Below, piece by piece: positions 1-64,000 of a stretch of DNA of 64,000 nucleotides (positions are counted from its first letter, which is position 1; the number at the start of each line of letters is the position of its first letter). Both the position numbers and the translations under genes were made by a program. The notes below the pieces were generated by a model that was not told the DNA's origin, ran no database searches, and saw only the letters and a list, made by a program, of their open reading frames with translations. Source of the DNA: Metaphire vulgaris (Eukaryota; Annelida; Clitellata; Crassiclitellata; Megascolecidae); the NCBI GenBank assembly GCA_018105865.1, contig CM030848.1:2817001-2881000 (forward strand), given 5' to 3'.

Positions 1-267
1 TGTGCGGCCCTCTAAAGAATGTGAAACATTTGACAACACCTTAATGGAAAATTCAGCATTCAGATTGGATTTACACTCTGGCACTTGATCGTTAGCTAGA
101 AATGATGCTTTTAATATTTACTAACTTTTCTTCAACTTTACAGTCTTGGCTTATTTTGACAGTCTTGGCTTATTAATAATTACTTACACTGCACAGTATA
201 TAATACGTTATGTTAAAGTCGTTTTGGAAACTACTTAAAAAACTAATTCTAAATGACGAAAAAATGT

Positions 268-660
268 GTGCAGCCCATCACTGTCTTAGGCACTCGGCCT
301 TTCTTAAAATCGCTATGGGAAAGGCGAATGATCAGCCAGGCAATAGTCAACATCCGAAGGGCAGTGAGGCTAGGTTGTTACATCTATGAAGGAAATGATT
401 TTAGAAAAAGGAATGATTTAAGCTTAGACCTGAAGACTTGAGGAGATAATGCAGGAATTATAGGAATTGAGGATTGAGATTTTATTGTTTGAAAGTGTCC
501 AAGTCTGCGGAGGGAAGCTGGGATCGAGTTCCAAAGTTCAGGTGCAGCGTATGAGAAGGCACGGTTGCAAATTTTCAGGGATGACTGATTCAGTGGGCGC
601 GAAAGAGTAAGATGAGATGACGATCATGTGGGTCGAGGAGGCTGAGGTGTTAATAATGTC
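268..660 (-). mobile_element. LINE 3' end, 5'-truncated (same family as 17.6-19.0 kb)
   Basis: Read on the minus strand, this stretch matches the 3' part of the plus-strand LINE at about 18600-18970 nearly base for base, including the segment encoding 'ELWNSIPASLR' and the untranslated tail. It is a fragment of the reverse transcriptase C-terminus plus 3' UTR, inserted in an intron or upstream of the first visible exon of the 0.7-11.4 kb gene. No intact reading frame remains. Confidence 0.85.
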
Positions 661-720
661 CTAAGGTAGACAGGTTTTGATGAATGAAGTGTGCATTTGT
701 GTTTGTTGTATGTTAAACAG

Positions 721-853
721 TCCATTAGAAGGGGTTGACGAATCATTACACGTGCCTGCTGAAAAAGTTCGAGTGCGTTCGTCGCCTGGTCGAAGGCTGA
801 TGCCTGTGAAGTCTATGATCGAAGGAGATGGGCAGCTTGATTTCTGGAATGTG
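721..853 (+). CDS. Internal exon of RIPOR/FAM65-like gene (first visible exon)
   Basis: The 133-bp exon lies between an acceptor (TTAAACAG) and a strong donor (GTACGT). It encodes SPLEGVDESLHVPAEKVRVR and continues to ...GDGQLDFWNV. It enters in phase 2 and leaves in phase 0, which matches the exon starting at 1693. The peptide is hydrophilic with no recognised domain. Earlier exons must lie to the left, outside the window. The exon call rests on splice signals, protein-like composition and phase agreement; the family name is tentative. Confidence 0.6.
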
Positions 854-1129
854 GTACGTGCTATTTGTCAATGGTGTTAATTTTACTTTATGATCCTTAG
901 CTCAATTGAAACTCTGGTCAGTGATTTTTATAAGTCAGATATGTATTTGTTGATTGTATATATGTCTTCTTCAGGTGCTCTGTCCAAAGACAGGTTCCAT
1001 ACTCCAGCATTACCACTTCTGTCTATCTTGAGCTTTTATCTTCAGAGCTGAATATTTGTTTTTTTCGTAGTGTTGATGTAATGTAATTGGCTATTTATAT
1101 TTCGCCTAATCAATCAATGTTGAACATCC

Positions 1130-1660
1130 ACTCCAGCATCGATGTCCTTGGTCACCCTTTCTGTGCTTTCCCTTCCATCTTCTCCTCTAGTACTACTTTT
1201 AGCAGGCATGTTTCTTCTCTCAGGACATGACCTATGCACTTCTTTTGTCTTGTACAAATTGTGTTTATTTATTAGGTGTTTCTTTTCATCAATCCTCTTC
1301 CAGACCTTTCATTTGATGTCTTTTCCATCCAGCTGATTTTTCCATTATTTGCCAGATTCACATCTCGAAAGCCTCTAATGTCTTTATGTCCTCTTTCATA
1401 AGCATCCAAGTTTCTGACCCATAGAAGACATTGGCCAGATCAGTGTGTTGGCCTATTGTTTTTTCTAGCTTATGGTTAAAGTTTCTTAGTAGCTCTCTTC
1501 TGTCATAAAGGTTTTTTCCCCATGGCAATTCTTCTCCTTATTTCTTTATGATGCTTGACATATGAATCAAGCAGGCTTCCAAGATAGCAGAATTCTGCTG
1601 CCTGTTCTATTTCCACCCCATCATTGATCACGTGTATGCATTTGAAATTAACAATGAAAG
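1130..1660 (-). mobile_element. RTE-type LINE reverse transcriptase remnant
   Basis: On the minus strand the translation contains INDGVEIEQAAEFCYLGSLL followed by ...KEIRRRIAMGKK. This is the C-terminal signature of RTE-type endonuclease/reverse transcriptases (consensus FKYLGS...EI+RRI). The frame breaks repeatedly and the 5' part is missing. It sits in the intron just before the 1693 exon. Confidence 0.75.
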
Positions 1661-1692
1661 CTTGAAGTAACTTTGGTGAATTGTAATTGTAG

Positions 1693-2178
1693 CAGATGGC
1701 CAGCACAGATTCTGACTCTCGTTACAGCGATCGCAAAGCAAACAGATACAGCGTTCCTTGTTTTCCATTAGCGTATGACGTCTTGTCAGACGCAAGTCTG
1801 TCGGCCAAAAATTTCTCTTCATGCCCGTCTTCTAGCGAGCAAACTGACGATAACGTAAGATTTAGACAGAGGAGACGTTTGTCGTTGAAGTCGGCTGCGA
1901 ATGAATCGTCTTTGCATGAAGCTCAACGATGTTCGTCCGGAGCGTTGGACAAAATAGTCGAGTATAGCCCAAAATCAAACGATCAAGAAGACTTTCTGAG
2001 TAACGAGGCTGTGAAAATTAAATGGCGAAATATGCAGAAGGCATCGTACGGCAGTTATCAGACGTCAATTAACGAACTGCTTCAGATCCTAAGGTCGAAA
2101 ATTGAAAGACTTAAGGAAAAATGTGACGTAGTGAATGATCTTGAAAAAGAAGTTATCGCAGTTGAACAACTTATTCAG
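1693..2178 (+). CDS. Large coding exon of RIPOR/FAM65-like gene
   Basis: The 486-bp exon follows an AATTGTAG acceptor (CAG or ATG as first codon, same phase) and ends at CAG|GTTGGG. It enters and leaves in phase 0. It encodes about 162 residues: a serine-rich, low-complexity front half (ASTDSDSRYSDRKANRYS) and then a predicted helical or coiled segment with heptad-like leucines (INELLQILRSKIERLKEKC ... DLEKEVIAVEQLIQ). The internal ATG at 1696 need not be a start, because the 721-853 exon joins in frame. The helix before a conserved C-terminal region fits my recollection of RIPOR proteins (Rho-interacting polarity regulators), but no diagnostic motif proves this. Confidence 0.8.
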
Positions 2179-2570
2179 GTTGGGTTTTATTTCTATGCTT
2201 CATTAGAATTTGTGTTTATTTTTTGATATGCACACATAGTCTCTTTTAAATTTCTTTTCTATTCTATTTTAATTTCTTTTTTTCTATATCTGTAGTTAGA
2301 TATTAACTCTTTTATTGTTATCATTCAAGATAGAACTGCTCAAGTGACATATTGTATGCCTGTAAAGAGTACATTTTTACCACTGAAAATAATTTTTAAT
2401 GACAGGCAAAAACAAACAGTAACTCTGTTACTTTATAAGAATGTGATCAGGATTATGATGTTGTTCATTGTTTGTTGATTGGTAACATCATCTTTCCTTG
2501 TGAGATGTCCAGAAATAATAATAAACAAACTAGCAGCTTTGGCAAAATGAGGTTTTGGATTAAATTTTAA

Positions 2571-2728
2571 CACGTTGACTGTGGCGCAGTTTCTTTGCCA
2601 GGCGCGGCCGCTTTGCCTATACGACCTCCTCGGCTTCCAATGCATTGAACAGAGGACATCATATGATGCCCCAGTGCCCTGCAGTACCAAAATAAGGACG
2701 TCAACTGACGTCACCGGCGCTTAATGTG
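2571..2728. mobile_element. piggyBac-type MITE with TTAA duplication
   Basis: A 158-bp element flanked on both sides by TTAA (2567-2570, 2729-2732). The left end begins CACGTTGACTGTGGCGC and the right end reads GGCGCTTAATGTG, so the ends are imperfect inverted repeats (CACRTTRA...GCGCC). TTAA duplication with CAC/CCC-type ends is the piggyBac hallmark. It is non-coding and intronic. Confidence 0.75.
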
Positions 2729-2732
2729 TTAA

Positions 2733-3755
2733 ACTTGGGTCTTAAGTATTTTGATTACATTTTCCCATTTACCACATCTTGATCTTGTGCTTTCATTTTT
2801 GGTATCATGTTAATAGTGATAATTATGCCTATGTTCAGTTTATGAAAGTTTCCTTCTGATCTGCTTACAAGTGTATTGCACACTTGCGTATTACATGTAT
2901 GAGGACCCTTTGGTTATAAAATGCATGTGACTGTGCATCACATGCCTTGCTTGTTTGAATGCCGCAGAAATGGACTGAATATCTGCCCTATGGAGCAGAT
3001 GCAAAATATTCCTTGAATTTCAACTTTGTTTTGCCATTTTATTACTTTGAGAATTTCTAATCCTGAAAGCTCCAGTCATTTATTAAATACTATTTTTAAT
3101 TATCTAGCCTAGAAATTATTATAGGCATCGCTACTGCCAATCATTGGTTTGCTGTATGCATTCTTATGGATTTTAAAATGGCTGCACATGGAATACTCTA
3201 ATTCTTCATTCAAATTCTTTTATTAATCTAGGTCCAACCCAATTATATGGACTATATTTTGCAGGAAAAAGTCTATTGTTATTGTGGCAGCTTTCTAAAT
3301 AAATTAAAAACTTTGGGGTTAGGGCTATGGTTTTCTCATCCTGACCGTAACCCTAGATATCAGGTGCCTGACTGCCCTATGTCGAGGGCTTGAAATGGCT
3401 GTTGAGTTTCTCTGGAATTTAGGATATCTAAAAACAGAAATTCTCATTGGCTGTTGATTAATCATCAGCACACTTTGATAATATGTCCAAGTCTATTGAT
3501 TGTTTTATTGCTAAGCGCTGGTATAGTAAAAAGATTCAAGATATATTCCAGTAATTCCACAACATCTGGCATGCAAGATAAAAAAATAGGGCCATGTTTA
3601 CCGTTATCTGTTCCAGTGTGAATCAGGATCATGTCCTAGGCTTCTATTATTTATTATTGTAAACATACAGCATTTCCTTTGGCTGACTTTATTTGCTGTT
3701 GTTTATGGTTTTTACATGTGGAATATGCATAAAAATTTTGACCTTAGAGCAGTGC
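2733..3755. other. Intronic AT-rich sequence, no feature recognised
   Basis: About 1 kb of the intron between exons 1693-2178 and 6568-6792. I see no long ORF, tandem repeat or clear element end here. A short stretch (TCTAAAAACAGAAATT) recurs near 4731 and may be a repeat remnant. Confidence 0.5.
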
Positions 3756-3840
3756 TTCCCAACCTGTGCTGCGGTGCACAACTGTGTCGTAGCAACAGTA
3801 AAAGTGTGCCATGGCAAAATGTTGGAAAATGGCAAAATAT
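3756..3840 (+). mobile_element. hAT-like element left end, truncated
   Basis: Begins CAGTGCTTCCCAACCTGTG and continues with GTGTGCC...GGCAAAATGTTGGAAA. It closely matches the left end of the complete element at 28405-28644. No right terminus is found, so this is a truncated copy. Confidence 0.6.
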
Positions 3841-3971
3841 TAATGGTGCTGCATTAATTGTTAATATTATTATAAGTTGAATTATATCTCTTCAATAAAG
3901 TTCAGTATGCAATGGTGATATAGATTGCAAAGGAAATATGTACTAATGAAGAACGGTAGTCAATATATATA

Positions 3972-4221
3972 GGGTTGCCAATGCTTTAGACAAAGGACAG
4001 TATACCTCTGAGTCCTTGTCCTTTATCGCTAGGACTGGTTAGTCCTTTATTTCAAAAACAATGCATGAAACCACACATTTCAATTGAAATTTTCTTTTTT
4101 GATTGTCACCCCATTTCAGAAGGGAGATGACCTTTTGCTTGTCACTGCACTTGTTGCCATTGATTGTATGTGACACCAAGGTTTCTTGGATAGTCCTTTA
4201 TTGCAATTTGGCTGGCAACCC
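3972..4221. mobile_element. MITE with GGGTTGCCA ends and TA target sites
   Basis: 250 bp bounded by GGGTTGCCA...TGGCAACCC inverted ends. Inner parts also match as inverted copies (AAAGGAC / GTCCTTTAT). TA flanks both sides (3970-3971, 4222-4223), as for Tc1/mariner-type insertions. It contains one copy of the GATGACC-T-GCTTGTCA motif at 4127-4145. Confidence 0.7.
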
Positions 4222-4982
4222 TAATTAACTGTATTTAGACTAGAACTAATACCAGAGGACTATTTTATTGCATCATTTATTACTGGTATTAGACCTTTTA
4301 AGAAATGAATGTATTGAAATTTTAGAAGAAAAACCACAGACAAGATCTTGAGAGGAAATCCTCAGATGTTAGTTTTGAAATTGAGAATGTTCTTGAAGCA
4401 TTCAGTTTTCTCAATTCCGAAGACTGTGTTGGGGCGCCAAACAAGAGACGGTACAATTGGGTTGATTGTTTTTGATTTCCTAAGAATAATTTTATAAATT
4501 AGCTTTACACAGTGAAATGCAACTGTCTGTTTGTACATTGTATGTTTATTTTAAAAGGCTGTTGTAAATGTTATTTAGGCTAAAATAACCTACAGACTTT
4601 TGACTACTGAAACATAAGTGGAGCTTATGGGTGGCTTGTCGATATCACAGATTTCTTTTTGCAATAAATTTCGATAGAAAACAGTTTCAAATGTCATTTT
4701 GCACACGACACATCTGCATCATGTGATATCTAAAAACAGAAATTTTAGTTCAGTCTACGCAAGATTTGTTTTGTAATATAATGTGACAGAACTGATGTGA
4801 TGTAGTGGTGGGGAATTTCGAATACTGAGATGGCCACAGTTTTTGGAGATGCCATGATATAGTGGTATTGGTGTTTGCCTTGTGGCTGTAGGGCTGTTGA
4901 CTTGAATCTGATCCTGTCCATTGCAGTCAAGTCAATAAATTTCCATGGTGTCACTATAATGGTGGTGGTGAGTTTATCTGTA

Positions 4983-5012
4983 TGTGTGTGTGTGTGTGTG
5001 TGTGGTGTGTGT
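4983..5012. repeat. (GT)n microsatellite
   Basis: A TGTGTG run of about 30 bp with one interruption. A related CA/CG-rich run follows at 5074-5096. Confidence 0.9.
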
Positions 5013-5654
5013 ATGTATGTCTGTATATGATTGCACTCTTAGCAAATAATCACTTGATGCTCTGAGCACGTGCATACACACACACGCGCGCACACAGTGT
5101 TTTACTTCTCCTATGCTCTGTTGTTAACCAGTTCTAGGTTTCAAGATTTGCATTCAGTGTATTTTCAAAAGAAAATTTTAATAGCTGTTGCCAGAGGCTT
5201 TTCTTGATGCCAGCCCTACAAATTTTCTCAATTGCTGATGATTTCTAGGCCATAATGCAAACTGTGGAGGTCTGTTAGTTAAGAAGGTGCTTACCCTGCA
5301 TAAAACGCCAACTCATGAATATTCATAAATCATATGTGTCGTACGTAGGTCAAGGTCAAATTAAGGAGTCAGAGGGTGGTTTAGTTGAACTGAAAATGTA
5401 TGTGGTAAGCTAAGTCAGGTGATCAGTTGGTCATAATCAGCTGATTAAAGACATGATATTAATGAGTTTCCACTGAATAGACAAGCTAGACAAGATTAGA
5501 ATAGTCATGTTTTCATGGTAACATGAAAGATTGATGTACAGCATGAAGACATTGATCAATTCCTGGTAAAGTTTCCCATCCTTTGATTATTCAGTGACTG
5601 TAATCAGATTTCCAGTGCATTATGTTGTGGTAGAAATGGAAATATGATAATTAC

Positions 5655-6182
5655 CAGTGATGGGCAACTAACTAAAAAACATTATTAAACTATAACTAAA
5701 TTTAAACTAAAAATAAGTAGTTAAACTTTTAGTTGCAAACTAACTCTCTAAAATAGTTAACTAAACTAAAAAATATAGTTAAACATTTTGCAACTAATTT
5801 TACAACTATTTCCCAGGTATCAGGTATGATTGATGTGTTCATGAAATTTAGGTGATGCTTGCAACATTAACATGTCAATGAACCATTGAAATCATTAATC
5901 ATTGTCTATATAATATTTAAGTCTTAGTTTGGACTGCAGGAACGCAAGTTTGTCAAGTTTGTTTGGAAAAAATGAAACAGAAAGAAATAGATAAAAAAGG
6001 TACTGTTATTGAGAATTTGGGATAAAAAGTTTTAGTTAAACTATTTAGTTATTAACTAAAATTTTTCAGTTAAACTATCATTTTAACTAAACTATTTATA
6101 TTTAATTAAACTATGAAGATAACTAAAAAATTAGTTAAACTTTTAGTTAGTAACTAATTAGTTAACTAGTTGCCCATCACTG
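5655..6182. mobile_element. hAT-type MITE, 528 bp, 8-bp target duplication
   Basis: Ends CAGTGATGGGCAACTA...TAGTTGCCCATCACTG are a perfect inverted pair of at least 16 bp. The flanks carry a perfect 8-bp duplication, ATAATTAC (5647-5654 and 6183-6190), diagnostic of hAT-superfamily transposition. The interior is dominated by TTAGTTAAACT-like runs in both orientations and has no coding capacity. A second copy is at 36849-39222. Confidence 0.92.
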
Positions 6183-6567
6183 ATAATTACTGTATGACCA
6201 GGGAAGATCATTTGAATATAACTTGATTACCTAATATGATGGATGATTGATTGATTTATTGATGTCAATTTGTTAGTATCATATCAGGACCAAAGAATGA
6301 TGAGATTGCAATATTTATACAATGATAACAGAAACATAAGTCACTGAGTGTTTGGTTGGAAATCAATATTAGCAAGAGATAAATTCTCTGCAATAAATCC
6401 ATCTTCTAAATGTAATAACATTAAGATTAGCATAATTGTGTTATTCTAAATATCACAGTTATTTATAAATCTAAAAGCTGCATTTAATTGAGTAGCAATG
6501 TGATTGTGTTGGTGGTTGACAGAGAAAAACTGCCGATTTAAATGGAACTTGTTACTCTTATAGACAG

Positions 6568-6792
6568 AGTCATCCTGGAAGCCATCTTGATATCTTGGGT
6601 GACAGCTGCGATCAGAGTTTAGAGTTGACCACCAAGACCACAGACTCTGGAATCGAGTCTATAGTTAATCACCTTGAAGAAGATGAAGTAGGATTCGACG
6701 TTTTGGCAAAGATGGAATTCCCGACAACAGGAAGCCGGCAGGTCGACGCAGCCCTCAACTGGCATTTGTCTTATTGTGCGTCGTTGCTGAAT
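6568..6792 (+). CDS. Coding exon of RIPOR/FAM65-like gene
   Basis: A 225-bp exon, phase 0 in and out, from acceptor CTTATAGACAG| to donor AAT|GTGAGT. It encodes SHPGSHLDILGDSCDQSLEL, TTDSGIESIVNHLEEDEVGF and then ...ALNWHLSYCASLLN. The L..HL.YC..LL pattern is what I recall from the start of the conserved C-terminal region of RIPOR proteins. Neighbouring exons join without frame change. Confidence 0.85.
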
Positions 6793-7334
6793 GTGAGTGG
6801 TTGAAAATTACGTTTTTTGTGACTGTTTATTAGATTTTTATATTGCTTTCTTGTGATTAGTTGTAGGGGAGTTAAGATTGTTGTTTCTGAAACATTTGAG
6901 GCCTGTTAGAATATTTTCTAAATGACTTTTTCAAATTTTTTTGATCACATGCAAGAACATTCATTCTAAGTTGTTTTTAGTAGGAAACTGCTTATGAGGA
7001 TAGAAAATTGTAGACCCTTCTCATATCAGTGGCTTTGCAGATGTTGGATGCAGTCAAATCCACTTGAGTCATTAATTCAAATTGTTCTGCAAAGGTGCAC
7101 TCAGCAAAAATATGTGCTACAAAATTATGTCACGAAGTGCACTTTTTTGAAGTGAAACCGTGAAGTTTAATGCATTTAGGCAAATCATTCATTTACTTTC
7201 AGCGCACTTGAGTGAGTTTTAGCATATTTACACAAAATTCATGAGCAGATATATTTTGTGAAAGTTCACTGGGAAGTTGAATTTATGCTAGATTAACTTT
7301 TAATCGAGCGGCTCCAACACATATTTCATCCATG

Positions 7335-7521
7335 CATTGGCGGCTCCAGGATTTGGCAAGTGGGGGGGGCGTTGGGGTGGCAACTTCTAAGCATGGTGGG
7401 CCAACCATTTGTTGATAAGTATGTGGTAGTAAGTATTGGGTCCCAACAGGGGGGCCACTGGAGGAGGCAGGCATTCAATAGGGGCACGGGGCCCCCGACC
7501 CCCCATGTAGAGCCGCCACTA
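7335..7521. mobile_element. Short hAT-like MITE (GGCGGCTC family)
   Basis: 187 bp, ends CATTGGCGGCTCC...GAGCCGCCACTA, flanked by CATCCATG (7327-7334) and CATCCTTG (7522-7529), a 7/8 target duplication. The interior is G/C-homopolymer rich (GGGGGGG, GGGGCCCCC). It is clearly homologous to 39951-40145 (shared CAACTTCTAA.CATG and GGGTCCCAAC blocks). Confidence 0.85.
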
Positions 7522-7727
7522 CATCCTTGATGGATAAAACTCAGATAATGGCAAGAAAATGACTTTTGTTATATTTATCAAATATCAAACACTGCTTGAA
7601 CTGCATCAACGTTCTATTCTGAGTATCTGCTTTTAAAGTAAAAGTTCATATTCTCTATTTTTAACATGGTAGAATTAGGTAGGCTAAGTATTTTATGTGC
7701 GCTAAGTATTATGATGTCTTCCTGCAG

Positions 7728-7860
7728 AATGTAGACAGTGAAAAGTCCTCGCAAGACGAGAACATGGTTTGTAGAGAAAAACTGAGGCGTCAAGTTGTCA
7801 TTCTTTCCAAGATTACCAGCATAGCTGCAAACTCTGACCAGGGACCAGACATTCATCAGG
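7728..7860 (+). CDS. Coding exon of RIPOR/FAM65-like gene
   Basis: 133 bp from acceptor TTCCTGCAG| to donor CAGG|GTTGGT; phase 0 in, phase 1 out. It encodes NVDSEKSSQDENMVCREKLR followed by RQVVILSKITSIAANSDQGP. The CRE..L..QV.IL..I..IA pattern continues the conserved helical region begun in the previous exon. Phase 1 fits the exon at 9086. Confidence 0.85.
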
Positions 7861-8113
7861 GTTGGTTATGTTTTCTCACAGTTTATAAAAAAATATTGGC
7901 TCAAAGCATTTCTGATTGTATTTTCAAGTTATGAGTTTGATTTGTATTGTTGAGTCTTTTTTACATTTACATAAATTATAAGTATATTTAAATGTTGCTC
8001 TATGTGGTAATTAATTTTCTCTTACTCCTTATAAAGTAAGTCAATTGAATATTTTTCCATTTTTGCTTTTTGATTGAAATACAAGAGTCTGTTGTTACTT
8101 GAATTCATATGTA

Positions 8114-8180
8114 GTTACATACATAGGTTACATACATACATACATTACATACATACATACATGCATACATACATGTATAT
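8114..8180. repeat. (ACAT)n microsatellite
   Basis: Imperfect ACATACAT tetranucleotide run in the intron after exon 7728-7860. The same kind of run occurs at 11160-11195. Confidence 0.85.
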
Positions 8181-8269
8181 ATCCACACATTTACAAATAT
8201 AAAAATCTTTTTATAATTTCCTTTGTCCATTATGTCAATCACACTACAGGCAGATGTTGGACAACATCG

Positions 8270-8790
8270 TTGCTATAGGCAACCAAACTTTATATTGGGC
8301 AGAGGTCAACGAAGCATCCTGATTGGCTGATTGGCCCCACTGGGGAAGCGTCCTGATTGGCTGCATGTTGTATGGCACCACTAGGGGCGCAGTCCCCTGT
8401 GTGGTGCCATAGGCCCTACTGAGGACTCATTCCCCGTGTTGGGCGGCAGCCTGTGGGCTCTACTGTGGGGAGCACAGCCTCCCATCGTAAAACAAGCCCC
8501 AGCCAATGTGGGGGCTTAGGCCCTACTGGGTCGTAGCCCCATGTGTGGGGCCGCAGCCTCCCGTGGGAGACAAAGCCCCAGCTTCCGTGGGAGCCGTAAG
8601 TCCCACTGGGGGCCCAAACCTTGTGGGAGACCAAGTCCCAGCCTTCCATTGGAGACAAAGCCCCTTTGGGACCATAAGCCTAAAAGAAACCGTAGGCCCA
8701 AACCGTAGTTGGAGGTTCCGTTATGGTGTGCAGCCCCTTGTGGTGGGGCAAGACCACCCAGTGAGGCCATAAGAAAAACTTTAAATGATA
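8270..8790. repeat. GC-rich degenerate tandem repeat
   Basis: A GC-rich island in an AT-rich intron, made of variants of GTGGGAGAC-AAAGCCCCAGCC and CCCACTGGGG/CCTACTGGG with a period of roughly 30-50 bp. It begins with a duplicated 'AGCGTCCTGATTGGCTG' block (8311, 8347). Apparent ORFs on both strands are composition artefacts. It is a decayed minisatellite or element of unknown class. Confidence 0.7.
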
Positions 8791-9085
8791 ATCTTATCAT
8801 GTGTTCACTTTACACTTTCAGGTTTAAGAAATTGTTATATGTAATAATATGAATTCTTGCAAGAAATCGGGGTAGGAAATAGCCACTGTCTCCGTCATTT
8901 TTGATGGGTTAACAGCTAGTATATAATGAAACATGACACTTATGTGATTTACCGAAAAGTTTGACTTGTGTCAATATTTGCTGGCTTTATGTGTATGCAT
9001 AATATGTTGAGTAGTGTCAAATATTAAAATGTAGAAACAGATATATTTTAATCTTGAGAGGCATACATGAATGTGTCCATTGTAG

Positions 9086-9241
9086 TATTGAACGACTTAA
9101 CAGAGAGAAGTGAACTGCAGCAGTTTTGGTTGCGTTGCGTTGATTCGTGTCTGCTAATTACATCATCGGAAAACTTTCTAAAACAGCTTTATCATCTGGA
9201 ATCTGACGTCATGACAGAATATATGGTTTCACCTAAACGAG
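9086..9241 (+). CDS. Coding exon of RIPOR/FAM65-like gene
   Basis: 156 bp from acceptor CATTGTAG| to donor CGAG|GTATGT; phase 1 in and out. It encodes LNDLTERSELQQFWLRCVDS followed by CLLITSSENFLKQLYHLESD and ...VMTEYMVSPKR. The pattern FW..CVD...L....FL.QL is what I recall for RIPOR family C-termini. It joins in frame to 10814. Confidence 0.87.
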
Positions 9242-9724
9242 GTATGTGTTTTATCACTCGCCCACAATTATTTTGATTGAGGTTAGACAGCACTGTGGAC
9301 AGCAAAAAGGGGTATTTTTATGTGTTAACTACTCTGATATGATTATTTTCTACTGGTTTATCTCCGTCGAGCATGACGGTTAAGACATTGACTGCTGGGC
9401 CAAATTTGTTTCTACCTCAGAATTGAGCATGTAATGCTATAAGCAGAGGGGTGTATACTGTATGTCCTGGCTGGTGCCAGGGCCTCAAATGGGGGACGCA
9501 TTATGACTTACATCAGGGCAGCCAATGTGTTGATCTTTGCTGTATTTTCCTACCCATGAATGCTTCTCGGTTGTATGACGGAGCAGCGTCCAGCCAAGCC
9601 TTTTTAAAATGATGGCACAGCACCAAGCTCCGCCTCACATTACATTTTACACACTCAGATGGAAATTATATATTATAATGATTTGGATTTGGTGTGCCAT
9701 TGGTTGATGCTCCTGTGCATTATG

Positions 9725-10065
9725 AAATAGCGCTATAGAAGTCTAAGATTAGATTCGACAGATTAGATTAGATAATGGCTTTTTGGTTGTTCTGTTCTGT
9801 TCTTTAGCCATCCTCGATGCAAGGTTGGGCTACACTATGTATCACATCTCTCCATATTAATTTTGTGGTTCTTTGTTTTCCAAAACATGTTTTGAAACGA
9901 GAGTCCAGTCCATGTTGTTATGTTATCTAGCCAGGCTGTTCTTGGTCTTCCGCTTGATCGCCCGCTGGGTTATGTTCCTTGAATTAGTTCTTTTTTAGAC
10001 AAGAGCCTTGTTTTCTCATGACGTGTCCAAAATAACATACTTTTACCTTTTTTAATGTTGTTCAG
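9725..10065 (-). mobile_element. LINE remnant(s), minus strand
   Basis: 9726-9775 carries a GCGCTATAGAAGTC 3'-box followed by an AGATTAGATT run, like the 3' end of a plus-strand CR1/L2-like LINE. At 9800-10065 the minus-strand translation (YFGHVMRKQG ... GDQAEDQEQPG) resembles the FGHV.R...G.R..GRP.T.W region at the end of RTE-type reverse transcriptases. Frames are broken. It sits in the intron after exon 9086-9241. Confidence 0.6.
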
Positions 10066-10813
10066 CAGACAATATTTGTTTGTTATCAACCACAATTGTA
10101 ATTAATGTCACAGTCTTTGTGAATTTTCATTCTATAATATTTAGCAGAGTTAATGTGATGTGGGTTTGAATACATTTAATAATAATTGGTGACATTTCAT
10201 AATAATTAATTGGTGGCATAATTATGGTGTTCAGAATGAGAGTTGGTAATTTTAAAAAGAATTGGTCAACAGTATCTCTTGATGTTGTTTAACTGTGCCG
10301 TTTGCAGTGCCAATGATCTTGTGGAATGCACTGCGATTCTGTTTACAAATCTTGAATTGATTTTAGCATTGATTATAGATTATGAATCACAGAGGGAGTG
10401 CATAGAAAGTAATAGTAAATATGTTTTTGAAGATCTCTAGTGTCTAGAGATTCTAGAAAGCACAAAGAATGTTGTTGCTTTTGTATTTATTCTGCCAGCT
10501 GCTAGCTAGGGTAGTGGTCCATTCTTACAATAATTGTCTGTCTTTTCTTTGGACAGACACCCAATTCACAGGTGTATAGCTGGTGACATTTTTTGCACTA
10601 TTGTCCTTGTTTGTGGTTCAAATCTGTGGCCTCTTCTTTTGCAGTCCGACATAGTAGCTACTATGTGACCCATGTCTTGATGTTTGAAGAAATATTCTGG
10701 AAAATTAATTTTGCATTTCTATATGAATTTTACTTTATTCCAAAAACAAAGATGTTAGCTTAATTAATTAATTGATTTATGTTATTTTACCAAAAAGTTC
10801 TTCTATTTCTTAG

Positions 10814-10973
10814 TTTTTGATGCTGTACTTTCACATATCTTGGATTCTGAAACGTCGGGTGATGCGGCGTTGTTTGAAACTGATTTCATTACTCTTCATC
10901 AGTTCATGGACTTCTTTACGGATAAGAAGATTCACAGCGTCTTATCCTACGTTCTCGAAGTTGCTGGACGATG
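10814..10973 (+). CDS. Coding exon of RIPOR/FAM65-like gene
   Basis: 160 bp from acceptor TTTCTTAG| to donor CGATG|GTTTGA; phase 1 in, phase 2 out. It encodes VFDAVLSHILDSETSGDAAL, FETDFITLHQFMDFF and ...KKIHSVLSYVLEVAGR. The block ITLHQFMDFF is reminiscent of a V/I-T-L/V-x-Q-F motif I associate with RIPOR C-termini. It joins a short final exon at 11404. Confidence 0.85.
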
Positions 10974-11403
10974 GTTTGATTTTTACTATCATTGGAAAAT
11001 TTGCTGTCTTTGAATATCCATTTATTGCTATTGATTTGGTGTATAATTGTGATTTTTTAAGTATTAAGCAAATATTTTGACTGTTTATTAGTGTTTAAGT
11101 TTATACATGTGATAGTTAGCGCTTGCGATTTGTACCATTTCTACTGTTTAATACATGCATAATACTGTTTAATACATACATGCATACATACATGCACTAG
11201 CTGTTTATATTGTGCCTGTTCAGTTAATGTATTTGATAGTGTAAATACTGAAAACTCCCATTAAAATCCATCTTCCATTTAAAACCTTTATAATGACTCA
11301 AGTCTTTCATGGTGAATGGCAGTATAAGCACGGAGTATTGTTAGTTTAATGAATTATTTATTTTATCATTGTCAATAGAGTTGTAACATGTTGTTCTTTA
11401 CAG

Positions 11404-11422
11404 TTCAATGGATGAGCAGTGA
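11404..11422 (+). CDS. Terminal coding exon of RIPOR/FAM65-like gene
   Basis: After acceptor TTCTTTACAG|, phase 2 is satisfied by the first T. Five codons (SMDEQ) follow and then TGA at 11420-11422. The predicted C-terminus is ...EVAGRCSMDEQ. This last join is inferred from phase and acceptor quality alone. An alternative is read-through of the 10973 donor, which gives a stop in the intron. Confidence 0.6.
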
Positions 11423-12237
11423 ACATTTCAAAGGTGAATTGTTGAGAAGACAGAGAATGGAAGAGTGCAACTGTTGAAGCTACCTTCAGAGTTGTTGTCA
11501 TTGGTGAATTTTACTTGCGGAGCCTTTGTTCATTCGAGATCTGAAGAATTTGTAAACGTATTCGCACAAAGAAGGCGTTTAGAATTAAGAAGAATGTTTG
11601 CGAGACTTGGTTTGACTCTTAATGGGACAGTTAATGTGTGATAAGTTGCAGATTCCATTTCATTTTTCAGAGGCTTAAGTTCTTGCCTGCAGTGATTAAG
11701 GAAGCAATCAAAACTGATGACACTTGATTATAATTTTAAAATATCCTTGGTGACATTGCTGATAGGTCAGTTGACTTGAATGTGTTTTGGTTTTCTTTGG
11801 TTTAAAGTTTTTGACGTTGATGATGATGTGATGAACAGAACAGCTTGCATTTAATTTTGTAAGTGAATTCATCCATCGAGTCACTTGGAAATCCATTTAA
11901 AATGTAGCTTACAGAGAATTTTAAAACATCGGCAAATAATGGAAAAAAGTAAAATTCATTTGTTGATAGCAATTCTGACATTATGAACATTTATCAATGA
12001 AATCACTGATCTGTGGGCTGATAAAACATAAAGGTTACTGGAGTTTTTAGAATGCTTTTAATGAAATTCAATTTGAAGTTAATTCTCTTGTCAAACTCAA
12101 TCAAAAGCTGTAGAATTATCTAGAAGTGCTGTGGCCCATTAGTTGAGATCCACGATAATTAAGCAACAAGATATTTAAATTGTAATGGAGGTTGTGTAAT
12201 CACAGGCAATTATTTTATGTTTGCATGTATGTATATG

Positions 12238-12268
<31 letters not shown>

Positions 12269-12275
12269 TTTATGC

Positions 12276-12306
<31 letters not shown>

Positions 12307-13460
12307 GTGTGTGTGTTTGTGCATGTGTGTATGACTGTATGTATATGTATACATTTATAGTTCAAATTGCTATCAACAACGTCATTGTAGCACCATTGGT
12401 GTTTTGGCTTTAGGATGAAAAGTTTCAAGGTATTTGTCAACTTTCAAGGTCTTCTGGAATTTGTGTGTGTTTGGGCATGTATGTACAAATCTGGCTGAAA
12501 CATTGTACATGTATTAGAGCCAATCTGGAAAACAGCCTTTTCAGTGTTAATTGTATGCGGATATGACTTTAGGTTGCAGCCATTGTTGTTTAGTGGTTTG
12601 CTTTAGTTAATTGTGAACTGTTATCTCCTGTATTAATATGGTGCCTTTGTTATGCATATTTGCTTCTGTTGCAATGTGCCTGATGGTAATTTTGTAATTT
12701 TGTGATTCTTGATGTCTTCAATATGTTCATATTTTTAGCACACATCATGCTGCTGATGTTTAGGTTGTTCAAGCAAGAGTTGATCAAAACACCAGTGTTA
12801 GTGACAAAGATGCTACATTAGTGTACATTGCATTATTTGCCAGTGTATCATGAATAGTTTCATGTGCTGCAACAGAAGTATATTCTGGTATTCCATGTCA
12901 GTGTCTGATTTTACTGCATTTTCAAGTATTAGTATTTTATTCAGTGTGGCATTGTTTTGTTTGTTGTATCTGTGTATTTGAATGGCAGATGAACAGAAAT
13001 GGGACATAATTATAATGTGTTCCAAGATTTTAGATTTTCATTGTATTCAGTTCAATCTCTGGGCATTCACGTATCAACTGTTGCAGGATGGACATTAATG
13101 TGGCTGGTGTAGTATCGCTTTGGGCTGACTGATTCATTACTCGGTCCAGTACCATCAAAGTGCTATATAAATTGAACAGTAGAATTTATGTACTCTGATG
13201 ATACTGAAAATAAGTGTTGACAGTTGCTTATTTCATAAGTGCTATGAACTGAAAAGACCATCGTACAAATGATCATGTTAAATCTGGTAGTACTTAAAAC
13301 GCTTATTAATTTTGTTTTACCTTAAGAAGAAGCAGTTTCTCTTGTGTCCGAAATATTCACTTTTGCCAAAATGTTATCACAAGTCACTTAATTTGTATGT
13401 TAATCATGAAGGTTAAGATATGCTGCCTTATTGTGGATGCAGCTTATTTTTTAATAAAGT
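11423..13460 (+). other. Probable 3' UTR and downstream sequence
   Basis: No ORF of interest. It contains a TATA/GTGT microsatellite (12236-12318) and a good AATAAA signal at 13453-13458, about 2 kb after the stop, which could end the transcript of the gene at 0.7-11.4 kb. The assignment as UTR is inference. Confidence 0.4.
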
Positions 13461-13889
13461 ATCTGCAAATTTTCAGTAAATTGCTTATATAATGCTTGTG
13501 ACCCGTCATTCCGATATCTTGTGTACTGTGCTGTGAGACTGATATCTTTAGTGTACTTCTAGACGTGATATAGGTGAACGTTCTGGCACCTGAGTTGTGG
13601 ACACATTCGCTCTAAATAGTATTTTTTTGCGATGCAGTGTTGCAAGATGGGGAAAGGAGTGCTTCATTTAATGCCATTTTGACCATAAAATCCAAATTTT
13701 GCTAAAGACAATTTTTTATGTGTGCTGATGAGCAGAATACAGAAGATCGTTTAGTAAGTATACCAGAGAAGGTCAATGCCTGATTTCCCTCATGCTTGAT
13801 TAAAACTTGCTTTGACTGAAACTAGTTGTTTGAGCACCCACCTGTTGTCATAGAAAGTCCTGCATACATTTGCTTTTGTAACTGCCAAG

Positions 13890-14060
13890 CCTAGTCATTA
13901 TCATGATCATCATCATCATCAGGTTCTCTGTCCTGAGACATAGCTCCATTCAGCTCCATTGTTTTTTCCATTCCTCTCTGTGTGGTGCCTCTTCTTTGAT
14001 TTCTGCATGCATTTTGTGAGACTGCATCTGTTTTCATTATCCAGTCCAATAGCATCCTTC
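13890..14060. mobile_element. LINE-tail-like fragment with (CAT)n
   Basis: A (ATC)n run followed by AGGTTCTCTGTCCTGAGACA and related sequence. It is similar in layout to 975-1010 and 45815-45990, where ATC-rich tails also adjoin minus-strand LINE remnants. Assignment to a specific LINE is weak. Confidence 0.35.
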
Positions 14061-14062
14061 TT

Positions 14063-14495
14063 AGGGGGACTGTATATTAATTATGTCAACAATTTTTGAC
14101 CCCTTTCTCCTTGTCAGCAACTGTCCAACTTTCATTGCCCCCTATAATTATGTAATAAAACTTTTAACCCTCTCCCCATCCTCCCCAAGATCAGTGACAG
14201 GTCCCCGTAACAAGTGTAGAAGGTTATTATTTTTTGCAGTGATGACCTTTTTTTCTCATCAATTGTCAAGATGTGGTGATGATGACCTTTTTTGTCTTCA
14301 GGCATCAAAATGTTGTGATGACCATTCAGTTTTTTTGCTTGTCAGGCTTTTTTCTGTTGTAATAAATAGTATTCCATGAAATTTCCTATTTTTTATCATT
14401 TGTAAAAAATGAAATTGTTGACGTTAACTTCTCTTGACCCCCGTCCCCTGTCAATTGTTGATGTGATTTGTTGATGTAATTAATGGACAGCCCCT
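14063..14495. mobile_element. MITE (GGGG-CTGTCCATTAATTA ends) with three motif copies
   Basis: About 430 bp with imperfect terminal inverted repeats of about 28 bp: left GGGGGACTGTATATTAATTA, right rc GGGGCTGTCCATTAATTACA. The ends resemble those of 50149-50510. It carries the GATGACC-T-GCTTGTCA motif at 14241, 14281 and 14316. A target duplication was not resolved. Confidence 0.65.
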
Positions 14496-14559
14496 TGGAC
14501 TTACTTTTGTCTTTCTTTGTGACATACTTCCCTCCATTACAGTTCTAAGCAATGTGTCT

Positions 14560-14735
14560 CCTCCTCTTAGCACTTCGTCCAGTCCAGTAACTCTGTCTTC
14601 TTTTGATGGTGTTAATTCAATTTTTCTGAGCTCGTTCTCCCGCCATCTGTAATACCTCTTCATTTGTTTTCTTGTCTGTCCACTTGATCTTTTCCATCCT
14701 CCTCCTGAACTTGGTATGTCCATAAAAATCTGGTG
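14560..14735 (-). mobile_element. Reverse-transcriptase-like LINE remnant
   Basis: The minus-strand translation includes WKRSSGQTRKQMKRYYRWRE and nearby ...LDEVLRGG, resembling the C-terminal part of non-LTR reverse transcriptases. It is interrupted on its left by the MITE at 14063-14495 and on its right by the MITE at 14744-15125. Confidence 0.4.
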
Positions 14736-14743
14736 GCTGCCAG

Positions 14744-15125
14744 CAGAGGCGTAGCGTGCCAATGGCTAGTATGGCTCTAGCCATGGGTGGCACACAACTG
14801 GGGGGCGGCAAATTTTGGAAGGACGACCTTTTTTCTTTTTTGCTTGTCATCAGTGTATGTTAAGAGGGCAGAAAATTTCAAATGAGTGGCAAATTTTAGA
14901 AGCGATGGCCTTTTTTGCTTGTCAGAGGATATTTTTAGTGAAGGCAGCAAGCTTTAGGAGGGGCGGCAAATTTAAAATTTGGAAATTTTGCAAGTGGCAT
15001 GGGCGGCATGAGTGCACGCTATGCCTCTGGCACCAAAGACCCTAGAGCTGCATCTGATATGAATGAATTTGGGGCGGCGGATTAGCCATGAGCCATAGGC
15101 AGCCAAAGTGCATTCTACGCCACTG
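14744..15125. mobile_element. hAT-type MITE (CAGTGGCGTA family), 382 bp
   Basis: Ends CAGAGGCGTAGCGTGCC and GTGCATTCTACGCCACTG form an imperfect inverted repeat. A perfect 8-bp target duplication, GCTGCCAG, flanks it (14736-14743, 15126-15133). The interior has repeated GGGGCGGCAAATTT-like segments and two copies of the GATGACC-T-GCTTGTCA motif (14820, 14903). Confidence 0.92.
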
Positions 15126-15133
15126 GCTGCCAG

Positions 15134-15667
15134 CAGTTGAATTGGCCTTCAGCGTGAAAATTCTTGGTGCTGGATCAACAGCAGCCGATCCCTTGTGTAT
15201 ACTCTATTTACAATATACACAATTTACTCTTTCAGGTTGTTGGTAGCATAATTTTACATTTAAGTGAATGCAATCGTGATTCTTGAATGTAGGATTGCAT
15301 TTCTACAGTTGCTCAAATCATGGAGAAGTCTGCTTTGTTAATCGAACATTTAGTATTTATGAGATTTTTATTGTGCGTGACAAGTTCTTGAGGTCATTGA
15401 CTTGCTGCTGTTGTAAACTTGCCTGCCCAATTACTGCTGCAAGAAATGCAGTGCTATACAGTATGAAGCATGACTTTTGCCTGCACATTTAATAACTTTT
15501 GTATTAATTTTGAAAAGTATATTGTATTATAGAAATTTGCTTTTGTCATTGGTCTCATTTATACAGTAGATTTTGACATGTTCTTTGAATTTCATTTGTA
15601 GTAACAGAGCCATACCATTATGCTAATTTTTGGTATATGACAGGACAGCTACTTCTGAGCCACTCTA
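15134..15667. other. Intergenic AT-rich sequence, nothing recognised
   Basis: No splice-consistent exon or repeat end was found. A 69-codon ORF (15283-15492) has no recognisable features. Confidence 0.4.
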
Positions 15668-15668
15668 A

Positions 15669-15718
<50 letters not shown>
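15668..15718. repeat. (ATT)n microsatellite
   Basis: About 17 perfect ATT units. Elsewhere in the window such runs are LINE tails, but no LINE 3' end abuts this one clearly. Confidence 0.9.
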
Positions 15719-15794
15719 GATTAAAATTTGAAGCTTCAAATGTACTGGTTTAGCATTGCCGTTGTTAGTTTTTTTGAATGATATGCTGTACCTA

Positions 15795-16080
15795 CCCTGT
15801 CAATAATTATGCACTTCTACAGCATCATTTCTATTATCCAAGGGTATCAATTGATGATTGGCCAAGTTCAAATCCCTCTTCAAAATACCAGGTCAGAGGG
15901 AAACAGCAAGAAGAAATGCTACAGGTAGGCCTAATTGGAAGAGATGTGTTTTAATCCTAGATTTGAAAATGCTCGGCTTATTGAAAGATCTGACAACCAG
16001 AGGGGAGGGAGTTACAGACTTTTGGGCCAGAAATAGAAAGAGCTCTCTTAACCAATTTCTGTATTGTTGAATGTTGTTAG
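15795..16080 (-). mobile_element. LINE 3' fragment (same family as 58.7-59.1 kb)
   Basis: On the minus strand this matches 58865-59125. It includes the segment encoding SGPKIWNSLPLVVRS-like residues, the 'GCATTTCC...CTGTTTCCCTCTGAC' UTR, and the TAGAAGTGCATAATTAT end. It is truncated at its 5' side. Confidence 0.85.
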
Positions 16081-16689
16081 AATTATTGTTTATTCGGCTC
16101 TTAAGAAGCTTGCAAAATTTCATCACCTCCCAACCTCACCACTCGTCAAAGGGTTGTGTTGACTTCATTTCAACTTTTGACTTTATTGAATGATCTGTTT
16201 TGTACCATTTTGTTGCTTAAGGATTTCGACAACATTTAGATGCAAATTTTGGCTTCAAGTATCTGTCTGTTGGCATTCGACAGCAGCATTTGGAAAAACA
16301 TAGAATAAAAATTGACAATTTTGTTAGGCCTTGTTCTATCGTCCACTGCCTGTCTTCTGCCATTATTGATGCACAGACGCAATGCAAGTGAGGCATAGCA
16401 GGGCACTGTAATTTCAAATAAGCTACAGTAGGCCTACACGAGTTGGGACTTCAGGTCTACATATGACGTCACCAGACAGACAACTATGTTAGGCCTATTT
16501 ATTTGAGAAAAAGCAGTGGGGCAGGACTTTTTCTAATTCTTCAAATTGTGATTGGTTCATTTGAATTTGACGACTATGGACTTCCATTTCTATATGTTGT
16601 GTGTTGCTTGTATGAGTTCTAATTCTGTAGTTACCCCTTTACATCAGTCAGTAAACTACTGATATACGTCATTCTTTTATCTTCCTCTT

Positions 16690-17080
16690 GATCTTTTGCA
16701 TTCGACTTTTCCAGTAGTTACCAGGTTTTCTATGCCTTTCTTCCTCATTATATGTCCAAAAATTTAAGTTGTCTTTTACGTATTGTAGATAGCAATTTTC
16801 TTTGTGTACCTGCCATTTCGAGTACTAATTCATTCATTTTATTTTCAGTCCAAGATATTTTCACATTTTTTCTTAAGAACCACATTTCTGCAGCTTCAAG
16901 CTTTTTCTTCATGACTAGAGATAGTCCACGTTTTTGCACCATATAGCCTAACATGGCTTGCCAAACATAACATTCCAGAACGCTAATCTTTGTTTTCATT
17001 TCATTGTTAAATGTCGGTTTGTTAGTATGTATTTTAAATTCCCAAAGGCTGCTTTGGCCATTCCTATTTTTGCTTTTATT
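16690..17080 (-). mobile_element. RTE-type LINE reverse transcriptase C-terminus
   Basis: The minus-strand ORF contains KLEAAEMWFLRKNVKISWTE, ..NELVLEMAG.. and IRKRQLKFLDI. These are strong C-terminal hallmarks of the invertebrate RTE/'endonuclease-reverse transcriptase' group (EMWFLRRM.RI.W, AG..R.LL..I+KRQL+F.GH). It is truncated at both ends and its left (5') side runs into the GC-rich element at 17083. Confidence 0.88.
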
Positions 17081-17082
17081 GT

Positions 17083-17572
17083 GGCGACCCCGCCGGCTCG
17101 CGGTCTCGTAGCGCGGCCGGCGGTCGGGCGGCCCCCAACGCCCGCTCGGTCTCCCGATCGCCATCAGCCGCCGACTCTGCCTGATCGGCGGCGTCACGTT
17201 CCCTTTCCGGCTCTCCGACATCAGAGGAGGTGTCCGCGGCTGCCGGGCAGGCAGCGCACTGAGGATGGCCGCTCCTCAACGTAGGGTTCTCGTTTTCCTC
17301 CTCTGATTCTCTATCCGTTCCGGCCTCGTCCGAGAGACCCTTTAACTCATGCCTCTTATCGCTGGCCACCGCTTGGTCTCGGCGCCTTAAGCGATTTCGA
17401 TAGGTATTCCTGGTCTCTGGCTTCGACTTGGCCCCACGTCTCTTCATTCTCGGCAATCTAGCCGTTTTCCGCTCTCTTATAGACAGGCGGCGTTGTCTCT
17501 TGGCTTCCTCACACGCTTTCACCAAACCCGAGGTTACCCGTGCCTGAATGGACGGCGGTCCACTCTTTTCCT
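17083..17572 (-). mobile_element. GC-rich element, left part (interrupted by LINE)
   Basis: Abrupt GC-rich sequence starting TGTGGCGACCCCGCC. A minus-strand ORF (17076-17609) encodes a highly charged protein with runs such as EEAKRQRRLSIRERKTARL and DRESEEENENP, with no recognised domain. The tract is interrupted at about 17572 by a LINE and appears to resume at 19040. A second, deleted copy of its ends is at 23229-23375. It may be a retroelement; class unknown. Confidence 0.45.
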
Positions 17573-19036
17573 GTATAATGCTCATCAATCTGCCTACACT
17601 AAACATCACTCAACTGAAACTGTCCTCGCCTACATTTATGACAGACTCTTAACTGCAATTGGTCTTCGCCAAGTTACTGGCCTTTGTCTCCTTGATCTCT
17701 CTGCAGCATTTGATACCATAGATCACAAAATTCTGCTCGAGCGACTCTCTCTCTGGTTTGGCATATCTGAAAAAGCTCACAACTGGTTTGCATCTTATCT
17801 CAAATCTCGGTCTTTTCAAGTGTCCTGTCTTGGCCAAATTTCTCTTTCTCATATTATAGATTATGGAGTGCCTCAAGGATCTGTTCTCAGGCCTGTACTG
17901 TTCAGCCTTTACACCACACCACTTTCATCTCTAATTAATTCCCTCAAATTAAACCACCAACTCTATGCCGATGACACTCAGCTATTCCTTTCCTTCTCAC
18001 CTCTTTCATTCAATGCTTCTATTATTGAGCTTGAATCTGCATTCTCGTCAATCTCTGCATGGATGTCATCTAATCTCCTCGCTCTCAACCCATCTAAGAC
18101 AGAGTTTCTTTTAATCGGACTACCCCAACAACTCAAAAAAATTGACAATCCTAAACTAGTTTTGGCTCCTGACACCACAATAATCCCTGTTCCAACTGCT
18201 AGAAATCTTGGATTCAAATTTGACTCTTTTCTAAACTTCGAATCACAAATCTCCCAACTTTCAAAAGCCTGCTTTATTCATATTCGTGACCTTCGTCGCC
18301 ACGTCCTTGTCTTGATATTAAGACTGCATCCACAATCGCCACCTCTATAGTCCACTCCAAATTAGATTACTGTAACTCCCTCTACTATAACCTTCCCAAA
18401 GCCTCCATCAACAAATTGCAATCAATACAAAATGCTTTAGCTCATTGCTGTTACTATGTCACCTAAATTCTCCCATATTTCACCCATACTAAAATCATTA
18501 CATTGGCTTAAAATAACAGAACGTATCCAATATAAGATAATAACACTTACACATAGCTCACTTCAGTCATCAAAACCTGTCTACCTTAGATCACTATTAA
18601 CCCCTCAGCCTCCTCGACCCCCACGTTGTCATCTCATCTCACTCTGTCACGCCCGCTAAATCAGTCATCCCTGAAAATTTGCAACCGTGCCTTCGCATAT
18701 GCTGCACCTGAACTCTGGAACTCGATCCCAGCTTCCCTTCGCACACTTAGACACTTTAAAACAATAAAATCTGATTCCTCATTTCCTATAATTCCTGCAC
18801 TATCTCCTCAAGTCTTCAGGTCTAAGCTTAAATCCTTCCTGTTTCTGAAATCATTTCCGCCATAGCTGTAACAACCTAGCCTCACCGCCCTTCGGATATT
18901 GACCATTGCCTGGCTGATCCCACACCTTTCCTATAGCTATTTTAAGAGAGGCTGAGCGCCTAAGAATAAGCAGCTACTGTTGTGCTGCTTTCCAAGGCGC
19001 TATAGAAATCCACGAGATTTTACTTTACTTTACTTT
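17573..19036 (+). mobile_element. CR1/L2-like LINE, 5'-truncated, with (ACTT)n tail
   Basis: The plus-strand frame 17493-18350 contains reverse transcriptase blocks: HHSTETVLAYIYDRLL, LCLLDLSAAFDTIDHKILL, DYGVPQGSVLRPVLFSLY, LYADDTQLFLSF (YADD catalytic box intact) and LNPSKTEFLLIG. The C-terminal part continues out of frame (18456-18865). It ends GCGCTATAGAAATCC...(ACTTT)n at 19003-19036. The 5' break falls within the GC-rich element, so this is an insertion into it. Confidence 0.92.
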
Positions 19037-19039
19037 ACT

Positions 19040-20398
19040 TTCCTGGCCGTCGATTCACTCAAACTGTCTCCCCGCGCCTTTACGACAGGCGGGCGTCTGT
19101 CTCCTCCCTTGGCTCAGAATTGACCCCCTGGGCACTAAAGTGACTTCAGGTAGGCGAGGTTCATCACAGCCAAGGCTCACCTTCACGGACAGTGCGCTGA
19201 GACTCCGGCGTCACAGCGACTTTCAAAGACACGCACACAACTTGCCTTTATTGGTTTATTTTTATTTATTTATTAATAAACCAAGCAACAATGACAACAA
19301 TGGCTACAGTGGCAACACTGGTAACACGGACAAAGACGCGGTAGCTAGACGCAGTCCGGCAGCCACAATAACTAGCGCACAGGAACTGCAATCAATAGCC
19401 TTTGATACGTCAGTATGAAACGATAAGCTTTAGCACTTTAAACGGGCTCCAAATACTCGCTTTCAATCGCTGTGCTTTCTTTACTCTATCGCTTCACAGT
19501 ATAAGCGGCCACAATGCGAAAATAGGATCTCATATACATGACTGAAATTTTTAGAGTTTTGAAACTTTTTGACGGACACTTAGGCGGATTTTTCGTCTGC
19601 AGTCTGTATTTTCGCGTAGTTGCCGTCAATAGGAAAAGGTAGGGACCTGCTTAAGAACGTTTTCCTTAGCGGTGATCAGGGGCTTCGTCTACGGCTAAGC
19701 GACGCGGCGATAGCTCCTGCCAGCTGGGCGCGCGTCTCAAGCGAACTTTTGTTCAACAGCCGCCTGCGTCCGCCTACTGACGCGGGCTACATAAATTCCC
19801 ATATTTCGGAGATTTTCGATTTTTAGAACCAGCCCTTGAGGGCGCTCGCTCCCAAATGTCCCCATCTACGCGTTTTATCCGTCAGGAAGCTTAACTTCGG
19901 ACCCACCCCTCTAGCGTCGTCGGCAGCGGCGAAAGGCGCTTCGCCGCCGGCGACGCGCATCGCCGTCAGGACCTGTTCCCCGGGCGCCGCTCTTTAGGCG
20001 GAATTTCAAGCTGTAGGGCCACGTCCGCTTAGATTCCGTCGGAGCAGGGACCCTAGGCAATTGTGTCGTCATTATCGGTGGTAAGCGACCCCATCTACGG
20101 GCCCAGCCCTTCGCTAACCACCCCTGGTAGCCCGGGCGCTGGTGTTCAGGCGTACGCATCGACTACACAGCCGGCCGACCGCTGCGTTCTCTCTCCTTCT
20201 TTACATCGCTCCAACCGCCTGTTCCCTTCGTCAGCAGTCAGCCAGCCGCCGTCTCCGCGCAGCCTCTGTCAAACAGGCGACGATCTTTCAGCGGCCAAAC
20301 TCTCTACTTGCTAAAGACCGAAGGCTCGGGAACCATAAATCGTTGCCGGTTTATACAACTTATCTCTCGGTCTTTGGGCGGCCGTGGCGATTCTAATA
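19040..20398 (-). mobile_element. GC-rich element, right part, with promoter-like end
   Basis: GC-rich sequence resumes after the LINE tail and ends near GGCCGTGGCGATTC. On the minus strand there is TATAAA close to the right edge (about 20350) and AATAAA near 19245-19250, beside a TTGGTTTATT/AATAAACCAA inverted pair (19250-19287). This is suggestive of a minus-strand transcription unit. Short charged ORFs only. Its identity (LTR element, LINE 5' region or host CpG-island gene) is unresolved. Confidence 0.35.
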
Positions 20399-20558
20399 AT
20401 TTTACCGAAGCCTTAGCGTCTTAGCCTAGCGCGTGCTCTGTCCGTTTTACATGAATTAAAACTTTATTAATTAATTAAAATTAGTACAAAATTACATTAT
20501 TATAACGCTAATTAATTAGATTAAATTATTAACTAACAAGTTTATACAGTTAAGCAAT

Positions 20559-20564
<6 letters not shown>

Positions 20565-20633
<69 letters not shown>
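20565..20633. repeat. (AAT)n microsatellite
   Basis: About 23 AAT units, following AT-rich sequence. Confidence 0.92.
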
Positions 20634-20634
<1 letters not shown>

Positions 20635-20750
20635 CTATCTGCGGCACATGGTCATACATTATGTCTGGTTCACTTATCGCATAACTGGTGAACATCGATA
20701 TCACTTATATATAGGCCTATTAGAAAGAGCAATGGTCCAAGCACTGAGCA

Positions 20751-20837
20751 GTGTCGTTTAAGTTAACTGTAACTATAACTGAAAAATACCAGTAACTGTA
20801 ACTGAAAAATAAATAACTGAAATAGTTAAAATCAGGG
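20751..20837 (+). mobile_element. hAT element end, truncated (family of 37661-38942)
   Basis: Starts CAGTGTCGTTTAAGTTAACT and continues with repeated AACTGTAACTGAAAAATA. It corresponds in reverse complement to the right end of the element at 37661-38942. No matching second end is present. Confidence 0.65.
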
Positions 20838-20844
20838 ATGTTAG

Positions 20845-20995
20845 GCCTTGGTCCTGGCCTTAAGGACTCCTTAAGGACCTGGCCTTAAGGACTCCTTAAG
20901 GACCCGTTTCAAGTCCTTGATCCTGGTCCTGGCCTTGAGGGTTGAGTCCTTGGTCCTGGTCCTGGCCTTGAGGGTTGAGTCCTTGAATTGTTCTT
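20845..20995. repeat. Short tandem/dispersed repeat of TCCTTGGTCCTGGCCTT
   Basis: Several direct and inverted copies of GGTCCTGGCCTTRAGG and AAGGACTCCTTAAGGACC. The last two units (GAGGGTTGAGTCCTTGGTCC) are near-perfect tandem duplicates. Probably the end of a miniature element. Confidence 0.7.
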
Positions 20996-21807
20996 GAAAT
21001 CAGTCATGGCCAAACAACATCTAGGTTAGAGTGTATTTGTTTAGTGAATGAATTCTAGGTTATTTTTAGTCTGGGTGACTCCGCAGTGACAGCTGGGAAA
21101 ATATTTACAAGCTCTCAATTTGCCATCACCAAGTAACACAGGGCACCTGAAGAAGAAAGAAGACACTTTTACTGTTCTGTTATATATTTTTTGCCAACAT
21201 GCCTTCAAAATTTGCAGTAGCCACCTTGTTAGTAACTGCTGACGCTTTTCTTTTATGGGTATACTCATACTATACTGTCCCTCCAAGCTCTTGAAGTTGA
21301 GTCTGTGCTGTTTCTGCTCATTTCCTTTACTTGCCAATCTGAGTTTACTTAGTTTCCTCCACGCTTTGTTTTCGCCCTTCTTTTCCGTTGCACTTCTCTT
21401 GTTATCCAAGGAAGTTTGTTATTAATTTTCTTCTGACAGTATATTATAGTAAAACAATTCTTCTTCATCGGTGTCGATAAGTCGAGTGCCTGAGTGAGTG
21501 TCGCTACAGTATCAAATGTGGTTGTTGCCATTATGCGAGGGTCGCACTATTAGTGGCAATAATTTGAATATTCTGTGGTACTATGATGACGACGATAACG
21601 TTGATGATGATGACAGTATAACAAATCATGACACATGGATCGAGCTATCATGTGACGTTTTTATGATCCGAATATGATTTTTATTGACTCTGGTGCAACA
21701 GTGCAAACACAAGCAATCAACTCTTCGTGCAGTTCATTTGGATTTATCATGCATTAATTCTATTGGTGAAGAGGTGACTCAGGTAGGCCTAATTATAAAA
21801 CAAATGT

Positions 21808-22093
21808 CATATTCCTAATGACGTCATCATGCTAACGTGACACTGAATATCATTACATCGCATTCCCTTGACAACCACCAGTTCCCTCAGTGGCGTCATA
21901 ATAGCAATAATGAGATTGGCATATTGTCCGTCCTACGTCATTCGCTAATAATAGCAAGCGACGAATGACGTCATCGAATCGAAACGTTCTTTGGCCTATT
22001 TAAGGGCACGTCTTGGATGCTGAATCAATAAATGCTTTGACTGGATGAAGACATCGACTGCTCGCTCCCAGTAGATGCGCTCGGTTGGACAAC
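21808..22093 (+). mobile_element. Putative LTR (promoter and poly(A) signals)
   Basis: The stretch begins TGTCATATTCC and can be read to end ...GGACAACA, followed by TTGGTACGAAATCG, which could be a primer-binding site. It holds two perfect TGACGTCA (CRE-like) sites (at about 21817 and 21965), a TATTTAAG box (about 21997) and AATAAA (about 22026) in promoter-to-polyadenylation order. No coding region follows, so it is at best a solo or remnant LTR. Confidence 0.4.
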
Positions 22094-22428
22094 ATTGGTA
22101 CGAAATCGCCTATATGGCACGAGGGGGTGGGTTGGGGTTTCTATTGGCCATTGTTCTGCTGAAGCTCTGGTTCTGCAGGGATGCGGGTAGCGACAACTGG
22201 TTTTCATTATTATTAACTGTATCTCTCCATATGTTCAGCCAACAGGGCATTTATCCGCCTGCGAAGACCACAGCGGAGTAGCGGTGGCCTGACACGCAAC
22301 TACCTAAGTGACCCTCAGCCACTCATGGGTGCCCATCCCCCTGACCTCTGGAAGCAGCTTCCCCTTCCCTGTCCTCCCTTCCCTCTCCTACCCCTAAACG
22401 GGAGTCCGGCAGGGATTTATCTACATCA

Positions 22429-22429
<1 letters not shown>

Positions 22430-22501
<72 letters not shown>
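22430..22501. repeat. (ATT)n microsatellite
   Basis: About 24 ATT units. ORFs reading it as poly-Ile or poly-Asn are artefacts. Confidence 0.92.
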
Positions 22502-22574
22502 CGAATAACTACCAGTATAAGACTCGACACTGGACATTGACATCCCCGCAAATTCATGAAACAAGCCTGGGGTC

Positions 22575-22680
22575 CGGGGTATAACCATAGGCGTCAATCC
22601 ACAGGGGCTCGGGGGCCCGGGGCCCCCAGTAATTCGGGTAGGGGGGCCCAGCACTTGTTGCCCCCTCCCAATATTTCAAT
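22575..22680 (+). mobile_element. Partial MITE end (CATAGGCGTCAATCCA)
   Basis: CATAGGCGTCAATCCACAGG followed by GGGGCCCGGGGCCCCC-rich sequence resembles the left ends of the CAGTGGCGT-type miniature elements. A similar lone end (CATAGGCGTAAACTAC) is at 23500. No right ends were found. Confidence 0.4.
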
Positions 22681-23228
22681 ATTTTGATACACCAGTTAAC
22701 ACATTTTCCAGTCTCAATGAATGTTCTTCGGACTTCTTCCTGAAATTTCTATTTTTGAAAGTTCATATTTTCGGAATTTCCGGTTCAGAAATGGCGATAC
22801 ACATGGCCCGATTCCCTCTATTGACTTAGAGTGAGGGGCTCAGCATTTGTTCATCGTATGTTCACTGTTCAGCATATGTTGCCCCACTCCAACATGTATA
22901 ACTTTTGATCAATAGTTTGACGCTTAGTCATTGGAATACCGTGACTGCGCTTATCTAAATTGCCTGTAAGGATGAACCTTGTAAACCTGATAATTAATCC
23001 ACTGGGACGAACAAACAGTCGGACTGTAGAAATTTGGTCTCTGGTTGATTGACCCTAAGTTGAACTCTCATGTCACTACGGTCATCATGGGAACGATGTC
23101 AAGATGTTATGCTTGTGAGCCGAATTTACTAGATTTAGATAGGTGACGGGCATGACGGCTGTACAACAACGTTGATGCCTTAGTAAGATAGGCGATTAAC
23201 TACGCCAGCCTGCTGAGAGAATGGCTTA

Positions 23229-23375
23229 TTGCTGGCCACCGCTTGGTCTCGGCGCCTTAAGCGATTTCTGCACATAGGCCTATTTTGGTTACTGGCTTCG
23301 ACTTTGTATTACGCCCCTTCATTTTCGGTAACGTCCGCCGGCCGCACGACGAGACCGCGAGCCAGGGTCGCCACA
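23229..23375. mobile_element. Deleted copy of the 17.1-kb GC-rich element
   Basis: The block 23233-23270 is identical to 17361-17398 (GCTGGCCACCGCTTGGTCTC, GGCGCCTTAAGCGATTTC). The following GGCTTCGACTT..CTTCATT also matches. It ends in the reverse complement of the 17083-17120 end (CGAGACCGCGAGC..GGGTCGCCACA). This is an internally deleted copy with one end inverted or rearranged. Confidence 0.7.
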
Positions 23376-25193
23376 AATCGTTCTGTTAGATTTAGTGACA
23401 TGCGCCAGAGAAATTCCATATCCATATAGCTTTTGTGCAAACCTCTAGTGGCTTAAACAATCATGTTGAGTTTGATCAAGTTTAATTATCACTGCAACCA
23501 TAGGCGTAAACTACTATTAGTCTTCTAGGCTCGGGCCTCCTAGTTTTTGAGAAGGGGTGGATATATAGAGGTTCCCCGCATTTTCTTCCAAGGTCACACC
23601 GGTTATTGAACTTATTTCTGCTCTTAGCAAGTTGTAACTGTCCGTCAGACTCCTTGCTTAACGATACGATTTACGCTATCAGTTATGCGTTATCTTCGAA
23701 ATGTCGTCAACTAAAGTTACTAAACTATAACTGCAAGAGAGAGGGGATTTGATAGAAAAATACAAAATAATGACTGAGAAAGTAGATGTGCCATACGATC
23801 GGTTCTTTACATTGGCACACTATAGTTGCACAAGAGGCCACAAGTGCAAATTGTTTAAGCAGAGGGTTGGTCCAAGAAATAAATTTTTTTTAGTGCAAGG
23901 GTGGTGGACAAATGGAACAGTTTGGACGAGGTGGGAGTGACAGTTGAAACAGTAAACGGATTCAAAGGCTATCTCGATAAACTAGGTTATTGAATGCAGA
24001 TGGTTACATCAGTGGTTTTCACACATGCTTACTTAGCCTCCTAAACCACTTAAAATCACATTATTATTATATTATTAATATTATACTATTTTTAAATTGA
24101 TCAGGTTGAAGTGATTGTTAGTAATCGGTATGCTAAATTTCTGGATAGTTTGTATGGTCAGTCTGTGTTTGAGAATATTAGAGACATTGAATATGTGTGT
24201 AATTTTTGCAAAACATGTAAGCCATTCGACTAAGTAAAGTTTTGTCTTTTCCTTAGGTCTAAGTTGTCTCTTTGCATCTTTGCATTGTGTTGTATTAGTC
24301 TTCTTGCTTATCTCCTTTGTTTTCTTGTTTTCGTTTGGTTTTGTGTTGGTAATTAATTGTCTTTTTAGCTGCAGTTAATGCGAAAATAAAGATATATATA
24401 TATATATATAATTCGTTAAAGACTGCTAACGAGCAACGCAAGCACCAAAAACAGTCCGTAAGTAGATCTAACGACGTAATCTTCCACAGAAGCCATACGA
24501 AGAGACACAGAACCACTCTGGGGATCGCACAGTTGACGTTCGTATTCGTAAAGGACGGCCCCTAGCGGCCATTCTGCACAAAACAGGTCAACAGACCGTG
24601 AAAGTTTCAGTCTAAACGTGTTATTGTCGTTTTAAAAGAATTAAGGTTAAAACATGAATTCACGCATACCCTCTTTTACGACCTATTGATACAAAATGCT
24701 AGAAGCGTTATGTAAGCTCAGCAGTGTCAATAAATGTCCATGCAGAATCTGTTCTGTTGACGACGCCGCCGCTGCTGTTGCTGACGACGACGATGGAAGT
24801 GAGAAGTCAGCACAAGACACATTTGGGAATATTATCAGTGGCGGATTGACATTTTTAGCAGAGATATGTTTACACCCCCTAACACCCAAACACCCACCTC
24901 CCAATTTGAGGTCGACACCCCCCCAAAAAAAGGTAATGTGACAATGGCATGCATACAAAATGCATACTAATTAGCTCCGGACACCTCCTCCCAGTTTGAG
25001 GTCGACACCCCCCCAATTCACAATCCTAGAAATATCCCCGTTTTTTAGGCGCCCGGTACACGTATTTCCATGGAAGCCAGCCGGATAATAATTCTGTAAA
25101 CCAATAGTCTACATAGTGTCGATGAGACTTTAGATTTTTCAACATCCCGGAAACATTCAGAAAAGTTACAGATTTAGAGATCAAGTGTGAAAA
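23376..25193. other. Region 3' of NTPDase gene A, no gene recognised
   Basis: The last exon of NTPDase gene A would be expected here or further left, but I could not find one. Short features only: a (TA)n run at 24391-24409, GACGACGCCGCC trinucleotide-rich sequence at 24758-24793, and two tandem CACCTCC-CAATTTGAGGTCGACACCCCCC copies (24895, 24985) probably from a miniature element. Confidence 0.4.
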
Positions 25194-25201
25194 AGTGGAG
25201 C

Positions 25202-25389
25202 CAGTGGCGTGTAGAGAGTGGCCGACGCCGGGGGCCAAGTTGTCCAAAGTACGCCCACGAGCAAAAAACGTCATCAGCCCCCAAAATGGTCTGACCAGCA
25301 AAAAAGGTCATCGGGTCAATTTTATTTTTACGCCCGCCCTGGTCTGCGCCCGGGGCCACCGCCCCACCCGCCCCCTCTACACGCTAATG
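25202..25389. mobile_element. hAT-type MITE (CAGTGGCGTG family), 188 bp
   Basis: Ends CAGTGGCGTGTAGAG...CTCTACACGCTAATG, flanked by a perfect 8-bp duplication AGTGGAGC (25194-25201, 25390-25397). Two inverted copies of the GATGACC-T-GCTTGTCA motif lie inside (about 25260 and 25291), and a direct copy follows just outside at 25396. Related to 34080-34191. Confidence 0.9.
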
Positions 25390-25688
25390 AGTGGAGCTGA
25401 CCTTATTTTGCTTGTCAAGCTTTTCAGAAAGTTCAGGTCGTTGTGACAAATATGGTTGCATGCACACGAATTTCTAAATATTTTAGACGAGAGTTTTATA
25501 TTCCGAAAATAAAGTTATTTAAAGAAAGAAATAATTCTTAAAATCATTTTTAAAATATTGTCAATAGAAAAGGTGGGCCTCTATATTTTAATCTTCCAGG
25601 TGGGGCCGGTACCGATGTACCATTTGACCCGTGGTAAATCCGCCACTGAATGTTATGAATATCATATAGACAGCGCATGTTGTCGTAC

Positions 25689-25851
25689 CTATATCAGAGT
25701 GATTAGACTTAAATGGCGCCTTCAACTGTCTTGTGTCGAATTTGAATCCGTAAGCTTTCTGGAAGAGAAGTGGCATGTACAGTCCAACGAGACACTGTTT
25801 TGACAAGTAAGACGCACTGATGTTTAGCCGGCTCGCAAGCTCATTAATTGG
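25689..25851 (-). CDS. NTPDase gene A, fifth exon (CLVGLY...YGF region)
   Basis: 163 bp, acceptor CTCTTTTCAG| and donor ATAG|GTACGA on the minus strand, phase 0 in and 1 out. It encodes PINELASRLNISASYLSKQC followed by LVGLYMPLLFQKAYGFKFDT. This matches the GDA1/CD39 region 'C....YI..LL..GYGF' that precedes the last apyrase conserved region. Compared with the equivalent gene B exon (50808-50973) it is one codon shorter. The final exon, with the W-x-L-G motif and any C-terminal membrane helix, was not found to its left. Confidence 0.88.
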
Positions 25852-26339
25852 CTGAAAAGAGATCAAAAACTCTATGCATTAAATATATTAAATGACCACT
25901 TTTCTTTTTGTCGGTTCGTCCAATTTTGATCAGCATTGTCAGGGCGAACATATCAGTTAATATTAAAAAGTGGGCTACTCTGTGAAAGAACGAGGTAGAT
26001 GTAGATGTTTAACTTTCAACCAAGTTCCAAGATTGAAAACGTTGAACAAGGCTCATTACACAAATTGTTGCGATGGCAAATCCGGATTATTATTCGTTCA
26101 ACTGCACAATTTTCGACAGAAAATTAGCAATATAAACCCTGTTGTGGACGTCCAAAAAGTGCGCTACGATTGGAGTCTTGAGGTCTAGGAAAGTGTGACA
26201 GTTTTTTGACCGGGAGGGGGGGGTTAAAGATCACTGTCGTCACACTTTCCGTACATTTAAACTTTAAATATGCGGTGATATTTTACTTTATGAACCAATA
26301 GATGTATTCTAATAGAAGATGTCCCTGGTGTATAGAAAT

Positions 26340-26742
26340 CATGGGCGTAAAACACGGGGGGCGGTGGGGGACGGTCCCCCCGAATAATTAGTTGGCGGGG
26401 GACAGAGTATCGATTATCCCCCAATGTTTTGGACTATATGATAACAAAATTTCTATCCTACCCCATGATGGTGTTATGATGTTGATGCCAGAATTACGCC
26501 AAATCCGCATTTTTTCATTTCGGATGACCTTTTTTGCTTGTCAGGGTATTTGGAGGGGGAAAATATAAAAATATCAAGAGGATGACCTTTTTTGTTTGTC
26601 AAGACGTATTTCATGGGCGATTTTAAGTCCCCACCATAATATGCAATGTTCCCCATAATGGAGGAGGATTTTTATATTTCTGGGGGTCAACTTTTGAAAA
26701 GTTATTCTATCCCCCAATGTTGACGCCAGGTTTACGCCACTG
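26340..26742. mobile_element. hAT-type MITE (GGCGTAAA family), 403 bp
   Basis: Ends CATGGGCGTAAAACACGG and CCAGGTTTACGCCACTG, flanked by ATAGAAAT (26332-26339) and ATAGTAAT (26743-26750), a 7/8 duplication. The interior has C- or G-homopolymers and two GATGACC-T-GCTTGTCA motifs (26523, 26581). It lies between exons 5 and 4 of NTPDase gene A. Confidence 0.88.
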
Positions 26743-26879
26743 ATAGTAATTGTATCATGTTAGGTACTTGAAATTTTAAATCTCTATTACATTCGACATA
26801 ATTGCCGGAAGTTGAATATCTGTTTCGCTGCTGAAAATATTGAACGAGAAATTCGAATTTTTTAAACAGAAAACCTGCG

Positions 26880-27014
26880 TGGCGTAATTTATGGACGACG
26901 ATTTAGGGGAAGTCCAAGATTTGTGACGTTCTTTAAGGGGGTCCGAGATTTGTGGCAGGTTGTGACGGGGGATAAAAACTATCGAAAATAGCGTGACGTA
27001 CATTATGGTCGGCC
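26880..27014. mobile_element. Miniature element related to 50149-50510
   Basis: The left end GCGTGGCGTAATTTATGGAC GACG and right end GCGTGACGTACATTATGGTC GG share the (G)TCGTCCATAAATKACGTAACGC signature of the 50.1-kb element. Left and right copies are here arranged as approximate direct blocks, suggesting rearrangement. Confidence 0.5.
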
Positions 27015-27100
27015 CCTTGCTAGCGTGACATCATTGTAAGTCTCTGAAGCGACCATAGACTGATTCAGGCGCATAATGGCATTAAAGAAGTGTTACGATT

Positions 27101-27160
27101 GATTGATTGGTTGACTGATTGATTGGTTGATTGATTGATCGATCGATCGATTGATTAAAT
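27101..27160. repeat. (ATTG)n/(ATCG)n microsatellite
   Basis: Imperfect GATTGATTG tetranucleotide run with a GATCGATCGATC core. Confidence 0.85.
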
Positions 27161-27205
27161 TCGGCGTATATCACTGTCTAGTAGATCGGATAAAAGGGTT
27201 CTTAC

Positions 27206-27501
27206 CGTTCTACAAAAATCGTTGGCCAAAGTCTTTAAGTCGTGAAGGGCGAAACCTCCGTCTTCTTTCACGACCTTCATGCTCTCCAGAGAATGGAGAA
27301 AAGCGCCCATGACGATGAAGTCCGTGTTAGAGTGAATGGTTGGCTGGTAGGTAGTTCCTATGGCGCATGGTTTTGGATTGCATCGCCAAGTCTCGAGAGG
27401 CGTGTAAATCAGGCTGTCGAGCAGTTTCACACACTGCTCGGGATTCCCTTGACCGACGAATGTTATGCTTTTGCCATTAGTCGGAGAAGTGGCAGAATCG
27501 C
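27206..27501 (-). CDS. NTPDase gene A, fourth exon (cysteine-rich, IYQP region)
   Basis: 296 bp on the minus strand, acceptor ATCTTCAG| and donor GAACG|GTAAGA; phase 1 in, 0 out. It encodes GDSATSPTNGKSITFVGQGN, then PEQCVKLLDSLIYTPLETWR, CNPKPCAIGTTYQPTIHS and ...FIVMGAFLHSLESMKV. This corresponds to the GDA1/CD39 segment 'F.G.G....C..', with conserved disulphide cysteines and the (V/I)YQP box, before the C-terminal region. The gene B counterpart (52513-52808) has exactly the same length and phases. Confidence 0.9.
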
Positions 27502-27921
27502 CTGAAGATGGTACAACCGATCACCAAGGATTAACGGACACCAGGTTAGCAGATCACTTAGCCTAATGGACTAATTTCTACAGCGCCATTTCGATTATTA
27601 CGCGCTGAAAGCAGTCGATGGCCGCGATGAAAAAGACATGTGTTCATGTATCTCGATGTTAATTTCGATGTTATATTGGCTATAACTTATAGTATAAGGA
27701 CGCTTTAACTACTAATCAGCCAGTGAAGTCCGAAGGTAAAATAAAAACAAGAATGTACTGAAAAGGCATGTAGCTGCAATTCTAAAGATAGACGAAAAAC
27801 ATATTAAACAACAATTACGTTTGCAATCAATAAAAAGCCGTGGAACCATAAACATTTGCCACAATCTACAGTGTAGTATGCTTCTTAGCAGTGGACGTTT
27901 AACGGTCAGTATACGACTTAC

Positions 27922-28182
27922 CATTCAACATACATGGATTCTCGAAAGTAGTCCGATTCTGAGCTAATGATCCGGCATCCTCGACGACTTTTCTTCTGAT
28001 CCAATTATCAACTTCCTCTTGTCCGTAGATCAGGTAACTGTGGACGTACACACTGTAAATGACGCCGGCAATCCTGACCGGGAATTTGTTTGCCAGGATA
28101 TTTCTTGCTGCAGGGACGAAGGCAATCTGAGTGGACGCACCGCCCAACTCTAAGATGCCTCGCGTTTTCAAGCTCCTGGTCC
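27922..28182 (-). CDS. NTPDase gene A, third exon (ACR4)
   Basis: 261 bp, acceptor CTGTTTTAG| and donor AATG|GTAAGT, phase 1 in and out. It encodes TRSLKTRGILELGGASTQIA FVP..., with ACR4 (LGGASTQIAF). The glycine and the S/Q residues of this motif take part in phosphate and metal-water positioning in ecto-NTPDases. Next comes VYVHSYLIYGQEEVDNWIRR, matching the 'Y.l.t.sfl.yG...a' block, and then ENPCMLNG. Join phases agree with exons at 30160 and 27206. Confidence 0.93.
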
Positions 28183-28404
28183 CTAAAACAGCAAGAATGT
28201 GTTGCTAGGCTATCACTCGCTTACTTAGGTTGGGTAACGCCTTCGAGTCAAATAGGGACACGAAGCTAGATCAGCAATTTATGAAATTAACATTGATTTA
28301 TGCTTAAAAATAGAACGGAAACCCGCCCTAAATAGTCCTTTCAAATGTCAAATCGAGCGCAGAGTTAGGCCTACGGCTTTACGTAGAGCGCAGTCACACC
28401 AAAG

Positions 28405-28644
28405 CAGTGCGTCAGTGCTTCCCAACCTGTGTGCCGCGACACACAAGTGTGCCGCAGAAACTGTATGTGTGCCGCGGCAAAATGTTGGAAAAGTATTTTT
28501 TCTTAGACCTTTTTTGCTTGTCAGCTTCGGGAAAGGAAGAGATCGCGATCACAGATGAGTGTTTTTGCTTTTCGGCTACAGTGTGCCGTTGACTGTATGC
28601 TTCTTAGGTAGTGTGCCGTGGCTGGAAAAAGCTTGGAAGCACTG
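28405..28644. mobile_element. hAT-type MITE (CAGTGCTTCC family), 240 bp
   Basis: The left part reads CAGTGCGTCAGTGCTTCCCA and the right end GCTTGGAAGCACTG, with flanking CACCAAAG (28397-28404) and CACCAGAG (28645-28652), a 7/8 duplication. The interior has multiple GTGTGCCG(C/T)G units and one GACC-T-GCTTGTCA motif (28504). It lies in the intron between ACR3 and ACR4 exons. Confidence 0.82.
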
Positions 28645-28689
28645 CACCAGAGACTAGATTCGACTGTACGTTGCGTCTCTAATACAATA

Positions 28690-29262
28690 CGCGCATGGGG
28701 CTTAATACGTATGAGGGGCCCTGGCGGGCGATGAAAAAATAGTTTGTTGCTTGATTTTCGATTTTTGATGCTCAAAAGTCTGACAAAAAAGGTCATCACC
28801 GCTTCTATGGTGCTTGATTTTTCATTTTGTCCTCCAAAAGCAAGATAAGCAAAAAAAATAAAAAGGTCATCACCGCATCACCGCTTTCTCATTTTGGTGC
28901 TACTTTTTTACTTTTTAACAAATGCCTAAATGCCCAAATGCGCACAAACTACTTCAAACGGCACTGCCATGGTTCCCTACTAATATACGCCCACAGAAAT
29001 TTTTCCAGGGTGACTGGAACACAATAGTCACAGTTAATGTTTTAGCAAGGTTATCAAATGCAAAATTTGACAATATTAAAAGATTCTCAGAATGCCGGGT
29101 AAAATCCAAACAAAATCAGGTACTGTTTTGCTTTAATTAAGCAGTATTTTACTTAGAAAATATTTGTCAACTGCCAATATATAGTTAGTTACAAAAATAT
29201 ATTTGCATTTTCAAAAGGAGGGGCAAGGGCCCCTCTTGATTCAATGCATGGACGCCCATGGT
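28690..29262. mobile_element. Probable miniature element with GGGGCCCT ends
   Basis: CATGGGGCTTAATACGTATG followed by AGGGGCCCTGGCGG at the left is echoed in inverted form by AGGGGCAAGGGCCCCT...GCATGGACGCCCATG at the right. It carries two inverted copies of the GATGACC-T-GCTTGTCA motif (28780, 28844). Exact ends and target duplication are not resolved. Confidence 0.45.
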
Positions 29263-29355
29263 TTGTACCATCGTTTGTCATTGTCACTGACTTCTTGACT
29301 TTGAAAATCGATTCTTTATCTGACCAGAAATGTTCATTCCGAAGTACATTATATT

Positions 29356-30147
29356 AGGGCCGCCGAGAGAGGGGGCAGGGGGCAAATGCACAGGGGCCCG
29401 GCGGTCTGGAGGGAGCCCGGGCCAATGATGAATATGCATAATTAACAATAATACCAATAATAACACTAAAGCAAAAGGGCCCGGCGAGTAAAAGGGGGGC
29501 CCGGACCTGAGGACATCAAAAGCATCAAAAGGAACAGTGTGAACAGGGGCGTCATTTGGGGGAGAGGCAGGCGGGCCTCCCCCCAAGTAAAATGAAGAAA
29601 TAACGTATTAAATAGATAAATAAATGTGAAATGTGCAAAAAATCGCCAAAATTGTCCAAACATTTTAAAATTTGCCAAAATTGATCCCAAAATTGCTCAA
29701 AATTTGCCCATAATTGCTCAAAATTTGCCCATGATTGCTCAAAATTTGCCCATAATTGCTCAAAATTTGCCCATAATTGCTCAAAATTTGCCCATAATTG
29801 CTCAAAATTTGCCCATAATTGCTCAAAATTTGCCCATAATTGCTCAAAATTTGCCCATAATTGCTCAAAATTTGCCCATAATTTGCCAAAATTTGGCCAA
29901 ATTTGGTCAAAAATTATCTCGCCCCAAAGAAAAGTGTGAAATCACTGACGCTACTGAATGTGAAAAAGAGCGACAAGAAAAAAGGTCGTCACTAGTTTTA
30001 GAAAGTTGCAACATATGACATCGTGTCGGTTAATTTGAGTTAAACCAATGACAAGCAAAAAAAAGGGTCGTCAGCAATTTTTAAAATTTTTTCGGGGCCC
30101 GCCCGCCATTCTGCACAGGGGCCCGGAATTTCTCTCGGCGGGCCTGC
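29356..30147. mobile_element. Inverted-repeat element beside NTPDase exon 2
   Basis: About 790 bp with ends AGGGCCGCCGAGAGAG and CTCTCGGCGGGCCTGC and a perfect 8-bp flanking duplication ATTATATT (29348-29355, 30148-30155). It contains a 21-bp minisatellite (29690-29890), a nested-looking CAGGGGCGTCATTTGGGG segment (29544), and two inverted GATGACC-T-GCTTGTCA motifs (29972, 30050). It is inserted in the intron a few bases from the splice donor of the ACR3 exon. Confidence 0.85.
29690..29890. repeat. 21-bp minisatellite, about nine copies
   Basis: The unit AATTTGCCCATAATTGCTCAA is repeated head to tail with almost no divergence (TTGCCCAT recurs every 21 bp from 29704 to 29872). Because 21 is divisible by three, long repetitive ORFs appear on both strands; they are artefacts. 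Confidence 0.95.
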
Positions 30148-30159
30148 ATTATATTATAC

Positions 30160-30348
30160 CATTAGTAGTGAAGACTTTTGATAGGTAATTAGCGGCGATC
30201 CAGGCGAATATTCCCTCCTCTTCTCCCGAAAGAATTCTCGCGTTTTCCGACGATTTATACCGGTACGGATTGATCGTCGGGTCCGAGAGAAGTGAATCAA
30301 TATACCTCGTTGCATTGTTAGCCTTGTCCTCCAGTAGCATCCTCATTC
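30160..30348 (-). CDS. NTPDase gene A, second exon (ACR3)
   Basis: 189 bp, acceptor TTTGCTTAG| and donor AATG|GTATAA on the minus strand, phase 1 in and out. It begins GMRMLLEDKANNATRYIDSL, completing ATAG-MR from the upstream exon, and contains ARILSGEEEGIFAWIAANYL. This is ACR3 with the EEEG block holding the catalytic-base glutamate of the GDA1/CD39 family. The 5' boundary falls exactly at the family's ATAGMRLL box, so no exon seems to be missing between it and 35757. Confidence 0.93.
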
Positions 30349-31200
30349 CTAAGCAAACATTGTCCAACACGTGAATTGCAGAATAATTGCTGGGCCCCCT
30401 ATAGGCGGCAAGCGTTACAATTTACTCCCCAAAGCGAAGCCGACTGATTTGATATTCAGAATCGAGAAGGTGCATGCACAATTTTAGACAAATTGTGGGC
30501 TTTTGCAGCCAATTTTTTAGTTGCAAAATTAATGTTGTTATGTTGTCCGACATCCACATCTTCATTTTGTCAATCGTTGTTACCTTTCAGAAATGTCACG
30601 TGACTGAAATACTTTCTTTTCCCTTCTTGTCGTAACTCTTGAGCAACATTATAGCAACATTCATAGGACTATAGACCTACAATATGTTCTCACTGTTGCA
30701 ATAATTTCTACATTTCTATATGCTACAAGATATTGGTAGGTAAATAATCCAACAGTAAGGGAGTAAAAAATTCTACTTGTGGAACAAAAAAATGACTCGT
30801 ACCTTAATTTTTTGGCAAAAAAGTCATACAGGCCCTACTGCAGTACGATGCACTCAATTTCATGCTGATCTGTAAAACACTGACATTAGTCGTTTGCAGT
30901 ATTCGTCTGGCACTTTTATCAGGTTACGTCGTTTACTGATAGGGATCCTCTTAACTAGAGTAAATGACCTTGGAAAAATTGCCAAATTAAGCGCTTGCAT
31001 GCGCGGTCGATTGGCAAAATTAATGGCCTGTCCTCTTTCTTGCTGAAACTTCAAACGGCGCTTGTTCACACTCGGCGCCAAACACACACTTGATGATAGC
31101 AACACAAATAACTGAGTAAGGGTCTATTGAGGCACTGGACCATAAATCATTTCCTAGACCTAAATTCCAGAGATCTGAGGCGAATTACCAGACCGCATTG
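30349..31200. other. Intron of NTPDase gene A, nothing recognised
   Basis: The intron continues to the ACR1/2 exon. I see no element end or exon in this stretch. The 81-codon ORF at 30860-31105 (minus) has no recognisable features. Confidence 0.4.
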
Positions 31201-31229
31201 ATGATAACACAATAAGTGAAATGATTCCA

Positions 31230-31275
31230 CACACACACACACACACACACGCACGCACACACACACACACAAGCA
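31230..31275. repeat. (CA)n microsatellite
   Basis: CACACA run with CACGCACG interruptions. Confidence 0.92.
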
Positions 31276-31397
31276 CCCACAGAGGGGCCTATACACCCAC
31301 ACCCACACACGTGACTATTGATGATTTGTTAACAGACATCCTATTGGCTGTAATTATCTCCATTAGTAAATTTAAGATACATTTAAGATACATTTTC

Positions 31398-31569
31398 GAA
31401 ATATGCGCCCGGAACCCCCTTTTACTCGTCGGGCCTTTTTGTATAGTCTATCACACGGCGACCTCCTTTTTGAGTCGTTACTGTTGATATTACACATTTA
31501 TCATCGGCCCGGGCACCCTTCAGGCCGCCGGGCCCCTGTGCACTTGCCCCTGCTCCCCTCTCGGCGGCC
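31398..31569. mobile_element. Half-copy of the 29.4-kb inverted-repeat element
   Basis: GCGCCCGGAACCCCCTTTTA CTCGTCGGGCC, CATCGGCCCGGGCA.CCTTCAGGCCGCCGGGCCCCTGTGCA and CTCCCCTCTCGGCGGCC match, in reverse complement, the first 130 bp of the element at 29356. The right edge is cut by the 5S-like SINE. Confidence 0.7.
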
Positions 31570-31990
31570 TTGGAACACCGAAGTTAAGCAACGTCGAGCG
31601 CGTTTAGTACTTTGATGGGTAACCATCTCGGGACCTAGTCGTGGTGCCGGCGGCCAACTAAGCCGTTCATCGCTTAGGCGTCGATAAATTGGTAGCAGCG
31701 CTAAGCTGCGAAGGTAAAACGCAGGTATAACGAAAATAATGGCAACCTACTCTAGATTAATGGCGTAAGCCACCTGCATCGCTGATCCATATTCAGTAAT
31801 CTGTAGTGGTCAAGGTTGTAGATCCAAGTAGGCAGTTGACGATTCTCACGAAGCTCCCCAAACTCCCTAGTCGGATCAGGAAGGTACCACGATTACGGCA
31901 GAAGGTCTGCAGTAATCGTGGTACCCCCTATTCTGGAATCCTGACCAAGCTAGTGTTGAGAATATCGATACTTTTTCAGAGAATTACATT
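31570..31990 (+). mobile_element. 5S-rRNA-derived SINE (SINE3-like)
   Basis: 31572-31650 reads ACACCGAAGTTAAGCAACGT CGAGC, then TTAGTACTTTGATGGGTAACC and GGGACC..GTGGTGCCGG. This is a clear derivative of the central and 3' part of eukaryotic 5S rRNA, including the A-box and C-box promoter regions. The first ~45 nt of 5S rRNA are missing. A non-5S body follows with a 14-bp perfect hairpin at 31883-31896/31912-31925. Family name SINE3 is by analogy. Confidence 0.75.
31883..31925. repeat. Perfect 14-bp hairpin
   Basis: GGTACCACGATTAC and GTAATCGTGGTACC are separated by 15 bases (GGCAGAAGGTCTGCA, itself partly palindromic). It lies in the 3' half of the 5S-derived SINE. Confidence 0.9.
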
Positions 31991-32008
31991 ATTAAATGTA
32001 GACTATTG

Positions 32009-32711
32009 CAGCGGTTCCCAACCGGTGGTACATTTACCCCTAGGGGTACATCAGCTGTTTCCAGGGGCACGCTAAAATTGCTAAAATAGTAAATAATTGT
32101 TTGGGAATTTCGTTTTAAAATGTTAAATATTGCCATCTCTACGGCAGCTCAATACAACGGCGGCTGAATAACAGATATGAGGCTACAAATAAAAGCTCTA
32201 TAATAATACACATGTCCTGATGCGTATTAATGATCACATGCACAATTAATGACTTCCGTTTCTGATAGCACATGCTAAGTGAACTAATAAACTTTAAAAA
32301 GTACCTACAGCTGTGTGAAAAAGTCCTGCACGTTTATAGGATTTTGGGATTTTTGTTTTTTATGAATATCTGAATAACCATTAATGATATAGGATATGCA
32401 AATCTCAATATATATCAACGGGTATTGATGTTTTTGGTAAAGAATTTGCTAATTATTGTGTGATTGCCTTATGGATCCTCACAACAAAATTTTCGCGAGG
32501 AGCGTGAAACGTGAAACGTGCAGGACTTTTTCACACAGCTGTAATATCTACATTTCTACATTAAACATATCAAATTTCGGAAGTTGATGAATATATTTTT
32601 TGAAAGAAATAACTGGAAAAAGTGTTGTTTTTGGTCGGCCCTGGGTTGGGGGTACAAGCGGCGATTTTGTTTTCGCTGGGGTACAATTTTAAAAAAGGTT
32701 GCGAACCCCTG
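32009..32711. mobile_element. hAT-type element, 703 bp, host of a nested MITE
   Basis: Ends CAGCGGTTCCCAACC and GGTTGCGAACCCCTG are inverted repeats. Flanks GACTATTG (32001-32008) and GCCTATTG (32712-32719) match at 7/8. Inner ends also match (GGGGTACA). The ends are typical of hAT non-autonomous elements. It is split by the mariner-type MITE at 32308-32541. Confidence 0.9.
32308..32541. mobile_element. Tc1/mariner-type MITE nested in hAT element
   Basis: 234 bp with perfect terminal inverted repeats of at least 26 bp beginning CAGCTGTGTGAAAAAGTCCT and flanked by TA on both sides (32306-32307, 32542-32543). Non-coding. Near-perfect ends suggest the youngest insertion in this cluster. Confidence 0.95.
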
Positions 32712-32724
32712 GCCTATTGTAATG

Positions 32725-33015
32725 TAGTGGGACAGGAAGTTAGCAGAGTGGTAACAACGTTGGACGATAGAGCAGGTAGTTGCTGGTTCGAGACACGCAG
32801 GAGCCCTAAAGTTAACTCAATATTACTCGATAGAGGCGGTGGTAAACTGAGGAGCAGTGATAAAACGATGCGATAAGTCAAACAGGTACGCTACGCGTGC
32901 ACTATCCCGTTATCCGTGGTATTGCACGCCTGGCTGAGGGCTATAGCAACAGAGATCAGCGCTGCCCTGAGAGCCCGTGAGGCTCGAGGAAGACTTTGAC
33001 TTATTCGATTGCAAT
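32725..33015 (+). mobile_element. tRNA-derived SINE
   Basis: The head reads AAGTTAGCAGAGTGGTAACA (box A-like) and, 35 bp later, GGTTCGAGACAC (box B-like), spaced as in a tRNA gene. It lacks a foldable complete tRNA. A non-tRNA body follows to about 33015 (TTGACTTATTCGATTG). A truncated head of the same SINE is at 34222-34257. Confidence 0.75.
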
Positions 33016-33249
33016 GTAGTGCAATGTAGCATTTTCATAGCGACCCTTATGTACCTAGTCATATATCTTTACATACAGTATCTACTCATCAGCCCAGTAA
33101 TACACCAAATAAAATATGAATATTCATGATATAACTTATTTCCTTTGTGTCCTTTATTTTCTTCAAGCATCATCATCGTTCACGTTTTGTCACAGTACTT
33201 AAGTACGTCGACCTCATATAGACATTCCATTCTTTAATCAAGTATCCGT

Positions 33250-33688
33250 CAGACTTGGAACCGGGTCACATTTTGAGACCCGGCGACCCAGTGACCCGAA
33301 ATAAAAGTGACCCAGTGACCCAGTCATTGGTTCTAATATTTGAATCTTTATTAATGACTTCAAGTAAACGTTGTCATCACATCATATAATTTTTCATTAC
33401 ATTTTATAACATTCCATAGAGTAATAACACCAATATCCCTCAGTGATAAAATCAATTACCTGTATCTGTGGACCTAACTAATATCAAGCGGACGGTCTCT
33501 TCAGCCTTTCCGGGATTGATGAACCTGCATGCTTGGCATCTGGAGAAGATTTTAATTAATACCGGGTCTATGGCCGGGTCATAAAATGACCCGGAGACCC
33601 GGTGACCCGGTGGACAAAGGTGACCCGAATGACCCATTGACCCAGTGACCCAGTGACCCAGTGACCCAGTGACCCGGTTCCAAGTCTG
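33250..33688. mobile_element. hAT-type MITE built of GACCCAGT units
   Basis: Ends CAGACTTGGAACCGGGTCAC and GTGACCCGGTTCCAAGTCTG are perfectly inverted; perfect 8-bp duplication GTATCCGT (33242-33249, 33689-33696). Both subterminal regions consist of GACCCRGT octamers in tandem (at least eight near the right end), with a central unrelated segment of about 230 bp. Confidence 0.95.
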
Positions 33689-34079
33689 GTATCCGTACCG
33701 AGTACTTCTGGCAGATCAATCTATTACCATTATTGCACAGAATATTTCTAATGCATTTTAAAAATTCAGAACTCCCAAAAATGCAATCCCTTAAGTAAAC
33801 GACATTTCTGCTTTTTATTTATTTCTTTGATTTATTTTTTGTTTTCCCTTTTGAGCATGCTAACAAATTCATCACGTCAGCAGAAAACTTGCAAACATGT
33901 GTCATCGCTTATTTGTGTTGAAATTTCAAGGCGTGAGTTGAGCTCCTAAAAAATAAGCGATCAGACTGTGACTGTGCAAAAAAGAGAATGCCGACATTAG
34001 AGTTAACAAGTTAACATTGGGACCACATTGACGTGATACTATCTTATAGTCATTATCCATAATGCCTCACAGGTCTCTC

Positions 34080-34191
34080 CAATGGCGTGCGGAGACTAGT
34101 GGATGCCCGGGGCCAAATCAATACGGATGCCCCAATCTGGTGGATGCCCCGGGGCCATCGGCTCACCCGGACCTCCTCCTGCACGCTACTG
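34080..34191. mobile_element. Small hAT-type MITE (family of 25202-25389)
   Basis: 112 bp, ends CAATGGCGTGCGGAG...TGCACGCTACTG, flanked by GGTCTCTC (34072-34079) and GGTCTCAC (34192-34199), 7/8. The interior has three GGATGCCC(C)GGGGCC-like repeats. Confidence 0.85.
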
Positions 34192-34221
34192 GGTCTCACT
34201 CCTCTTAGTAATGTAGCTTAT

Positions 34222-34257
34222 TTGCGATGTAGTGGGGCGGGAAGTTAGCAGAGTGGC
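34222..34257 (+). mobile_element. Truncated head of the tRNA-derived SINE
   Basis: GATGTAGTGGGGCGGGAAGT TAGCAGAGTGG matches 32728-32761 of the longer SINE and then breaks off. Confidence 0.7.
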
Positions 34258-34599
34258 TTATTATTTGCAGCCAATATTCACGCACGCTATTCAACTCCAT
34301 TTGCTGGCGTAGCATTGCTCTATATCAGAGGTACTCACTACTCAAACCGCGATCCGAGGCACGCGGTCCACAGTCCAGACTGTGGGAATGGTTCCTTTGG
34401 ACCGCCACAGCTCTTTGAATACGTGTATGAAAAATGTTGAGCCTGAATTTCTGTGGCTTTCAAAACAGGAAAAGACAGCCTACTAAACCCCATAACATCA
34501 GTTTATTATAAATATCAGCTTACTTACTTTCTGTTGTAATTACAATCATAAATTGATTTATTTCAGTCTGCATACTGTTCTTTATTAATTGTGAGCTAA

Positions 34600-34900
34600 C
34601 ATTTGATTGAATCGGCTGAACTCGTACGTATGGGAAAGAGTCATAAGTCATGAACATGACTATTTCTTTATTTTACCTGACCGACACAATGCACAGCTGG
34701 TGTCTATCAGACCTATCTGCCACAAGACACCGAGTGCAATTAAAATTAGCAATATTAAGAGACATTTCGAGCCGGTACATGCTCAATCTTACATTGAAAA
34801 ATACCCAGCAATGCCATAGTCAACCCTCCAATCAGATAAAAATCTACGTACGACTTTTAAGTTCTCGCTGGAAGCCAGTTCTTCGACAATCACAAAAGCT
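34600..34900 (+). pseudogene. Possible hAT transposase N-terminal (zinc finger) remnant
   Basis: The plus-strand frame reads HEHDYFFILPDRHNAQLVSI followed by ICHKTPSAIKISNIKRHFEP VHAQSYIEKYP. The pattern IC.KT.SA.K.SN(I/L)+RHFE..HA..Y is that of the BED-like zinc finger at the start of hAT-type domesticated and transposon proteins. One cysteine is missing and a stop follows, so it is a fossil. The opposite-strand ORF (34789-35091) is a shadow. Confidence 0.45.
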
Positions 34901-35100
34901 GCTGTTTCATAAGCAAACTTAATAGAAGCGTCGCAGAGAATCGCAGGGGCTCCTGGCAGCGTTGGAGTAGCCTCAATGAGGACCGCAAATACCCTTATTC
35001 GGGTTGGAATCAGTAATTGGATTTGCGCAAAGGTGATGAGAAATTTTCGGGGAAGGGTGATTGTCAACAGAATCGATATGCGTAGTTGCATTGCAGGCTT

Positions 35101-35745
35101 TGTTCATTCAGCAATTAATCATAATTAAAGTCTTTAAAATACGCATCAGAGTTCACCGTTGAATTACAACATTAGTTAAAATTTCTGCGACTGGGTCTTT
35201 GCCCCACACCTCACTACAAGAACTAATGAGTAATGACCTTGAAAAACAGTTTTCAAGTGGGGGATTGCGGGGATTGCTAATATGCTGTCACAAAATCTAA
35301 CATTTATTATTTGCATTTTTTGGATTTTGTCATTTGTATGTTGCCTTGGTTCACTTATTGCTGTCTTATAAGTGGACCCGTAGTCACTCGCAGTTGTCTA
35401 CTACACCGTAGTAGGTGTAAGAATAGCAGGACTTCCGTTGTAACTAATGGACCCTCACGAAAGATGGAAGACGGATGTGGACCGGTTTCAGTAAAGTTTG
35501 AGTACCTCTGCTTGTATATAATTCAATTATAACGCTACCTTTTCCATTGATTATGTCATCAACTGAGACCGATTAATTACGTGCGCCACCAATATATAGG
35601 CCTATATAAATAAATATATAAAAATAAATATATATATATATATATAATTATATATATGTGTGTGTATGTGTCCTATAATACAATATATATATATATATAT
35701 TTGTATGTATATCTATTTATGATCTACGTTAACTTCGTTAAGACC
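35101..35745. other. Intron of NTPDase gene A with (TA)n runs
   Basis: No exon recognised. TA-rich microsatellites at 35628-35656 and 35680-35705. Confidence 0.6.
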
Positions 35746-35756
35746 TCACGACTTAC

Positions 35757-36168
35757 CTGCCGTCGCCATAAAGAACATGGTAGATTTCGAATGCAATTTT
35801 TCAGGGACGTACTTTTTGGCAGCGTTGATTAGTTTCACAGCATGATCTTTAATTTCGGAATTCGACTGACACTCAGATACACCCGGTTTCGTACGCCAAC
35901 AGAGGACGTGTTTGAATTCTGGCAATACCAGACGACTTTCCACTTTCTTCCAACTGTAGACGTGAATTCTGCTGCCAGAACTCCCGGCATCGACAACGAT
36001 AGAGTAGCTAAGAAATTTCAATTGGTCGTCCGGGATAATCGGAGGAGGATCATTTCTACAGTCCGCGGAAACTTGAAAATTTCCATATGACCACAGCGTT
36101 GTAATTACTGTCACTGGAACATGCCACGTAAGTTTCATCGTCGTCGTCAGTCTATTGCAACAGCACAA
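35757..36168 (-). CDS. NTPDase gene A, first coding exon (signal, ACR1, ACR2)
   Basis: Minus-strand exon from ATG 36168 (or in-frame ATG 36138) to donor GCAG|GTAAGT; phase 1 out. Starting at the second Met, a hydrophobic stretch WHVPVTVITTLW could be a signal peptide or membrane anchor. ACR1 follows as SYSIVVDAGSSGSRIHVYSW, the phosphate-binding loop of GDA1/CD39 nucleotidases that hydrolyse extracellular or luminal NTPs and NDPs. ACR2 is STMFFMATAG at the exon end. The GSSGSR form is closer to intracellular or secreted NTPDases than to the GSSHT of classic CD39. The encoded exons total about 440 residues, so roughly 50 C-terminal residues are missing. Confidence 0.92.
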
Positions 36169-36189
36169 AATAACAACGCGGTTTGTATT

Positions 36190-36845
36190 GAGCTTTATAT
36201 CAACCAGCTGTTCTTGTAAGCTCAGTGGATGCTCGGCATAGAAGCACCGTGTGTCGTTCGTTTCAGTCTATACTGTATCTGCAGAGGAGGTTTGAGTACC
36301 ACTCGCAACACTGTTTTATTGCATATGCCCTTAACTAATTTGTTGTCATCGACCACAAGGTCTACTCTACAGTAGCGAATACTATGACACAGACTATGAA
36401 AACTGGGACGTGTGAATGGTTTGGTAAGCAAATAACTGGTATGTGTCAACACTCAACCAAGATTCACAATGTTCGTGCATATTTACTAGAACTCAGAATC
36501 AGTAGCTATCATGACTGGAAATTACTACAACCGCAGTTCAAAATTGTCACTAATTAAGCCCCACTGCCTTAGTCTATAAGAGGAGTCAGTGCATCATGAC
36601 ATAATGCATTTTAAGATTAAGTCCTACTTTAAAATGGCAGCTTTAGGCTCAATAAATGTAGAAATTTCAAAAAAGCAGGAAGCTTTGCACGTGGGTTTCA
36701 TCGGATGAAAAAGTCAAAAGATTGCGCCCCAATATTGCAGCACTGAAATCAATAGACCATAACTTGGCCAGCAATCGCTAAAAGATTAAAAATTAAAAAG
36801 TTAATACAACGGACAGCAGATCTGCAGGAACTAAGTGGATTATAG
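36190..36845. other. 5' flank of NTPDase gene A
   Basis: Sequence upstream of the first coding exon. No TATA box or CpG island stands out. It should hold the promoter and any non-coding first exon. Confidence 0.35.
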
Positions 36846-37660
36846 CCAGTGATGAGCAACTAGTTAACTAACTAATTAGTTACTAACTAAAAGTTTAACT
36901 TTTTTAGTTATCTTCATAGTTTAATTAAGTATAAATAGCTTACATGTAGTTAAAATGCTAGTTTAACTTAAAATTTTTAGTTAATAACTAAATAGTTTAA
37001 CTAAAACTTTTTAGTTGGTGTCCCGAATTCTCAATAACAGTCTCTTTTCAATCTATTCTTTTCTGGGTCATTTATTCCAAATAAACTTGTGTTCCTGCAG
37101 TCTAGACGAAGACTTAAATACTAAATAGACAATGGTTAGGCCTAATTATTTTAGTGGTTCATTGACTGACATGTTCATGTTGCAAGCATCGTCTATATTT
37201 TCATGAACACATACCTGATACACGGGAAATAGTTGTAAAATTAGTTGCAAAAAAGTATAAATTTATTTTTAGTTTAGTTAAATATTTTAGAAAGTTAGTC
37301 TGCAATTAAAATTTTAACTACTTATTTCTAGTTTAAATTTAGTTGCAGTTAAACTAATGTTACTCCCATTACTCCCATAACTTACACTTTAAGTACTGTA
37401 TAGTATACTCCAATTAAATATTTTACCTCACATAATAACTGCCATCACTAACTTATCCCCTATTAATTTATTTAATTATTTTATTGGAGACTTGCAACGC
37501 CTTCATTATTTGTTCGTTTATTATTATTTCATCATTATTGTATTATTATAATCAGAATTATTACTAGAAACATAGTTGCCTACCTGACGGGGTTTTATAT
37601 CCATTTGGGCAACTCTTTTCTCGTCTTACTAATTACCAATTTACCAAACTAACGGACTTT

Positions 37661-38942
37661 CAGTGTGGTTTCAGTTATTGATTATTTTTCAGTTACAGTT
37701 AAAGTTATTTAAATTATTTTCCAGTTATAGCTACAGTTAAAGTTATTGTCATTTTTCAGTTACAGCTTCAGTTTCAGTTACAGTTAATTATTTTTCAGTT
37801 AATCGCCATTGAATACGTTAACGAAATTTTGATGCTTTTTCTTAAAGAGCAATAACTATTCTCTCTAATTTATTTAAAAATCTACTTATGCCTATATGTC
37901 CATATTTTCACATGCATGCAGAGATGGCCATGGGTCCATATATGGTTTTTAGAACCCAACCCAACCCACCCATCAAATCTTCAACCCAACCCAACCCACA
38001 ATAACTGCCTAATTTGCTGACCCGACCCAAACCAATCCATAGACGTAAGAAGCGTGATTGACATACACGAGTAATGCCATCGGTGAGTCCTAGAATATCG
38101 CGATTTAAGGATCTGTCCTTGCCCGTTTTATCACAGGAAACCAGAACATACATTAATAGCATTGTCAATAAATTATCTCGGCGGTTTCGAGTCTTGGCCG
38201 AACACATGGTACGTTTATCTGATCTTAGTTGTTAAGTAAGATATGTGTCAGGATGTCAGCAATGGCACAAGCACCCCTCGATCCCCGGTGCTGGGAGGCG
38301 GAGGTTCTTATGCAATTTAGGGTGTGTGCGGTGAATGGACTTTCTCCCCTCTAGACATAATCCCTCTAACATTACCCCCTCTGGTACACCCAATGAAAAG
38401 ACACCCCGGAAATAATTCCCCATTTGTTTTACTTAATAGGCTTTGACGAACCCTACCGGCGCTGTGATGAAAGAGAATTAGTGTCGCTATCACTATTGAA
38501 ATGTTCTCTATTGAAATCTTCGCTAAATCAAAATTGAAATCGTTTCTACTCACGTGTCTTTGAAGCTTTCGCCTATTCGTTCTAGTCAATACTCCTCGTG
38601 AATCTCCTATAAATCCGACGCTACGAAATTGGCTTTGGACACCTACCCAACCTATGGTCATCTCTGCATGCAGTTCCATCAAAACATGACAAATGATTTC
38701 GGAAGATCGAGAGTTTCAATGTGTTTAATGGAAGATCTTTTTATGTGGTGGTTGACTTTTTAAGTTTGTAATTTTTCAGTTATTTTAACTATTTCAGTTA
38801 TTTATTTTTTAGCTATAGTCACAGTTACAGTTATTGGTATTTTTCAGTTACAGTTACAGTTACACTTAACTGATTTATTATTTTTTTATTTTTTAGTTAA
38901 CTGATATTTCAGCTACAGTTACAGTTAACTTAAACCATACTG
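37661..38942. mobile_element. Nested hAT-type element, 1282 bp, 8-bp duplication
   Basis: Ends CAGTGTGGTTTCAGTTA and AACTTAAACCATACTG are inverted; perfect duplication CGGACTTT (37653-37660, 38943-38950). Subterminal regions are long runs of TTTTTCAGTTACAGTTA. The middle (37915-38700) is unrelated, with a CAACCC-rich patch and a 121-codon ORF of no known family. A truncated relative is at 20751. Confidence 0.92.
37955..38040. repeat. CCAACCCAAC-rich simple sequence
   Basis: About ten irregular AACCC/GACCC units on the plus strand. The spacing is irregular, unlike a telomeric array. Confidence 0.7.
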
Positions 38943-39222
38943 CGGACTTTCAACGTGAAAATATACTTTGATACAACTAGTAAAAATTGTGTTCAATTTT
39001 AAAAAAGTCATTCATACACTATGTATGATGTCAACTCATATTATATGTTTTATTAGTAAAGTATTAGTTACAAGTTATTAACTCTTTGTAATGATTATTC
39101 TTATTCTCTCTATATCATATGCCTTATATATTATGTTAGTAATTGTATCTTCTTGTTAAATGTCAAATATATGATGAGGAAAAAACTAAAGTCTAATGTT
39201 TTTTAGTTAGTTGCCCATCGCT

Positions 39223-39942
39223 GTGGAATAAGCGATAACAGGTTATAGTTTAAAACTTAAGTGCATGCAAAGTGCTAAAATAAACAATAAAAGATCACAG
39301 AGAATAAAAGTACGTTCTGGATCTGATGTCAGACGTTCCGGATCTCATGCTAGACGTTCCGGATCGGAGATCCGGCAAGATCCGGCTCAGTTTAACCTCT
39401 GTTTAACTGGCGATCCCTGAGACCGATATCACACTAATCGATCCTAGACAGGATGAATGCTCGAACAAGCTGTGTTGATGCATCCACTGGTATACAGTAT
39501 AGCGTCGAATCGTCTTAATAGCGAATCGGGTTTCAAAGGACAGCGTCTCGTCTATGAGAACTCCCAAGAGACACATCATCGACAAAGGGGCGCATGCATT
39601 TCAAGCTATTTGCCAGGAATTTGCGCTCGGGGGTGTAGGCCTACCATAATTGCATGGGAGTGTCAATGTCCAGTGTTTCGCCTAGACTCCTTGGACTCAG
39701 GGGGAATAGAATTTGGCGGGGGATGTGGAGGGGTTCGATGTCTGACCCCCGGAAAAAAGGAAGATACAGGTCAAAAATATAATTTCCGTTGTCATCTCTT
39801 CCGCTTTCATACGGTCCATTATAATTTTTGTGTAAAATCAGTTATAGTGGCTCAAGATTCAATTTCCAGATGTGAATTTCATCTTTAGAATTTTAAATGA
39901 ATAGTTTTAACATCAGTCTGTTTTGGTTATAGCCAACGCCAT
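39223..39942. other. Intergenic, no feature recognised
   Basis: Three imperfect copies of GTTCCGGATCTSATG at 39315-39370, otherwise nothing. The 143-codon ORF 39457-39888 lacks recognisable motifs. Confidence 0.4.
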
Positions 39943-39950
39943 CCCTGGGG

Positions 39951-40145
39951 CAGTGGCGGCTCTAGGATTTGGCAAGTGGGGGGGCCGTTGGGGGGGGGGG
40001 CAACTTCTAATCATGGGGGCCAACCATTTGTTGTTTAATGTATGTAGCATTAAGTATAGGGTCCCAACTGGGGGGGCCACTGGGGGGGCCAGGCAGTCAA
40101 TAGGGAGGGCACGGGCCCCCCTGCCCCCCAGTGGAGCCGCCACTG
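39951..40145. mobile_element. hAT-type MITE (GGCGGCTC family), 195 bp
   Basis: Ends CAGTGGCGGCTC...GAGCCGCCACTG are perfect inverted repeats; perfect 8-bp duplication CCCTGGGG (39943-39950, 40146-40153). Sister copy of 7335-7521, with long G runs. Confidence 0.95.
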
Positions 40146-40261
40146 CCCTGGGGAGAGGTGTAGGCCAGGGGGTGTCTGTCACAAACCGGGAGTGTAACTC
40201 GGGGGTGTACGAAAATCTCTGATGCATTTCTTCGTTTCTAATTTTCTTTTTCCGCACGTTG

Positions 40262-40328
40262 TACTTATAAGTAAGTAAGTAAGTAAGTAAAACGAAATTT
40301 CTATAGCGCTGTCCGAACGCTTGACCCC
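40262..40328 (-). mobile_element. LINE 3' terminus with (AAGT)n tail
   Basis: (AAGT)5 followed by TTTCTATAGCGCTGTCCGAA. On the minus strand this is GCGCTATAGAAAT plus (ACTT)n, the same end as the 17.6-19.0 kb LINE. Only the last ~60 bp survive. Confidence 0.75.
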
Positions 40329-40643
40329 TATGGCGTAGCCAGGATTTGCCGAGGGGGGATTTACTAGCGGCTAATACCAACTTCAACTTCAAGCAAAAAA
40401 GTCGTCACCTATTGTTTTGATTGATTGAGTTAGTTAGTTAGGCAATACAGATATATAGATAGAGCGAGCGGTCAGCACCTATACAACTATATTGATATAT
40501 TTCTTTGATACTTTTTTGCTACCTTAAATCCGATTTTGTAGCCCCTCCACTCACAGAATAAAAATTCGCAATAAAAATGTTTCTTTGACGGGCAACCAAG
40601 GAGGGGTTTAACCCCCAAAATCTTGGTCTTGGCTACACCACTG
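40329..40643. mobile_element. Probable MITE (GGCGTAGCCA family)
   Basis: Left CTATGGCGTAGCCAGGATTT, right CTTGGTCTTGGCTACACCAC TG; inverted ends of the CAGTGGCGTAGCC type. One inverted GATGACC-T-GCTTGTCA motif at 40390. The flanks match poorly (CTTGACCC/CTTAGCGC). Confidence 0.6.
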
Positions 40644-40984
40644 CTTAGCGCAGTGCACCAGCTTATTCACGAAGCTTATGGCTTTGGTAGCCAAAATACT
40701 GACAGATAATTATAATCAAAGTGCAGGATGATGATGATGATCATGGTGGTCATGATGATCATGATTATGATTATGATTTAGTGGTCAAGTTAGAACAAGT
40801 TAATGTACCCGTAGCACCCAAAGTCTAGCAATATGGTAGGGTAAGTCTACACATGCAAAAAATAAATTAATTCCCAGGTTAAAAGATGTTAAGATGTCAG
40901 AGGGGCTTTCAATTAGCTGCATGATTTTATTGCCTATTAGATAGGTCAAGCAATATAGATGGATTGACCGAATCTGAATCCATA

Positions 40985-41290
40985 GGCATCAATCAATCAA
41001 TCAATCAATAAGCTTCTATGGCGCCACTATCATAATGCCCAGGACATCAGCGACGGAGCACCAAATCCAAATAGAATTAGAGCCAGGTCAATACGGAAGA
41101 TCAGTCAGACCAGCGGCGGTAGCAATCTAAGGGAGGTAAGTCAAGTCAAGCAGGTATGTTTTAAGACCGGATCTGAAAGATGACAAAGTATTAGTTATAC
41201 GAAGTGATTTTGGTAATTAATTCCAGAGCCTAGGGCCAAATACTAAGAAACAACTATAGTGCCAGTGAATACAGTATATTATCCGCTCAA
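40985..41290 (-). mobile_element. LINE 3' fragment with (AATC)n tail
   Basis: (AATC)5 then AAGCTTCTATGGCGCCACTA, continuing with a UTR-like body and GTATGTTTTAAGACCGGATC TGAA...AATTCCAGAGCC. On the minus strand this gives GGCTCTGGAATT...FRSGLKTYL, the usual end of these LINE ORFs. Minus orientation. Confidence 0.7.
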
Positions 41291-41690
41291 TAATTTTTGA
41301 AAGTTGAATATGAGTGATACCATTGATCTTCACGTTTTGATAATGTTTCTAATTTGGATAATATAGTGGTGAGTGAACTATAATGTCGATAAAATATGTG
41401 GTCAATGACGTCCAAGATGTCGACTTTGAGAGTTCCATCAAGGCCATCTATTGCCCAATACAGCGATAACGCTCGTATTCGTAGATCAAGGCACCTATGG
41501 ACCACTCTATGCAAAGAAATCAACAGATTGAAACTATCAGTAGGTGAAGAAATAAGCTAATTAATTTTTAGTGAAACATTTCAGAAGGAAGATAACATTA
41601 TTTTGCTTGTCAAGGCAATGCCAAGCTGAATTTCACTTTACTATTCACTGAATGAAATAATATATTAGAAGCATTTGTTAATATAACAGC
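41291..41690. other. Intergenic, one isolated motif copy
   Basis: No gene. A GATAACATTA-T-GCTTGTCAAGG motif variant lies at 41591-41615, just outside the MITE at 41700. Confidence 0.4.
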
Positions 41691-41699
41691 ATTGATATT

Positions 41700-42070
41700 C
41701 AGTGTTTATTCTAGGCCTTCTCTGTGGGAAATTTGCCCCCAAAGTTTTAAAATTCCCCCCAACATTTTTTATATGTTGGCTGGGGATGGAAATTTCCCTC
41801 TAAAAGTGTGACGAGGGAGGCTTTTTGTTTTTTAGAGAGGGGAAAATATAAGGATGACAATTATTTTGCTTGTCAGGGCATTTGAGAAGGGGTAAAAATA
41901 TTAGAAAGGATGGAAGGAATCAGAAGGATGACCTTTCTTCGCTTGTCACCACATTTCAGAAGGAAGATAACATTATTTTGCTTGTCAAGGTTTTTGGGGA
42001 CTCAGACCTTGTCCCCCTCCCCCCAACATTTCTAAATCCCCCAAAGTCATGGTGACTAGAATAAACACTG
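41700..42070. mobile_element. MITE (CAGTGTTTATTCTAG ends), 371 bp
   Basis: Inverted ends CAGTGTTTATTCTAGGCC / GACTAGAATAAACACTG. Flanks share ATTGATATT (41691-41699, 42071-42079), an 8-9 bp duplication. The interior holds three copies of the GATGACC-T-GCTTGTCA motif (41853, 41927, 41966) spaced by CATTTGAGAAGGGG-like segments. Confidence 0.9.
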
Positions 42071-42451
42071 ATTGATATTATTGTAGCAAAGGATTGATAG
42101 GATTATAATGACCAGGAAGTGTGTTAGACGGTAGCAACAATCTATCAAAAACTTCACACCTTTGAATTGTGCTAGTCGCTTGGTGATGGCAGCGCACACC
42201 CATTAGTGACATACGTAATTTAAATGCTCTAATACAGAGATCTACATGGACAGAGACGCGTGGAAAGGCTATTTCGCAGACAGACCACAAGTCTAACTGC
42301 ATCGGGGTACATGGTACAAAGTACAAGGTACAAATACAGATCCTAGACCAGAGGCTAGGATCCAGTGGGGCTAACTCAAATTGTTTGTGTAGCGGTCAGG
42401 AAATTTGTTCTGAGACACGACTGCAGTACGGTTCAACCAAAAGGTTTGAGT

Positions 42452-42456
<5 letters not shown>

Positions 42457-42513
<57 letters not shown>
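42457..42513. repeat. (TA)n microsatellite
   Basis: About 28 TA units. ORFs reading YIYI are artefacts. Confidence 0.95.
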
Positions 42514-42519
42514 TGTACT

Positions 42520-43185
42520 GTTATATTGGTTATCCGCTTCGACTCTGCGATTCGAAGTAATATTAATATTTTAATAAGAATTATTTAACTGCGATGTATG
42601 ACATTCGTTAGTAATAATTCGATAAACATGACATTTTTGGACCTCGCCGCGGTCCGTTCAGGAAGCCTCCGGTTCCGCGGTCCGGACTGCGAACCGCGGT
42701 CCAACTTTTGTGTAGCCCGGGGCTAGGCGATTTGAAAAATCACTTCTGAGTTTGACCACCAAAGTTCATTTAACAGTGCAAAATAGAAGATGGCGGCTCT
42801 ACAGTAAATATTTTGCAGCGTAATACATGTTAATCTGTCAAGAACGGCATTCTAAAGAATGCACGCAGTCATTTGCGATATCAGCTAAGAGTGAACTTAT
42901 TTGTATTTGCTCAGTTAAAAAATGGAAAACAAGAATACAATGAACATATCAGCACATTATAATATGAACTAGCTAGATATTTAGGCCTGTCATGCTGCGA
43001 CTGAGTAGTAAATATCAAAGTTTGACTGATATCTCACAATATGGCCACCTTACATGCAAATGAGATGAAAATAAGCAGAAAGGTGGGAAATATGTGCTGT
43101 ACACGTATTAAAATTTTGATAGAAATCTATTTAGGAATTTTTAAGAAACCATAGTTTTTCTGCTGTTTTTTTCAGAGACACCCTG
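42520..43185. other. Intergenic, palindromic CGCGGTCCG patch
   Basis: 42640-42725 contains CCGCGGTCCG..GGAAGCCTCC..CCGCGGTCCGGACTGCGAACCGCGGTCC, a likely miniature-element end related to the ACGCGGTCCACAGTCC segment at 34350-34400. No gene. Confidence 0.4.
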
Positions 43186-43189
43186 TTCG

Positions 43190-43792
43190 TCGTTATATAA
43201 CAATACCGGCCGCTATTCATCTTGTCCGTGCTCTGGTACTCTCAAGACTGGACTATAGCAACAGTCTCCTTCTCGGACTACCTGGGAACCAGCTCAGTAG
43301 ACTTCAGGCAGTCATCAATGCCTCGGCTCGGATTATTTTCGGCTTGAGGTGGCACGACCATGTGACACCTGTGCTAAGGGACAAGCTCCATTGGCTTCGA
43401 ATCCCGGAGCGTATAGTTTACAAGCGGTGTTGGTTAACTTTTCGTGCTCTTCGGGACCCAGCCTGTCCCGATTACTTGGCATGCCTAGTACGACGACAAA
43501 CGACGACTGGGTGCCGTCTCCAGCTGAGATCCAGCAGCCGCCACCGGCTGTACGTTCCTCCTCCGGCCAGGACTCCGAAGTTTGGCGAGCGTTCTATGAC
43601 CCGCGGTAACCCACGTCTGTGGAACGCGCTCCCTGATGCGCTGGTCGGGATTACTTCACCTGAAACGTTTGCTAAAGAGCTGAAAACGCATTTGTTCACC
43701 ATATCGTATAGTTGACTGTTTTACTGTACAGCGCTTTTGGTTTTGGCCGATGGCCATGTTACGGCGCTTCACAAATCGTCGAATAATAATAA
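43190..43792 (+). mobile_element. LINE 3' fragment (family of 53.2-57.0 kb)
   Basis: Encodes the reverse transcriptase C-terminus: LVRALVLSRLDYSNSLLLGL, LHWLRIPERIVYKRCWLTFR, GNPRLWNALPDALV and FAKELKTHLFTISYS. It ends with a short (AAT)3-4 tail at 43783-43792. Closely matches the product of the 53394-55547 ORF. Confidence 0.93.
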
Positions 43793-44258
43793 TATGGCTT
43801 GCAGAGATGTATGTAAGCAATGAAAATGTAGACATGTAAACAATGAAACGCGACGTGATTGGATGATAGAAACGCTTGATTGCGTAGGCTAGTTTTCATA
43901 ACTGCTTGGTTGGACGTTGCTAGGACTCTAGGCTGAGCTTAACGTTTGCGTTATTCATATCTTCAGACTGCGAGCATTTATTATAACGCCCGTCAAGCGT
44001 GCAGGTCTACGACTGAATAGCGAAGATGGACAGAACCCGACAGCCATAAAACCAGCTTAACGTATGAGTAAAACAGTTAGACCTTTTTGTCATATTCTGA
44101 CGGAAATACGCTAGTCTAACATAAATAAAATTTAAAAGAAAGAAAACGCAAGTAAGATGAATTTTATAAATAATATTAATTATTATTCGTGTCGTCTAAT
44201 CAATACAGTCAAGCGAATTGCCTTATGCATACAAATCTTCTCTCTCTACATATATAGG

Positions 44259-44262
<4 letters not shown>

Positions 44263-44307
<45 letters not shown>
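44263..44307. repeat. (TA)n microsatellite
   Basis: About 22 TA units directly abutting the MITE at 44308. Confidence 0.95.
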
Positions 44308-44310
<3 letters not shown>

Positions 44311-44582
44311 TGTAGCAAGGGAGCAGTGGGGGCGAACCGCCCCGGGCAAGCACTTGCTCTAGAGGCAGCATTTTCGAGATTTTTTAAATTTAATTTTTCA
44401 CTTTTATGATGCGATAAGGTTTTTTCTTTTTTGCTTGCCAGGAATTTTTGGGGAGTCAATAACGTTTTTTTTGCTTGTCAAGAATTTAGAACTTTTTTCT
44501 TGTCACTTATTTTGGTTGCCATATTTTTTGGAAGCGGCACTTTTTTTCGCCCCGGGCGGCACTTTGCCTCGCTACGCCACTG
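44308..44582. mobile_element. MITE (CAGTGGCGTAGC family) inserted in (TA)n
   Basis: Left TTGGTGTAGCAAGGGAGC...CCGCCCCGGGC; right GCCCCGGGCGGC...GCCTCGCTACGCCACTG. Flanks are TATATATA on both sides, so the duplication is uninformative. It contains two or three GATGACC-T-GCTTGTCA variants (44413, 44461, about 44496). Confidence 0.75.
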
Positions 44583-45002
44583 TATATATAATATCTGTCT
44601 TCGATTTGATATTCAGCCAAAGTACGACAAGATTAGGCCTACGCGTCTTGCCAATACGTGAAAGAGATTTTCACGAGGTAGCAGTGAGAGATTGTCACCA
44701 AAAATCACAGTTGCTGCATTTATATTTACATTAGCGGCATATAATTATGCATAATTATCTAATATGCATAATATACTGCATATTAGATAAACATAGGCCT
44801 ATATATGTTTCGAAGTCAGTGGACGCATTTTTGACCAGGTTACAGACTAAATCACTGTTCGCATCCAATGACTCTACCATGGTTATTCGTCTTATAATCC
44901 AGCTAAGCACTATGACGTGTTTATCAACCCAATTAGATTTTTTAAAGCGTTACGCTATCGGCGCTTGATCTGCTGTAGTCCATTCTGTCATGTTTTCACT
45001 TC

Positions 45003-45330
45003 TAACCGCTATATATATATATTTATTTATTTATTTCAAGACAATTTTTATAGCGCCGTGCACTAGGCTAAGGCCTACGATAAGGGCGCTGCACACACAG
45101 TCAACCATAACCTAAACTAAAAAGGTGCGTCTTTAGTTCTCAGGAACAGCCTAGCTGTGTTGGCCTCAGTCACTGCGGTCGGCAAGGCGTTCCAGAGCAA
45201 TGGGTTCCCGCGTGAGAAGGACCTGTCTCCGAACTTCGGGGTCGGTGACGGATGCGGGACGAGCAGTAGGACACGATGGCCGGGGAGCGAAGTGCCGACC
45301 TCCATGCGTTCGAAGTTGATCTTAGGACTA
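45003..45330 (-). mobile_element. LINE 3' fragment with (AAAT)n tail
   Basis: (ATTT)n then TTTTTATAGCGCCGTGCACT. The minus-strand frame encodes TPKFGDRSFSRGNPLLWNAL followed by ..LFLRTKDAPF. Minus orientation; related to the 53.2-57.0 kb LINE. Confidence 0.85.

Positions 45331-45332
<2 letters not shown>

Positions 45333-45371
<39 letters not shown>
45333..45371. repeat. (TA)n microsatellite
   Basis: About 19 TA units next to the LINE fragment. Confidence 0.95.
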
Positions 45372-45373
<2 letters not shown>

Positions 45374-46014
45374 TCCTTCGTATTTCTCATTATTGTTTCT
45401 CATTATTTGCAATCAAGGTTGTAGTAATAAAAAGAAATGGAGGGATGACAGAAACAATAGTGGGGACGGCGTCCTCTCTAGAAAAGTAAGAGGAAATGGA
45501 AAATGACACCAAAGGCATAGTTATAACTACTGGCGCAGTTTGTTAAATTTAATTAATATAGCATTAATACATAAATTGTGTATATATTAGAAAATTAATG
45601 GAGGACAGTGTCTCCTCACTAAAAAAAAGTAAGGGGACGGCGTCCTCTCGCGTCTCCGCCCCACTACACCATTGTCTGCAGCCCACTCTTTGTCAGCTAC
45701 CTGTCCCTCATCACATGGGATTTAAAATTCTCACTATAGCTTCAAATTGTCTGAGCCGGAAACCTTCGGCCAATCACTCCGAAATAATATTTCTTGTCGG
45801 TTACTAGGGCTCCAGCCTCATCATCATCATTGACCGTGGGCTCCTCGCCCATTGGTGTATAAAGCCATCTCCACAGTTTTCTGTCATTCTTTTCTGTCCG
45901 TTGCTCTGTGACTAAGATCCTGTAAACTGCTTCCACACCATTCTTCAATATCATCACACCATTCCTTGTGTGGTCTCCCTCTCTTATTGACACCCTCCAT
46001 TATTCCTCTTCCTC

Positions 46015-46935
46015 CTGTATACGGCGGACTTACAGCGACTTATTGAACGGCATGGTCTTGTCGCCCCATTTGTATGAGGACGACACACAGGTGTATGGTG
46101 TCTGCAAGCCAGCTGATACAGATCTTCTAGCTAATCAGATGAGTTGCTGCATCAGTGAGATAGCTGATTGGACTAAATCGAATCATCTGCAACTTAATGT
46201 CAATAAAACGGAGATACTATGGTGCTCGACCACACGTCGTCAATACCAGATCCCATTACCACCATCCACGTTGGTTCGGAAGACATTGCTAAGGATGCTT
46301 GTGTCGGTAACATCGGTGTGTAAATCGATTGTAACATGTCCATGACAACACATGTTCAGAAAACGGCATCCTGCTGCTTCTTAATCCTGAGAAGAATTAG
46401 AAGCATTCAGAACTCAATTCCGCCTTCTGTTGTAAAGAGTTTAGAGGTGTCTCTGGTTATGCCACGCCTGGACTATTGTAATGTGCTCTTGGCTGGGCTA
46501 CCAAGGCAACTCACTGACAGACTTCAGGATGTCCTCAATACAGCAGCACGTCTTGTCTATCAAGCCAGAAGATCAGATCATGTGACACCGCTTCTTTATG
46601 AACTTCACTGGCTTCGTATTCCACAGCGGATTGAATACAAATTGGCGATCCTTGCTTATCGGTGTCTTCATGGTCTGGCGCCATCATATCTGTCGGCTAA
46701 TTTTTGCAAGACTTCGGGTATCAACTCTCGTCAACGATTGCGATCTGCGTCCAGTCTTACTCTCGTTGTCCGTCTACACGCCACGTTATCATTGGTGACC
46801 GCATGTTTCCGGTAGCGGCTGCCAAAGTTTGGAATAGCCTGCCACCATCAACAACTTTGGCAAAGACACTAGAAGCATTCAAACGTGAACTTAAAACTGC
46901 TCTCTTTGTTCGTAGTTACCCAGAACATTGATCGT
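46015..46935 (+). mobile_element. CR1/L2-like LINE reverse transcriptase, 5'-truncated
   Basis: Frame one: YEDDTQVYGVCKPADTDLLA (catalytic box Y-DD altered to YEDD) and LNVNKTEILWCSTTR. After a break near 46330 it continues RLDYCNVLLAGLPRQLTDRL, LHWLRIPQRIEYKLAILAYR, and after another break KVWNSLPPSTTLAKTLEAFK RELKTALF. A pseudogenised element. Confidence 0.92.
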
Positions 46936-47019
46936 TGTAGGATATACTGTTTTTTTAGTTGTAAGATGTCCTAGTAGTACTTGTACGATATGCCACCATA
47001 ATCAGTTCATGATTATTAT

Positions 47020-47430
47020 TATTATTATTCCAAACATTAGAGCTTTGATCTTTCTGTCCTCTTTCATTCTGCATATGTGTCCAAAAAGATGTAGTTTCCT
47101 TTGTTTTACTCTTTCCAGCATGATTTGTTTGGGCTGAATTCTCCTGTATAGTTCTTCACTTGTGATTTTTTCGACCCATCCGATTCGTAGTATTTTTCTA
47201 TAACATTTTCTTTTAGGGGCTAGTATTTTTCTTTCCAAGTCTTTGATGATGGTCCATGTTTCGCATTCATATAGAAAGCTGCTGAAGATACAGTTTTCGA
47301 GTATTTTCTTTTTTTGTTTCAGTGCTTATTGCTTTGCTTTTCCAGATCTTGTCCATTGCCGTCAGTTGATCTAGAGCCCTTGCTGCTCTTCTTGTGACCT
47401 CTTGTCTGCAGTCTAAGCCATGCGTCATAT
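47020..47430 (-). mobile_element. RTE/jockey-type LINE reverse transcriptase remnant
   Basis: The minus strand encodes KCYRKILRIGWVEKITSEEL followed by RKLHLFGHICRMKEDRKIKA, the C-terminal hallmark (R+ILRI.W.+.+T.EE...RKL..FGH+.RM..DR). (ATT)n at 47014-47029 lies at its end. Confidence 0.85.
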
Positions 47431-47608
47431 TGCTTCAGCCTCACATGCTGTATAATGTTGTTATTTTTTGCTGATAATAATATTATAATTAATTTAATGT
47501 TAACGAGGACGACGATAATGATGTAACGATGGCGACATTAGTCAACAATGCAGCGATAGTCATTCATTATTGCAGATATAATATATTACATTCCGAGATT
47601 GATGCACT

Positions 47609-47751
47609 CGTGACCGGACAAAATGTCACGGACAAAATGTCACGGTTTAGGGTTAGGGTTAGAGTTAGGGTTACATTTTGTCCGCTAACATTTTGTCCGA
47701 TGACATTTTGTCCTCATGACATTTTGTCCGCTGATATTTTGTCCTAGCACC
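47609..47751. mobile_element. Inverted-repeat MITE with telomere-like core
   Basis: Perfect 8-bp duplication GATGCACT (47601-47608, 47752-47759). The left arm has two GGACAAAATGTCACGG units and the right arm four to five inverted units (ACATTTTGTCCGCT). Between them sits GTTTAGGGTTAGGGTTAGAG TTAGGGTTA, four TTAGGG-type units with one change (47645-47671). Non-coding. Confidence 0.92.
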
Positions 47752-47815
47752 GATGCACTGCATGCCAATAGCGACATACTGAATGAAGACCACGAAATCC
47801 CCACCCAAAAATTTA

Positions 47816-48065
47816 TGTATATATATATATATATGTATATTGTATAATGTATACATAAATATAGATATAGCCTATAGTAGACCCAGCAAACGTCATAATT
47901 GAAAGTTGAACATATGATTGAATTTTAGTTTTCTAAATAACAGCAATAATACAATCTGACACCTACAGTATGTCCATCGCTATCCCATACAGTTCAGAGT
48001 CTGCTATCTCATGAGAATGCTTCATTGTAGTTTGCATGTTATATATATATATATATATATATAAT
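47816..48065. repeat. (TA)n microsatellites
   Basis: TA runs at 47816-47835 and 48042-48063, the latter followed by TGTGTG. No gene in the interval. Confidence 0.85.
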
Positions 48066-48375
48066 GTGTGTATGTGTGTGCGTGTGTGTGCGCTTGCGTG
48101 CATTTGTAATCCTTCGTGCCTGTGGTCCTAAGTGGCCTTAACTTTATATCAAAACTATTGAGAATCTAGTGTTGGATAAATAAGCCATTTCGCATTTTCT
48201 CTTATTCCTTATAATTATTTGTACTCCACAGTCCACTCTTTGCCGGTTAATTATATGCTCCTGACCGTATTAAAAATTCAAGATAGCATTTTAAAGTATT
48301 TTAAAATTTTCTGAGCGGCAAAACTTCCCCCCGCCTGTCTCTGAATCACTTATTTAGTGCTGCTACGGTTAACAC

Positions 48376-48720
48376 TCTTCATTCATTCATTCATTCATTC
48401 GTTCGTTCGTTCGTTCGTTCGTTCGTTTGTTCGTTCGTTCGTTCGTTCCTTCATTCCTTCATTCCTTCCTTCATTCATTTATTCATTCATTCTTTCTTTC
48501 ATTCCTTCATTCCTTCATTCATTCATTCATTCATTCATTCATTCATTCATTCATTCATTCATTCCTTTCTTCATTTCTTCCTTTCTTCATTCATTCATTC
48601 ATTCATTCATTCATTCATTCATTCATTCATTCATTCATTGGTATTTATAGTGCGCCTGTGCCAAATAATGTTTGCAGGTGCATTACAAAAGTCAATCGTG
48701 GTAGGCACTGTTAAAATTGA
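48376..48720 (-). repeat. (ATTC)n/(GTTC)n array, LINE tail
   Basis: About 260 bp of ATTC, GTTC and CTTC tetranucleotides ending in GGTATTTATAGTGCGCCTGTGCC (48640-48662). On the minus strand that is GGCGCACTATAAATACC followed by (AATG)n, the 3'-box plus tail layout of the LINEs here. The phenylalanine/histidine/serine-rich ORFs are artefacts. Confidence 0.85.
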
Positions 48721-48841
48721 GTGCAGACACCCGTTCATCTGAAATCGACAATATTGACAACGACTTCTGGGCAGGCGCAATAGAGTACTAAGCAATTTGC
48801 TCAGTACTCTATTGATTTCAGATGATCTGGTGTCTGCACTC
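48720..48841. repeat. Long imperfect hairpin
   Basis: Outer arms GAGTGCAGACACCCGTTCAT CTGAAATC and GATTTCAGATGATCTGGTGTCTGCACTC. Inner arms CAATAGAGTACTAAGCAA / TTGCTCAGTACTCTATTG. The left arm carries about 40 extra bases. Probably a foldback element. Confidence 0.8.
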
Positions 48842-49044
48842 AGGGCCATTTTAAGGCGGGGGCTGAGGGGGCTGTAACCCCCCGGCCCATCATGAAAATA
48901 GGCCCACAGATTTTCAAGATAACCTTTTTTGCTTGCCAGCACGATTTGGAAGGGATATAACCTTTTTTTGCTTGTCAGAGATTTTCAGATAGGCGACGGC
49001 CTTTTTTTTCTCATCCCCCGGCCCACTCGGACCTTAATCCGGCC
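48842..49044. mobile_element. MITE (CAGGGCC ends) abutting the hairpin
   Basis: Inverted ends AGGGCCATTTTAAGG / CCTTAATCCGGCC, flanked by CTGCACTC (48834-48841, 49045-49052), a perfect 8-bp duplication. Three GATGACC-T-GCTTGTCA variants lie inside (48919, 48955, 48993). Confidence 0.85.
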
Positions 49045-49052
49045 CTGCACTC

Positions 49053-49689
49053 TTCACGTAGAAATTTTAGTTATCTTTCTTTGCGTTCTTTCTTTCGCTT
49101 CCTCTTAGCTTTACATGCTAATGCTTTTGTTCCTGGACCATCTATGCAACCAATATTTCCTCGTCCTTCTTTGATCACTAAGAAATTCTAGTTCTTCCAC
49201 GGGCACTTTCTTATCTTTGGCATTTTAAAAATGTTTCATCAGAACATTTATAACTTGCAAAAGCTCTGGTAGGCGGCAAAAGATATTAAGTCTCAGAGGT
49301 CATATTTTGCATATAAGTTATTTAGTGTCATACACAACTTTTGATAACTAGTGCTTTTGAGAATTGAAGAACAAAAAATTTTCACTCCACCCTAATGACC
49401 ACACGCCCAATCAACCTCGATCATCAGCAACTGTGAGCTCAAATTGTTTATTGAATTTGTTACATTTTGTTAACTGTTTTGTTCTATTTTACAAAGAAAC
49501 CGCAAATAATATTAATTTGAATGATCGTAAAAGCCAAAACGAACATTAAAAAACGACACCGTGATGTTGTTCATTCTAACTTTTGTATTGGGTAAGAGGC
49601 CAAAATAGAGACAATCTCTCGTTGAAACTACGAGACTTAACCGGGTACTACAGTAGACTGGCAACTTCAGAAACTATTGCCGTATCCTT
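49053..49689. other. Intergenic, nothing recognised
   Basis: AT-rich, no exon or element ends identified. The last exon of NTPDase gene B would be expected somewhere between here and 36.2 kb, but no W-x-L-G coding segment was found. Confidence 0.4.
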
Positions 49690-49931
49690 ACTGCATCCTT
49701 ACTGTTAGCAGGACAACTTATATGACGTCTAGGAAACCTGTGCCCGCAACCTGGCCGTTGCTGGCCCGGTTGTTTGGAACAGTCTGCCAGCAACATTGCG
49801 TCCCTCTGCCTCAACCATGACGCTGTTATCTTTTAGGAAACAACTGAAGACATTCTTGTTTGATTGATCCAGTTCGCAACTGACATGAGCGCATTTGCTG
49901 CTTTGCGATTATTTGAGCTATAGAAATGTTC

Positions 49932-50009
<78 letters not shown>

Positions 50010-50010
50010 G
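49690..50010 (+). mobile_element. LINE 3' end with long (AAT)n tail
   Basis: Encodes RNLAVAGPVVWNSLPATLRP-like residues and FRKQLKTFLFD, then UTR ending GAGCTATAGAAATGTTCG and (AAT)25 (49933-50010). A clean example of the 3'-box plus microsatellite arrangement. Confidence 0.9.
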
Positions 50011-50148
50011 GCATAACGAAAGTCAAAGTCTAGCGTAGCCTACATTAACAAATGTCACTTGAATGAAGTGCTTTATAAGTGAGTTCTCATATTCTCCCGG
50101 AATGAGGTAATCGAGTATGATGTGTTGACGTTCAACTTCTCAGGCAAT

Positions 50149-50510
50149 GGGGTCATCCACAAATGACGTAACGCGCTTAGAGGTGTCCGGACATTTGCTA
50201 CGAAGTGTGACGAGGGGGGTTCCGTAAATGTGACGTAACGCAATACAAAATTTTTAAGGTGATGACCTTTTTTGCTTGTCAGTATGCTTGGAGAGGGAAA
50301 AAGATAAGGATGACTTTTTTGCTTGCCAGCATCTTCGGAGGGGGAAATGTAAAGATGGCCTTTTTGCTTGTCAAGACTTTTCGGAAAACGAAAAGGAGGG
50401 GTCGGCCCATTGTTGCGTCATATTTTAGGGGGTTGACTTTTTGTTACGTCGCGTTACGAAGGGGGGTCAGAAAGTGCCAAAATTGCGTTACGTCATTTAT
50501 GGACGACCCC
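50149..50510. mobile_element. MITE (GGGGTCGTCCATAAATGACG ends), 362 bp
   Basis: Terminal inverted repeats of about 26 bp: GGGGTCATCCACAAATGACG on the left and, reversed, GGGGTCGTCCATAAATGACG on the right. Three GATGACC-T-GCTTGTCA motifs (50261, 50309, 50354). No target duplication resolved. Confidence 0.85.
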
Positions 50511-50807
50511 AAAGACTTTCGCTTATTAAAAGTTCAAAAACAGTCATAAAACGCTTTGTTTACACAACACTATCGCCCATTCGGGGAGTGGACATTGGAG
50601 GGAAGGACGTTTAACTGTAAGGACAGGAAGGTGAGGGGAGGGAATGGGTCCAAGGCTGAGGGCTCCAGACCCCATGGGAGGCAAGAAAATTGAATTAACC
50701 AAATTCATTTGCTAACTGGCAACTTTACTTTCCATGTTGGCCCACCCAAGATTTGGCTTGTGGCGCCCCTATGAATGCGGGAATATTTGAATCCTGTTCG
50801 AACTTAC

Positions 50808-50973
50808 CTATTTCATTGTTGTCTAGCGTATTATTTGGGACTTGCAACTGCCATGTATTTGGACGGAATCCATAAGCTTTCTCAAACAGAATTGGAAGAT
50901 AAAGACCAACCAGACATTCGTTAGACAAGAAGGACGCCTTCGCATCCCACTTTTTTTGTAGCTGATATACTGG
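50808..50973 (-). CDS. NTPDase gene B, exon equivalent to gene A 25689-25851
   Basis: 166 bp on the minus strand, acceptor TCTTTGCAG| and donor ATAG|GTAAGT; phase 0 in, 1 out. It encodes PVYQLQKKWDAKASFLSNEC followed by LVGLYLPILFEKAYGFRPNT. Conserved NECLVGLY..LF.KAYGF agrees with gene A and with the GDA1/CD39 C-terminal region. One codon longer than in gene A. The next, last exon was not identified. Confidence 0.88.
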
Positions 50974-51392
50974 CTGCAAAGAGAAGAATTTTCGGTGTAA
51001 TGATTGCACATAATTTAGCACATCTGCTTTGCTGTTAAGTCTCTCTCCACGGAGCTGTATCCTAGCAGCAAGCTTATAATAAATTCCCACAAGGATATGA
51101 CATGAGCGTAAATTTGTTACCATCCTATTATTGTCCTTTCTTATTTCATTTCGTATTTCATTTCCATAACTCCATTACTCTTTCCTTACATTGTGATCGC
51201 CGTAGGGAGAGCGGTTGCCGACTAGAGAAACGTTACGTGAAAACTTCTGGTAATCGGGTATTGCCGCTTTTCAATGGTGATATGACGCAGGTCGTGGTGC
51301 CAAAACAAGTGAGGTATTCAGTTGCCCAAATGTAAGAATCTTTTAAAGTCTGTCGATAGTGCCACATAGCCTACATCAGTGAGCCTGTACAG

Positions 51393-51810
51393 CAGTGATA
51401 TTTAACTTATGAAAATAATTCTTAATTCAATTTCTATGTCAGTTATGAATGGACAATATCTAATTCAATTTCAATTTCAGTTATTTTTTCGCTTTAATTT
51501 CAGTTCAATTTCTAATTAAAGTTCAACAATAAGCCCAATTTCAGTTTCAAATCCAGTTCAGTAACATGTCGCTAATTTCAGTTCGTACTCGTCGATGATG
51601 TTTTAGTTTGCATCTCGCAAACAGTGCAGAGTCATTTAAATAACGACATATAGCTATAGTCAATAAATGATGCATTGAGCTTAAAGAATGCGTGCATTTC
51701 CAGTGAACGGTGCATACGGTTTCTTCTACCAGCAGATAGCAGACATACAAACTATCAATGTACTGCACATCAACAAAATTTATTCCGTCTGTTTAACTTC
51801 ACATTCGTAA

Positions 51811-51858
<48 letters not shown>

Positions 51859-52296
51859 AGAAAGAGATTACGAGTTGCTGCCTGCTGGAGTAAGTGTAGT
51901 GCACTGACAAAAGTAATGAAACGAAGTGTTGTAATGGACAAAAATAGGACCAATGATCCAACCTAGATGGCCGGACGGCACATACATGAATCCCAATGGT
52001 AGTGTAGTCGGTGGGTAAAAGTTAAACTGCTGTAGTCAGTAATAGCGGACTCCGGCACTTGGCAAGTTGGCAGTGCTGAAAGGATGATGCTTCTGGATGG
52101 TAAATTTGTAAATTGTAATAACAAAAGTTCAAAAATAATTTCTATTTCAACTTCTAATATCGTTTTCAAGACTGAATTTCTATTTCTATTTCAGTTTCAG
52201 TTATTACAATAATTTATAATTTCAATTACTATTTAAGTTAGCGAAAATCGTTAATTTTCGTTCCTATTTTAATTGCAGTTAACGATAAAATCACTG
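51393..52296. mobile_element. hAT-type element, 904 bp, 8-bp duplication
   Basis: Ends CAGTGATATTTAAC and CGATAAAATCACTG; perfect duplication CTGTACAG (51385-51392, 52297-52304). Subterminal regions are TTTCAATTTCAGTT-type runs on both sides. The middle 0.5 kb is unrelated and includes (TA)n at 51815-51855. In the intron of NTPDase gene B. Confidence 0.9.
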
Positions 52297-52512
52297 CTGT
52301 ACAGTCAACCAGAATGCGCTCATTATAAATGGAAACGACAACTATTACGATATCTCATATCCGAATCACGTATCTCATTTTGGAGGTATCGCTCATGTTG
52401 AATAATATATCATGCGCTTCCACGCAATTAATGCGTCGAAATCCAAGCTAAGATTCCCGTTTTGATTCTCTATAAACGAACGTTTGTTGAACTGAATAGA
52501 ATTTATTCTTAC

Positions 52513-52808
52513 CGTGCTACAGAACTTCTTGGCCTCAGTCTTTAGGTGCCGAAGCGAGAAACGCCCGTCTGGCCTCAGAACGTTCATTCGCTTGAGAGAA
52601 TAAACAAAGGCACCCAAGACAAAGAAAGTTGCATTAGGTTTAATGGTTGGCTGGTAGATACCTCCGATAGCACAGGGCTTTGGATTGCATCGCCAAGGCT
52701 CCGTGGGTTTGTGAAGCATCTCATCAAGCAGTTTCAGGCACTGTTCGGGATTTCCTTGACCAACGAACGTCACGTTAGTGTCATTTATGAAATAATTGTC
52801 AGAGTAAC
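52513..52808 (-). CDS. NTPDase gene B, exon equivalent to gene A 27206-27501
   Basis: 296 bp, acceptor GTGATCAG| and donor GCACG|GTAAGA; phase 1 in, 0 out. It encodes GYSDNYFINDTNVTFVGQGN, then PEQCLKLLDEMLHKPTEPWR, CNPKPCAIGGIYQPTIKP and ...FFVLGAFVYSLKRMNV. The CNPKPCAIG-IYQPTI core is identical or nearly identical to gene A, while the flanks have diverged. That fits an old duplication under purifying selection. Confidence 0.9.
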
Positions 52809-53174
52809 CTGATCACAGTTACAGAATCAACCAGAAATTAAATACAGTAAATCAAACAGCATGATGTATTAATCAATCTAAACTTCCACGCTGTACGTCG
52901 TCATTATAAAGATACTTTGAGTTTCTAGTCACAATGATACCAAGTTATATTGTCGTTCTAAAGCTATAGCCCTGCTTGTTGCGCAAATGGCAGAGCGTTC
53001 AAAATATCTTCAGACATCGTTTGAGTTAAAACGGAGTCAATGGAAAATTGGTACAAATAGCAAATAATTCTGTCAGAAAACTGCGGTGGTGGAGGGAAAG
53101 AAGATAAGTCGTCAACGCAAGTGGATTATACGTGCTCAGTTACGATGCCAGGCTGAGGCAGTTGAACAACACTG

Positions 53175-53176
<2 letters not shown>

Positions 53177-53230
<54 letters not shown>

Positions 53231-53393
53231 AATGTCAATTTGTATAGCGCTCTGTGCCTGGCGAAGGCCATAGTCAAGAGCGCTTTGCAGAAGCCTCTGA
53301 TATGAAATGCTAAAAAGATGCGTCTTGAGTTTCATTGCAAATTTGTCAGGAGTGGTTTCGCTAGTTATTTCCTCGGGGAGGGAGTTCCAAAGT
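53177..53393 (-). mobile_element. 3' UTR and (AAT)n tail of the 53-57 kb LINE
   Basis: On the minus strand the last coding part (NPRLWNSLPEEITSETTPDK, ..MKLKTHLFSISYQ) sits in a shifted frame. It is followed by GAGCGCTATACAAATTGACATTTAT and (AAT)18. A C6 run at about 53402-53407 marks the frame break from the main ORF. Confidence 0.92.
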
Positions 53394-55547
53394 CTAGGGT
53401 TCCCCCCTCGAGACAGATCTATCCCCGAATTTGGCTGTCTTAGACGGGGGAGGGACAACAAGCTGGACTCGGCGACTTGATCGTAGCTGCGAGCGTCTGT
53501 CAGCTGGAGAGGGTCGGTGCACAAGTGTCGATAAATACTCCGGACAGCACGGGTCGTGTAAAGCTCTGAACGTCAACCAACATCGTTTGAATGCTATCCG
53601 TTCAGGTATCCGGAGCCAGTGAAGGTGGTCTCGTAAAAGCGGCGTGACGTGTTCGTTCCACCTGGCTCCGAATATAAGCCGCGCGGAAACGTTAAGAACT
53701 GATTGAAGACGGTTCAGTAGGCTGTCCGGGAGTCCGAGGAGTAGACTGTTACAGTAATCCACGCGTGTCAGGATGAGAGCGCGCACCAACGTTATCACGT
53801 CCGGTAGTGGAAGATAACGACGAATGGCTTTGATCCTTCTTAGGTGATAGTAGCAGGTACGGATCACATTCGTTACGTGCCCGGTGAACGAGAGCGTGTC
53901 GTCCAGAAGAACACCGAGGAGTCGCAGCTCAATCGTCGGCGCAATGTCGACTCCGTCGATCGTGAACGGATTGTGGCTGATGAGATGACTACGTCTCGGG
54001 GTAGTGACCCAAAGGAACTCTGTCTTTCCAGGATTGAGGGATAGTCGGTTCGCGTCTGTCCATTGCCTGATTGCGGTGATACAGTCTGTTATGCTGGATC
54101 GTAGTCGATCAGCCTCGGATGGGTGGCAGGAGGAAAACACTTGAACATCGTCCGCGTAGGCGTGCGATCCCAGCCCGAATGACTTAATGATTCGGCCGAT
54201 GTCTCCTACATATAAGACGAATAGCAGCGGGCCGAGGACGGACCCTTGCGGAACGCCGCAGAGGACCTGGCGTGGCGCTGACGTGACTCCGTTCCAGCAA
54301 ACCGACTGGACTCGCCCAGCCAAATAGTCCTTGAGCCAGGCTAGAACAGTGCCTTTTACTCCATAAGAGTGTTCCAAGCGGCGAACTAGAATGTCATGGT
54401 CGACAGTGTCGAACGCCGCTGAGAGATCGAGAAGGCAAAGTAGAGACATCTTGCCATTAGAGATCGCGTCGACGATGTCATTGAAGATGTGTAGAACAGC
54501 CGTCTCCGTGGAATGGCCCTTCCGGTATGCTGACTGGTCTTCGGGCATCAGGCCGTTAGCTGTCAGGTACGCGACCAACTGGCCATTCACCACTCTCTCC
54601 AGTAACTTGGAGAGGAAGGGAAGGTTTGCGACTGGGCGGTAGTTGCTGACTTCAGATTGGTCTAGTCCCTGCCTCTTGAGGTGCGGGTAGACGACGGCAC
54701 TCTTCCATGGCAGCGGAAATTCTCCACTGCTTAGAGACTTCGTCAAGACTGTTGCGAGGAAGGGCGCAAGCGTCTCGATGGAGTCTTTGAGGAGCCATGC
54801 AGGTAGTGGATCGGCTGAGCATTGTTTGCTCGGCATTGACCTCACTGTCGCGATTATCTCGGCTGTCGTAGTGGCCGAAAACAGCGAAAGGGAGGACGAA
54901 GAGTATTCCGTAAACTCGGCAGGTCGAGCGTTGGACGTCCTATCCCTGATGGTGTCAATTTTTTCATCCAGGAATTGGTGGATGTCTTCGGCGGAGAAGC
55001 TGGAGGGCGGACGAGGGCCCGAAGCGCGATTTCCGAGCAGATTATCCAAGTGTCTCCATGTCTGTTTGGAGTCTAGTTTGGCCGATTCTAGAGCGCTACG
55101 CCAGTATTGCCTGCCCTTTATTCTCACCAGGCGTCTGCTCTTTTTAAGCGCGGAACGCCAGGCGCAGTGAGCGGCAGGCTCTCGTTCAGTCCCCCTCAGC
55201 CGACGGAATGTCCTCTCGAGGCGCCGTGCCTCTCGTCGTGCTCGTCGGCAATCACCATCGTAAAATGGTCGTTGAGGGCGGAGCCGCACCGACATTTCAG
55301 TCACCGGAACGAGGTCATCGAGGATGCAAGTGATCTCTGTGTGGTAGCGACTCGCCAGTTCGGTTGCGGAGCTGCTCGGGTCCACTGGTTTACACAGTGA
55401 AGACGCTTTGATCTTTGTTATAAATTCTTCGGCGTTGAAGCAGCTCCATCTCCTGCGATTTACTTTCTTATATTCTGGACTTGGGGATACTGTTGGAATC
55501 GTCCAGTGTATCACCTTATGGTCAGACAGTCCGGATTCCGACACCAC
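53394..55547 (-). CDS. LINE reverse transcriptase ORF (717 codons)
   Basis: A long open frame on the minus strand in the order expected of a CR1/L2-type pol. It begins with the end of the APE-type endonuclease (ESGLSDHKVIHWTIPT, the SDH box), then a linker rich in Arg, and then reverse transcriptase blocks: VSNYRPVANLPFLSKLLERV, HSTETAVLHIFNDIVDAIS, LLCLLDLSAAFDTVDHDILV, LCGVPQGSVLGPLLFVLYVG, SHAYADDVQVFSS (YADD intact), LNPGKTEFLWVTTP. A C-terminal region with LHWLRIPERIAFKRCWLTFR follows. The true frame is open upstream of the first ATG; one frame break (about 55800) separates it from the endonuclease start, another (about 53400) cuts the C-terminus. Otherwise no stop codons, so it is recent. 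It lies in the large intron of NTPDase gene B, same orientation as the gene. Confidence 0.95.
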   Translation of the reverse strand: MVSESGLSDHKVIHWTIPTVSPSPEYKKVNRRRWSCFNAEEFITKIKASSLCKPVDPSSSATELASRYHTEITCILDDLVPVTEMSVRLRPQRPFYDGDCRRARREARRLERTFRRLRGTEREPAAHCAWRSALKKSRRLVRIKGRQYWRSALESAKLDSKQTWRHLDNLLGNRASGPRPPSSFSAEDIHQFLDEKIDTIRDRTSNARPAEFTEYSSSSLSLFSATTTAEIIATVRSMPSKQCSADPLPAWLLKDSIETLAPFLATVLTKSLSSGEFPLPWKSAVVYPHLKRQGLDQSEVSNYRPVANLPFLSKLLERVVNGQLVAYLTANGLMPEDQSAYRKGHSTETAVLHIFNDIVDAISNGKMSLLCLLDLSAAFDTVDHDILVRRLEHSYGVKGTVLAWLKDYLAGRVQSVCWNGVTSAPRQVLCGVPQGSVLGPLLFVLYVGDIGRIIKSFGLGSHAYADDVQVFSSCHPSEADRLRSSITDCITAIRQWTDANRLSLNPGKTEFLWVTTPRRSHLISHNPFTIDGVDIAPTIELRLLGVLLDDTLSFTGHVTNVIRTCYYHLRRIKAIRRYLPLPDVITLVRALILTRVDYCNSLLLGLPDSLLNRLQSVLNVSARLIFGARWNEHVTPLLRDHLHWLRIPERIAFKRCWLTFRALHDPCCPEYLSTLVHRPSPADRRSQLRSSRRVQLVVPPPSKTAKFGDRSVSRGEP

Positions 55548-55782
55548 TACGTCCTCTGGGGTTTCGTCGGCAGATGTCAGTACGACATCAAGCAGACCGC
55601 CATAATTGTGAGTCGGCTCACTGACGATTTGGCGCAGCTTGTGGACGTCAATAAGTTGAGTAAACTTCTGACTGTCCGCGTCAGCCGGTCGCTCAAGGTG
55701 AATGTTTATGTCGCCTGCTACCAGTGTTTCACAGTTGAAGGTGGCGAGTGCTTCCAGAAGGGCGGAAAACTCGTTAAAGAAT

Positions 55783-56454
55783 TTATCGCTGACTCTGCGA
55801 GCCGGGACGATAGATGGCCACCAGTAATATTGGCTTTAAACCTCCACTTACACGGCAGCACAAGTGTTCGAACGTCTCCGGCTTGATTTTAGTGTCGACC
55901 TTGGCAATGTTGATGCCTGGCTTTGAGACCAGAGCGATGCCACCATGGTTGACGAAATGAGCGTTGTCCAGTCGAGTGTTCGTCGGTATGGCACGGGCTG
56001 CCTCGATCACATTCAGCCCCATGTTACTGAGCCTCTTGATGGCTACGCTGTCGGCGTCCTCATGCCAGGTCTCTGTGAGAATCAGAAGGTTTAGTCGATG
56101 CTCCTCGAAAAGGTCGGGAACATTTTCGGTCTTGTTGTTAACCGACCGGATGTTTAGTAGGCCAGCTCTGAGCGGCCTTCCTGGACGATTGCTTTGGCGC
56201 TGGAGTCTTGGATACACCAGCCCAGGTCGTGGAGGATCCTGCGAGGTTGGAGTGGTGGTACGAGGGCTTCGGAGAGACCTTCTGATTGGAATAGGTCTTT
56301 GGCGCCGGTGACCAGCCCTGCAGCCGCGGGCACGTCTAGCAGGCCGTGTGTAAGGGAGGTGATCGATCCAACGTCGTAGTCTGGCGGACAGTCGCGTAGT
56401 AACGTCGGATCTGAGTCTAAGAAGCTCCTCTCGCGTGTATGTAGGAGCCCCCAT
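55783..56454 (-). CDS. LINE endonuclease N-terminal ORF (223 codons)
   Basis: Starts MGAPTYTREELLRLR, followed by a basic linker, and then the APE-type endonuclease: LLNIRSVNNKTE, LNLLILTETWHEDADSV (catalytic E in TETW), NHGGIALVSKPGI, ILLVAIYRPGS. It stops at 55783 because of a single-base frame shift after the YRPGS block. In the other frame the endonuclease continues with AGDINIHLE and so reaches the next ORF. Together with 53394-55547 it is one broken pol gene. Confidence 0.93.
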   Translation of the reverse strand: MGAPTYTREELLRLRSDVTTRLSARLRRWIDHLPYTRPARRARGCRAGHRRQRPIPIRRSLRSPRTTTPTSQDPPRPGLVYPRLQRQSNRPGRPLRAGLLNIRSVNNKTENVPDLFEEHRLNLLILTETWHEDADSVAIKRLSNMGLNVIEAARAIPTNTRLDNAHFVNHGGIALVSKPGINIAKVDTKIKPETFEHLCCRVSGGLKPILLVAIYRPGSQSQR

Positions 56455-56539
56455 GGCCCCGTCGTCCGGTGAGACGAGCGGGAGGAGTGAAACGTCGAGT
56501 GGATCAAGAAGTTGAGCTAGATAAGTTCCTCCGGCGACG

Positions 56540-57035
56540 GTCGATTGGCGCCGAACAGTCGACGACGGTCTGGCGCAGACTGAGGCGCCTCAGACGACTA
56601 GCTATCGAACTAATGACAGCGCTTCTGTCAGCTTGTCAGTCACCATCCCAGAAGATAATCCAGATAGAGTCCACAAAAGTACGAGCCGCTGTTAAAGGTA
56701 CTCGAACAGCGAATGAAGAAATGAGTCGCGGTCACTTTGATTATGACGAACGACGCGCAAGGAACAGTCAACAACAGTTTCGCGGAGACTGAAGCGCCTC
56801 CAGCGACTGACATACAAACTGATGGCAGCGCACCTGTCAGTCTGTAGGTCACCGTTTCAAACGAAAATCCGGGCGAAGTCCGCTAGGTAACACACCACGG
56901 ATACGCTCGTTATGTACACAGACCGCAAAGGAGGATGCTAACCACAAGTCAACTTAAAATTTGGACGAACGACGCACGAGAAACGAGAAACTTTCAGCAG
57001 GTACAGTGCCTGCGGGCAGCTGGTGAAGCGCCCCT
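56540..57035 (-). repeat. Tandem 5' units of the LINE (period about 215 bp)
   Basis: GACTGARGCGCCTCMGACGACT recurs at 56577 and 56790. GACGAACGACGC recurs at 56745 and 56964. GCGC.TSTCAGTCTG(T).GTCACC recurs at 56625 and 56832. Two near-complete units and a third partial unit lie just upstream of the pol start on the minus strand, like promoter monomers of some LINEs. Confidence 0.75.
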
Positions 57036-57204
57036 ACCGAAAAGTATGTCATGGTGATATGCAATAATTTGGTGAGGATGCTGATAATATCGAGTCAAAT
57101 CAAGATACTGCAGAAACGGAAGACATGTCAGGTTAAGCACCAGAACCAAAAAGGAGGAAGATATAGCAAATTGCCAACGAAAGAAAGTCGTCAAGAAAAA
57201 TCTG

Positions 57205-58705
57205 AGTCATCTGACCTCTGACCCTTCAGTGTGGAATTCACAAGAAACCGCTGCATTTCTGCAGAGATATGATTCCAGCACATATTTCTGATACGTCTTA
57301 GACGATGAGGTCCATGATATTATAGCTGCAATGACAAATTCATGTGCCTTTCAGAAAGGTAAACCTACATTCTCAGTGTCCTCCGAGGAAATCCGTGCTG
57401 ACTTGGCCATTCTGTTATTGCCTGGATACGGCAACGTACCAGCTAGACGCATGGGGGGGGGCAGCAATGATGTTCACTATTATTTCACAAGTCTGCTGTG
57501 ACTTCAGTCTGACATGACTGACATGTCAGCAAATTTGAGGAGATTCTTCGCTACTTACGCTTCGCTGACAATCAAACCCTTGAAGCTGCTGACAAAATGG
57601 CAAAGATTGGACCGTTTTATGATGTGATGATGTAACGATTCTTTCGATTTTGGCCTGCATAGCAGGATACTGATGTCGATGAATCCATGGTTCTATACTT
57701 TGGCAAGCATTCTGCCAAACAGTAAAAGGCAGGCCAATAAGATTTAGATTCAAAGTTTGGTGTCTAAATACGAGACATGGACACCTCATACACTATCAAG
57801 GAGGAGGAACACAGGTTGACCCACAATTTGAATAGGGGGATCAGTGGTTCTCGATCTAATCAGCTAACTTCCTCCACGCAATTACGACTTGTATATTGAC
57901 AATTAATTTCTTTACTTCGTTAAAACTATCGCAGAAGCTGAAGAATGATGGCATTGTCTTCACTGGTACAATTCGTGCAAATCGAGTCGAAAAGGCACCA
58001 CTGAAAACAGTTGACAAAATGGAGAATGAACAACGGGGTTCATATGGCTTTTGTACCGATCGGAACAGTTGGATAGTAGTTGTCAGGTGAAATGACAACA
58101 GTGCTGTGACTGTGCATCCAAATCGGTGGTGGTGAACCATATAACCTATAGGTAAAGCGCTGGTCTGCTGCCAAGAAACAACAAACTATGATTGATCAGC
58201 CACATCTCATCAAAACATATAGTCATGACATGGGTGGAACGGGCCAGATGGATCACAATATCAAGCAATACAGGATAGGATTCAAGTGTAAAAATGGCGG
58301 TGGCCATTGTCCGCATTTATGCCCGATGTAGTTGTTCAAAATGCACGGCAAATGTAGAGAAAGACTCACAAGAAATTCATTGGGAACAAGAGTGGTGCTT
58401 GATTGCTCGTGCGTTGATTTTTTATCCGTGCGCCTCTTACTCTTCTAGAGTTTCGGTGATCCTTTGTCAGAACATACATTATTATGGCGACCGAATCCTA
58501 AACGTCCGGTTGGTCGTACTCAAAGCTTGAATGTCCGTGTTCCAAACGATGCTCGGTTTGATGGTCGGCACCACTACATCGAACCAATCCAGACACAGCG
58601 TCGATGTGCCCAGTGTGGACAGAATGCCAAAACGGTGTGCCGCAAATGTGATGTTGCAGTGTGTAGAAGCCAGAAAATCACTCATGCATGCTCTTTGTGG
58701 ACCAT
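57205..58705 (+). pseudogene. piggyBac-type transposase, decayed
   Basis: Across several plus-strand frames: SSEEIRADLAILLLPGYGNV PARRM (early conserved block); a DESMV-like box and FKVWCLNTRHGHLIHYQGGG; then NFFTSLKLSQKLKNDGIVFT GTIRANRVEKAPLK and GSYGFCTDRNSWIVVVRWND, the most conserved piggyBac stretch; GGTGRMDHNI-like sequence; and a C-terminal cysteine-rich zinc finger RRCAQCGQNAKTVCRKCDVA VC. At least four frame shifts or stops. It lies upstream of the LINE 5' end and is interrupted at its 3' end by another LINE tail. Confidence 0.85.
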
Positions 58706-59130
58706 TTAGAACAAAGAATTGTTTTTAAGACTGGTGTCCTTGTTTTTAAAATTCTGCAGTCTGGCCAACCTCAATATTTAAAATCTATGATAAACCATCC
58801 AAAACATTATCATTCAACAAGATTTGCTGATTCATTGTTAAATGTACCTAGAACAAACACTGAAATTGGTAAGAGAGCTTTTTCTATTTCTGGGCCAAAA
58901 ATCTGGAACTCTCTCCCTCTGGTTGTCAGATCTTCCAATAAACTGAGCATTTTCAGATCTAGGCTTAAAACACATCTCTTCCAACTAGCATTTCCTCCAT
59001 AGTCTGTCTTGCTGTTTCCCTCTGACTGATCTCTGGAATGACCTGGTCTTTTGCGGATGGATTTGAAGTACCATCGATTGATACCCTTGAGTATTAGAAA
59101 TGGTGCTATAGAAGTGCATAATTATTATTA
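58706..59130 (+). mobile_element. LINE 3' fragment (family of 15.8-16.1 kb)
   Basis: Encodes KRAFSISGPKIWNSLPLVVR and FRSRLKTHLFQLAFPP, then UTR ending GCTATAGAAGTGCATAATTA and (ATT)n. The 5' junction falls in the piggyBac C-terminus. Confidence 0.92.
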
Positions 59131-59346
59131 TTTATTATGTACAAAACATGAAACCACTTTTCGTGATGAAAAATAAATTATGTAGTAATGGATTAAGTCT
59201 TTCGACATATGTTTTTGGATGCCAAGTATCTTGCGACATCCTGGTCTCGGCTTAACGCCTTTCCTTTTTCTAACGCCTTCCATTCACAATCGGGACACAG
59301 AAACCACATACTACATTGAAATGCAGCAGTGGATCAAAAGTCTTAC

Positions 59347-59604
59347 CTTTCAAAAGGCATGGATCACGGACTCTGCGCCGCCGAATTCCAGTGGGAGTAG
59401 AGCTCTCGTAAATTTTCGTTCTCGTCCATCTATCCACTTCCTGTTGTCCATAAATTAGATAGCTGTGGACGTATATATTGTAAGTTTCACTGCCTATATT
59501 CACCGGATATTTGTTGGCAAGAATATTTCCTTCAGGGACGAAGGCAATTTGAGTGGACGCACCGCCCAATTCTAGGATTCCACTTGTTTTTACTCTCACA
59601 CCGC
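59347..59604 (-). CDS. NTPDase gene B, ACR4 exon
   Basis: 258 bp on the minus strand, acceptor TTTATTTAG| and donor AAAG|GTAAGA; phase 1 in and out. It encodes GVRVKTSGILELGGASTQIA FVPEGNI, then YNIYVHSYLIYGQQEVDRWT and RDPCLLKG. ACR4 (LGGASTQIAFVP) is identical to gene A. Same phases as gene A (28182-27922) and one codon shorter. Exons for ACR1-3 of gene B are not seen between here and the right edge and should lie beyond 64000. Confidence 0.92.
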
Positions 59605-60074
59605 CTAAATAAAAGTGATATAGACACTATCACTTAAACTAGTCAGCAGTGAAAATGTTGCTGACTTTAAAAGGACACTATCCATAGTATTTTCATGTCC
59701 TGAACAGGAATATGGCCATGAAAATTATTTATTGGCTTTCGTTTTGAAGATATTTCATACAGCTTATTTTCTATGTTGCATCATGTAAACGTATCCAGTA
59801 GGATTGTAACAAGATGCTAAATGAGCCTTAAATGTGATGCAATATTACATCACATTGAATAATACCATCATACACACATCAGGAGGAGTTTATTGCGTCA
59901 TTTTCTGGTGCAATGCAGTACTACTGTCAGGTGTCTGTTGAAGTAAATTTGCGTCAGTAGCGTACTATATAAGGGCCAGTCAGAAACGTTGGGCATTTAA
60001 AATATTTCAAACTTCGTGGATATATAAGTAGTGATAGGCTACTAGCGGTACCAGACGGTACCAAGTGCTGCGGT

Positions 60075-60400
60075 TAAGGAGTGTAATGTAATGTCATGTA
60101 ACAAAATATTTGTATAGCGCCTCTTCTGAGGAATCACACAGAAGCGCTCCCGCTGCAATTACTACATATTCACAAAGAGATAAGTTTTAAGTGTTTCAAA
60201 AAGAGGGTCTTAGAATTGGGAGTTGCTAAGCCACGCATATTCGCGTCAAGCGCATTCCGTAGGATAGGGCCAACTGATTCAAGACCTCGTTTCAGGAACA
60301 AGGAGGTTTCTGCTTGGGGCACACTGAGATGACCATGGGTTGTGGACCGAAGACATTGCCGACCAGGAATAGAGCTAAGAGGATGGAATAGCTCTGAAAG
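60075..60400 (-). mobile_element. LINE 3' fragment, minus strand
   Basis: (AATGT)n then TTTGTATAGCGCCTCTTCTG. The body reads AGAGATAAGTTTTAAGTGTT and further GGTCTTAGAATTGGGAG; in minus orientation it gives the usual ...LKTYLFVN-like end. A decayed LINE end. Confidence 0.7.
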
Positions 60401-60404
60401 GCAA

Positions 60405-60760
60405 GAGTGGTACCAAGTTGTACTAACAGAGTAGTGAGAGCGGTACCAAGCGGTACAGCGGTATCCGCTGGGAAGAGGAAGCGTTACCAGCGGCAGATTA
60501 GAAGTGGTACCGGAGGTGCATATGAGAGTTAGCGGTACCAGAAGGGCGAAATAGGTTGGTACCAGCAGTGGTACCAGTCGATGAAGATTAAGTGGTACCA
60601 GCGGTACAGGGAAATAAGAAGGTTGGTACCAAGAGAGGTAAAGAGGTACCCAGAGTTAGGCAGATTGGTGCCAAGGCAGAAAGAGAAGTTGTACTGGAGA
60701 TAGAACGGTGCCAGATATATAAGAAGTGCCACAGAAGGTAAGGTACCAGGAAGTCAAGAA
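60405..60760. repeat. GGTACC-rich degenerate repeat tract
   Basis: GGTACC or GGTACM recurs about every 15-40 bp (for example 60410, 60441, 60508, 60534, 60557, 60569, 60591, 60624, 60743), with context AGCGGTACCAG(A/C). Two more lie at 60046 and 60056. No coding frame; unit length is irregular. Confidence 0.7.
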
Positions 60761-60895
60761 GAGCCTGAGGTGTATCTGTAGAAATCCTAAGCCAAAAAGC
60801 CCCTGGTCGGAAGACCACGCGTCTTAATGAAGTGTAGAGTGAGTCAGACGGAGTGTCATACAGACAGACTGATAACTGACGAACGGGCCTGTGTA

Positions 60896-61480
60896 GCATA
60901 TTATAATGACTCCCATATAATAATAACTCCCCCCATCATTATTATATATATATAATAAAGATTTCCCCTCATTATTATATATATAATAATAACTCTCTCT
61001 ATATTATAATAACTCCCCAGAAGAAGTAGGCCTAAAAATTGAAAAATAACCCCAATTTATAAAAATGTCTCTAAAATGATTATATAAAATTATAGACCCA
61101 TTTCCAATCTCCCAGTTTTCCTAAAATTCCTGAAAGGGCAATGCTTACCAGAATGTTAAACTACTTAGATGCATTTAATATGCCATCCACTGATCAATAT
61201 GGTTTCAGTCCTATTTTTCCACTTAAATGCCAATAATGAATTTAATTGATACCAAAACAACAAATTTTTAATCCCACAAGCACACTATTGGAACAATCCT
61301 CGATATAAAAAAGCTTTTGGTGCTCTAGGCCATGGTACCTCAGCTGGCTTCTGAAAAACTAAGGGAGTTATTATAATATACAGAGAGTTATTATATATAT
61401 ATAAATGATGGGGGAATCATTATTATATATTTATAATAATGAGGGGGAGTTATTATTATATGGGAGTCATTATAATATGC
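60896..61480. mobile_element. Element with ~115-bp inverted repeats enclosing an RT fragment
   Basis: The left GCATATTATAATGACTCCCA TATAATAATAACTCC... to about 61015 is an imperfect inverted copy of 61366-61480, which ends ...TATGGGAGTCATTATAATATGC. Enclosed is 61085-61370, encoding reverse-transcriptase-like residues (RPISNLPVFLKF ... TRMLNYLDAFNMPSTDQYGF ... IGTILDIKKAFGAL) in broken plus frames. 585 bp in all. Confidence 0.75.
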
Positions 61481-61539
61481 GATACCGGGCCCAGCCACCC
61501 TGGAAGAGTAGTCGCGAGCAAGCCCGGCCGGCGGTTCGC

Positions 61540-61790
61540 CACACTGCCACCCATTCACATTAAACTAGCTTGATGAAGAACTTCGTAAAGGCCATGGACC
61601 GGACTTCGCCAGCTTTCCGATACGTGTACGAAAAAGTCCGTCGACTTACCGAGGCAAAGATTAAAGGGGGAGTTTTGTGGGCCCTCAGATTATAGGGCTC
61701 TTCAAATATGACCAGTTCATTGAATGCTTTTCACATTGTGTCTATACACTTTATCGGTAATATTAAGACAAAAAACTGCAAGGAAATGCA
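61540..61790 (+). pseudogene. Fragment of a transposon-associated conserved protein
   Basis: Plus frames read PPIHIKL, then LMKNFVKAMDRTSPAFRYVY EKVRRLTEAKIKGG, and after a shift FVGPQIIGLFKYDQFIECF. From memory this matches a family of uncharacterised proteins common in invertebrate genomes ('LPPLHIKLGLMK.FVKA.D ... KIKEGIFVGPQIR.L'), usually seen as transposon-borne. Frame broken. Confidence 0.55.
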
Positions 61791-61854
61791 TTAGTAGTGT
61801 GGCGAAATTATTATAATAGCTAAGGTAGATGAGTCTGAGATAAGATATTGAGAT

Positions 61855-61955
61855 ATAGTGAGGTAGTGCCTGAGATAGCAGAGACAGAGGTAGTGCCTGA
61901 GATAGCAGAGACAGGGGTAGTGCCTGAGATAGGAGATAGCAAGGAAGTACCTGAA
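61855..61955. repeat. ~30-bp minisatellite, three to four units
   Basis: AGGTAGTGCCTGAGATAGCA GAGACAG repeated; a diverged pair (GGTAGTACCTGAGATAGGAG, GGTAGTACCTGAGACAGA) lies at 62409-62455 on the other side of the (TAG)n run. Confidence 0.85.
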
Positions 61956-61958
61956 GTA

Positions 61959-62123
<165 letters not shown>

Positions 62124-62224
62124 ACTTCTTTAGCGTTATTGTAGTAGTACATCAGCACCAGTCAATGGTCGCTTCAGTAAATAATCGCAGTCGTGATCTT
62201 GTCCGTGGTGAATCGAGATTGTAA

Positions 62225-62400
62225 TCCAAAGGTCAATCCGTACTTCCATATTCCAGGTTAAGGCGGATATGCAGTCTGGAATATATGTGTTTTAAGTCTA
62301 GACCTGAAGGTAGTAAGACAATCAGTGTGGCGGACCTGTACCGGCAGAGAATTTAAAAGTCTGGGTCCGCCACAGAAAAAGCACGTTTTCCAGTAGTGGT
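62225..62400 (-). mobile_element. LINE 3' fragment, minus strand
   Basis: AAGGCGGATATGCAGTCTGG followed by TGTTTTAAGTCTAGACCTGA AGGTAG and GAGAATTTAAAAGTCTGGGTCCGCCAC. On the minus strand this gives the usual LINE C-terminal layout (..DPDF+.LP...F+SRLKTY). Confidence 0.55.
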
Positions 62401-62755
62401 TTTATCTCAGGTAGTACCTGAGATAGGAGAGATCGAGGTAGTACCTGAGACAGAAGAAGAAGGCCCAGATTGATTGACAACTCTATGGTAGTTGTGCGCG
62501 CACGGGAGAAATTTTTCTTCGATAAAAGCGTTTTATTCCAGTTCCAGGGCGTTTCTGTGGACGGAAGGGTGTCGGGACAAGGATAAGTATTGATTCTTTT
62601 ATTGATGCAATTCTGATTGTGTTTTTGCGTAGCTTTGTTCGTGTAGAAGACTTAGTATTGCTACTGAGCGATATTGAAGGAGCGACGATCACGCTGCGAT
62701 ACTTGATTAAAATTTTCCCTACTCTTATACAGTTAGAGAATATTACAATTTACAA

Positions 62756-63653
62756 ATGGGTCGGGATAAGGAACCGTTGGCCATCTGCGACACCTGTGGC
62801 ATGAGCGGTGTGGCCGACTACATGGATGAAGAGGAGATCTGTTGCAAGTGCAAGAGGATCGCGGCTCTCAGAAGATCATCGATGAGCAGGGAAGAAGCTG
62901 GCGGAGGTGGAGCAAATCCTCCAGAAGATATTGGAAGGAAGACCGCAGAAGGAACCGGAGCCGGCAAAGTCCTATGCGGATAAGGTGAAGGAACAGTTGC
63001 CGCAAAGAAGCAAGACCATCGTGGTGAAGCAGCCGGACACACCAAAGAGGGAAGGACCAGAGCAGAGGCGTAAACAGACACTTGTTTACGTGGGCGAGGA
63101 GGGTGACCAAAGAGTCAGCAAGGAATGTAGCAAACCGGTGGTTGTGCTACTGGGTGATTCGAACGCGAGGAATGTAGGAAAGAATTTAGTTTTACAGACT
63201 AAAAACCAGTACGTGGCCATCTCGCGTTCTGGCGCGAGAATTGAAGATATGGGGGAGTTACTGGAAGAAGAAGCTGGAAGAGAAGCAGAGATATGTGTAG
63301 TGGAGCTGGGGACGAACAATCTGCTGCAGGATGGAAAAGCAGACATAATTGACAAATTCAGGATAATGATTAGCGAATTGAAACAGCGGAAGAAGCACCT
63401 GGTGATCACAGGAATCATGCCTAGAAGAGACCTGTCTAGAAGCAACGAGAGCAAGAGACTGGAGGTCAATGCCATGCTGATGGGAATATGCAGGAAAGAA
63501 GGAGTTGATTTCGTGGACGTGGAATTCAACGCACAGAGATCAGGATACCTTGCCAGGGATGGGCTTCATCTTAATTGGATGGGAGCAGACATGGTGGCAA
63601 GGAGGATATTCCACACAGTGAAGTCTGCTTGCCTGTGTAGGCATTTAAACTGA
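62756..63653 (+). CDS. LINE (CR1-type) ORF1: zinc finger plus SGNH esterase
   Basis: From ATG 62756 (frame 1): LAICDTCGMSGVADYMDEEE ICCKC, a Cys4 zinc-finger-like motif. At about 62890 the frame shifts to KLAEVEQILQKILEGRPQKE, and the ORF runs to 63653. That part holds a basic or helical stretch and then an SGNH/GDSL-type hydrolase: VVVLLGDSNARNVGK (block I), VVELGTNNLLQ (block III-like), GIMPRR, and DGLHLNWMGADMVAR (block V with Asp and His). Such esterase domains are typical of ORF1 proteins in CR1-group LINEs. The single frame shift makes this copy defective or reflects a sequencing error. Confidence 0.88.
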
Positions 63654-63879
63654 GGGCAAAGGCAGTTAGAACAGATAGTAGCAGTGATAGTCCTAGTAGA
63701 AGTAGTGGAGACTTTAGTAGTAGTAAATGCTTAGGTAGGTTAGATAGTAACAGATGTAGCTGTAGTAGCAAACATTCTACTGGGGAAGGGCAATTGAAGA
63801 ATAGGGGTATCTCTAACTGTCTTGGAAATATAACAATAAATAGCACTGACACCAGGAAGAAAAGTAGGGCTTTGATAGG

Positions 63880-64000
63880 GAAGAAACTTAAGTGTTTTTA
63901 TACAAATGCCAGAAGTATCATAAGCGCAAGTAAAAAAGCTGAGTTGGAAATGTGCATCAGTTCAATCAGACCAGATATTATAGGTATTACAGGTATTACA
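63880..64000 (+). CDS. Start of LINE ORF2 (APE endonuclease), cut by window edge
   Basis: The plus frame reads KKLKCFYTNARSIISASKKA ELEMCISSIRPDIIGIT. This is the first endonuclease block (YTNARSI..K..EL......PDII.ITET) of CR1/L2 pol proteins. It follows ORF1 by about 230 bp of TAGTAG-rich spacer and continues past the right edge. Confidence 0.9.

What the first reader, a model, noticed from the sequence alone, without database searches (positions are those of the whole stretch)
4127..50375. A ~20-bp motif, GATGACC-T(5-8)-GCTTGTCA, repeated about 29 times inside unrelated miniature elements
I find about 29 copies, on both strands, at roughly 4127, 14241, 14281, 14316, 14820, 14903, 25260, 25291, 25396, 26523, 26581, 28504, 28780, 28844, 29972, 30050, 40390, 41591, 41853, 41927, 41966, 44413, 44461, 48919, 48955, 48993, 50261, 50309 and 50354. 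All but one or two lie inside miniature elements, usually as two or three copies spaced by 35-60 bp of short, poorly conserved G/A-rich sequence. The host elements have different ends: CAGTGGCGTA, CAGTGCTTCC, CAGTGTTTATT, CAGGGCC, GGGGTCGTCC, GGGTTGCC and GGGCCGCC. Coding exons and LINEs lack it. A shared module in elements with different ends suggests a common subterminal binding site, a parasite-of-parasites module that spreads within MITEs, or repeated gene conversion. I know of no described system of this kind.
Basis: partly seen in the sequence, partly recalled or inferred. Interest (0 to 1): 0.88.

Follow-up and report, generated by a model that had tools for sequence, protein, structure and literature searches.

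The report
One motif inside many unrelated MITEs
A 20-letter DNA word is repeated in tandem inside many unrelated families of tiny jumping genes in one animal-like genome, which suggests a shared internal control site that short, gene-less jumping genes depend on.

Summary
All 29 listed places exist; 21 match with at most 2 mismatches, against 0.05 per shuffled window. The source is a 728-Mb genome with 10,770 exact copies (reversed control 0) and 1,915 exact head-to-tail pairs (control 0). In 20 stretches taken blind to the motif, all 10 clusters with a near-exact copy lie in MITEs (L024 on the weakest evidence). Hosts form at least ten families with different ends: most are hAT-like (8-bp target duplications), one, GGGGTCGTCCATAAATKACGTAAC, has 3-bp duplications. 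Copies in one element point the same way, 54-176 bp from the nearest end (22 elements). Similarity between families stops close to the motif and most spacers between copies are unrelated across families, which argues against one ancestral element; a few spacers are shared, so exchange also occurs. Five intact hAT loci, of other families, lack it. I favour an internal cis-site bound by a host factor, kept because elements carrying it multiply. The closest precedent is coral CMITEs. The mechanism is inferred, not shown.

The parts
3972..4222 (+). E1: MITE, ends TAGGGTTGCCA; own TSD not clear; sister copy L057 has TSD CTTGTGAT (8 bp; 10 bp if counted from AGGG)
4126..4144 (+). motif copy (exact); a degenerate copy lies just upstream (about 4094)
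14066..14494 (+). E2: MITE, ends GGG(G)CTGTCCATTAATTA type; sister L049; TSD class unresolved
14241..14344 (+). three motif copies in E2 (14241, 14281, 14317)
14744..15125 (+). E3: hAT-like MITE, ends CAGAGGCGTAGCGT/CAGTGGCGTAGAAT, TSD GCTGCCAG
14822..14924 (+). two motif copies in E3 (14822, 14904)
24836..25648 (.). E5: hAT-like MITE, ends CAGTGGCGGATT, TSD AATATTAT/AATGTTAT (7 of 8, by eye), split by E4
25203..25389 (-). E4: hAT-like MITE nested in E5, TSD AGTGGAGC (by eye)
25255..25312 (-). two motif copies in E4 (25255 with 4 mismatches, 25292)
25396..25417 (+). motif copy of E5, at the edge of the E4 insertion
26341..26742 (+). E6: hAT-like MITE, ends (CA)TGGGCGTAAA/CAGTGGCGTAAA; sister L053 (85% over 433 bp)
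26523..26601 (+). two motif copies in E6 (26523 exact, 26581)
28413..28644 (+). E7: hAT-like MITE, ends CAGTGCTTCC, no clear TSD
28503..28523 (+). motif copy in E7 (3 mismatches)
28713..29235 (-). E8: inverted-repeat element, ends GAGGGGCCCT, no clear TSD
28781..28871 (-). two motif copies in E8 (28781, 28843)
29356..30145 (-). E9: MITE of the CAGGSCCGCCGAGAGA family; sister L025 has TSD AGCATATG
29971..30072 (-). two motif copies in E9 (29971, 30049), GACGACC form
40328..40643 (-). E10: hAT-like MITE, ends (CA)TGGCGTAGCCAGGATTT/CAGTGGTGTAGCCAAGA
40387..40406 (-). degenerate motif copy in E10 (5 mismatches, chance level on its own)
41591..41612 (+). motif copy outside any recognised element; 40-bp exact duplicate of about 41950-41989
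41700..42070 (+). E11: hAT-like MITE, ends CAGTGTTTATTCTAG, flanking repeat ATTGATATT (9 of 9)
41853..41987 (+). three motif copies in E11 (41853, 41927, 41966)
44307..44581 (+). E12: hAT-like MITE, ends TTGGTGTAGCAAGG/CAGTGGCGTAGCGAGG, in a TA microsatellite
44413..44480 (+). two motif copies in E12 (44413 with 4 mismatches, 44458 with 3)
48841..49047 (+). E13: MITE, ends CAGGGCC, TSD unclear
48918..49015 (+). three motif copies in E13 (48918, 48956, 48995; the last with 5 mismatches)
50149..50510 (+). E14: MITE of the GGGGTCGTCCATAAATKACGTAAC family (Z); own flanks AAT/AAA do not match; sisters L012, L043, L033 have 3-bp TSDs TTA, TGT, ATA
50261..50373 (+). three motif copies in E14 (50261 exact, 50309, 50354)

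Best explanation
The motif (about 20 bp: GAYGACC, a T-rich run mostly of 5-9, GCTTGTCA) is an internal cis-acting site of non-autonomous DNA transposons. It is present as one to four head-to-tail copies inside MITEs, beyond the terminal ~50 bp. It most likely binds a host DNA-binding protein that helps these elements to be excised, copied or kept (for example by keeping the DNA open or bending it). Elements of any family that acquired the site multiplied better, so it is now shared by many hAT-like families and by a family with 3-bp target duplications. Copies within one element arise by local duplication, and arrays are sometimes exchanged between families. Shown: the distribution, the sharp conservation limits, the different hosts and the common orientation. 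Inferred: protein binding, selection between elements, and the host factor.
For: 10,770 exact copies, reversed control 0; 1,915 exact direct pairs, control 0. Strict TIR plus TSD ends: 8 of 10 clusters of the blind sample, 13 of 42 at loci chosen by an exact motif, 3 of 8 in the window, against 101 of 3,029 control positions, 3.3%; the other two blind clusters are placed by TIRs (L024) and family alignment (L028). Information content is 0.72-2.01 bits at the 15 box positions and at most 0.33 bit in the 45 bases before and 0.70 bit (at +7) in the 45 bases after. Cross-family BLAST hits over the motif begin at a median of 1 bp (IQR 0-3) before it and end 7 bp (IQR 1-10) after it. Cross-family spacer identity has the shuffled median, 0.54. 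71 printed pairs fall into 16 spacer classes, 11 with two or more members. Orientation is uniform in 32 of 33 multi-copy clusters; the mixed one is a nested insertion. Distance to the nearest end is 54-176 bp, median 80, in 22 elements. In the hAT element Hermes, sequence beyond bp 50 of the left end is needed in cells although the transposase sites there are not, 'some as-yet-unidentified feature' (PMC10368747, section 16 read).
Against: No protein or assay is known. The T-rich run varies from 4 to 14 in 86 copies, which a rigid complex would not tolerate well. Several MITE-like elements in the window lack the motif, so it is not essential to all. Some spacers are shared across families, which pure site selection does not predict (F7-E11 0.94; E11-E13 and E12-E4 0.76; Z-F2 0.74); a profile built on window spacers finds 44 hits outside the window whose spacer columns keep some information (hits chosen by the profile), and one spacer class holds 33 of the 71 printed pairs. 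Copies were recognised by the motif, so conservation inside it is partly ascertained, and families were defined by similarity outside it, so short cross-family hits are partly expected; the exact counts with reversed control, the spacer comparison and the strict-end test do not rest on that.
Confidence: 0.45

Rival explanations
1. Neutral recombination module: with some 10^4-10^5 copies the motif is a very common short homology inside MITEs, so gap repair after excision switches templates at the motif and hands units from one element to another. It spreads without any function.
For: F7 (TAGGGTTGCCAAC) and E11 (CAGTGTTTATTCTAG) share 54 bp at 88.9% covering two motifs and the spacer, although the two F7 copies are only 81% alike over 211 bp. 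Z and F2 share a two-motif core at 73-81%. Upstream flanks of copies in different elements score above shuffles on average (13.4 against 11.9). Family-F6 copies L028 and L048 have one motif while L038 has two with an extra spacer. Unit number varies within families.
Against: 152 of 156 cross-family spacer pairs do not exceed the shuffled 99.9% level. Conversion tracts should have scattered ends, but similarity stops near the motif. It does not explain how families with no prior homology acquired the motif.
Confidence: 0.27
2. Common descent: the core is a remnant of one ancestral element and only the ends have been replaced or have diverged.
For: Many host families share related ends (CAGTGGCG...), and a motif-plus-spacer core is alignable across Z, F2, F3 and E11.
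Against: TIRs differ strongly between other families and TSD length differs, 8 bp against 3 bp. Printed spacers fall into 16 classes. Five intact hAT loci, of other families, lack the motif.
Confidence: 0.13
3. Subterminal transposase-binding repeats of the hAT type (as in Ac, Tol2, Hermes).
For: Several repeated copies on one side, about 55-85 bp from one end in most of the 22 elements with accepted ends. Hermes BED domains bind its left end and not its right end (PMC10368747, passages).
Against: Not within 54 bp of an end in 22 elements; variable internal spacing; 20 bp rather than a 4-bp core with strict phasing. Families with different TIRs, and the 3-bp-TSD family, share it; 0 of 5 intact hAT loci have it inside the transposon, but none of the five is a proven partner of a host family.
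Confidence: 0.1
4. The motif is itself a tiny mobile unit, or the preferred insertion target of MITEs.
For: E4 inserted at the edge of E5's motif, and a hAT-like MITE (TSD TATAGGGG, by eye) inserted in the array spacer of L038. L039 and L046 differ by about one motif.
Against: No constant target duplication or ends around the motif were seen; flanks carry little information. The 10 near-exact clusters of the blind sample lie inside elements, not solo.
Confidence: 0.05

Closest known systems
CMITE families of Acropora corals (Wang et al. 2010, PMC2872659; abstract and passages seen)
   Same: MITEs with different TIRs share an internal region that is more conserved than the TIRs; its origin is unknown, and the authors suspect a role in transposition.
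   Different: CMITEs have TTAA duplications (piggyBac) and one 75-bp internal region; the 60-bp consensus in the passage seen lacks this motif. Here a 20-bp tandem motif crosses many hAT-like families and a 3-bp-TSD family, mostly with unrelated spacers.
Subterminal repeats of hAT transposons (Hermes, PMC10368747; passages and section 16 seen)
   Same: Short repeated sites, asymmetric between ends, in the region beyond the TIR.
   Different: [quoted passage not shown] here the motif is 20 bp, further inside, flexibly spaced and shared across families.
MITEs with transposition-enhancing internal sequence, such as mPing (name recalled; the passages of PMC2872659 mention such a study without the name)
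   Same: Internal sequence of a MITE promotes its own movement.
   Different: As recalled, it belongs to one family and is not a motif shared between families.
MITEs with internal tandem repeats (recalled; no paper read on these)
   Same: Short direct repeats with copy-number variation inside an inverted-repeat element.
   Different: Those repeats are, as recalled, specific to a family; here the unit motif is common to families while the spacer mostly is not.

Membership tests
MITE (non-autonomous DNA transposon) | short element with terminal inverted repeats and target-site duplication | tested here: met
   24 of 60 motif clusters have strict TIR plus TSD ends against 3.3% of controls (four of the 24 hits have doubtful or different ends); more by family alignment
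MITE (non-autonomous DNA transposon) | multi-copy families of short elements without coding sequence | tested here: met
   Z, Y, F2, F3, F5, F6, F7, F8, F10 with 2-8 loci each in the sample; 179-468 bp in 22 elements with accepted ends
hAT MITE (most hosts) | 8-bp TSD and YARNG-like ends | tested here: met
   e.g. L025, L027, L016, L038, L039, L046, L051, L065, L066; the rule itself is recalled
hAT MITE (family Z) | 8-bp TSD | tested here: not met
   3-bp matches TTA, TGT, ATA in L012, L043, L033; L017 and L054 unresolved, E14 unmatched
PIF/Harbinger-like (PHIS) for family Z | matching DDE transposase in an autonomous partner | not tested
   no search for such a transposase was run; PMC4482050 passages give only general TIR and TSD features
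Deletion derivatives of one autonomous element | all hosts share the ends of that element | tested here: not met
   different TIRs and TSD lengths
hAT subterminal transposase-binding repeats | present in the ends of autonomous hAT elements | tested here: inconclusive
   0 of 5 intact hAT loci (four kinds, L068 and L072 being alike), none a proven partner of a host family
CMITE | TTAA TSD and piggyBac CCYT ends | tested here: not met
   hosts with strict ends have 8-bp or 3-bp TSDs and CAG.../TAG.../GGG... ends

The most novel reading that the evidence does not exclude
A general MITE-amplification site: one host-recognised DNA motif that raises the mobility or survival of non-autonomous elements whatever transposase moves them, so that elements of different superfamilies have converged on, or captured, the same internal control sequence.
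Probability: 0.3. Interest if true: 0.87.

Novelty: new variant of a known kind. Interest (0 to 1): 0.66.

Why it matters
Why a few MITE families reach enormous copy numbers while their autonomous partners stay rare is an old open question. A single short motif retained inside many MITE families, in two TSD classes and by estimate tens of thousands of copies, makes that question testable: remove the motif from one element and measure mobility, or find the protein that binds it. If the motif turns out to be a neutral recombination relay instead, it is a clear natural case of internal modules passing between transposon families.

Tried and rejected
Chance or low complexity: rejected. RNA family: no Rfam match in the window at gathering thresholds. 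Known motif in print: letter searches listed only papers that by title concern other subjects (8 of 10 papers listed; 4 of 4); host-end letters likewise (22 listed). A search pairing gcttgtca with mite (1,200 papers, 20 listed) led to the coral CMITE paper; where its one gcttgtca stands was not shown to me. Searches for MITEs with a shared internal region, internal tandem repeats, amphioxus MITEs or sharing across superfamilies gave only that coral paper or, by title and abstract start, nothing closer (capped lists in 32 and 38). Occurrence elsewhere: 0 and 4 viral contigs and 5 prokaryote contigs match; near-exact copies there are single, taken as chance. Protein search with an ORF running through three copies: no relative. 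Reading F7 as a third superfamily from its 10-bp repeat: dropped, since an 8-bp TSD with TAGGG ends fits as well. Weaker tests: spanning inverted repeats of score >=11 around 31 of 49 clusters (7 of 10, 17 of 31, 7 of 8) against 21-26% of control positions; a lax TSD/TIR test hit 37 of 60 clusters but also 342 of 1,305 controls and was replaced by the strict one. Of the 24 strict hits, four are doubtful: window 29874-30500 and L032 2120-2637 disagree with the family reading, window 41697-42073 differs by 3 bp from the 9-bp-repeat ends, and L049 850-1283 has poor end symmetry, so family Y has no assigned TSD class. Spacer sharing as a general rule: it looked strong in best pairs but failed as a rule. 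Blind-sample copies whose best match has 2 mismatches were not placed in elements. L018, L031 and L054 contain withheld bases (5,000, 8,465 and 900 N). ORFs of the sampled loci gave no transposase (8 scanned). Not found: autonomous partners of motif-bearing families; inverted-pair control counts (not completed).

Full report
What was checked. The motif GATGACC-T(n)-GCTTGTCA was scanned as two boxes with a T-rich spacer. All 29 listed places exist; 21 have at most 2 mismatches, 25 at most 3, and the remaining four have 4 or 5, which is chance level singly. Twenty Markov-1 shuffles give means of 0.05, 1.25, 9.0 and 58.6 hits per window at exactly 2, 3, 4 and 5 mismatches, against 8, 4, 13 and 53. 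Copies exact over boxes and T-run number 3. The window is part of an animal-like genome (GDA1/CD39 exons and LINE reverse transcriptases); no tool names the species.

Genome-wide. The genome has 728.3 Mb in 246 contigs and the window is C17:2817001-2881000. The exact pattern GATGACCTTTN{0,6}GCTTGTCA occurs 5,447 + 5,323 = 10,770 times; the reversed pattern occurs 0 times. In 20 stretches of 10 kb, taken at one fixed position of contigs C1-C20 without regard to the motif (186.5 of 200 kb are not masked), there are 22 copies with at most 2 mismatches and none in the Markov control, where 2 have 3 mismatches against 16 observed. Extrapolated, that is roughly 85,000 copies in the genome, an estimate from a small clustered sample. 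The window is about three times denser than that sample.

Where it lies. Inverted repeats found without the motif contain 11 of 29 window copies (score >=13; 8.4% of the window) or 18 of 29 (score >=12; 15%), and no circular shift of 9,086 reached either count. With a strict criterion (8/8 TSD with at least 10/12 TIR, or 7/8 with at least 11/12, or 3/3 with at least 18/22), 8 of 10 clusters of the blind sample, 13 of 42 clusters in loci chosen by an exact motif, and 3 of 8 in the window have such ends, against 101 of 3,029 control positions, 3.3%. Clusters here are those with at least one copy of at most 1 mismatch. Four of the 24 hits are doubtful, as told under tried and rejected. The two blind-sample clusters without strict ends are L024, with TIRs CAGRGACGTCATTT and a 7-bp flanking repeat (an inverted repeat of that score spans about a quarter of control positions, so this is the weakest case), and L028, a member of family F6. 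With L032 placed by its family F8 (TSD CTTCAGAA), 10 of 10 lie in MITEs. Weak ends explain some misses elsewhere: F8 copy L013 has an 8/8 TSD but only 8 of 12 TIR matches.

Hosts. Alignments give families by ends: Z (GGGGTCGTCCATAAATKACGTAAC; L012, L017, L043, L054, L033, E14), Y (GGGCTGTCCATTAATTA; L049, L041, E2), F2 (E6, L053), F3 (CAGTGGCGTCGAGAG; L039, L046), F5 (CAGTGGCGTAGCC; L010, L033 twice, L042, L048, L055, L056, and E10 by its ends), F6 (CAGAGGCGTAGCGTCCC; L028, L038, L048, and less closely L047 and E3), F7 (TAGGGTTGCCAAC; L057, E1), F8 (CAGGGATATTT; L013, L016, L032, L040, L045), F10 (CAGGSCCGCCGAGAGA; L025, L033, L041, L052, E9). Further ends appear in L051 and L065 (CAGGGCCGGCCTTA), L027 and L061 (CAGTGGCGGTTCC), L024, E4, E7, E8, E11, E12 and E13. 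Many have 8-bp duplications and are hAT by that rule (recalled). Z has 3-bp matches in L012 (TTA), L043 (TGT) and L033 (ATA), with L017 and L054 unresolved and E14 unmatched (AAT/AAA), so it does not look like hAT.

What is conserved. Over the 29 window copies the 15 box positions carry 0.72-2.01 bits each; the 45 bases before carry at most 0.33 bit and the 45 bases after at most 0.70 bit, at +7, a T. Among 55 motif loci (54 after leaving out 41591), BLAST hits between families that cover the motif (430 hits, 148 family pairs, E <= 1e-3, low-complexity hits dropped; F5 was then still split in three) start at a median 1 bp before it (IQR 0-3) and end 7 bp after it (IQR 1-10). Because families were defined by similarity outside the motif, shortness is partly expected; that the hits stop so near it is not. 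Ninety hits in 37 pairs do not cover a recognised motif, many of them from families later merged or from overlapping or neighbouring loci. Spacers between successive copies (33 spacers, pairs of similar length only, mononucleotide shuffles): within-family identity median 0.73, between-family 0.54, shuffled 0.54; 4 of 156 between-family pairs and 14 of 28 within-family pairs pass the shuffled 99.9% level. The genome-wide pair search gave 1,915 exact head-to-tail pairs (control 0). The 71 printed spacers, all from contig C1, fall into 16 classes at a lenient cut, 11 with at least two members; the largest holds 33 of 71 and appears to mix Z and F2 types. So the same motif recurs in tandem with several unrelated spacers. 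This is the strongest single result, since a copied block would carry its spacer along.

Geometry. In 33 multi-copy clusters, 32 have all copies in one direction; the mixed one is the nested E4/E5. In 22 elements with accepted ends (24 strict hits less two rejected, two with ends adjusted by eye) the cluster is 54-176 bp (median 80) from the nearest end.

Evidence of exchange. F7 copy L057 and hAT-like element E11 share 54 bp at 88.9% covering two motifs and the spacer, while F7 copies L057 and E1 are 81% alike over 211 bp. Z and F2 share a two-motif core at 73-81%. A profile from window spacers finds 44 hits in the fetched loci with partly conserved spacer columns. L038 has a second motif with a spacer absent from its sisters L028 and L048. 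Exchange between arrays, or shared descent of some arrays, therefore happens; one search suggests it is not the rule.

Autonomous elements. The hAT dimerisation domain PF05699 has 150 scored matches of 3,124 candidates in the genome. Five loci with long open frames (592-635 aa; L068 and L072 alike, so four kinds) were read at 4.0-4.2 kb each: no copy with 3 or fewer mismatches lies inside an apparent transposon. L070 and L071 have one 4-mismatch hit each, chance level. L071 has two 2-mismatch copies about 680 bp beyond the reading frame, in what by eye is a separate MITE at 210-534 with TSD ATTATCAG. Clear TSD-bounded ends were found for two of the five (L069, L072). None is a proven partner of a host family, so those partners remain unseen.

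Interpretation. Selection on a short internal site explains the sharp limits, the unrelated spacers, the retention in different families and the distance from the ends. Neutral relay by recombination explains the shared spacers and unit-number changes. I favour the first with some of the second. [quoted passage not shown] The coral CMITEs (PMC2872659, abstract and passages) are the nearest precedent: shared internal region, different TIRs, but TTAA duplications throughout.

Limits. The motif defined the copies, so motif conservation is partly ascertained. DNA outside the window is 200 kb of blind sample, about 77 kb around exact sites (mostly contig C1) and about 21 kb around transposases. Most genome searches did not complete. 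Function is inferred.

Noticed in passing
window 25203-25417: A hAT-like MITE (E4, TSD AGTGGAGC) carrying two motif copies inserted at the very edge of a motif copy of another (E5); possibly a target preference.
   Followed up: partly
window 41573-41614: A 40-bp stretch identical to one at about 41950-41989 inside E11, about 375 bp away and outside any recognised element; looks like a recent local copy of one array unit.
   Followed up: partly
window 5648-6189, 33250-33688, 37913-38672: Inverted-repeat elements with hAT-like ends (CAGTGATGGGCAACTA; CAGACTTGGAACC with flanks GTATCCGT; CAGAGATGGCCATGG) that lack the motif. An intact hAT locus (L071, about position 849) shows a CAGTGATGGGTAA sequence that may be its end.
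   Followed up: partly
window 29690-29880: A tandem array of a 21-bp unit (CCCATAATTGCTCAAAATTTG) inside E9, absent from its sister copy L025.
   Followed up: no
window 27155-59626, minus strand: Open frames with parts of the GDA1/CD39 nucleotidase family at 27155-27520 (below the curated cut-off), 35746-36267, 52393-52812 and 59270-59626; two carry the same domain part, so perhaps two neighbouring gene copies (Pfam).
   Followed up: no
window 62886-63653: An open frame with a GDSL-type hydrolase domain.
   Followed up: no
L038 998-1423: A hAT-like MITE (CAGTGTTTAATCTAG end, TSD TATAGGGG by eye) nested in the motif array of another hAT-like MITE.
   Followed up: partly
L039 and L046: Two F3 copies that differ by a 20-bp gap close to exactly one motif copy, a possible precise gain or loss event.
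   Followed up: partly
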